A stretch of DNA of 29,004 bases, taken from IMG/VR virus record IMGVR_UViG_3300036846_000067, positions 1 to 29,004 of that record, one strand, 5' to 3'. This DNA comes from a virus. Numbering within the stretch: the stretch's first letter is position 1; each line of letters opens with the position of its first letter. Positions 1-29,004 of this stretch are shown here, piece by piece. The notes beneath the pieces were generated by a model. It was not told the DNA's origin and ran no database searches. It saw nothing but the letters and a program-made list of their open reading frames with translations. Position numbers and translations under genes: made by a program.

Positions 1-678
1 AATCTTGCCAGTGTCAAGCTTTGCGTTCAGGGAATCCTGGCTGATGCCGTACAGCTTCAGCGTGCGTGTCTGGCCGTTCATCACCCGTGCCACAAGCTCA
101 GCAGCTGAGGCCAGAGACGTGTGCTTCTGAGCGGCCAGATCGGCCACGACTTGCATGTTCTCGTAGCTGGCAGTCGTCTGATGAGTCTTGGTGATCAGTG
201 TGCCAAGGGCATCCTGAGTCTCAACAGCCGTGTGGCCATATGTCTCCTGGTGCTTGACAACTTCTTCAGTCTTGTCCTTGTACTTATCCCATGAACCACC
301 GGCGTTCGTAACCGCCAGCTCAAGCTGCTTCATGGAAATCTTGTCTTTGTCAGACATGGTGGTGATCAACGTGCCAGCAGCTGTGGCTCCAGCGCCAATG
401 CCCAGCATTGACTTGCCGACCTTGTCGTGCATGCCCTCGGTGACATCGCCGACTTCTTTGAACTTGTCCATGATCTCACCGACAGGCCCAAGTGCGGGAC
501 CAAACGCAGCAGTCAGAGCACCACCCATCGCCTTGAAGGCAGCCTTGGCTCTGCCGCTTGACTTCTCAGCACTGGTGCCAACACCCTGGACGTCAGACTC
601 GACACCAGCAATCGCCTTGGCTGTGTCGCCCTCGACAACACCCTTGACGTTGATGTAAGCTTCACCAATGACTGTCAT
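1..678 (-). CDS. Tape measure protein, N-terminal part (runs off the window)
   Basis: The visible 226 codons encode the N-terminus of a tail tape measure protein, which sets siphovirus tail length and is packed inside the tail tube. The reading frame is open from the ATG at 678 to the window edge with no stop. The protein begins MTVIGEAYINVKG, followed by a region rich in Ala, Gly, Lys and Ser with hydrophobic stretches and a helical, charged segment (DKDKISMKQLELAV). This is the usual start of actinophage tape measures. The ATG overlaps the stop of the preceding small gene as ATGA. Its place directly after two small tail-chaperone-like genes supports the call. The rest of the gene, normally the longest in the genome, lies outside the window. 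Confidence 0.88.
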   Translation of the reverse strand, partial: MTVIGEAYINVKGVVEGDTAKAIAGVESDVQGVGTSAEKSSGRAKAAFKAMGGALTAAFGPALGPVGEIMDKFKEVGDVTEGMHDKVGKSMLGIGAGATAAGTLITTMSDKDKISMKQLELAVTNAGGSWDKYKDKTEEVVKHQETYGHTAVETQDALGTLITKTHQTTASYENMQVVADLAAQKHTSLASAAELVARVMNGQTRTLKLYGISQDSLNAKLDTGKI

Positions 679-983
679 GACTGCTTCCCAGCTGGCGTAG
701 GCAGCTTGATGCCAAGCTTGGCAGCCATGGCAGGGTCAAGCCTGAACGGCTCTGGCTCCTGCTTGATGCCTTGCTGGGCATTAGCTCTCATCAGGTTATC
801 CGCCAGTCGTTTGTCGATGGCCTCGCGTGCCTCCACTCGTGCAACGCCTAGCTCACAGACATCATCAATGATCATGCTGTAGATGACGTCGCACAGTTCA
901 ACGCCGTCAAGATCCTCCCAGTCAACTCCAGTCCTGAGCAACCGACCGTTGAAATCAGCCCAGGTTTCCTTGGCCCAACTCAA
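675..983 (-). CDS. Tail assembly chaperone, second ORF (T-like)
   Basis: A 102-residue acidic protein lies between a first chaperone-like gene and the tape measure, the position of the lambda G-T type second product. In that family the second ORF is usually made as a C-terminal extension of the first through a programmed -1 frameshift. The first ATG-less candidate start is TTG at 983, with no Shine-Dalgarno sequence near it. The ORF is in the -1 frame of the upstream gene and stays open upstream only to a TGA at 1023-1025, so any slip would have to occur within 989-1022. I see no X-XXY-YYZ heptamer there. Expression by coupling from the upstream stop at 989 or by an atypical shift both remain possible. 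Function rests mainly on position. Confidence 0.62.
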   Translation of the reverse strand: MSWAKETWADFNGRLLRTGVDWEDLDGVELCDVIYSMIIDDVCELGVARVEAREAIDKRLADNLMRANAQQGIKQEPEPFRLDPAMAAKLGIKLPTPAGKQS

Positions 984-988
984 CAGAG

Positions 989-1339
989 CTAGGCCAGTTG
1001 CGTAGGGCGTCCTGTGTACTCCTCAGCCAACCACGCCAAGATTTCGCCAAGAGTCTCGATGGGGATGGCGACGTCATTGTCATCGATGAGTCTCATGAAC
1101 TGGTGTTTGTAGTCTGGCAAGATCGCAGCGCTAAGCAGCGTCACCATCTCACCTGCCTGTATGGAGATGCCAGACTCCATGGCACCAGCGATTCGCATCA
1201 TGAGATGGCCGGCAACTTGCCCACGAGCTTTGAACTTGTCTGTCTGCTGCTCCCACTCGTCATCGATGAGCCGCTCATACGTGAGCTCAAAGTCCAGTGG
1301 CTCCTTGGTGTTACGCGGTGCCGTGAACTGCTTGGGCAT
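989..1339 (-). CDS. Tail assembly chaperone, first ORF (G-like)
   Basis: This 116-residue, mildly acidic protein begins with a basic, polar segment (MPKQFTAPRNTKEPLDFEL) and continues as a helical domain. Length, composition and position two genes before the tape measure match the first tail assembly chaperone of actinophages, which binds the tape measure during tail tube assembly and is absent from the finished virion. The ATG at 1339 has an AGGAG ribosome site about nine bases upstream. The stop is TAG at 989-991, just before the TTG of the next ORF. I have no sequence motif that is diagnostic of the family, so synteny carries the call. Confidence 0.65.
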   Translation of the reverse strand: MPKQFTAPRNTKEPLDFELTYERLIDDEWEQQTDKFKARGQVAGHLMMRIAGAMESGISIQAGEMVTLLSAAILPDYKHQFMRLIDDNDVAIPIETLGEILAWLAEEYTGRPTQLA

Positions 1340-1343
1340 GAGC

Positions 1344-1793
1344 TCAACTCCTCACAAGCTTAAGATTGTCTGTCAAGTAGCGATTCGGCTGTGTGCCAGG
1401 ATGATTCACATACATGGCAAACGCTGTGCCGGATGGCGCCCAGGATGCGGGGAAGGCAAGCACGCTGGCTGCCTTGGGATAGATCATGTGAGGCTTAGTG
1501 CCCTCATGGTGAATCAGCGCGATGGGGTTGCTGCTGCCTACCATCACGATGGGTTCAGCCTTGCCGTTGGCCATCACACGCTTCACGATGCTGTCTCGTA
1601 GATGACCATGATCGCCAGGGTGATCGCTATAGCCACACTGACGTTTGGCTGCAGCTTGAACTTTCTCAGCCTGCTTGATCATGTATCTGACAACTTCACC
1701 GTTGGGGCCCTTGAGCATGTTGTCCAGCGCAGCGTTGTCGATGATGATCGTGTAGCCGGGGCCATTGTTGATCCTGCCATGGACGGTTGACAT
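1344..1793 (-). CDS. HK97 gp10-like minor tail / head-tail completion protein
   Basis: The product is about 149 residues. It has a central segment with HPGDHGHLRDSI followed by a beta-rich part and VGSSNPIALIHHEGTKPH, a pattern typical of HK97-gp10-type proteins in which a short helix with L+DSI precedes a VGs...YA..vE/HeGT.PH block. These proteins sit in the head-tail interface or cap the tail tube. I start at the ATG at 1793, which overlaps the upstream stop as TGATG and so suggests translational coupling. An in-frame ATG at 1805 would add four residues. It belongs to the connector group between the adaptor and the tail chaperones. Confidence 0.7.
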   Translation of the reverse strand: MSTVHGRINNGPGYTIIIDNAALDNMLKGPNGEVVRYMIKQAEKVQAAAKRQCGYSDHPGDHGHLRDSIVKRVMANGKAEPIVMVGSSNPIALIHHEGTKPHMIYPKAASVLAFPASWAPSGTAFAMYVNHPGTQPNRYLTDNLKLVRS

Positions 1794-2293
1794 CAGCCCA
1801 CCCATCCAGTCGGATTGCTGACTAGCTCAACGCTGTACATCATCTCATTGGCTGCGAAGCCCCCGAGCGGCCCAACCGTCCGCAACTCACCAACAGAGAC
1901 TGGAACATTGGGTGGCACCAACAGATGCTTGTGCTCGATGTCTTCAAGCACGATCCGCAGAGCGATGGCATCATTGAACATCACCTGTGTTGCTGGCTCA
2001 TACTCCGCAACCTTGGGTGGAGAACCATCGTTGTGCATCGTTGGTATGCAGCGCACCATGGTGACGAACAGCTCACATGACTTGCGGAGTCTGCGGTGGG
2101 TGACGGCAGGCACCGGTGTGTCTGAGCCTTGCATGCCAGGAATGATGCGGGTGAGCCGAACGGTCAGCTGCTCGCAGTCAAACACAAGATCGCTGCCAGG
2201 TGCAACGTACTGTCGATCAGGCACGACAATCCCCTGCTGCACAAGGCCATCATTGACGAGACCCAGCAGCTTGGTCGCAAGATCGTACACCAT
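1793..2293 (-). CDS. Head-tail connector / tail terminator-like protein
   Basis: The product has 166 residues with alternating beta-prone segments. It sits between the PKD-like small protein and the gp10-like protein. In siphoviruses this slot encodes a neck or tail terminator protein that finishes the head or tail before joining. The ATG at 2293 overlaps the preceding stop as TGATG. An internal segment around residues 60-95 has several Arg and Cys residues (HRRLRKSCELFVTMVRC), but I know no motif that fixes the exact role. The assignment to a connector protein is by position and size; the precise subunit type is inference. Confidence 0.5.
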   Translation of the reverse strand: MVYDLATKLLGLVNDGLVQQGIVVPDRQYVAPGSDLVFDCEQLTVRLTRIIPGMQGSDTPVPAVTHRRLRKSCELFVTMVRCIPTMHNDGSPPKVAEYEPATQVMFNDAIALRIVLEDIEHKHLLVPPNVPVSVGELRTVGPLGGFAANEMMYSVELVSNPTGWVG

Positions 2294-2571
2294 CAGTACG
2301 TGATCCTTTGCGTAAAGTCTTGCTTGCCCTTGATCACCTTGATCGTGTAAACCGTGCCCTGTTTGGTGTCGCTGTACTGATGAATGACCTCAGTCGCGCC
2401 AGCCTCAACGATGTCACCATCAGCAGTATCTCCCCAGCTGACAGACCACGTCACATCAGCGTCATTGATCTTGACTTTGACTCTTGATCGATCAGACTTG
2501 CTGAAGATGACTTCAGCGCAGAACTCTGGCACGACATTTCTGTGTCTGAACGGATCATGGTGGTGAGTCAT
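2293..2571 (-). CDS. Small virion-region protein with a PKD/Ig-like pattern
   Basis: This 92-residue protein starts MTHHHDPFRHRN and then contains a beta-sandwich-like stretch. The stretch has VSWGDTADGD, then an EVIHQYSD segment, then a GTVYTIKVIKG strand. The order W-GD-G, H-Y, G-x-Y-T-I-x-V is the signature spacing of PKD-type Ig-like domains, which occur on phage capsids and tails and often bind surface sugars or decorate the shell. I start at the ATG at 2571, which overlaps the upstream stop as ATGA; a TTG at 2583 would extend it by four residues. It lies in the connector gene block. The fold assignment is pattern-based, and the role (decoration or small neck protein) is open. Confidence 0.55.
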   Translation of the reverse strand: MTHHHDPFRHRNVVPEFCAEVIFSKSDRSRVKVKINDADVTWSVSWGDTADGDIVEAGATEVIHQYSDTKQGTVYTIKVIKGKQDFTQRITY

Positions 2572-3395
2572 GATGTCGGCCAAGTCTGTCTGCGAGCCAA
2601 GTTGGCCACGTCTGGGCTGAACACCATCGGCTTCCTCACCGTGCCTGCTGGGTTGTATGCTTTGATGAACATGTCGATCTGATAGTTGCCGGTCAGCCCC
2701 TTGTCCATGAACGTCTGTGGATCTAGCACTGCGAACGAGATGCCTTGCCTGGTAATGCTTGTGATGCGGGCAGGCAACGAGCAGTTCAGGCCCGGTGTGT
2801 CAGCCTTGTAGAACTCAGATGCCAGCTGGCCGGCAGCGTGCTTGCCCATCTGTGGTGGATCTTGGTTCCATGTGAAGCTGACCTCAAACGTGCATGGCTT
2901 GTCCGTTGTCGCAGCAAGATTCTGACAGGTCGGCCAACCACCACAGCCATCTTGTCGCTGCAGCCACTTGGCATCATCGATCCTGTACTCACTCGGATCG
3001 ATGACGCCACCGTCAATCAACACCTGCTCGACACTGATAATGGGGCTGCGGCCAAGCCCAATCATGCTCGGTCCGCAGCAGCCGGTGTACTGACAGCCAG
3101 AGCAGACTCCCCACATCCATGCGGCGTTCCAGCCGAACGCAAAGCCATAGCCAAGCATCCACTGGCTGAACCTGTAATCTTGTGTCTGTTGTGGCCGTGA
3201 TGTCGGTCGAACAACTGAGCTCATTGCGCCAGCGAACTGCCTGCCACTCAATGCGTACAGCAACTCGACCGCAGAGTCGATGTTGGCCTGCAACGCCGCA
3301 TCACCCTCAGGCGTGGTCGGTGCGTCTGAGCCAAGGATGGCCTTGACTTCATCCAGCGTGATCCACGAATCTGAAGGTGATGACGGCGTTGACAT
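2568..3395 (-). CDS. Head-tail adaptor (gp6-like) candidate, Cys-rich
   Basis: The 275-residue product begins with a polar leader and SWITLDEVKAILG, followed by an alpha-helical segment with ANIDSAVELLYALSGRQF. This is how phage head-tail adaptor proteins of the HK97 gp6 / SPP1 gp15 type begin (helix-turn, a 'sav..l..lsGR.f' helix). It is longer than a minimal adaptor because of an inserted aromatic and Cys-rich middle region (WMWGVCSGCQYTGCCGP), also seen in actinophage versions. The C-terminal half repeats ITSITRQGISF and similar strand patterns. An AAGGAGAGGCC site precedes the ATG. It follows the major tail protein, so the adaptor lies after rather than before that gene in this genome. 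Confidence 0.68.
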   Translation of the reverse strand: MSTPSSPSDSWITLDEVKAILGSDAPTTPEGDAALQANIDSAVELLYALSGRQFAGAMSSVVRPTSRPQQTQDYRFSQWMLGYGFAFGWNAAWMWGVCSGCQYTGCCGPSMIGLGRSPIISVEQVLIDGGVIDPSEYRIDDAKWLQRQDGCGGWPTCQNLAATTDKPCTFEVSFTWNQDPPQMGKHAAGQLASEFYKADTPGLNCSLPARITSITRQGISFAVLDPQTFMDKGLTGNYQIDMFIKAYNPAGTVRKPMVFSPDVANLARRQTWPTS

Positions 3396-3407
3396 GGCCT
3401 CTCCTTG

Positions 3408-4256
3408 TTACGGTGCCTGGCCTACCGTCCACGCGGTGCCGTTCCAGTACGCGTCACTGGCGTCACCCAGCGCCACGTACTGTCCCGTCGTCCACGCAGA
3501 TGTCGGACTCGCAGTGATACCAGACATGGCCGCCATGTTGGCCGGCGTTGTTGCACCGGCTGGCGTGAAGCTGCCAGGAGTGCCAGCGTTGGCACCAGTC
3601 GCAGCCACGCTACCTGGGACTTGCTGAATACCAAGTGCCGCAGCAGGAACTGTGTCAGTGAACACCGCTTGCACAACGGCATCACTGTCTTGCGTCCAGT
3701 CGCCCAGCGGGCCACCGTCCCACGATGGGTTCTCAATCGCATAGCCGTCGTACACGTTGGCCATCGCGTTGACATCGATGGTGCGGTTGCCCTTGCGAAG
3801 AAACATGCGAGGGAACGTCCACCACATGTACGGCTGGTCGGGTGGCTGGTACCCATCGATGACGTACCGTGTCCAGGCCTCGACACTGATGCCGTTTGGC
3901 GTTGGATCGATCATCAGCTTTGGGTACTTGAACCCGAGTACATCTGTCGTGTCAGTCGTGTCGTGAAACACTTCCCCGCCACTGAGCAAGACTTCCAGCT
4001 CAGGGTCAGGGATGCACAGCTCCAGTTCGATGGTCAGACGCTTCATGAGATCCGGTGTGCGGTAGACAACGCACAGGTTGCCTGACGCACCACGGTTGCT
4101 GATTTCTTGCCCAGCTTCCATGTCCGGGTTGAAGTCGATCTTGACCAACTGATCGGAAACGTACATGTCATTGCCCGGTGCAGGCGTGCCATCAGGGTCT
4201 AGTGCAGTCACTCTGATTGCCACGCACTGCAACGATGCTCCACCTTCATTCGCCAT
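3408..4256 (-). CDS. Virion protein with C-terminal display-type domain; candidate major tail protein
   Basis: The product has 282 residues. The N-terminal two thirds are beta-rich (YVSDQLVKIDFNPDMEAGQ and following, then ELELCIPDPELEVLLSGGEVF), compatible with a tail tube fold. A low-complexity Ala/Thr/Pro/Gly linker around residues 205-245 leads to a short C-terminal module containing AWTTGQYVALGDASDAYWNG, which is common at the C-terminus of actinophage tail tube and capsid-surface proteins and is thought to be exposed. A near-perfect AGGAGG site lies seven bases before the ATG, fitting a highly expressed structural gene. Its location right after the capsid genes, before the connectors, is unusual for a tail tube gene, so a capsid-associated role is a real alternative. 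Confidence 0.6.
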   Translation of the reverse strand: MANEGGASLQCVAIRVTALDPDGTPAPGNDMYVSDQLVKIDFNPDMEAGQEISNRGASGNLCVVYRTPDLMKRLTIELELCIPDPELEVLLSGGEVFHDTTDTTDVLGFKYPKLMIDPTPNGISVEAWTRYVIDGYQPPDQPYMWWTFPRMFLRKGNRTIDVNAMANVYDGYAIENPSWDGGPLGDWTQDSDAVVQAVFTDTVPAAALGIQQVPGSVAATGANAGTPGSFTPAGATTPANMAAMSGITASPTSAWTTGQYVALGDASDAYWNGTAWTVGQAP

Positions 4257-4268
4257 TCCAACCTCCTT

Positions 4269-5186
4269 TCAGAGTGTCATGGTCAGATCGACGTGGCAGA
4301 ATGTTACACCATCCCACGATGCGCAAGCGTACCGTGATGCCTTCACCTCAACGGTGTCGGTCGCACGATCAAGCGACTGGAATGGATCATCTGGGAACGT
4401 GATGATGTCGCTGAGCCTCACGTCAGTGATGCTCGTGCCGACAACGACAAACGGCCCAGCTGGCTGCGGTGGTGGTGTCCCCACAGCCGTCGGATACTTG
4501 CCATAGCCAGCACCTGGGACAACGATCGTGTCCCTGTTCGTCAGCAGCAGGTTGCCCTCACGGCGTGTGAATAACTGCAGATACGGTGAGAGTACAGGCG
4601 GCAGGTGAATCATGCCACGACCACCGTAGTTCATCTGGCTGATGTACTGCTCACAGATGCCGACAGCCTCCTGGATAGAAGTTGCCGTGTACTTGTCAGC
4701 AACAGCAGCCACCGTGGCGAGATACAAGTTGCCCCATCCAGCAGCCGTTGACAGCAAGCCGTTCCAGAACTCGTACTCAACCATCTTTGGCGTAGCTGCA
4801 TCGAGCAACGCCTTGGCTCTGGCTGCGTAGTCGTTCTCATTCCAGCCAAAGGCAGAACACCTGAAGCTGGCCGTGAGCAAATACGGATGCCACGACACCG
4901 TGCCATAGTCTTGATCGACAGGCACGTTGATCATGTCAGGCCCGCAGTCATCAGCAACCTCAAGATCGCCAATGGCATTGGGCAGATACTCAAACCCGTT
5001 TGTCCATCGAGTGTTGGTTGGATCCACTGGATTGCGGGACGACCGCACGAGGTTCACCGGCTGCTGGACAAGTGGAGGTGGCTCCACTGGTACGCCCAGT
5101 CCTTGCGTCGTTACTGCAGCTGGCGTGACGTCACCAGGCGGACCACTTGCTGCGATCCCAAATCGCAGGTCAGTGATACTGCTCAT
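4269..5186 (-). CDS. Structural protein next to major capsid gene (possible minor capsid protein)
   Basis: The product has about 305 residues. After a Pro/Val-rich N-terminus it shows a segment with EVADDCGPDMINVPVDQDYG and then ARAKALLDAATPKMVEYEFWNGLL. A phrase of this kind, in which a helix of 'ar..LLda.tp..vE.efWnG' crosses the middle, resembles the spine region of HK97-fold capsid proteins and encapsulins, but I cannot prove that. A Cys-containing C-terminal strand (ACASWDGVTFCHVDL) closes the protein. I use the ATG at 5186, which has GAGG six bases upstream; a GTG at 5198 overlapping the previous stop as GTGA would add four residues. It may be a second capsid subunit or a decoration protein. 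Confidence 0.5.
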   Translation of the reverse strand: MSSITDLRFGIAASGPPGDVTPAAVTTQGLGVPVEPPPLVQQPVNLVRSSRNPVDPTNTRWTNGFEYLPNAIGDLEVADDCGPDMINVPVDQDYGTVSWHPYLLTASFRCSAFGWNENDYAARAKALLDAATPKMVEYEFWNGLLSTAAGWGNLYLATVAAVADKYTATSIQEAVGICEQYISQMNYGGRGMIHLPPVLSPYLQLFTRREGNLLLTNRDTIVVPGAGYGKYPTAVGTPPPQPAGPFVVVGTSITDVRLSDIITFPDDPFQSLDRATDTVEVKASRYACASWDGVTFCHVDLTMTL

Positions 5187-5194
5187 GGTTGACC

Positions 5195-6835
5195 TCACTC
5201 AGCTGGAACGACAGTGGCCGGGTCCAACGTGCCGACAGAAGCACCAGTGGGCTTGGTGGTGACGGTGATCTTCAGGGACTCGATGCCACGCTTTGCCAAG
5301 CCCTCGAAGTCCTCACGCCAGATCTGGTAGTCGTTGGTGCTGTTCAGCGTGGAGTCACGCACCACGCCGACATCAATGCGACCACCGTCGAGGTACTGCC
5401 ATGTGCCCTCAGCGAACAGGTACACGACGAATGAACCTGGGAACTTGTTGAGCGCACCGGCTGCTTGCGCAGCGCCCATGCTGCCGGCCAGATCTTCGAG
5501 CGCCCACGTTGGGTTGACGTTGCGGGCTGCGATCAGAGCGGCAAGCTGAGCATCCGTGGTAGCCAAGTTGTTCTGACCGTCACGGTCGTGTGCGATCTCA
5601 CGTGTCAGGTCGGCACGGAGCATGTCCGTGACCCAGTCCGGTGCGATCATACGCAATGTTGCATCGCCCAGCCTGTACCTGTACTCGTACGCGCTGATTG
5701 CCTCGTCGAGCATGGTGAGGAAGTCACGTGTGGCGCTGACTGGCCCAGCGTAGGTGACAGCTGTCGAGCCTTGGTCGATGATGTTGAGCAAGGTGAGCTC
5801 TGCCATCCGCGCCGTCGCGACGTCGAGCAGCGCCGTCTGAGCAGCAACGTGCTCAGGGCTGAACCTGCCCATCATGTTGCCGACCTGGATGCAGACTGGA
5901 ATGCCGTACACATAGGCGGTTTCACTCGGCGAGCAAGCGACCGTCATGCAGGCCTTGGTGGCCGTGCCGCCAGTGTCGTCTGCGATCGTCCACGGCGTCG
6001 GTGGCGTGATGTCGCTCAACACCGGTGGGGTGAAGAACGTCACGCCAGCGCGACTGGCACCGAACGACGGCAGCGCTGCCTGAACTGGCCGTGCTGTCGA
6101 GCCGATGGTGTCGATGCTGTAGTCCACGGCCACTGGCTCGCAGATGCCGCCATAGGCGACAAGCGATTGCGGGTTGACCACAGCGTCGATCTTGGCGCTG
6201 TTGACGTACGGGTCGCTGCCCAGCTGCCGTGACTCCGGGTAGTCCTTGATCATGCTCGCAACGAGCACGTCATCAGGCGTGCCGCCACGGCCCAACGCCT
6301 CAAGCTTGCGCATGAGAGCGCGAGCCAGCTGGTTGTGGTCGGTGATTTCCTGCCCGACACCGAAGCCAGGCACATCACCAGCAGCCACCAGCCGTGTAGA
6401 CACGCGCTGGAGCACAGCCTTCTTGCGCTTGTTTGGAACCACCGTGGCACGAGCAAGCTGGCCGAGCGATGGGCGCTTGACAGATGCGGCGACAGCAGGC
6501 ACGAGTTCTGCCTCCTGCTCTTGCTCATCTGCCTCGTCCTGCTCGACGACATCGTCGTCACCGCTGTCGTCTTCACCAGCGTCGTCGTCAGGCTCGCTGC
6601 CTTCCGGCGGATGGACATTCGCACGGATCTCAGCTAGCGACGTCTCAGACGACACTGCTTGCTCCCGCACCTGAGAGATCACAGCACTGATCTCACTGAG
6701 ATCAGCCAGCGATCCGTTCTGATCGTCGATGGCATCGAACTCAGCCACCAACTCAGACTCCAGCTCGGCAAGCTGCTCTGGCGACAGATTCGCCAGATTC
6801 CCCAGCCTGTCCTCAAACTTTTCACGCCAGGACAT
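5195..6835 (-). CDS. Major capsid protein with fused N-terminal scaffold region
   Basis: The 546-residue protein has an N-terminal helical part of about 70 residues (SPEQLAELESELVAEFDAID), then a very acidic, disordered stretch at roughly 78-115 (runs of D and E), then a basic patch (PNKRKKAV). The remainder looks like an HK97-fold shell protein, with a spine-type helix (AAQTALLDVATARMAELTLL) and a C-terminal strand block (GVVRDSTLNSTNDYQIWREDFEGLAKRG). The N-terminal section is the position of the delta or scaffolding domain that the upstream protease would remove during head maturation. GAGGA lies about four bases before the ATG. Length and domain order match self-scaffolding actinophage capsid proteins. 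Confidence 0.85.
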   Translation of the reverse strand: MSWREKFEDRLGNLANLSPEQLAELESELVAEFDAIDDQNGSLADLSEISAVISQVREQAVSSETSLAEIRANVHPPEGSEPDDDAGEDDSGDDDVVEQDEADEQEQEAELVPAVAASVKRPSLGQLARATVVPNKRKKAVLQRVSTRLVAAGDVPGFGVGQEITDHNQLARALMRKLEALGRGGTPDDVLVASMIKDYPESRQLGSDPYVNSAKIDAVVNPQSLVAYGGICEPVAVDYSIDTIGSTARPVQAALPSFGASRAGVTFFTPPVLSDITPPTPWTIADDTGGTATKACMTVACSPSETAYVYGIPVCIQVGNMMGRFSPEHVAAQTALLDVATARMAELTLLNIIDQGSTAVTYAGPVSATRDFLTMLDEAISAYEYRYRLGDATLRMIAPDWVTDMLRADLTREIAHDRDGQNNLATTDAQLAALIAARNVNPTWALEDLAGSMGAAQAAGALNKFPGSFVVYLFAEGTWQYLDGGRIDVGVVRDSTLNSTNDYQIWREDFEGLAKRGIESLKITVTTKPTGASVGTLDPATVVPAE

Positions 6836-6841
6836 ATGTCC

Positions 6842-6958
6842 TCACTTCCCAATGGACCCTACATGGTCTGGGCAATGGGGACCAGGCTCAAAGCTATGTG
6901 AGAGCGCCAGTCTTGCTTGCCGGGCAGCGTCACTACGTGGCGCGACTCCCAGAGTCAC
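6842..6958 (-). CDS. Possible 38-codon small ORF filling the gap before the capsid gene
   Basis: The 119-base gap between the protease and capsid genes is almost filled by one open frame. A GTG at 6958 overlaps the protease stop as GTGA, and the frame ends in TGA six bases before the capsid ATG. The predicted peptide is Arg/Ala/His/Pro-rich with no recognisable motif. Both junctions match the overlap style of this genome. Against it, the AGGAGG sequence there touches the GTG directly, leaving no usable spacing, and the codons include AGA, CGG and GTA. It may simply be a leader for the capsid gene. Confidence 0.22.
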   Translation of the reverse strand: MTLGVAPRSDAARQARLALSHSFEPGPHCPDHVGSIGK

Positions 6959-9135
6959 CTCCTATCTTTATGGACTTGCGAGCGCAGGTCGCGCTTCACA
7001 TAGCCGAACATCACGTCAAGATCTTTCTTGCTGTAGCCAGCATCAGCTGGCGCAGCAGGTGCAGATCCCTTGTGTAGCAAGCGTTTGGCGTCATTTTGCG
7101 TGAGACGCCCAGCGGCGACCAACGCAACGGGGGCACCGGCAGCCACCCGTGCTGTGGGCCGCTTGATCGGGAATCCTGGAACATTCACCGCCAGCGCCGC
7201 AACCAACTCAAGGTTTCCACCGATTGAACGCCAGTCGCCGCTGAGCGCCGCTCCACGCAGCCGCCTGATGGTGAGTTGATCGACATCTGGACGCAACGAA
7301 CCATGGATCCAGATGCCGAACTGGTCATCACCGGCTGCAACATCGACAACAGCTGTGCCGGTGTTGTCGTAGTGAGCCTTGGTGTCGTCAGAGCCACGCC
7401 AGAGTTCAGCGTGCCCGGTGTTCATCGTGATGACGCCAGTCGGCACCAGCGCATCTTCTTCACAAAGCACTGCGCCTGTTCTGAAGTAGGCGTAGTCCGT
7501 CATGCTGTGCGGCGCTCGCACGCAGCTGCTCTGATAACTCATGTGGCATTCAGTCCACAGAGCAAGGTGGCCGTACACCTCACCAGATGGCTCGATGGTC
7601 AACGCCGTTGGCCCATCCAGCCCTGGATCAGTGAACCACTGATGCGGAGGCACCATCGGCGCGGCAAGTTTGCCCGACGCCACGAATCCGTTTGGCATTC
7701 TGCGCTCACCTGCCTTGTCGATGATGTTGATGCTCGGCAGCCACGTCTTGTCACGAACACCGCTGGCTGCCATGGCCACGTCGCCCACCGTGACGTAGGC
7801 ACCCTCGAACGCTGGGAACGGGCAGATGGTCGCACCCATGATTCTGCCCTTGATGATCTTTTCGCCCATCATGTATGGCTCACCTGGCTGCGGCTCTGCG
7901 TCAGCCGTGAAGCCAAACAGCAGATCGAACAAGTCCCAGTCGTCATCGTCATCGCGTGGTGGGCACTCGTTGCCGTCAACGTCCAGCCACACCAAATCGC
8001 TTACAGCATCGCCGATATCGATGCTGACGCCGCGCAGGAACTGCTCGCCAACCAGACGCTTCACTTCAGCAGCACCATCCGCCGTGTCGAAGACACCCGT
8101 GCCGAACACGATGTTGGTGCCGTCACCCAATGGCTGCTGCGTGCGGGAGTTGAAGTCTTCAGTGGTTGACTCTCTGCGGTCAACGATGTTCATCTTGCCG
8201 ACCAACTCAGCGCTGTTGTGATCGTTGGTTGTGGTCTTGAGCGCCATGACTGGGAATGGCAGATCGCGCCACGTCAGCGCACCAGGAGCGATGAAGCGAC
8301 CGTCGCCAGTCCAGATGCCCTCGATGGCCATGACCGGCATGTCGAAGCTGTTGTCTGAGCCCTGCTCGACCGGCGGCAGCTGAACGTCCGTGAAGCCACG
8401 ACGTGAACTGGCTATGGCTGCCGTTGCTGGCGGCGGTGCATGTGACGATGAGGTGGCTCCGGCTGACTTGATCGCACTCTCGACAGCCGCAGCCTGAGCT
8501 GCTTCTGGTGAGCCAGGTGTGATTGGCCCACTGTCTGTCGTTGAAACCACCGTGCCGTCATCACCGATGGTGTGTTCAGTCGAGACTGTCGTGCCATCGT
8601 CCATGTCCGTCTCGACTTCAATGCCATCATCGCTGACTTCCACCTCTACAGCCGATGGGTCAACACCCATGGCGTCAGCAACTGCTGCCGAGATGGCGCC
8701 CTGATCTGGCGCAGCAGCAAACTGCTTCGCCTTGGTGGTAGTGGTATTGGCCGCTCCTGCTCCTGCGCCTTTCAACGGTGGTGCCTCCTTGCCTGCGTCC
8801 TCAAGATGCTTGGACAGATGGTTGTAGACACCGACCTTGTCATCGGTGCTCATGCTGTGGCCGCCACGACCACCATTGAGCGAGGCAATCCCCGATGAGC
8901 AGGCGCTGGTGTTGGCCGCGCCAACTGAGCCATCGGCGTTGACGTTGTGATGCGGGTAGCTGTAGGCTGAGACGGCATCGTCTCCACCCTCAGGATCTTT
9001 GAAGGCGTGCATGGCCTTGAGGTTGCTGGGTGTAGCGTTCACGCTGCTCTTGGCTGCCGCAGCGTCCCAGTTGCTCTCATCGTCAGTGGCTGTGGTGTGT
9101 GCCCTGATCGCACCTAGCTGCTTGATGGTGGTCAT
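6955..9135 (-). CDS. Capsid maturation protease (HK97 prohead-protease-like), multidomain
   Basis: The product is about 726 residues from the ATG at 9135, which has a GAGGA-type site and lies 11 bases after the portal stop; the longer frame to 9273 would lie inside the portal gene and is rejected. Residues about 40-115 form a phage-head domain (YSYPHHNVNADG, then LNGGRGG, then YNHLSKHL). A Val/Glu/Asp/Thr-rich repeat-like stretch follows at about 160-205. Residues about 265-385 match prohead protease features, with a candidate catalytic His306 (NDHNSAELVGKM) and Ser371 (LRGVSIDIG). A C-terminal region has GEVYGHLALW and ALSGDWRSIGG-type blocks common in actinophage proteases. It would cleave the scaffold region of the capsid protein. 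The gene ends AGG AGG TGA. Confidence 0.82.
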   Translation of the reverse strand: MTTIKQLGAIRAHTTATDDESNWDAAAAKSSVNATPSNLKAMHAFKDPEGGDDAVSAYSYPHHNVNADGSVGAANTSACSSGIASLNGGRGGHSMSTDDKVGVYNHLSKHLEDAGKEAPPLKGAGAGAANTTTTKAKQFAAAPDQGAISAAVADAMGVDPSAVEVEVSDDGIEVETDMDDGTTVSTEHTIGDDGTVVSTTDSGPITPGSPEAAQAAAVESAIKSAGATSSSHAPPPATAAIASSRRGFTDVQLPPVEQGSDNSFDMPVMAIEGIWTGDGRFIAPGALTWRDLPFPVMALKTTTNDHNSAELVGKMNIVDRRESTTEDFNSRTQQPLGDGTNIVFGTGVFDTADGAAEVKRLVGEQFLRGVSIDIGDAVSDLVWLDVDGNECPPRDDDDDWDLFDLLFGFTADAEPQPGEPYMMGEKIIKGRIMGATICPFPAFEGAYVTVGDVAMAASGVRDKTWLPSINIIDKAGERRMPNGFVASGKLAAPMVPPHQWFTDPGLDGPTALTIEPSGEVYGHLALWTECHMSYQSSCVRAPHSMTDYAYFRTGAVLCEEDALVPTGVITMNTGHAELWRGSDDTKAHYDNTGTAVVDVAAGDDQFGIWIHGSLRPDVDQLTIRRLRGAALSGDWRSIGGNLELVAALAVNVPGFPIKRPTARVAAGAPVALVAAGRLTQNDAKRLLHKGSAPAAPADAGYSKKDLDVMFGYVKRDLRSQVHKDRR

Positions 9136-9145
9136 GTCCGCATCC

Positions 9146-12100
9146 TCACTCTTGATCCCCTGATGCTGTTTGGTTCTCAACCTCTGGCGTGGGCACGATG
9201 CTGTCTTCATCGACATCATAACCTGCAACGATGTACTTGAAGTAGCCAAACGTGCCAACCCAGTAGCCGTCAAGCTTGCCGCTCACAGTCTCCAGCGGCA
9301 CGTCAATCGGCGTGACCTCAGTGTTGTCTGGATCATCGTGGTAGCCGATGACGTTGGCCGTGACCCATGTGCCAAGTGGGAACTTGGGATCTTGAGGCGG
9401 AACTGCCGCTGCTGCCACTGGGAATCCGTGCCCTCCTGCACCAAGCCATTCCTTGGCTGATGCCATCGTCTCATGGTAGTCAGCGTTGCCTCGCCAGTTG
9501 TTGCAGTCATAGCACGCTGGCGCAAGGTTCGGCATGACGTACTTGCCACCTTCCTTGCCAGGCACCAGGCGCTCAAGTGTGGAAGTTGCTGGCTCCAACG
9601 TGCGACCGCAGTAGATACATGGCGCATGCTTCCCATCACCATACTCAGCAACAAGCTGATTCTGTAGACGCACACGCGTTTTTGAACCAGGACGATCATC
9701 GCCGCCAGCACGAGACGATGCGTCATGCCGCGCTTGAGCTGCTGCCTTGTCTTCCTCAGTGATCGTGGCGCCATATGACTCATACTTTTGGTCAGCGGTG
9801 TCTTGCGCACTGCTGATGGTTTCATCGCTCTGTTGCGTCTGAGCCAACGCAACAGCGTCATCCAGCTTGCCCTCATCGTACAGCTTACTGGCTGTCTGAA
9901 CAGCCATACCAGCGTTGTCCTTGGCATCATAGACGGCCGTGCGACGATCACCTACGGTCTCGCTGGCTGGTTTGCTCGCAGACTTGTCCTCACCACCATC
10001 GCCACCAAACTTGCCACCCTCTTGGCGTGGCTGACCTTCAGCATAGGCAACCAACGCTGACGCGACTTCAGCGCCACCACTCCAGTTTGCCGTGAAGTCG
10101 CATGAGCAGCCATCGTGATCGCCCGGCGCAAAGAACTCACGATCAGGGAACTCATCTTCATTGGCCAGCACATCGTCTGTCCAGCTGTTGAACTCAACGC
10201 CATCCAGTGCCTCGTGTGGCGGGAATGGATTGGGCGTGAAGCCGTGCACCCATGTGTAACTGTTGATACCAAGACCGTTGTCCTGCAAGGCACTGCTGAC
10301 TGCGGGGCCAGTCGTGACGCCAGCGGGTGGGATCTGGACGGCAACCGTTGGGTTGAACGATCCAGCATCGCTTGAGTGCAACAATGCCCCGCCAGCACGG
10401 GCGATTGCTTGCTTGACGATGCTTGGCGACACCAGCCGCGTGGTCGTGATCTCAGCATCTTCACCAACGTCGAGCACGTTGCTCGCGTCGCTGAGGTAGC
10501 TCATGGCCGTGCGCTGCAACTGATGTTGAAGAAACTCCCAGCCGTTGTCGTTGTAGCGTGAGAGCTGGCCGGCCAACTCGCTGAACTGCTCAGGCTGCAT
10601 GTTGAGCATGGAGCTGATCGACTCGATGGTGGACTTGTCAGCGTACTCAAGATATGCATCGTACTCAGCGCGCAATTGCTCCCACGCGTTGTTGAGCAGC
10701 ATCTGCTCGTCCAGACCAGCAGCTGCGATCATGGCATTGCTGATGAGGAAGCCAAGCTTGAAGTTGCTATGGCTTGCGCACCAGGCACGTCCTGCTGCCG
10801 TACGGCCAACTGTCGTGCGAATGCGCGCGCCTGCCTTCTCAAGAGCACGCGTCATGCTCGCGTTGGTCGCTGTCAGCAACTTGTCATACAATTCTTTCTC
10901 GATGCGTGCCAGGCTGCGATTGCCTTTGCGCAGAGCGGCCTGGCTTGGTGCTTTTGGGTCTGCTGCCACGAGTGCGAGTCCGGCAGCCAACCCAGGCGGC
11001 TGGTTAGTTGGTGCCTGCTGCCTGGGCTGACTGCCCTGTGGCGGACCCTCAACCGGCTGAGTGGCTGAGGGGCCAGCCAGGCCACCACCAGGCAAGGAGC
11101 CCTCATCGCCAGGTGGCGCCTGTCCTTGTGGTTCTGGCTTGACTTGGCTGATGTCAATCGTGTTGTCCATGCGCTTGATGATCTGCGCCACGATCGTGGG
11201 ATCAAGTCTGCTCTGCTTCAGCACAACGCGCGCAAGAATCTCTGTCTCACTCGGCGCATCTGTGTCGCTGAAGCCCATCGTGTCGCGCAAGGCAGCGTCA
11301 CTCAACGCGAAACGATCATACGCCTGCAAGGCGTCTTGGCTGCGATCAGGGTGCCGCACCAGACGTGTCGGATCATGCCAGACGATGACCTTGCTGACCC
11401 AGTCAGGATCAAGACCTGGTGTGTTCTGAAGCGCCAGTCGCAGGTAGCCTGCCGTCAGCGCGTCATCCATCACCATGACGAGTGGCTCAACGTGATCGCT
11501 GAACGTGTCGTCATCGATGGACCAGGCTGTCCAGTGGTTCAGATCACCCTTGCCAGTAAGGACTTCAGCCGGCAGGTCAAGCGTTGTCGCCATGCGGCCG
11601 ATCAACTCTTGGCGATCTTGCGAGCGCTGCGCCTCTGGCCTTGAGATCATGACCTGACGCACAGCTTGAAGCGCATCTGCGGGGCCACGGACCACGATGG
11701 GGAAGATCGCGCTAGCTGAGCCTTCATCCTGGATCGCAGCCATACCAGCTTGGATGAGCTCAGCCATGAACTCATCTGTCTCTTGATCGTTGGCATCTTC
11801 CTGAACGTTAGCCTTGACGACTGTCAGCTTGTCCGGCAGCATGAGTAGGCCTGAGTTGGCCAGGCGTGATCGTCCGCTCGCGCGTATGTCGCGCGACAAT
11901 ATGAGGAGTTCCTCACAGATGTCAAGCATCGCCGCGAACGGTGAGTCGGCCAAAGCCTTGCGACGTGGGTGCGGGTACCAGAGACGTTGCAAGAACACGC
12001 CATCTGGGATGGCCTGTGGCTGACTGCCCTCGATCCGCAACTGCAGCGTGCCATCTGACGTGGCCGTCACCTCAGAGACTGAGCGAATCTCCCAGACCTC

Positions 12101-12637
12101 TTCTGTGTTAGCTTGCTCAGGCAGCTGCGTCATGGGTGGCCAGCCAACCAGGAAGCACTCGCCAGCCACCTCAAAGTTCTCAGCCACGTCACGCTGCAGG
12201 CCACCCAGCGCAAGCGGCCCACCTGACGACAAACGCTTGAGCGCATCGTCGGCAGCTGAAATGATGTTGGCCGGGCAATCGGTGACCTCAGTCAACGGCA
12301 GTGGATCAAGCTCACCTGGGATGTATGTCGATGGCACCAGAACGATCTTGCGACAAGCGTTGCCCAGATACGTTGTCGCATAGCGCAACTCACCGATGGC
12401 ATCGCGGTAGGTCCACGCGTCCTCTTGCCATGGTTGCCGCAGCTTGTTGAGTCGCGCTGCCTCTGGCCGGTTGACACCCTGATTGCCCATGAGCTGCGTC
12501 GCTGACGCCAGCAACGCTCGCTGCTGGCGCTTGCCGTCGTGTGACGTGCCCCAGATCCTGCCGTTGCCTTTGCCCTTGCCACCATTGCTGCTGAAGCCTG
12601 ATGGCAATGGCTTTGGCCTGACCTTCAACAGCGCCAT
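9146..12637 (-). CDS. Portal protein fused to MuF-like and HNH endonuclease domains
   Basis: One 1163-residue frame carries three phage head functions. Residues about 40-490 look like a portal, the dodecameric DNA channel (RRKALADSPFAAMLDICEELL, then TLDLPAEVLTGKGDLNHW, then HDPTRLVRHPDRSQDA). A Pro/Gln/Gly-rich linker covers about 500-548. Residues about 560-850 are helical and end in a MuF-type Cys/His motif (HDGCSCDF, about 841-848). QPRQEGGKFGGDGG then leads into a linker and a HNH zinc finger at about 1007-1051 (CIYC, LERLVPGKEGGKY, NLAPACYDCN). In this HNH the usual DH is ER, a variant known in phage HNH proteins. A C-terminal tail of about 110 residues has a beta-rich module. GAGG precedes the ATG by five bases. 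No frameshift is visible between domains. Confidence 0.83.
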   Translation of the reverse strand: MALLKVRPKPLPSGFSSNGGKGKGNGRIWGTSHDGKRQQRALLASATQLMGNQGVNRPEAARLNKLRQPWQEDAWTYRDAIGELRYATTYLGNACRKIVLVPSTYIPGELDPLPLTEVTDCPANIISAADDALKRLSSGGPLALGGLQRDVAENFEVAGECFLVGWPPMTQLPEQANTEEVWEIRSVSEVTATSDGTLQLRIEGSQPQAIPDGVFLQRLWYPHPRRKALADSPFAAMLDICEELLILSRDIRASGRSRLANSGLLMLPDKLTVVKANVQEDANDQETDEFMAELIQAGMAAIQDEGSASAIFPIVVRGPADALQAVRQVMISRPEAQRSQDRQELIGRMATTLDLPAEVLTGKGDLNHWTAWSIDDDTFSDHVEPLVMVMDDALTAGYLRLALQNTPGLDPDWVSKVIVWHDPTRLVRHPDRSQDALQAYDRFALSDAALRDTMGFSDTDAPSETEILARVVLKQSRLDPTIVAQIIKRMDNTIDISQVKPEPQGQAPPGDEGSLPGGGLAGPSATQPVEGPPQGSQPRQQAPTNQPPGLAAGLALVAADPKAPSQAALRKGNRSLARIEKELYDKLLTATNASMTRALEKAGARIRTTVGRTAAGRAWCASHSNFKLGFLISNAMIAAAGLDEQMLLNNAWEQLRAEYDAYLEYADKSTIESISSMLNMQPEQFSELAGQLSRYNDNGWEFLQHQLQRTAMSYLSDASNVLDVGEDAEITTTRLVSPSIVKQAIARAGGALLHSSDAGSFNPTVAVQIPPAGVTTGPAVSSALQDNGLGINSYTWVHGFTPNPFPPHEALDGVEFNSWTDDVLANEDEFPDREFFAPGDHDGCSCDFTANWSGGAEVASALVAYAEGQPRQEGGKFGGDGGEDKSASKPASETVGDRRTAVYDAKDNAGMAVQTASKLYDEGKLDDAVALAQTQQSDETISSAQDTADQKYESYGATITEEDKAAAQARHDASSRAGGDDRPGSKTRVRLQNQLVAEYGDGKHAPCIYCGRTLEPATSTLERLVPGKEGGKYVMPNLAPACYDCNNWRGNADYHETMASAKEWLGAGGHGFPVAAAAVPPQDPKFPLGTWVTANVIGYHDDPDNTEVTPIDVPLETVSGKLDGYWVGTFGYFKYIVAGYDVDEDSIVPTPEVENQTASGDQE

Positions 12638-12644
12638 CGACGCC

Positions 12645-12971
12645 TCACCCGATTTCGTTCAGTAGGCCGGCCAACTCAGCGACAGCCAAGCCACCTGCGA
12701 TCAACAGCCACCACCCACGTGTTGACGCAGCGCACGTGAGCACTGTCGCTGCAGCAGCCAGCCATATGCCAAGGCACCAAGTACAAGTGACAAGATTGAC
12801 AAGGCTGCCCTCAGCTCTGGCCTGGATTCTGTTCCTGACTCCAGCTGTGATCGTGTCACGTGCGATGAGTCGTGAGACTCTGGCAACAGCGAACGCATTG
12901 ATGAGTAGCCACAGTAGGAGTATGCTCGTCGTGGGATGTGACGTGGTGAGTACGTCTGGAAGTGACGACAT
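12645..12971 (-). CDS. DUF1360-like small membrane protein
   Basis: This 108-residue protein has hydrophobic segments at about 16-32, 63-80 and 87-104, so two or three membrane helices. Between the first two is an Arg-rich loop with ARVSRLIARDTITAGVRNRI, followed by a Cys-Trp-Cys motif (VTCTWCLGIWLA). The order 'aR.trLia.D.i...R' then 'C.wC.giW' is the signature of DUF1360 proteins, which recur in the head region of actinophages and in Gram-positive genomes; their function is not established. The ATG has AGGTGGAGG close upstream. Its stop is seven bases from the portal start, so the two are probably co-translated. Confidence 0.75.
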   Translation of the reverse strand: MSSLPDVLTTSHPTTSILLLWLLINAFAVARVSRLIARDTITAGVRNRIQARAEGSLVNLVTCTWCLGIWLAAAATVLTCAASTRGWWLLIAGGLAVAELAGLLNEIG

Positions 12972-12979
12972 GCCTCCAC

Positions 12980-13432
12980 CTATCTGCTCACCTTGGCTGC
13001 GCCATAGAAGTGGCGCGCCAGCACGATCTCAATGTCGGTGCCCAGAGGCAACGGCATCTGCTCGGCTGACGTCGCGCCGTTCGATCGTTTGGTGATCCTT
13101 GCCTTGGCGTCAAGTTGCCTGGTGGTCATGCTCTTCAACTTGCTGCCGCAGCCACACCCAGCTTGTGGGTTGATCGTGATCGCCTCACCATCTGCCGTGC
13201 GGGCAGCCAGTACCTGCTTGCGACGCGACACGCCAAGGTTGCCCAACGTGTTCTGCTCGATTTCAACGATGGTGTTGACGATCAAGTCTGGCTCATGAGG
13301 CCAAGCCTGTGCCTCCACCCAGATCCTGAGTTGATCGTCATCCAGCCTTATGCGTGCCTTGCCCACCGTGCGCTTGGCTCCATCGCTGGCCAGCACAACG
13401 ATGGCTGGGAAGATGTCGATCATTATGGTCAT
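12980..13432 (-). CDS. Hypothetical protein with a GCGCGS motif
   Basis: The product has 150 residues from the ATG at 13432, which overlaps the terminase stop as ATGA; the longer frame to 13573 would sit inside the terminase gene. The N-terminal half is beta-rich and amphipathic (MTIMIDIFPAIVVLASDGAKR), and around residue 90 is AGCGCGSKLKSM, a Cys-rich turn that could bind metal or serve as a flexible loop. I do not recognise a family. Similar small proteins with a GCGCGS/R motif occur beside terminase or portal genes in actinophages, so a head-assembly or packaging accessory role is plausible but unproven. Confidence 0.6.
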   Translation of the reverse strand: MTIMIDIFPAIVVLASDGAKRTVGKARIRLDDDQLRIWVEAQAWPHEPDLIVNTIVEIEQNTLGNLGVSRRKQVLAARTADGEAITINPQAGCGCGSKLKSMTTRQLDAKARITKRSNGATSAEQMPLPLGTDIEIVLARHFYGAAKVSR

Positions 13433-15117
13433 GCCGTGCGCCTCACCGGGATGCGGGCTGAACGAGCTGTTTGGCTGTGACGCTGACTGAACGTGGACGC
13501 AGATCGCATGTTGGGCATGAACGTCTGGGGTGGCTTGGCGATCACCATCGTGCTGCTGTTGATTGCTTCCCATATGCCATAGAGGAATGCGTCAGCGTTG
13601 TCTGGCGATCTTCCCAGACGTGACTTCAGATCTGCCTTAGCCTCAACCTGGATGCGACCCTTGTTGATCGTGTAACGTGGCACGACTAGCTGTGCCTCAA
13701 GGTTCTCAAGATCGTCTGCCTGTGAGGTGTCAACCTGGCCACGCTGGAAGAGCAGCCTTGCTTCCCACCACAGCTCAGCACGCTTGTTGACGTACAGCTT
13801 GAACTGGTTGGCTTGCTCCGCACCATTGAAGCCTTCAACGATGGGTGGCCTGCGCGTCGATGTCGCCCAACTTGCGGCTGAGGATTTGGTGCGCTCGGTG
13901 ATGCGATGACGCACCAAGCCGATGATACCGAACCCAACACCAACAGAGTCAACCACAACTTTGTCAGGGTACGTTGCGAGTATTGTGTTGAAGATGAACT
14001 CAGCGACCTGCTCTGGGTCACTTGATCGGAATCGGTGTTCAGTTGTTGGCCTGTTCTGCGGGAGGATCAAGCGGCAGACGGTCTCATCACCATCATCGCT
14101 GCCTGCGACGTCCACCCCAAGCACGCGCAAGCCGGGAAGCAACCCAACGTCAGGATGGGTGGTGGTAACCCTGGCGTGTGGTTGCGTGTTGCCTGTCGTG
14201 CCTGGGGTGACGTCGAGCGGCAGCAGAGGAGGACTCTGGGACTCACCAGACTGCCGCTCAGCATATGGGACTCTGGCTGCGACAAGATCGTGCAGCTTGA
14301 TGACTGATTTGGTGTCGATGCTTGGGAACTCTGCCTCAACCTTGCTGAGCCAGAACGGGTGATCTTCACCCCATGCCTTGCGCCTGTTCTCAACCCATTC
14401 CTTGCTCAGCAAGACTTCATGGAGCAACTGGCTCACTGGCTCACCTGTGAAGTTGGGCGTGTCCCACGCTGAGATCTTGATCGTGTGATAGCCGTGCTTC
14501 GCCGGGTTGTTGTGGATGTCTGCGAACATGGAAGATGGATCGTCAGGGTTGCCGATCATGAGGATCTTGGCGTTCACGTTGGTGGCAAGAGTTTCAGCTG
14601 CCTCGATGATCGCAGTGGGCACGCCGCTCGCCTCATCGATGATGATGAGTGGGTAGCGCGCGTGAAGACCTTGGAACGCTGCCGGGTTGTAGTCAGCTGG
14701 CTTGCGGCCAATCCCAGCCAGGTATGAACCAATCCACCACTCTGTCTGGTTCACGCGCCCTGGCAAGTCTGCCGCTTCATGAAGCTGGTTGATCTCCACC
14801 CAAAGAATGCCGCGCACCTGCGTGGCTGTTGGCGCTGTTGTGATGACTCGCGCCTGACCAAGCGGGTGAGTGTCGAGCCACCTGCTTGCGATCACGCTGG
14901 CTGTGAAACTCTTTGAGCTGTCGTGACATGCCCGCACAGCCACGCGTGAGTGCTGATCGACAGCTTCCATGATCTCAACTTGCTTCGACCAGAACGTGAT
15001 GTGCGGGAGAGTCAGTGAGGCCCAGCCAAGTGGATCATCTGAGACAGTCAGCTTGCGCGCCTGCTTGCTGGCTGCGCGCAATGGAGCCAGCGGATCGTGG
15101 CTCTCAATGGCGATCAC
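13429..15117 (-). CDS. Terminase large subunit
   Basis: The motor and nuclease of DNA packaging, about 562 residues from the GTG at 15117. The open frame extends to 15381, but that part overlaps an upstream small gene and has no terminase-like sequence. A Walker A-like segment reads VRACHDSSKSF at about 65, so the usual Gly before Lys is Ser. Walker B is LIIIDEASG, followed by a coupling-motif-like ILMIGNPDDP. The C-terminal RNase H-like nuclease shows its acidic residues in VLGVDVAGSDDGDE, DKVVVDSVGVG and PDNADAFLYGIW. It follows the small terminase and a disordered small protein. No strong ribosome site precedes the GTG, so the exact start is uncertain (a GTG at 15159 is also possible). Confidence 0.9.
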   Translation of the reverse strand: MIAIESHDPLAPLRAASKQARKLTVSDDPLGWASLTLPHITFWSKQVEIMEAVDQHSRVAVRACHDSSKSFTASVIASRWLDTHPLGQARVITTAPTATQVRGILWVEINQLHEAADLPGRVNQTEWWIGSYLAGIGRKPADYNPAAFQGLHARYPLIIIDEASGVPTAIIEAAETLATNVNAKILMIGNPDDPSSMFADIHNNPAKHGYHTIKISAWDTPNFTGEPVSQLLHEVLLSKEWVENRRKAWGEDHPFWLSKVEAEFPSIDTKSVIKLHDLVAARVPYAERQSGESQSPPLLPLDVTPGTTGNTQPHARVTTTHPDVGLLPGLRVLGVDVAGSDDGDETVCRLILPQNRPTTEHRFRSSDPEQVAEFIFNTILATYPDKVVVDSVGVGFGIIGLVRHRITERTKSSAASWATSTRRPPIVEGFNGAEQANQFKLYVNKRAELWWEARLLFQRGQVDTSQADDLENLEAQLVVPRYTINKGRIQVEAKADLKSRLGRSPDNADAFLYGIWEAINSSTMVIAKPPQTFMPNMRSASTFSQRHSQTARSARIPVRRTA

Positions 15118-15133
15118 GCTTGGCTGCTCGCTG

Positions 15134-15385
15134 CTACTCAGCCTTGTGCTCTGGCTCACCCTCAGGTGGTGGCTGCTCTGTCTCAGGTGGCGCAGCGTCA
15201 CCATGGCCGGCAGCCATGTCGTTGGCCAGCTTCTCAGCGTTGGTCCACTGCTTGCTGCCGGCACCCTCTTCCACCACTGGGTTGCCTGCCGGGTGCGGCG
15301 CGCTGACGTTGGAGTCAACGTTGAATGGGCCTGCTTCTTGCTGGCTTGGGTTCTCGTGCTGCTGCTCTGGTGTCTGCTCACTCAT
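15134..15385 (-). CDS. Small disordered acidic protein between terminase subunits
   Basis: The product has 83 residues rich in Glu, Gln, Pro and Asn, starting MSEQTPEQQHENPS and ending with a PPETEQPPPEGEPEHK stretch. It is probably intrinsically disordered except for a short helix (SKQWTNAEKLANDMAAG). The ATG at 15385 overlaps the small terminase stop as TGATG. The window has no other gene of this kind. A packaging accessory or adaptor role is possible from location; I recognise no family. Confidence 0.6.
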   Translation of the reverse strand: MSEQTPEQQHENPSQQEAGPFNVDSNVSAPHPAGNPVVEEGAGSKQWTNAEKLANDMAAGHGDAAPPETEQPPPEGEPEHKAE

Positions 15386-15942
15386 CAGGTTGCTCCTTGC
15401 TCGGCCAGCACTTCATCGATGGCGTCGTTGATTCGCTGACTCACGTTGGGGTCAGACATGTCCATGCCTGACTTGGCTGCGAACTTGGCCATGCTGCTGA
15501 CGATCATGTCTGCTTGCTTGCGTGAGTAGTCGATCTTGTCCAGCTTGATGCCAATCTGAAGTGCCTTGATCGACACCTGCGCCAGATGCCTGCGCTCAGC
15601 CAACAACTGCGTGACTGCTGGGTGAGTCCCACGCCTGCGCTTGACTGACTTGCCTTGCTTGTTGCGCTCAACCTGAAGCACATACTGGACATAGTTCATG
15701 CCTGAGCCAAGGTTGCCGGTGCGCGGCACACCCTGGCGCTCCAGCTCTGTCTCGTTGATGTCGATCACTTCATCGTCACCAAACAGCTGGTTCTCTTTGA
15801 TCAAGGCGATGTAGTGCTCCAACCAAAGGATCTTGGCAGACGTGCGTCGCACCTCACCCAGCAATGCCTCCAATGGCGAGACATCAACTTCACTGCCAGC
15901 TGCGTACACTGCCAGTGTTGGGGCCGGTGCGACGATGGTCAA
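15385..15942 (-). CDS. Terminase small subunit
   Basis: The product has about 185 residues and is mostly helical, directly preceding the large terminase apart from one small gene. Helices carry LEALLGEVRRTSAKILWLEHYIALI and later LAERRHLAQVSIKALQIGIKLDKIDY, a pattern common in actinophage small terminase proteins, which bind the packaging site and hand the DNA to the large subunit. The start is TTG at 15942 (TTG ACC ATC), with GGAG about four bases upstream. The gene is preceded by a consensus promoter and a perfect inverted repeat. The functional call combines synteny and helical pattern; no unique motif is seen. Confidence 0.72.
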   Translation of the reverse strand: MTIVAPAPTLAVYAAGSEVDVSPLEALLGEVRRTSAKILWLEHYIALIKENQLFGDDEVIDINETELERQGVPRTGNLGSGMNYVQYVLQVERNKQGKSVKRRRGTHPAVTQLLAERRHLAQVSIKALQIGIKLDKIDYSRKQADMIVSSMAKFAAKSGMDMSDPNVSQRINDAIDEVLAEQGAT

Positions 15943-15955
15943 TTCGCTCCAAGTC

Positions 15956-15974
15956 CTTGCGCCAATGGCGCAAG
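15956..15974. promoter_or_regulatory. Perfect 8-bp inverted repeat at the start site of the terminase promoter (operator candidate)
   Basis: CTTGCGCC and GGCGCAAG are separated by AAT, a perfect palindromic arm pair. It overlaps the last two bases of the -10 box and covers the expected transcription start. There is no T-tract on either strand, so it is not an intrinsic terminator. The geometry is that of a repressor or activator operator, or of a hairpin at the RNA 5' end that might stabilise the transcript. Confidence 0.55.
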
Positions 15975-16001
15975 CCTAGCGTCGTCTGCAGTGGATGTCA
16001 A
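15973..16001 (-). promoter_or_regulatory. Consensus sigma-70/SigA-type promoter for the packaging and virion operon
   Basis: On the minus strand a perfect TTGACA (16001-15996) is followed after 17 bases by TAGGCT (15978-15973), a canonical actinobacterial housekeeping promoter. Predicted transcription start is near 15966, giving a leader of roughly 24 bases before the TTG of the small terminase. The -35 box overlaps a GATCTTG heptamer. The position, after the resolvase and before terminase, fits a promoter for the late operon, although the tight upstream packing shows it is not the only source of transcripts. Confidence 0.72.
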
Positions 16002-16072
16002 GATCTTTTCCGAAACGTCCGGGTATCTCCCCTGATCGACTTTATGTCCGTTTCACAGCAGCCAACACCTTG

Positions 16073-16594
16073 CTAGTCAAGATCCCTTGGGTCAAGCATC
16101 TCCTCATGAAGTTCTGGGATCTGCCGCACACGCCTGATGTACGTGAGGCCATGCCTGATGGCATCGTTGGCGTGCGGCTGACCAGGCAGCCATTGGTTCG
16201 TTTGCTTGAGATGATCGTCACTGATGGTGGTCTTGGCCATGCTCGCTGACTGGGTACACCATCTGATGCGATCTTGCCATAGCAACTGGGTCAAGGCAGC
16301 TGTGATCCTCACTGGTGACAAGAACCAACGTTGCTGGTTGAGGATGCGAGGCACAAAGTCCTCGATCACCACAGCAACGTTGCCATGATTCTTGCGCGCC
16401 ACAAGGATCAACTTGTACAGGTCGGCTGCCTGTTGGTGCTCATCACCACCAATCTGAGTGGCGATGATGCCAAGATCGCCATCGCTGTGCGGGACTTGAT
16501 CGAGCCTGGCGTCAGGCACCAAACACCAACCTGTTGTCCCACCAGGATCGATGGCGAACGCGCTGACAACGCTGAATCTGTCGATCTTGGGCAC
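16073..16594 (-). CDS. RuvC-like Holliday junction resolvase
   Basis: This RNase H-fold nuclease cuts branched DNA such as Holliday junctions, needed to clear recombination and replication branches before packaging. Acidic residues appear as FAIDPGGTTGW near the N-terminus (first catalytic Asp), VVIEDFV (Glu), and HANDAIRHGLTY near the C-terminus (Asp), the usual RuvC-like trio. The product is about 173 residues. I choose the GTG at 16594, which has AGGAG five bases upstream; the frame is open to a GTG at 16627, but that start lacks a ribosome site and lies in the repeat region. The gene stands first after the noncoding repeat array, between replication and packaging genes. Confidence 0.8.
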   Translation of the reverse strand: MPKIDRFSVVSAFAIDPGGTTGWCLVPDARLDQVPHSDGDLGIIATQIGGDEHQQAADLYKLILVARKNHGNVAVVIEDFVPRILNQQRWFLSPVRITAALTQLLWQDRIRWCTQSASMAKTTISDDHLKQTNQWLPGQPHANDAIRHGLTYIRRVRQIPELHEEMLDPRDLD

Positions 16595-16616
16595 CACATC
16601 TCCTATGTCATAAGGG

Positions 16617-16646
16617 ATTTTAGACACAAGACGTTAGACGACACAA
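16617..16646 (-). promoter_or_regulatory. Possible weak promoter before the resolvase gene
   Basis: The minus strand has TTGTGT (16646-16641) and TAAAAT (16622-16617) spaced 18 bases apart. The -10-like box is good, the -35 box matches only three of six positions and lies within the repeat array. It would start transcription near 16610, just before the AGGAG that serves the GTG at 16594. This is a suggestion only. Confidence 0.25.
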
Positions 16647-16912
16647 GACGTTGACCAAGACGTTTGTCGATCATCGCCATAGCCCTGTTAGACGGGCTAG
16701 ACGTTTTAGACGTTTCATTGGCAAAGTTTGTAATGGTAACAATTTTCAAGATCGTTTAGGGAGTGAGAGCTACAGGAGAGATAGGCTCGGAAACGTCTAG
16801 TCCGTCTAGAACGGCTGTGACAGTCCGATGACACCCGTTTGCCCCGATTCACAAGACGTTACCTCGTTTTTCTGCGTCTAGGTCAACCCGCTTGATCAAG
16901 CGCGCTAGCCAG
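16628..16912. repeat. Repeat-rich noncoding region with AGACG(TTT) iterons; origin or multi-site operator candidate
   Basis: This 285-base gap has no plausible gene and is AT-richer (43-45% GC in 16681-16800) than its surroundings. It holds about eleven copies of a core AGACG, mostly as TAGACGTTT or CAAGACGTT. Forward copies begin near 16629, 16636, 16646, 16658, 16690, 16699, 16708 and 16854. Reverse copies (CGTCTA) lie near 16794, 16803 and 16875. Two 18-base blocks, TAGACGG[G/A]CTAGACGTTT, at 16689-16706 (plus) and 16791-16808 (minus) form an inverted pair around an 84-base centre that includes an AT-rich stretch (16716-16760). This layout resembles phage or plasmid origins with iterons and an unwinding region, and also operator arrays. 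The neighbours, a primase-helicase and a resolvase, favour an origin, which is inference. Confidence 0.65.
16889..16902. repeat. 14-bp perfect palindrome just after the primase-helicase gene
   Basis: CGCTTGATCAAGCG reads the same on both strands and starts 11 bases past the stop of the primase-helicase gene on the minus strand. No T-tract follows on either strand, so it is a poor intrinsic terminator. It could be a binding site for a dimeric protein or a transcript-end hairpin. It contains a central GATC. Confidence 0.45.
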
Positions 16913-19831
16913 TCAAAGTTCGTGTCTGTCGTCCCCAACGAAACGATATGGCACACGCCAGGCTCTGGTCTGAGGTGCCTTGTTGGGCCACAAGACTGAT
17001 TTCGATGGTTGACGATCCATGTTCGTGAAGCCAGGCCTGCCCTCTAGCAGCTTGCCTAACACCCGCGAGCCATTGGTGCCAGCTGCGATCAACTTGCCAA
17101 GCAGCGACTGGGTGTTGGTGTCCCATGGCTGATACGATCGTGCGAAGCTGCTACCATCCAAGCCACCAGATGAGTCAATACCTGTGACCCTGAAGCTGCC
17201 CTCACCACGCGATTCAGCCATGGCTTCATTCTGAAGGTGAATTTTGATCTCTTCACACAACCCAGTCGTGCCAACAACCGTGCCATCAGCGGCCCTGACC
17301 CGCACCCAGCGTGAATCGCTTGTGAAGTATTGATCGATTTCATCCTCAACAGCGACGTGCGTGGCGCTCTTGATCGATGGCGCAATGTTGGGCAAGTAGT
17401 CGCCACCACGAGCCAGGCATCTGAGCCAGCCATCAAGCGCCCATTGCAGCCAGAAGTCAGCCATCGCTTGTGAGGCCGCGGACTCACCATGTCGGCCACG
17501 CACAAGTCTCAGACCACGCTGCATTGCCTTGCTCACAGCGTGATTCATGGGCTTGGCGTCGCCAGCTTCAAGGTCGATGACGATGCCCTTGGCAGTCTCT
17601 TCAGACATGTCTTGGCCAGGTGGCTCCTTGCTAGCCATAATGCGTTGGGCACGCTCAATCTCCTCAGGTGGCCTGAAGCGTATCGCCCAGGGGATGACAA
17701 CCAGCCTCGCAGCGATGGCGTCGTTGAAGCCGCCAGCCTCCATGAAGTTGTGGTTGCTGGTCAGCAGAGTTGTTGCGACGTTCTCAACCAGGCTGTAGTT
17801 CATGTATGCCTTGCGGGCCGTGAAGGATTGCTCGCCGGTGAGCATCTTTGCTGCTTCAGGGTCGATGCCCTGCTCGCCAACCTCCTTGATCACCAGCATC
17901 CTGCGACCAGACAAGCCAGCCAGTGCATAGATCTTGTTGTTGCCAGACGCCTTGCGGGCCAGAGCATCAGCCTGGATTTCCCATGAGAGTGGGCCAAGGG
18001 CATGCTGCAGACCTTCCAGCAGAGTTGATTTGCCAGAGCGCGTTACGCCTTGCATCACGAACAACTTTGGCGACATCTGACCCCACAGACACCAGCCCGC
18101 AATCTCTTGCAGTGTGAGGGTTATCTCTGGGTCACGATGCCAGTCAGAGAGCAATCGCTGGCAACTTTCACGCGTGGCGATCACATTAGGGTCATCACCT
18201 GTCACCAATCTGCCTCGCGTTGTCTGCGACATAAACAAGTTGCGTCCACTCAAACCAGTGACAACCTTGATCTTGTGCCCAACGTTGTTGCCCGCATCAA
18301 CAAAGGGATCTTCAAGATCGACAACCCCATCAGGCGTTGCGAGCAGGTAGTAATGGCTATCCCAAGTCTCACCAAACTCAGGCAATGGCCTGAACATTGA
18401 GCTGCGCTGTGCCATGCTGACAATGTTGTTGATCTGCCCTGTTGACTGTGATCGTTTGGCCCACTTCTTCAGCATGGCGCCAACACCCTTGTTGCCAAGG
18501 GCAAATTGCTGGTCGGCCTCCTCACTGACCCTGCCTGCGATCATGGTGGCATGATCGTGTATGCGTGTCTTGGCTTCCTCCCAGTGATAGCCTGACCACC
18601 ACATCCAGCCGTGAACTTCATGGAACATGAGGAATGGGAAGTAGTTTTGAAGTCGATACATGTTGGCAAGATCAGACGTCAGCACATCTGGATCACGCGA
18701 GTCCATGAGTGCTCGTTTGAAGTGGCCCAGGATATGGCCTAGCGTTATCTCATCACCAGGCTTTGGCATGTGCTCATCGACAGATCGCTTGTACGCTTCA
18801 GCACCACTGGCCTCAGCCAGCTGTGCGTACGTCCAGCCACTACGCGATGCTTTGTACGCCATGTGAAATGCACCCTGGTGTCGCGAGCCTTGAGACATAG
18901 CATAGCTCACACCCCACTCAACCAGTTCTTCAAGTGAAGCTGTCCTGAAGTTGACACCAGCACTAGCAACAGGCGGCAGCATGGTGTCTGAGAGCACAAG
19001 ATCGACATCAAGCAGCCCATCAGGGAAGTTGCCAGCGATCACCTTGAACAGCCAAGATGGTCCGAGTGAGTGAGGATCAGCGCCAGACCTGCGACGTTCC
19101 TCACGCGACCACACGATGAAGTCTGATAGGTCCCAGCCATCCATCATTCCAGTTGCTTCAAACCCGGGACTGGCACGCAGGTCAATGGCAATGATCTCAA
19201 GATCGCTCAACTCATCGTGCTCAGCGATGAATGGCTTCAGCGTGTTGTACCAGATCTTGCTGCCTCGACGCCCAGCCTCATCGCAGTCGAACACGATGGC
19301 CAGATTCTCAAAGCTTGACAGCAAGGCTATCGCTGGTGCCTCACCACCCATCTCAGCCAAGATGTGCTCAAGCCTGACTGCCGCTGTCTCACCATCTGTC
19401 CAGCACGTCGCGGCGAACCCCGCACAGCGCAGCATGATCGTGTCCCACTCGCCGGCGCACAGGAACAACGTTCTGTTCCACTTGATCGGCAGTGGATCGC
19501 TTATCTGCCTTATGATCCATGGCAAGTCCCAAAGTCTGCCGTATGTCTGACCACTGATGTGGCCACGTCCACCAGACAGCCACTTTGTTTCCTTGTCGCC
19601 ACGCCATGCCTTGGCGAATCTGATCTGGCCATGGACATCACAACATGGCAAGCACCATCGGCCGCTCTCTTGATCCCAACCAAGTCCAAGTGATGATGCC
19701 ATGATCATCTTGTCTGGATCAATGAACTTACGTCGGTCAGCCAGTCGCTTTGCCAGATGTCGTGTCAGTGCTGCTTGGCGAGTCGCCCACCACTCATCAT
19801 TGACCTGTTCATGTCTCCAATCACGAGCCAT
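16913..19831 (-). CDS. Primase-helicase (TOPRIM plus SF3/D5-type ATPase)
   Basis: This 972-residue protein would unwind DNA and make primers at the fork. Residues about 40-240 form a primase region with Cys residues (WCLPCCDVHGQI) and a TOPRIM-like fold: LFLCAGEWDTI (Glu128), then AIVFDCDEAGRRG (Asp182/184), then DGWDLSDFI. A middle domain lies before a D5/SF3 ATPase with Walker A GVTRSGKST (595-603), a Walker B-like RRMLVIKEVGEQ (643-654, with Lys-Glu), sensor TTLLTSNHN (687-695) and an Arg finger region (AIAARLVVIPW, about 705-715). The C-terminal 200 residues likely form a DNA-binding or regulatory tail. The ATG overlaps the upstream stop as TAATG. It lies directly next to the repeat array, fitting an origin-binding initiator. 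Confidence 0.88.
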   Translation of the reverse strand: MARDWRHEQVNDEWWATRQAALTRHLAKRLADRRKFIDPDKMIMASSLGLGWDQESGRWCLPCCDVHGQIRFAKAWRGDKETKWLSGGRGHISGQTYGRLWDLPWIIRQISDPLPIKWNRTLFLCAGEWDTIMLRCAGFAATCWTDGETAAVRLEHILAEMGGEAPAIALLSSFENLAIVFDCDEAGRRGSKIWYNTLKPFIAEHDELSDLEIIAIDLRASPGFEATGMMDGWDLSDFIVWSREERRRSGADPHSLGPSWLFKVIAGNFPDGLLDVDLVLSDTMLPPVASAGVNFRTASLEELVEWGVSYAMSQGSRHQGAFHMAYKASRSGWTYAQLAEASGAEAYKRSVDEHMPKPGDEITLGHILGHFKRALMDSRDPDVLTSDLANMYRLQNYFPFLMFHEVHGWMWWSGYHWEEAKTRIHDHATMIAGRVSEEADQQFALGNKGVGAMLKKWAKRSQSTGQINNIVSMAQRSSMFRPLPEFGETWDSHYYLLATPDGVVDLEDPFVDAGNNVGHKIKVVTGLSGRNLFMSQTTRGRLVTGDDPNVIATRESCQRLLSDWHRDPEITLTLQEIAGWCLWGQMSPKLFVMQGVTRSGKSTLLEGLQHALGPLSWEIQADALARKASGNNKIYALAGLSGRRMLVIKEVGEQGIDPEAAKMLTGEQSFTARKAYMNYSLVENVATTLLTSNHNFMEAGGFNDAIAARLVVIPWAIRFRPPEEIERAQRIMASKEPPGQDMSEETAKGIVIDLEAGDAKPMNHAVSKAMQRGLRLVRGRHGESAASQAMADFWLQWALDGWLRCLARGGDYLPNIAPSIKSATHVAVEDEIDQYFTSDSRWVRVRAADGTVVGTTGLCEEIKIHLQNEAMAESRGEGSFRVTGIDSSGGLDGSSFARSYQPWDTNTQSLLGKLIAAGTNGSRVLGKLLEGRPGFTNMDRQPSKSVLWPNKAPQTRAWRVPYRFVGDDRHEL

Positions 19832-20067
19832 TAGCAGTTGTCGCCACCTGACATGTACGCAACTTTAGCAAGATCAAGCGCGTGCAACACAGGCAGTGTA
19901 GGATGGTGCTTTGTTATCACGTGTGACTCGATGCCATGCCAACCGCCATGATCCCAGACTTTCATGGTGAGACAGTCTGCATCGAAATCAGCCACAAGAT
20001 CACGACAAATGTCCCCAACAGGATCAAAACGATCTTGTTGCGATCTTGCCCAGTCAAGCAAGTTCAT
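19831..20067 (-). CDS. Small YozE/SAM-like protein
   Basis: The product has 78 residues. It starts MNLLDWARSQQDRFDPVGDICRDLVAD, which resembles the YozE SAM-like pattern ('F..WL..q...ddpvGdlA.Di..D'), then has a strand or helix part with ITKHHPTLPVLHALDLAKVAY. The family is a small helical bundle of unknown function, common in Gram-positive phages. The ATG at 20067 overlaps the preceding stop as ATGA and its own stop overlaps the primase start, so it is translated in one chain with its neighbours. Confidence 0.55.
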   Translation of the reverse strand: MNLLDWARSQQDRFDPVGDICRDLVADFDADCLTMKVWDHGGWHGIESHVITKHHPTLPVLHALDLAKVAYMSGGDNC

Positions 20068-20444
20068 TGTCCTCCATCCTCGCCCTCAGCCTTCCATGCC
20101 TCAAGATCATGTCGTTGCTTGGTAGTTGCTGGTGGTCCATCAAGCAGAACATCAGCCAGACGTTCCCTTTTCTTGCCACGCTCACCTAGTATGATGTCAG
20201 CCAGGGTGTCGAAGCGTCTATATGTCGCAGCTGTTGCCTTGGTGATGGCATCGTTGAGTGATTCCTGATACCTGGCCAGACCAGCTGCCACCTCATCCTC
20301 GATGCGCCTGTCAATGGTTGGCGCGAGTGCCTCAACTACATCCAGCATCTCACGCTTGACTTGCCTGGCATCTTTGATGGCCTCGTGCATCTCACGCGTT
20401 GCCCGCTTGATCGCAGCAAGATCCGCTGCCGTGGCCTCATCCAT
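20064..20444 (-). CDS. Small helical protein, likely coiled coil
   Basis: This 126-residue protein is almost entirely helical. It starts MDEATAADLAAIKRATREMHEAIKDARQ and shows heptad-like spacing of Leu, Ile and Ala with many Lys, Arg, Glu and Asp residues, then ends with a Gly/Asp-rich tail. I choose the ATG at 20444, eight bases inside the end of the thyX gene; the longer frame to 20597 overlaps thyX fully and has no matching composition. I do not recognise a family. It may scaffold replication proteins, but nothing in the sequence shows that. Confidence 0.55.
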   Translation of the reverse strand: MDEATAADLAAIKRATREMHEAIKDARQVKREMLDVVEALAPTIDRRIEDEVAAGLARYQESLNDAITKATAATYRRFDTLADIILGERGKKRERLADVLLDGPPATTKQRHDLEAWKAEGEDGGQ

Positions 20445-21444
20445 CAGCCTTGCCGATCCGCAGTGATGCGCTTGGGATGAACGTCCGGTTGTTCTCCTTG
20501 GCCCACTCAAAGTCACACTGACCCTCGACATGCTCCCAGCCCTGGAACGTGCACATGTGCTCGTGATGCTCGACAGCAACATCGAGCACGCTCTCACCCA
20601 TCTGGTGCGTCACTGAGTTTGGCCCGGTGCGCTCGCAGCTGATCTTGGGCTCAGCACCAGTGCCGATCACCCATGGTGAGTCATTGATGAGCAGCTTGCC
20701 CATCTCACGCACGACAGCTACAATTTCCCAGTTGAACATCGAGCAGGCACGATAGCTATACACAGCAAGGAACTCACGCAGCGTGTACTCGCAGAGGATG
20801 TAGTTGGTGGTGCCCTCAGGCAAGATGTATCTGGCATCCTGATAGCTGACGTCTGCCTTGCATGCCAACTCATAGGCGATGCGGGAGTAACTGAGAGCAC
20901 GCTGCCAGGCAGCTTGCAGTTCAAGATCCTCATGCATCTTGCGCCAGACTGACTCTGGCACACGAACGTTTGGCCCCAGACCATCTGGCTTGGCATACCT
21001 GGTTGCTCGCTGCGACTGCTGGTGGAATCCCGCACGACGCGAGCGCACGAGTTGGTGGGTGCAAGCGCGACTCACGCCACCAACTTCAAAGACCAACACG
21101 AACGCTTCCATGACAGCCTGCAGGCCGCCGCGCAAAAGATCTTGCCACTCATCGCCCTCAATCCCAGTGGCCATAGGCGACTCAACATCCACGCCAGTCG
21201 TTGCGTTGAGGGCACGCGACATGATCGCCGCCATGTTGGTCTTGCTCGGCAGACCTTGAAGCAGGCGCACCGTGATGCCATCGACACCAACATCGTTCAC
21301 GCTCTCAGCCAAGGGTGAAACGTGATGCCAGTTAGTCTGCTCGTTGATCGAGTCCTTGTTGAACGCGATGTCACGCAGCAATGGCCGGTGATCGAAGTAG
21401 TCCCAGTTGCGAGACCACGTGCCGGCAGGATCGTTGTCTGTCAT
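20437..21444 (-). CDS. thyX: Flavin-dependent thymidylate synthase (ThyX-like), enlarged
   Basis: ThyX makes dTMP from dUMP using FAD and methylene-tetrahydrofolate, raising thymidine supply for phage DNA. The family motif RHR-x7-S appears as RSRRAGFHQQS at residues 134-144, with His replaced by Ser, followed by QRATRY. A helical region follows with TNYILCEYTLREFLAVYSYRAC and EIVAVVREMGKLL, the common C-terminal substrate-binding region of ThyX. At 335 residues it is roughly 100 longer than bacterial ThyX (about 220-250), with extra sequence at both ends. The ATG at 21444 overlaps the preceding stop as ATGA. The neighbours, DUF1599-like and DnaE, fit a DNA synthesis operon. Confidence 0.86.
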   Translation of the reverse strand: MTDNDPAGTWSRNWDYFDHRPLLRDIAFNKDSINEQTNWHHVSPLAESVNDVGVDGITVRLLQGLPSKTNMAAIMSRALNATTGVDVESPMATGIEGDEWQDLLRGGLQAVMEAFVLVFEVGGVSRACTHQLVRSRRAGFHQQSQRATRYAKPDGLGPNVRVPESVWRKMHEDLELQAAWQRALSYSRIAYELACKADVSYQDARYILPEGTTNYILCEYTLREFLAVYSYRACSMFNWEIVAVVREMGKLLINDSPWVIGTGAEPKISCERTGPNSVTHQMGESVLDVAVEHHEHMCTFQGWEHVEGQCDFEWAKENNRTFIPSASLRIGKADG

Positions 21445-21755
21445 GTCTGTTCCTCCATCTGTAGTTTCATGGCGAGTGCCATGACTGCGTACACAGCCTT
21501 GTCGAGATACGTGTCAGCCAGCGACTCATCAGCGACGTCTGGCTTCAAATCGTTGCCCACAAGGTTGGCGATGCGCAAGATCTTTTGAAACTCGTGTAGG
21601 TCAGCCAGCCATGGTAGCTGAACCTTGAACGCCTGAGCTGTGATCCTGTAGTTGTCGAACTCATGACTTGGCTCAGCGTAGTCGTGTGACTTCTCAGCCC
21701 ACTTGTCAAAGATGCGCATCAGGGCCAGCCGCATCGCTGCCTCATCAGTCATCAT
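21441..21755 (-). CDS. DUF1599-like protein (possible nucleotide modification associated domain)
   Basis: The product is about 104 residues. It has the sequence AEKSHDYAEPSHEFDNYRI, then KILRIANLVGND, then ESLADTYLDKAVYAVMALA. These match the pattern of DUF1599 ('k..DYa....efdNfr', 'kv.R..nL....', 'E.v.Dt..Dla.Yavmal'), a family tied by gene context to nucleotide or base modification in phages. I start at the ATG at 21755 overlapping the upstream stop as TGATG; the next codon is also ATG. Position just before thyX suits nucleotide metabolism. The biochemical activity is not established. Confidence 0.65.
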   Translation of the reverse strand: MMTDEAAMRLALMRIFDKWAEKSHDYAEPSHEFDNYRITAQAFKVQLPWLADLHEFQKILRIANLVGNDLKPDVADESLADTYLDKAVYAVMALAMKLQMEEQT

Positions 21756-22003
21756 CAGATGCCCATCCTGTCTGCCCATGTCCTGATGTACTCTCGCATG
21801 GCCCAGTAGTCCACATCATCCATCTGGCGTGGACGCTGCCCAACAAACTTGCGGATCGCATCGAGCGCTGCCCATCGTTCCGCATCAGTCTGGTATCGCA
21901 CTGATGCGTTCTCGATTGCCTTCAGCATCTTGTAGGCAGCAGCGATGATTGGCTCTTGCGCTGGTTGATGCCTGATGGGTATCCTTGGCACCTCTTGTGT
22001 CAC
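21755..22003 (-). CDS. Hypothetical small protein
   Basis: The product has 82 residues and is helical in its middle and C-terminal parts (IIAAAYKMLKAIENASVRYQ, then ALDAIRKFVGQ), with aromatic residues near the end (DYWAMREYIRTWADRMGI). The start is GTG at 22003, overlapping the preceding stop as GTGA, and its own stop overlaps the next ATG. No motif is recognised. It is probably real because of the coupled overlaps on both sides. Confidence 0.5.
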   Translation of the reverse strand: MTQEVPRIPIRHQPAQEPIIAAAYKMLKAIENASVRYQTDAERWAALDAIRKFVGQRPRQMDDVDYWAMREYIRTWADRMGI

Positions 22004-22158
22004 TGGTGTTTCATCTCCTCAGCCTCATCGCGCTCAGCCTCACATGAGTACAAACATGGGATGCAGAGTTGTGGACTGGTGAAGACATGCCCATGATCGG
22101 CAGCCTCATTCTTGCATGGCCGGCCATGATGGAACAGCTCCCAGTCGCACTCACACAT
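22000..22158 (-). CDS. Small Cys-rich, probably zinc-binding protein
   Basis: The product has 52 residues from the ATG at 22158, seven bases past the end of dnaE; the longer frame reaches into dnaE and is dropped. It carries Cys/His in the order C-x-C, then HH, C, H-x-H, then C-x2-C and a final C (MCECDWELFHHGRPC, then LCIPCLYSC), then an acidic tail. This spacing could bind one or two zinc ions. Small proteins of this kind are common in actinophages, but their role is unknown. The stop overlaps the next GTG as GTGA. Confidence 0.55.
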   Translation of the reverse strand: MCECDWELFHHGRPCKNEAADHGHVFTSPQLCIPCLYSCEAERDEAEEMKHQ

Positions 22159-22165
22159 CACCACT

Positions 22166-25100
22166 CTAGTCTGGGTCAATGATCCACATCCTCTCAACTT
22201 CGATCTTGCGTCCAAATGATCTGTTCTTGTAGCCAGTGACAAGGATCAAGTCATGGTCCAGCCTCACTCTCATCAAAAGATCTTTCATCTGTGGGAACTT
22301 CCACCTGTTGACGCGCACGTTGATCTCATCAGTGTCATCGTACGCATACAGCACCATCGAGTGCTTCAGGCCGGGCTCCTTGATCCTGCTTGGGTCAAGA
22401 TCGTGACCTTCACGTGACCTGAACTCCTCAAACATGTCTCGCAAGTTTCGATCATGAACCCGGCCAACCCACACGACTGGCAGCATCTGGCCACGATCCC
22501 ACTGCCGGCCATCAAACTGGACACCAAGATCGTATGGCAAATCTTCGCTGCGATGCGTCGTTGTAGGCAGCATCTGACCGTGAACATCTTGAAGATCGCC
22601 ATTGCGGAGCATGACTCGAAGATCGTCAAGCTGCTCATGAAACGTCTGGACACCAAAAGGATCATGAGCGCCAACCCACGTCTTGATCAGCGCTGCTTTC
22701 TTAGGGCCAATCCCGCGCACGTTGAGCAGATCTGGCCAGCCCCACTTCTCATTGCGATCTTTGGCCACCTCACGATCAGCAACGATCTCCATCGCCAGCT
22801 TGAGGCCAATGCCAGGAATCTGTGAAAACCCCGGCAGAATAAGGCCATCGGTGCCCTTGCCCCACGTCAACCCAGACTTCATGATCGACAAGCCACTCAC
22901 GTGGACCGGCTCACCATCACCACGCTTGTCGGCAAACTTGGGATCACCAAGATCCCGCATCAACGCTGGCCAGCTGCTTGGCGCTGACTTCTGAAGTTGC
23001 GCCGCATAGAACTCAGTTGGATGATAGACCTTCATCCACATCGCCCAGTAGCCGAGCACTGTGTACGCCACGCTATGGCTCAGGTTGAAGGCATACTGTC
23101 CTGCCGTGATCATCCTGCGGAAGATCAAGAGAGCCATCTCAGGGTCTACGCCATTGGCGATCGCACCCTCAACGAACATGTCGCGCTTCTGGTTGAACGC
23201 TGCTTCACCATACTTGGCTGAGATCACCTTGCGAATCTGGCTGAGGTGCGTCCATCCAAAGTTGCCGATCTCACGACAGATCGCCAGCATCTGCTCTTGG
23301 TACAGCAGTTGGTACTTGGTGTAGCCACAAATTCTGGCGACATCCTCGTTGTATGTCCACAGATTTTTGGCGTCATCACGATTCCACTTGCCCCACTTCT
23401 GGTTGATGTAGTCCAGCGTGCCGCCTGAGTGGTATGGTCCTGGACGACTCAAGGCGTTGATGTCCACCAACTCTTGGAATGTATCCGGCTTCAGCTGGGC
23501 AACGATGGACTTGGTCGTTCTGCCTTCATACTGGAAGATGCCGCGCACGTCACATCGTCTGAAGGCATCGATGACTCGCTCATCATCCAGCGGCAACTTG
23601 TACATGTCTTCAACGCTCATGTCGAGCATCTTCATGCAAGATGACAGCATGCCGAGTGTCGTCAGGCCAAGGAAGTCGATCTTGAGCACGCCAAGATACT
23701 CAGCGTCATACTTATCCACACTCAGCACGCTCAGCTTGCGAGGTGGAGCACCAGGGATCTTGGACTTCAGCTCACGCGTGTACAGCGCGCAGGTGCTGGT
23801 GAGTGGCTCGTTGCCGATCACGAGGCCTGCCGCATGAACGCCCATCGACTTGAGCATGCCTTCCAGCTCAAACGCGCTGTGAAGCTTTGGGTGCCTGTCC
23901 CAAATCTCTTGTGCCAAAGGGAACTGGGCGATGGTGTCCTGCAATGTCAACTCGAACCGTGAGTCTGCAGATGATCGATCAATGATGAACTCTTTGAGTC
24001 TCGTCACCTCAGTGACAGGCACACCAGTCACACGAGCAACATCGTCAACGCTGTTGCGTCCACGATATCTGGTGAACGTGCCGATGTTGCCGACACAGCC
24101 GGCGCCATACTTCTTGAGCAGATACTGCCTCACACGATCACGCTTGGTGTCATCGAAGTCAAGATCAACATCTGGCAAGTCAAGTCTGTTGGGATCGATG
24201 AAGCGCTCAAAGTACATCTGCGGGTACAGCATCGGGTCAACTTCAGTGATGCGGAGCAGGTAGCAGACCAGCGAGGCAGCTGCAGATCCACGCGCTGGAC
24301 CAACCAGGATGTTGTGATTCTTGGTCCATCGCACGACATCGCTGAGGATCAAGAAGTAATCAATGAAGTCCTTGTCGATCATAACGTTGACTTCACGCTG
24401 CAGTCTAGCTGTGTAGTCCTGCCTGTCAGTGCCTGGCGCTAGATGCTTCTGCATCTCACGATAGCGCCAGCCCTTGCGCAGCCACTCCCACAACAGATCG
24501 TTGGCGCTCGCACATCCCTCTGGCAAAGGGAATCTGACACGCTCGATCTTGGGCAACGTGACGTCGCACCGTGACGCAATCTCGACAGTGCGATCAAGCG
24601 CAGCGATGACGTCTGCTTTGTCTGGTACTCCCGCATAGCTGAGTCGCTTGCCAACATCTTGGCGTGAGAACAGAGTCAGTGGAACCTTGTAGTCCCAGCT
24701 GTCCTCTTGCTGATCGACTGTCTTCTTGGATGACCGGCCACCACGTGCGATGGCATGGATCAACGAGTGAAGCTTGATCTGTTCCGGCAATGGATAGTGG
24801 GCGTCAAGCGTTGCCACAGTTGGGATCTTGAGCCGCTTGGACACCTCAAGTAGCAGGGTGTTGAGTGCGACCACGTTCGCCAACTCTGGGAATGCTTGAA
24901 GCTCAAGGTAATAACGATCACCAAACATCTCACGATATCTGGCAGCGACGCGCAGAGCAGCCTCGATGCCACCTGCCTGGATGTCCTTGCCACCAAGGGA
25001 TTGGCAAGCGATGTCTGAGCCGGTGCAGCCACTGAGGAAGATCATGTTGGAGCCATGCTTGGTGAGCATGTCGCTGGTCGTCGTTGGGAAGTAGTAGAAG

Positions 25101-25420
25101 TTGCTCCATGAATCGCTGACCATGTTGAGTAGACCACGATAACCTTCAAGGTTCATGGCCAGTGACGTGAGATGGAACTTGTGCTTGTTCGGCACGTCAC
25201 GTGTGTACAACTCGCAGCCAAACATGGGACGCACCGACTTGCTCGCCAAACACGCCAGCTCAAGCTTGACGTGAGACGACACGTTGCCGTGCTCAGTCAA
25301 CGCAAGCGCTGTGTAGCCAAGATCCTCAGCGCGACGAACAAAGTCGGCAGGCTGACCGTGACCATCACCATAGCTGTAGGTGCTATGGGTGTGAAGCGAA
25401 GCAAAGTCGGTGCGCACCAT
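22166..25420 (-). CDS. dnaE: DNA polymerase III alpha subunit (DnaE)
   Basis: This is a full C-family replicative polymerase of 1084 residues. A PHP domain starts at residue 6 (SLHTHSTYSYGDGHG, then ALTEHGN, then MFGCELYT, then TLDAHY), with most usual metal ligands present, so it may proofread. The palm has GPARGSAAASL (about 374-384) and the catalytic PDVDLDFDD (about 416-424). Later come NLSHSVAYTVLGYWAMWMK, two helix-hairpin-helix segments (QIPGIGLKLA and VRGIGPKKAALI), and a C-terminal OB-like part. The start ATG at 25420 has AAGGAG about 13 bases upstream. Together with the primase-helicase it gives the phage its own replication core. It is shorter than typical bacterial DnaE (about 1160 residues) at the C-terminus. 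Confidence 0.94.
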   Translation of the reverse strand: MVRTDFASLHTHSTYSYGDGHGQPADFVRRAEDLGYTALALTEHGNVSSHVKLELACLASKSVRPMFGCELYTRDVPNKHKFHLTSLAMNLEGYRGLLNMVSDSWSNFYYFPTTTSDMLTKHGSNMIFLSGCTGSDIACQSLGGKDIQAGGIEAALRVAARYREMFGDRYYLELQAFPELANVVALNTLLLEVSKRLKIPTVATLDAHYPLPEQIKLHSLIHAIARGGRSSKKTVDQQEDSWDYKVPLTLFSRQDVGKRLSYAGVPDKADVIAALDRTVEIASRCDVTLPKIERVRFPLPEGCASANDLLWEWLRKGWRYREMQKHLAPGTDRQDYTARLQREVNVMIDKDFIDYFLILSDVVRWTKNHNILVGPARGSAAASLVCYLLRITEVDPMLYPQMYFERFIDPNRLDLPDVDLDFDDTKRDRVRQYLLKKYGAGCVGNIGTFTRYRGRNSVDDVARVTGVPVTEVTRLKEFIIDRSSADSRFELTLQDTIAQFPLAQEIWDRHPKLHSAFELEGMLKSMGVHAAGLVIGNEPLTSTCALYTRELKSKIPGAPPRKLSVLSVDKYDAEYLGVLKIDFLGLTTLGMLSSCMKMLDMSVEDMYKLPLDDERVIDAFRRCDVRGIFQYEGRTTKSIVAQLKPDTFQELVDINALSRPGPYHSGGTLDYINQKWGKWNRDDAKNLWTYNEDVARICGYTKYQLLYQEQMLAICREIGNFGWTHLSQIRKVISAKYGEAAFNQKRDMFVEGAIANGVDPEMALLIFRRMITAGQYAFNLSHSVAYTVLGYWAMWMKVYHPTEFYAAQLQKSAPSSWPALMRDLGDPKFADKRGDGEPVHVSGLSIMKSGLTWGKGTDGLILPGFSQIPGIGLKLAMEIVADREVAKDRNEKWGWPDLLNVRGIGPKKAALIKTWVGAHDPFGVQTFHEQLDDLRVMLRNGDLQDVHGQMLPTTTHRSEDLPYDLGVQFDGRQWDRGQMLPVVWVGRVHDRNLRDMFEEFRSREGHDLDPSRIKEPGLKHSMVLYAYDDTDEINVRVNRWKFPQMKDLLMRVRLDHDLILVTGYKNRSFGRKIEVERMWIIDPD

Positions 25421-25425
25421 CGTTG

Positions 25426-25644
25426 TCAGCTGCTCCTTGACTCCTGGACGTCCATCACGTCCAACACCCAGTCGGTTGAATCTTCTTCACCATCTGGATC
25501 CATCTGAAGTTCGATGTCTGTTCCATCGATGGCATCAGACACCGCATCGAGCAGATGCTCCATGTCCTCATCGTTGAGATCGATGTCGTCACTCTCAGCG
25601 ATGCTCCTGACTCTTGCCTTGATCAACAGCTCATACTCAGCCAT
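25426..25644 (-). CDS. Small acidic hypothetical protein
   Basis: The product has 72 residues from the ATG at 25644, which is eight bases inside the end of the VOC gene; the longer frame overlaps that gene. It has a helical N-terminus (MAEYELLIKARVRSIAES), then an acidic stretch (DDIDLNDEDMEHLLDAV), then a Glu/Asp-rich tail. The first part could be a small beta or helical fold. I recognise no family. It ends five bases before dnaE, so it may be translated with it. Confidence 0.5.
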   Translation of the reverse strand: MAEYELLIKARVRSIAESDDIDLNDEDMEHLLDAVSDAIDGTDIELQMDPDGEEDSTDWVLDVMDVQESRSS

Positions 25645-26161
25645 TGCCACCACCCTCTGGTACTCGTTGAATGAACTTGAGGTCATAGCCAAACTCGTCA
25701 AACGTGTCGTATGTTGCCTCCCTGAAGTGATGGTGTCCAGCCAGCGCTGGGTTGGTGTGGTTGCTGGTCTCGAACACGAACACCGGGTTCATGCCCTGAT
25801 CAGCTTGCATGCGGGCGATCTGAGCATCAAGATCGTCAACGTGCATGCTGCAGTGACTGACGAACGTCTTGGCTCCACGTTCGGGCAGTCTGCCTGTGAA
25901 GCTGAAGTTTTTGGTCACCTCAGCTCCATCGTTGCACATCATCTCGAACTCAAAGCCGCCAAACAGCTGGTAGTTGAACGCCAACAGCGTCTTGGCCTTG
26001 AGTGGCTGGCCTCTGAACATGCCGGTGAACGTTGGGTTGTCATAGGACCACTTGTCGTAGCCCATCTTGCAGTAGTGTGTGATTGTCTCCCTGAATAGCT
26101 CGCGGTCTGTGTAGCAGATGCTCAGCTGATGGATCGCCAACAGCTTGGGCCCACCACCCAT
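25637..26161 (-). CDS. VOC-superfamily (glyoxalase-like) protein
   Basis: The product has 174 residues. It shows the two-module pattern of the vicinal oxygen chelate fold: a first strand with His11 (LLAIHQLSICY), an acidic strand end (FGGFEFEMM, Glu73), a second module start with His107 (CSMHVDDLDAQI) and a final strand DEFGYDLKFIQRVP. These positions fit metal ligands of glyoxalase or dioxygenase-like enzymes, or antibiotic-binding relatives. The ATG at 26161 has GGAGG six bases upstream and overlaps the dehydrogenase stop. Substrate is unknown. It follows the SDR gene and forms part of the enzyme cassette. Confidence 0.58.
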   Translation of the reverse strand: MGGGPKLLAIHQLSICYTDRELFRETITHYCKMGYDKWSYDNPTFTGMFRGQPLKAKTLLAFNYQLFGGFEFEMMCNDGAEVTKNFSFTGRLPERGAKTFVSHCSMHVDDLDAQIARMQADQGMNPVFVFETSNHTNPALAGHHHFREATYDTFDEFGYDLKFIQRVPEGGGNG

Positions 26162-26856
26162 CACTTTCCTCCACTCAAGTCCATGATCGATCCCGTGATC
26201 ATCTCTGGCGCCGTGAGCATCATGAGCACAGCAGCGCCAACTTCCTCACGCGTCACGCGTCGCCCCATGGGCACTGTCTTCATCTCATAGGCCAGCATTT
26301 CCTCTCGTGTCCAGTTGCGTGCTCTCATGACCTGCTCATCAACAGACTTGGTCATAGGCGTTTCATCCACCACGCCAGGTGAGATGCCGGTCATGATCCA
26401 GTTGGGCGCCAGCTCACGCGCCATACATCTGATGGCCATGAGCAGCGCTGCCTTGCTTGAGCAGTACGCGACGCTGCCTCGCATGGGTGTTGTGGCACCA
26501 GTACTCACGATGGCGCAAACGTTGCCACTGGCCTGGTTCTTGACCAGCTTCTGGACCACTCGCAAGTAACCGTTGACGTTGAGATCATTGATCCTTGCGA
26601 GCATCTCAAAGTCAAGATCTTGAATGAACTGAAGCTTCTGCCAGCCAACGCTGTACACGATGTGATCGAACGGGCCATGTCGTCTCAGGTAAAGCTCAAT
26701 GGTGCCAGACTTGGTCACGTCCAGCTCATACAGATCTGGCACGAACACGTTCCACTCACGCTTGACTGCGTAGTTGGCTACAGCCGTGCCGATGCCTGCT
26801 CTTGAGCCACCAACAACTAGCAGCTTTGGCCCATCGTATCCAGTGTAATCTGGCAT
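26161..26856 (-). CDS. Short-chain dehydrogenase/reductase (SDR)
   Basis: This NAD(P)(H)-dependent oxidoreductase has 231 residues, a typical size for classical SDRs. The dinucleotide motif is GGSRAGIG (16-23), the structural Asn is in NDLNVNG (about 90-96), and the catalytic residues are Ser118 (AIVSTGATT), Tyr131 and Lys135 (AYCSSKAAL). Downstream are ISPGVVDETPM and a C-terminal IMDLSGGK, as in FabG-like proteins. The ATG has GAGG upstream and is one base past the HAD stop. SDR genes are rare in phages, and with the oxidoreductase two genes upstream it may act on a nucleotide sugar, cofactor or cell-wall precursor; the substrate cannot be read from sequence. Confidence 0.85.
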   Translation of the reverse strand: MPDYTGYDGPKLLVVGGSRAGIGTAVANYAVKREWNVFVPDLYELDVTKSGTIELYLRRHGPFDHIVYSVGWQKLQFIQDLDFEMLARINDLNVNGYLRVVQKLVKNQASGNVCAIVSTGATTPMRGSVAYCSSKAALLMAIRCMARELAPNWIMTGISPGVVDETPMTKSVDEQVMRARNWTREEMLAYEMKTVPMGRRVTREEVGAAVLMMLTAPEMITGSIMDLSGGK

Positions 26857-26857
26857 G

Positions 26858-27523
26858 CTACCTCATTTCAATCAGTAGGTCAAGTGCTTCTTTGAGACTG
26901 CTTGCTCTTACACCATCCCATGGTGCCGGTTCGTTGTGCGATCTTGTCATCAAGACCGACTCAATGCCAGCCCTGTTGGCTTGATCGCACATCTCAGGCA
27001 GGTCATCTAGTACTGCTACAACGCTTTCACGACCGACTGCCTTCACAAGATCGTGATACTTGTAGTCACTGGCGATCAGCCCATCTGCCTTGATGTGGTT
27101 GCGCTTCAGCCAGTGAGTCGTGTCCGTGGCCATGTTGTCGAGTCGTAGGTATGGCCTGGTGGTGCAGATCCATACCGCCAGTCCTGCCTTGCGGAGTCCG
27201 TTGATCAGATCTTGGGCGCCCTCAAAGCAAGGCATCGACCTGATCATGCCTCCTTGCCTGTAGGCCAACTTGATCTGGCGATACGTGCCTTTGCTGATCC
27301 CCATCGCCCTGTGAAACTGGAACTTTGGTGCTCCTGTCGGCCAGCCATCCTCTGGCCTGTAGATGATTTCACGCCCCAGCCATAGCTGGGCAAAGTCAAC
27401 TGTGTGTTGGTAGTGATCGCCAAGCGTGCCATCAACATCTATGGCAGCGACTGGCTTCGACCGTACTCCAAGGTATCCAGTGCCTCTTGAAACGCGTGAT
27501 GAGTGAGCACTCCCTTGCGCCAT
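26858..27523 (-). CDS. HAD-superfamily phosphatase (5'-nucleotidase-like)
   Basis: HAD motifs are clear. Motif I is AAIDVDGTLGD (catalytic Asp29/Asp31 from the chosen start), motif II lies in VWICTTRP (Thr), and motif III/IV is in VVAVLDDLPEMC (Asp pair). The layout resembles 5'(3')-deoxyribonucleotidases and polynucleotide-kinase-type phosphatases. The product is about 221 residues from the ATG at 27523. This start overlaps the previous gene by about 85 bases, unusual in this genome; no start codon lies between it and the motif. The frame is open to 27649. The overlap, a rare start such as ATA at 27442 or a read-through arrangement should be considered. Confidence 0.72.
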   Translation of the reverse strand: MAQGSAHSSRVSRGTGYLGVRSKPVAAIDVDGTLGDHYQHTVDFAQLWLGREIIYRPEDGWPTGAPKFQFHRAMGISKGTYRQIKLAYRQGGMIRSMPCFEGAQDLINGLRKAGLAVWICTTRPYLRLDNMATDTTHWLKRNHIKADGLIASDYKYHDLVKAVGRESVVAVLDDLPEMCDQANRAGIESVLMTRSHNEPAPWDGVRASSLKEALDLLIEMR

Positions 27524-28278
27524 AGCCCATATCTTCCTGCTCGCACGACGGATGGCCAGCATGTACAGTTGGTCGTCAGTGGCTTGCGAATGGTAAACAC
27601 CATCCCTGGCTTGTTGTGCCGTTGCGGGATGGTGTCCTGGGAAGCCCACTCAGTGTTGACTGAGTCAAAGATGTTGCTGCTGCGATACCAGCCGGTGCGT
27701 TCCAATGATCGTTTGATTGGCATCATGCCATTACAGATCACCAGATGTTGAACACCACGCCACAGTCTGCGTTCCTCGAACTGCATGGGTCCAGACCAGC
27801 ATCCATCGATCCAGACGTTGACGTGCTTGAACCTGTGGTGTTGACGATCTTCACAAATCAGCGGTGCGGGGATTGTTGAGAACACGACATCGAACGTATC
27901 ATGAAGCCTCGACAACAGCTCAGGACTGACCATCGTGTCGATCACGTTGCGCCCGAACTGGTGCCAGAGATGATCGTATGCGTGCCTGAGATCCCAGCAA
28001 TCGTGGACGCCCTCATACTCTGATGGTGACACGACGATGTCTGGATTCCTTGCTGCATAGACCTTTTCACGATAGCCATCCACCGTGCCAATCAACGCAT
28101 AGCGCAGCTTTGACGATCTTGAATCTGGGATGCCTGGTATGGCGACGTGCTGGTACTGCGCTCCCCGCATCGGGCTGCGTTGCTTCTTGCTGAAGATCAC
28201 AACGCTGTGGCCTGAAAGACGTGAAGCATGGGCCATCAGTAAGCCTGCTGGCCCACACCCCAAGACTGCAACCTTCAC
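27439..28278 (-). CDS. FAD/NAD(P)-binding oxidoreductase
   Basis: The product has about 279 residues. It starts with a Rossmann beta-alpha-beta unit (VAVLGCGPAGLLMAHASRLSG, residues about 3-23) with GxGxxG spacing, a strand ending in VVIFSKKQ, and a middle region with FDVVFSTIPAP. The C-terminal part has RAGRYGLWRKGVLTHHAF, a pattern I associate with phage flavin-type oxidoreductases. I start at the GTG at 28278, which has AGGAG five bases upstream; the TTG at 28281 would add one residue. Substrate unknown. Its 3' end overlaps the HAD start. It is the first gene of the enzyme cassette. Confidence 0.7.
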   Translation of the reverse strand: MKVAVLGCGPAGLLMAHASRLSGHSVVIFSKKQRSPMRGAQYQHVAIPGIPDSRSSKLRYALIGTVDGYREKVYAARNPDIVVSPSEYEGVHDCWDLRHAYDHLWHQFGRNVIDTMVSPELLSRLHDTFDVVFSTIPAPLICEDRQHHRFKHVNVWIDGCWSGPMQFEERRLWRGVQHLVICNGMMPIKRSLERTGWYRSSNIFDSVNTEWASQDTIPQRHNKPGMVFTIRKPLTTNCTCWPSVVRAGRYGLWRKGVLTHHAFQEALDTLEYGRSQSLP

Positions 28279-28297
28279 CAAGACTCCTTGGTTGAAG

Positions 28298-28993
28298 TTA
28301 CTGGACGTGACCGTGCGTGTCGTATGTCCTCAACGTGTGGAGCCGATCATGGTGTGCTCGCAGCGAGCCAAACAGATGTTGATCACGCGACGTGAGCGGC
28401 TCATCTGATTTCATGAGCCGATGGAACGTGTTGGCGTGCCGCATGAAGACATTGTCACTCATCTTCGATACTTCTGGAAACATTGGCTTGCCGTCAAGGA
28501 TGTAGTCAAACCTCCCATCTGGAGCTGGCTGTGGACCATAGATGAAGTTGCCCTCAGTCTGGACTGGCCACCACTCGCACAGTCCAGCTGAGATATTGGT
28601 GAAAAGCCTGCCATACCACTCACGATCATGTCTGAGCAGCGATGCCTTCTGGCCGGCGTGAAATCGCTTGACTCCCCACCACCATGGTGGATCGATCTTG
28701 CGTGCGATGATCGCCTGCTCATGGTAGCCCATCTTGATCATGCGATCATGCACCTTGAACGTGTCCGTCCAGCCTTGGACTTTCCATTCAAATAGCATCC
28801 TGGCGATGTACTGGGCAAGGAAGTCATCGTGCCCGATCCACATCTTGATGCCAGGGTGCCACTGCCAGCCCTTCTTGATCTTTTTGTTGGTTTCCAAGAT
28901 CGTCATGGCAGCGTTGATCTGATGGCCAAGATCTTTCTCACTCAATGCCGCAGCGTTGATCTTCTGATCACTGTACGGCAGATATGTTTGCAT
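28298..28993 (-). CDS. Pyrimidine dimer DNA glycosylase family (endonuclease V-like), divergent
   Basis: The product has 231 residues and starts MQTYLPYSD, close to the MQTFLPY start of this family. It keeps a WHPGIKMWIGHDDFLAQY segment, then FEWKVQGWTDT (usual EW..RGY.DT), then FHAGQKASLLRHDREWYGRLF (usual FH..HRSNLLRK.P.hY). Family members remove UV-damaged bases. It departs from the family at the LGKQR-x-E part (here LGHQINAA), so the usual catalytic Glu may be missing or moved. The C-terminal 80 residues have no family match. The ATG at 28993 lies 11 bases from the window edge, so upstream context is unknown. It may be an active variant or a non-catalytic relative. Confidence 0.72.
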   Translation of the reverse strand: MQTYLPYSDQKINAAALSEKDLGHQINAAMTILETNKKIKKGWQWHPGIKMWIGHDDFLAQYIARMLFEWKVQGWTDTFKVHDRMIKMGYHEQAIIARKIDPPWWWGVKRFHAGQKASLLRHDREWYGRLFTNISAGLCEWWPVQTEGNFIYGPQPAPDGRFDYILDGKPMFPEVSKMSDNVFMRHANTFHRLMKSDEPLTSRDQHLFGSLRAHHDRLHTLRTYDTHGHVQ

Positions 28994-29004
28994 CTGTAGT
29001 GGTG

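Follow-up and report, generated by a model that had tools for sequence, protein, structure and literature searches.

An asymmetric octamer, dispersed through an uncultured virus and several of its relatives, as a possible recognition site in actinobacteriophage DNA

Why does one short word recur so often in the DNA of this virus: does it follow from the way the genes spell their proteins, or is it a site that something reads? The window, the whole stretch that we analysed, is a 29,004-base IMG/VR record of an uncultured bacterial virus. An earlier note had counted about 60 copies of the heptamer CAAGATC/GATCTTG against about 3 expected by composition. The exact count bore this out, with 62 copies (CAAGATC 32, GATCTTG 30), no fewer than had been estimated, against 2.9 expected by base composition (Markov order 0). 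The heptamer was the leading 7-mer of the window by excess over composition (21-fold). The accepted genes lie on the minus strand without exception (Table 1). The closest named phages by protein were those of Streptomyces, Microbacterium, Arthrobacter, Gordonia and Mycobacterium, with identities below 60% throughout; since these are actinobacteriophages, an actinobacterial host is likely for the window virus.

Performing dinucleotide shuffles of the window, we obtained 5.5 heptamers (s.d. 2.2, maximum 11), and Markov models of orders 1, 2 and 3 gave expectations of 5.3, 17.6 and 27.9. For the 57 copies observed in coding DNA, within-gene synonymous shuffling yielded 12.6 (maximum 24, 500 shuffles), and a shuffle holding protein, codon usage and junction dinucleotides yielded 22.5 (maximum 33, 200 shuffles). 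Base composition is the wrong null, and the real excess of the heptamer is about 2.5-fold; the enrichment claimed earlier stands, its compositional baseline does not. The tetramer GATC had also been called enriched, and the two densities quoted for it were exact (18 copies in 22201-22800, 4 in 4321-4920). Over coding DNA, this enrichment was only mild (309 against 261 expected), most of the difference being the heptamer itself. GATC without the heptamer context was near expectation, and we rejected GATC as the enriched unit.

Much of the heptamer count could reflect habitual codon pairs or codon contexts in the phage genes, with the word having no function as DNA. Lys-Ile was written AAG-ATC in 24 of 27 cases in the window, and GAT-CTT was the commonest spelling of Asp-Leu (29/66). 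A shuffle preserving codon pairs, a kind of null that is unfair to any DNA word filling one codon pair, reproduced 46.5 heptamers (maximum 55, 100 shuffles) of the 57. Judged by the refuting condition set in the earlier note, codon pairs largely restate the heptamer in coding DNA, and they leave the octamer CAAGATCG unexplained: under the same shuffle it was expected 16.9 times (maximum 27) and was observed 29 times in the coding DNA of the window. Moreover, AAG-ATC and GAT-CTT, the two favoured pairs, spell a single DNA word on opposite strands. Out-of-frame heptamers in coding DNA (CAA-GAT-C, 7 against 1.3 expected; CA-AGA-TC, 3 against 0.3) are unexpected under such a habit, as are intergenic copies and the arrays of relatives described below. 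The habit, which the earlier note had listed, accounts for most heptamers inside genes and stops short of the octamer, the strand symmetry, the intergenic copies, the relatives and the arrays; we regard it as an improbable explanation.

The octamer is the true word, tighter than the heptamer. Together, CAAGATCG and its complement CGATCTTG occurred 31 times among the 62 heptamers, about 1 per kb (1069/Mb). With protein, codons and junction dinucleotides held, 30 copies stood against 7.6 expected, which ranked the word first among ~13,000 observed 8-mers in the window. Pooled over six genomes, 109 copies were found against 24.5 expected, and 23 of the 24 one-letter variants remained at 0 to 1.7 times expectation, the outlying one-mismatch neighbour GAAGATCG reaching 2.7 times. 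A compositional habit is expected to fade gradually across neighbour words; the sharp edge of the enrichment thus argues for a recognised word and not for graded composition. In the coding copies of the six genomes, C was strong and G weak before AAGATCG, G was depleted after it, and past ~9 bp the context showed no strong conservation. The sharper form is (C>G)AAGATCG followed by not-G, and CAAGATCG, differing from its own reverse complement, is non-palindromic. Coupling with a second word, CCCCGCA, was rejected, there being no favoured distance between the two.

Strand and position were then compared, as the earlier note had proposed. The 31 copies in the window split 16 + / 15 -, with every accepted gene on a single strand; the word is thus without orientation preference. 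This balance speaks against the primase site that had been suggested, for which a preference is expected. The suggested recombination or packaging signal fared in part: a DNA-level site fits better than a codon habit, and directional packaging does not agree with the lack of orientation preference. Most copies were intragenic, lying in sense and antisense of the genes and in several reading frames. Across successive thirds of the window, the observed/expected ratio of CAAGATCG was 3.5, 3.9 and 3.9. The left-right gradient reported for the heptamer (18 copies left and 44 right of 15 kb; exactly 17 and 45) was therefore rejected as biology, being mostly coding content. Regular spacing of CAAGATCG was also dismissed, the gap variation being near random (CV 0.75 to 1.23).

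Between genes, 6 of the 62 heptamers fell in ~0.84 kb (from the summed gene list), against 56 in ~27 kb of genes. The two noncoding heptamers claimed earlier, at 15999 and 16747, were both present, and we found further ones at 19869, 19995, 20031 and 20042. The latter four lie in the gap 19832-20063 upstream of the primase gene, the last two being 11 bp apart. The gap downstream of primase that holds the 16747 site contains, in the relative G003, a site whose flank matches (AAGATCGTTTAGG) and, in the relative G001, a CAAGATCG.

Table 1. Selected genes and CAAGATCG copies of the window, with the array coordinates of three related phages
Feature	Coordinates	Strand	Remark
DnaE-type DNA polymerase	22166-25420	-	window gene
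ThyX	20437-21444	-	window gene
D5-type primase/helicase	16913-19831	-	window gene
Large terminase	13429-15381	-	window gene
Major capsid protein	5195-6835	-	window gene
CAAGATCG	1118..1125	+	exact match
CAAGATCG	2185..2192	+	exact match
CAAGATCG	2278..2285	+	exact match
CAAGATCG	4136..4143	-	exact match
CAAGATCG	4961..4968	+	exact match
CAAGATCG	6187..6194	-	exact match
CAAGATCG	11613..11620	-	exact match
CAAGATCG	12343..12350	-	exact match
CAAGATCG	13707..13714	+	exact match
CAAGATCG	14283..14290	+	exact match
CAAGATCG	15531..15538	-	exact match
CAAGATCG	16269..16276	-	exact match
CAAGATCG	16471..16478	+	exact match
CAAGATCG	16582..16589	-	exact match
CAAGATCG	16747..16754	+	intergenic, origin-like repeat region downstream of primase gene
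CAAGATCG	18313..18320	+	exact match
CAAGATCG	18997..19004	+	exact match
CAAGATCG	19198..19205	+	exact match
CAAGATCG	20030..20037	-	intergenic
CAAGATCG	20041..20048	-	intergenic
CAAGATCG	22201..22208	-	exact match
CAAGATCG	22396..22403	+	exact match
CAAGATCG	22525..22532	+	exact match
CAAGATCG	23677..23684	-	exact match
CAAGATCG	24544..24551	-	exact match
CAAGATCG	25828..25835	+	exact match
CAAGATCG	26939..26946	-	exact match
CAAGATCG	27046..27053	+	exact match
CAAGATCG	28114..28121	-	exact match
CAAGATCG	28693..28700	-	exact match
CAAGATCG	28895..28902	+	exact match
CAAGATC mini-cluster, intergenic, upstream of primase gene	19869..20048	19869+, 19995+, 20031-, 20042-	
CAAGATCG array, G001	13096-13930	mixed orientation	12 copies in ~850 bp
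CAAGATCG array, G410	21897-22459	mixed orientation	7 copies in ~560 bp
CAAGATCG array, G412	31931-32336	mixed orientation	11 copies in ~410 bp

We also checked whether the word recurs in relatives, which were identified by protein similarity, apart from two loci within G410 and G412 (L196 and L209) that were first brought up by searching for a pattern of clustered copies. With arrays removed, and with expectations that rest on simple longest-ORF gene calls and P values that are Poisson approximations, CAAGATCG was 3.2 to 5.5-fold over-represented in five relatives: 5.5 in G009, 4.3 in G003, 3.8 in G008, 3.4 in G001 and 3.2 in G410, beside 4.3 in the window. In the shuffles that hold protein, codons and junction dinucleotides, the counts were 15 against 2.9 in G009 (rank 1 among 8-mers), 36 against 9.1 in G003 (rank 2), 7 against 1.4 in G008 and, arrays removed, 16 against 4.6 in G001 and 13 against 4.5 in G410. 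The scattered copies of G412 were at expectation (8 against 6.3, ratio 1.3), and G002, a member of the window's family, showed no excess (0.5). Among more distant phages, DSL-LC01 had 1.9 times its expectation and Yara 4 copies against 6.0. The primase of the window, used as a query, matched no relative, and a scan with the window's oxidoreductase-like protein gave four distant loci, where CAAGATCG was outside the top five 8-mers. Some sites are common to several relatives through shared ancestry, and the genomes are only partly independent samples. In the aligned genes of the window (43 sites) and G003 (22 sites), 9 sites coincide at a third-base identity of 0.49 at identical residues, a sharing that in our judgement is probably somewhat above neutral retention. 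With 9 of 43 sites shared at this identity, the genomes keep their density of the word although most of its positions change.

Such turnover at constant density would also suit a word of the host genome, of the HIP1, DNA uptake sequence or Chi kind, carried by host-adapted phages. The window density lies within the HIP range of 500-2500 copies per Mb (PMC4390886), E. coli phages without recombinases over-represent Chi ~3-fold (PMC3784561), and G002, lacking the excess, behaves as expected of a family member on another host. The host comparison called for in the earlier note was made across Actinomycetota. In 396 Actinomycetota genomes CAAGATCG reached at most ~185/Mb against 1069/Mb in the window, and in sampled sequence of four of the densest its ratio to the coding null was 1.0 to 1.8 (29/19.9, 17/12.1, 4/4.1, 6/3.4). 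The apparent outlier among them, G019 (175/Mb), was set aside as largely coding-explained (29 against 19.9). Neither the Actinomycetota survey with its two order-level follow-ups nor a triple-copy pattern search of genome contigs, which gave scattered matches, revealed a CAAGATCG-enriched clade. A widespread actinobacterial host word is ruled out; a word peculiar to the actual host may exist. Against it stand also the Sak4-like annealing protein and exonuclease that G001 itself encodes, and the intergenic arrays in relatives, unlike Chi or HIP; to our knowledge, such arrays are a feature of neither. Taken together, we consider a host word rather unlikely.

Could the word instead be a site for methylation or another modification, or a by-product of GATC enrichment? 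The core does contain GATC, and over-representation of HIP1 in cyanobacteria is tied to methyltransferases (PMC4390886). However, Pfam matching of the 57 proteins of G001 and G003 found no DNA methyltransferase family, with one Methyltransf_11 match, and GATC outside the heptamer was near expectation. The same-core word TTGATCG gave ratios of 0.6 to 1.2 in G001, G003, G410 and G009, but 3.6 in the window. The methylation target of the earlier note thus finds no enzyme among these 57 proteins, GATC alone is not the unit, and we consider the reading very unlikely indeed.

Three relatives, G001, G410 and G412, carry the word as a dense intergenic array (Table 1). The G410 and G412 clusters were obtained by selection; their shared location and kinship were not. 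The locus is common to all three, lying between tail genes and the gene of a homologous small Cys/His-containing protein; the window ends before it. The DNA between the copies differs from phage to phage, and several neighbouring copies are 15-20 bp apart within an irregular overall spacing. Two 48-base elements of G001, terminating in inverted CAAGATCGAA-type copies, gave better hairpins than all 200 of their shuffles. At the array locus, three AAGATCG form what is at best a weak cluster in G003, and G002 has none.

The small protein encoded after the arrays has, besides its Cys/His residues, a basic Ala/Lys/Arg-rich helix. Its predicted fold (mean pLDDT 80) gave insignificant matches, including the DNA-binding Ada domain (E 7.5 to 9.8); on this modelling we treat it as a candidate reader of CAAGATCG, as a lead only. 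Pfam tallies, covering part of the relatives' genes and the commonest families, contained no repressor, ParB or integrase family and one weak MarR match. Another small protein family, found in G001, G003 and G410 but in neither G412 nor G002, had no known domain and a mean pLDDT of 44, and was discarded as a candidate. The copies might also be decoys that titrate a DNA-binding protein of the host, a repressor or defence factor. Dense arrays with scattered copies in both orientations would have a sponge-like look, but the sampled Actinomycetota carry CAAGATCG only near the coding background, and we know of no such host protein or site. We consider decoys very unlikely.

Comparing CAAGATCG with known systems, we find that, as far as tested, it fits the full definition of none. 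Like HIP1 of cyanobacteria (GCGATCGC), it is a short, dispersed word with a GATC core at ~1 per kb (31 in 29,004 bases). Unlike HIP1, it is not palindromic, is phage-borne and less dense in the sampled actinobacterial genomes, comes without a methyltransferase among the 57 proteins of the two relatives, and forms intergenic arrays in relatives. Cluster A stoperators, bound by the lysogeny repressor, are likewise asymmetric dispersed sites in actinobacteriophage genomes with sites in control regions. They are 13-14 bp long, number 20-30 per genome, are oriented with transcription and often lie in short intergenic spaces, whereas CAAGATCG is 8 bp, mostly inside genes and without orientation preference, and the Pfam tallies of part of the relatives' genes held no repressor. 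Chi is also an asymmetric octamer over-represented ~3-fold or more in phage DNA, but CAAGATCG has about five times the density given for Chi in E. coli phages (0.2/kb; PMC3784561), is near coding expectation in the sampled Actinomycetota, is clustered in arrays and coexists with G001's own recombination proteins. Iteron arrays of replication origins resemble the arrays of G001, G410 and G412, in which the word is repeated over a short piece of intergenic DNA whose position is conserved; mixed orientation, irregular spacing and genome-wide scattered copies set CAAGATCG apart, as does a separate origin-like repeat region, made of other words, beside the primase gene. We find no support for reading the word as a methylation site, a Chi site or a stoperator.

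The word is in excess and sharply bounded, recurs in relatives that have diverged, changes position between them, shows no bias of orientation and forms syntenic arrays. These observations all point to a recognition site of 8 to 9 bp, asymmetric and under selection to be kept in the phage DNA, a reading to which we give roughly even chances. CAAGATCG probably marks sites read by a putative sequence-specific DNA-binding protein, of the phage or of the host. In the family, probably one of actinobacteriophages, some members have a dense array between tail genes and the block that the Cys/His gene opens, and most also carry scattered copies (~0.3 to 1 per kb) that lie within genes as well as between them and have either orientation. 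In this reading the array would be a cluster of the operator or origin type, and the scattered copies would be sites of secondary binding that serve genome organisation, replication or recombination. We infer that arrays and scattered copies share one reader; against this, the array of G412 comes with no excess of scattered copies, and G003 shows that excess but lacks a full array, so there may be two systems. More speculatively, and in our view doubtful, this actinobacteriophage family would mark its own DNA genome-wide, with a phage protein nucleating on the array, as a viral marking of the HIP or parS kind that has neither orientation nor palindrome.

Genome-wide short words are known in bacteria, such as HIP1, Chi and uptake sequences, and the function of some, HIP1 among them, is still open. 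Here, a small phage genome keeps the density of a word while its positions shift, and relatives gain or lose the word, which would make a direct functional test possible. If the reader is a host protein, CAAGATCG would predict the host; if it is a phage protein, this would be a novel means by which a virus marks or organises its DNA.

We find a second asymmetric word, CCCCGCA (TCCCCGCA; TCCCGCA in the window), over-represented in the phage family. Compared with shuffles that hold protein, codon usage and junction dinucleotides, it was 3 to 13-fold in excess in the window and in the relatives G001, G003, G410, G412, G008 and G009. A further relative, G002, exhibited a weak excess (8 observed, 3.0 expected under the same null). 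A Chi-like role of CCCCGCA is conceivable from its sequence, because the complementary strand, TGCGGGG, is rich in G.

Repeats of other kinds were found between genes. The gap beside the D5-type primase/helicase gene of the window is origin-like, and the corresponding gaps of G001 and G003 carry repeats of CGGTATCTA and ACGTATCTT, respectively. The features located are listed in the table. By eye, further elements resembling type II hammerhead ribozymes were noticed in L388 around 10695 and 10965.

Features located in the window and in other records
Feature	Record	Position	Details
Type II hammerhead ribozyme	L388	10438-10504	between small genes; gathering score reached
Type II hammerhead ribozyme	L388	11347-11415	between small genes; gathering score reached
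HNH endonuclease domain	window	ORF 9146-12637	residues 1007-1050 of 1163
Origin-like repeat region	window	16628-16912	between primase and next gene; AACGTCT(A/T)-type repeats
48-base element	L147 (G001)	13717-13764	ends are inverted CAAGATCGAA-type copies
48-base element, near-identical	L147 (G001)	13888-13935	ends as in the preceding element

Between the records G410 and G411, the AAGATCG positions coincide after a shift by one of two fixed amounts, 21,835 or 32,831, which would fit a single circularly permuted genome of ~54.7 kb.

Across the whole window, the dinucleotide ratios to expectation were unusual for CA/TG (1.53) and TA (0.33). Words containing CCTGCA or CTGCAG were under-represented when six family genomes were pooled; CACCTGCA, for example, was never observed against 13.9 expected. 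These genomes avoid such words as if under restriction.

Follow-up and report, generated by a model that had tools for sequence, protein, structure and literature searches.

The window analysed here is the whole stretch of a 29-kb metagenomic phage contig (an IMG/VR virus record; 29,004 nt). Nearly all of its genes lie on the - strand, in a series that encodes a DnaE-like polymerase, ThyX, a primase-helicase and, beyond a gap, a RuvC-like resolvase, a 185-aa protein, a terminase, a portal protein, and a major head protein. The primase-helicase gene (16913-19831, - strand; 972 aa) was assigned by Pfam, PHROG, and profile matches, and the resolvase gene (16073-16594, - strand) by its match to phrog_1981 and by relatives annotated as 'RuvC-like resolvase'. 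The gene annotation bore out the earlier placement of a candidate replication origin between these two genes. As the main genes are all on the - strand, the repeat array in the gap follows the 3' end of the primase gene and precedes the 5' end of the RuvC-like gene; the gene for the terminase large subunit (13429-15381) lies about 1 kb further downstream. Among isolated phages, the relatives of the window polymerase and RuvC-like protein are mostly actinobacteriophages.

The initial annotation described 285 noncoding bases at 16628-16912. These bases are noncoding, but the gap is probably wider. The open frame of the RuvC-like gene reaches 16627; however, AGGAG at 16600-16604 precedes a GTG at 16594, and in the alignment the RuvC-like proteins of relatives also start near the residue encoded by this GTG. 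We regard GTG 16594 as the probable start of the gene. With this start, the noncoding junction between the likely RuvC-like start and the primase stop extends over about 16595-16912, and the array, with the whole proposed origin, falls entirely inside it. An Rfam search gave no match.

The array is built on an AGACG core, of which about eleven copies had been noticed. We counted 11 in 16628-16912, eight on the + strand (16629, 16636, 16646, 16658, 16690, 16699, 16708, and 16854) and three on the - strand (16794, 16803, and 16875), and none of 2000 dinucleotide-preserving shuffles of the region gave any 5-mer 11 times. The longer AGACGTT occurs seven times in the region and seven times in the remainder of the 29 kb. 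Two 18-base blocks that face each other across 84 bases and have one mismatch were found exactly at the coordinates given before, 16689-16706 and 16791-16808. As an imperfect pair, the inverted arms extend to 29 nt with 83% complementarity, and they fold with a z of -3.6. The RuvC-side arm (16678-16712) carries words at 16689, 16698, and 16707, each 9 bases apart, and the primase-side arm (16791-16819) carries two - strand words at the same distance (16794 and 16803). Outer direct sites at 16657, 16645, 16635, and 16628 (spanning 16628-16662) lie at 41, 53, 63, and 70 counted from 16698, and two outlying words stand near the primase end (16853-16880), AAGACGTT on the + strand at 16853 and TAGACG on the - strand at 16875. 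With words of 8-9 bases at a period of 9-10, the array does not have the form of a classical plasmid iteron of the RepA/RepE type, in which direct iterons of about 18-22 bp follow helical-turn spacing.

Between the arms lies an AT-rich centre (16705-16790), the proposed DNA unwinding element. A drop in GC content to about 44%, against about 57% around it, had been noted for the region. This drop fits the 84-base centre (41.7%, against 56.7% for the window) but not the 285 bases as a whole (49%). In a nearest-neighbour stability profile, the least stable 50-mer of the whole contig is 16704-16753 and the least stable 80-mer is 16705-16784, within the centre. Such a profile had been suggested as a check, and it agrees when the relatives described below are included: four of six contigs have their least stable 80-mer at the junction, which ranks second or third in the other two, and in the junction of L132/G008 the 80-mer ranks fourth least stable in its contig. 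In every contig, the junction centre thus belongs to the least stable DNA.

Searches with the polymerase and the primase gave six further contigs that share the order primase-helicase, gap, RuvC-like gene (L080/G001, L081/G002, L083/G003, L117/G005, L118/G006, and L132/G008). Their primases are 30-35% identical to that of the window and their polymerases about 63%. Single-protein scans with the window primase and RuvC-like protein found no relatives, which came from the polymerase and from alignments, and a search of a genome collection found no relative. Exact-word searches of viral contigs (TAGACGTTTTAGACG, 78 matches; TTTTCAAGATCGTTTAG, 13 matches) gave no syntenic relatives, and these matches look like chance. 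In G003 (L109-L111), one gene is split between the first and the last open frame; thus, this 52.9-kb contig is circularly permuted and represents a near-complete genome. End repeats were not recorded for it.

The exact repeat of the window was absent from all six junctions of the relatives, and its word TAGACGTTT is not conserved in them. Each relative has a word of its own (GGTATCTA, GGTGACTA, CGTATCTT, GGCGGATAC, AGGTATCTT, and AAGCGATAC), and in each genome the words cluster only at the primase junction. The leading 7- or 8-mer of each of the seven junctions far exceeded the shuffles. When six junctions were pooled, self-similarity at lag 9 reached 109, where 14 was expected and the largest value among 200 shuffles was 31; lag 10 gave a second peak. 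Four stretches served as controls. Three of them, one open frame and two gaps, were unremarkable; the fourth, a joined short-gap pair of Mycobacterium phage MarkPhew, had a lag-8 excess, so the lag test on a single genome is not perfectly clean. Inverted arms usually flank a centre of about 80-110 bases, with 84 bases between the arms in the window, 78 in L083 and in L117, 79 in L132, and about 92 in L080. The arms of L080 are weak, L118 has no clear inverted pair, and L118 and L081 fit the arm layout loosely.

The order of the direct sites is also kept. Counted from the first site, they lie at 0, 9, 41, 53, 63, and 70 in the window; at 0, 9, 40, 52, 63, and 73 in L080; at 0, 9, 42, 54, 64, and 73 in L083; at 0, 9, 41, 53, and 64 in L132; and at 0, 9, 41, 63, and 72 in L117. 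The fit of L081 and L118 is partial. The site-order score of the seven genomes was reached in none of 300 gap-permuted or uniform placements; for L117, L118, and L081, this scoring used variant words picked by eye. When four genomes were scored with one simple word each, the score was reached in 4 and 1 of 2000 placements (P about 0.0005-0.002), and a test of three genomes was weaker, with a P between 0.002 and 0.13 that varied with the tolerance and the null model. In the sequences compared, the spacing is kept at the junction while the word has changed. The expectation that relatives would carry the same repeat at the same junction therefore failed for the word and held for the junction, the 9-base spacing, the arms, the site order, and the unstable centre. 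Because the layout is conserved while the word changes, we judged that taking a non-conserved repeat as a refutation was too strict.

A shared core of the centre, CAAGATCG, was considered and rejected; it occurs commonly throughout the genome of most of these phages, as GATC enrichment explains, and only in G002 is it a single copy located in the junction. In the window, CAAGATCG is the commonest 8-mer, and GATC occurs 317 times, about three times the expected 109. GATC is also over-represented in G004 and mildly in G003, and not in G002. Second clusters of such words lie far from the primase junction in two genomes: 850 bases of G001 (L104:13080-13940) contain about twelve CAAGATCG/CGATCTTG words, frequently in the form TCGATCTTGA, and the first 620 bases of G005 (L125:60-616) contain seven CAAGATCG/CGATCTTG words.

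The plan of the junction matches that of two annotated replication regions. In the record of Lactobacillus phage A2, a rep_origin is annotated at the 3' end of the primase gene ORF35, whose product is homologous to the window primase family over D5_N, the helicase, and the C-terminus (hhalign E 1.4e-23). As in the window, inverted words, here ACGGGAGGA, surround a very AT-rich centre, TATATATA. Unlike those of the window, the A2 words are spaced by 10-12 bases, the primase has another N-terminal domain, and a DnaE polymerase is not encoded adjacently in the stretch examined. Phage P4 likewise combines a TOPRIM primase with a D5/SF3 helicase, and its crr lies directly 3' of the alpha gene, at a distance of 45 bases. 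The annotated type-1 repeats of crr are 8-base words in 9-base tandem pairs together with inverted copies; the tandem pairs of ori are spaced by 10-11 bases, and those of crr and ori together by 9-11. P4 differs from the window in having a separate ori 4.7 kb away, a crr that consists of two 120-bp repeats, other words (TGTTCACC), and another site order. Direct protein similarity to P4 alpha is weak; the D5_N and DUF5906 domains are shared. P4 alpha binds its origin repeats by a winged-helix domain (PMC4234260). Several features of P4/A2-type origins are present at the window junction: short words, both tandem and inverted, at the 3' end of a primase gene; a low-stability AT-rich unwinding region within the array; and D5_N, SF3 helicase, and primase domains encoded beside it.

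Similar arrays occur in cultured phages. In MarkPhew, the gene order is alike in kind, with a gap at 47.0-47.4 kb between the gp71 primase and the gp72 RusA-like resolvase; the gap contains AGCACAGAT words in 9-base tandem pairs and perfect 18-base inverted arms 90 bases apart. The MarkPhew primase is only about 25% identical to that of the window, the resolvase belongs to a different family, and the gap is not annotated as an origin. The gap after a D5-type primase gene also holds an array in Mycobacterium phage Fionnbharth (AGGGACAT, spacing 10-11), Gordonia phage LittleFella (ATGCGTAACC, spacing 10), and Acidithiobacillus phage AcaML1 (TGACGGGTC, spacing 9). In Microbacterium phage Karate (L100:6020-6506), a tandem ATTGTGG array with lag 9 is located in the gap before the primase gene, not after it.

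The 972-aa product of the adjacent gene has N-terminal TOPRIM-like motifs, which were read from the alignment, followed by D5_N, an SF3-like ATPase, and a C-terminal domain with predicted winged-helix topology. Pfam gave D5_N (2.6e-12) and DUF5906, PHROG gave DNA primase (1e-38), and the profile matched poxvirus D5 structures (1.6e-12); Pfam Pox_D5 had no match in the window primase family. The structure model of the full-length protein was poor, and the C-terminal piece alone was usable. Its model has winged-helix topology (pLDDT 74) and aligned in VIA-align with the C-terminus of AsfvPrimPol, a D5-type primase-polymerase (Z 5.4), with weak matches to Rep initiators; Foldseek with the same model found nothing significant. 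The C-terminal model is at most suggestive of a winged-helix DNA-binding domain.

Taken with the conserved layout and the annotated A2 and P4 replication regions, the junction is very probably an iteron-type phage replication origin recognised by the adjacent D5/SF3 primase-helicase. The candidate origin of the initial annotation is in this way supported by comparison. We infer from the sequences the binding of the primase-helicase to the words, melting and initiation at the junction, and the fork direction. The protein would bind the 8-9 base words through its C-terminal winged-helix domain, and the 9-base tandem words, with inverted arms on both sides, would place two initiator sets face to face. 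SF3 rings would then melt the AT-rich centre, and the TOPRIM domain would prime synthesis for extension by the phage DnaE-like polymerase.

A different mechanism at the same place is that of plasmid pRN1, whose origin, located 3' of an SF3 replication gene, is a stem-loop without a conserved sequence; the same origin type has been proposed for Bordetella phage BIP-1 (PMC4234260). Here the replication protein would recognise an extruded hairpin and not the words. The precedents resemble the window in their inverted structure, unconserved sequence, and position just 3' of an SF3 replication gene, and the folding of the window arms is in keeping with them. They differ in being described as a stem-loop without iterons and in having a Prim-Pol and not a TOPRIM primase (PMC4234260). 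The additional direct copies outside the stem, at kept spacing, speak for word recognition, and the stem itself is poorly developed in L080 and L118. Moreover, in BPP-1, a close kin of BIP-1, the arms at L144:4443-4546 themselves consist of inverted tandem words of 9 bases (AAACGAGGC). We consider hairpin recognition unlikely; as it would still make the junction an origin, it is a rival on mechanism only, and its probability overlaps with that given to the iteron-type origin.

Readings in which the junction is not an origin appear less probable still. Multi-site operators are known in phages, and the array stands directly 5' of the RuvC-like and late genes, which run in one direction throughout; a phage regulator could thus bind the words to repress or activate the downstream RuvC-like, terminase, and structural operon. 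This operator reading is weakened because the words cluster at one place, the primase junction, and not at other gaps, and because a sigma-70-type promoter was not found in the window gap. The layout also follows the primase gene though the downstream gene varies (RuvC-like, RusA-like, and others), and an operator leaves the unstable centre unexplained, so we hold it to be improbable. The nearby terminase and the circularly permuted G003 contig, as in headful packaging, would suit a packaging site (pac) at which the terminase small subunit binds repeats before the large subunit gene. However, no domain is recognisable in the neighbouring 185-aa protein, the arrays of MarkPhew and P4 accompany the primase gene without a terminase gene in the neighbourhood examined, and extreme low DNA stability, as at the junction centre, is not typical of pac sites; a pac site is accordingly very improbable. 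Arm-type repeats around a core give an attachment site or a partition centromere a similar outline, but neither a tyrosine or serine integrase nor ParB was found in the seven contigs, some of them fragments, in searches with positive controls, and we give this possibility hardly any weight.

GC skew, which had been suggested as a further check of the origin, gave no support by the usual rule, under which the minimum marks the origin and the maximum is a sign of the terminus. In every contig that can be judged, the detrended cumulative skew peaked within or close to the junction, and in four (the window, L083, L118, and L132) the maximum fell inside it. As much of the skew step sits in codon positions 1 and 2 and the step coincides with the border between the replication and structural gene modules, we read it as neither for nor against the origin.

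The origin plan itself is already known from P4/A2-type systems. Fixed spacing with drifting words, spread over phages of several bacterial phyla, appears to be undescribed in the open-licence papers searched. In the window family, six sites appear to hold fixed positions relative to one another as the word drifts; thus, the spacing may be the conserved code, and each initiator may co-evolve with its own word. We propose, tentatively and with rather less confidence than for the origin itself, that the D5/SF3 primase-helicases of phages from several bacterial phyla share one origin grammar, in which words of 8-9 bases recur every 9-10 bases and are inverted on either side of an unstable centre, with the whole placed at the 3' end of the primase-helicase gene itself. 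If true, this grammar would unite P4 crr, the A2 origin, the 'stem-loop' of BIP-1, and unrecognised origins in cultured actinobacteriophages. To our knowledge, the replication origin is not known for most actinobacteriophages. A rule that searches 3' of D5-type primase genes for tandem words of 9-10 bases, with inverted copies on both sides of the least stable DNA, could find origins without a conserved sequence, and it yields testable predictions for cultured phages of Mycobacterium smegmatis and Gordonia. Diverged words at fixed spacing would also offer a natural experiment on initiator-origin co-evolution.

Elsewhere in the window, the product of the portal gene (9146-12637) is 1163 aa long, and its residues 873-1062 form an HNH endonuclease domain. 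The portal homologues of G002 and G003 have 850-890 aa, and the HNH domain is possibly an inserted or fused homing endonuclease. A pyrimidine dimer DNA glycosylase domain (Pyr_excise, 4.7e-9) was recognised in the protein encoded at 28298-28993.
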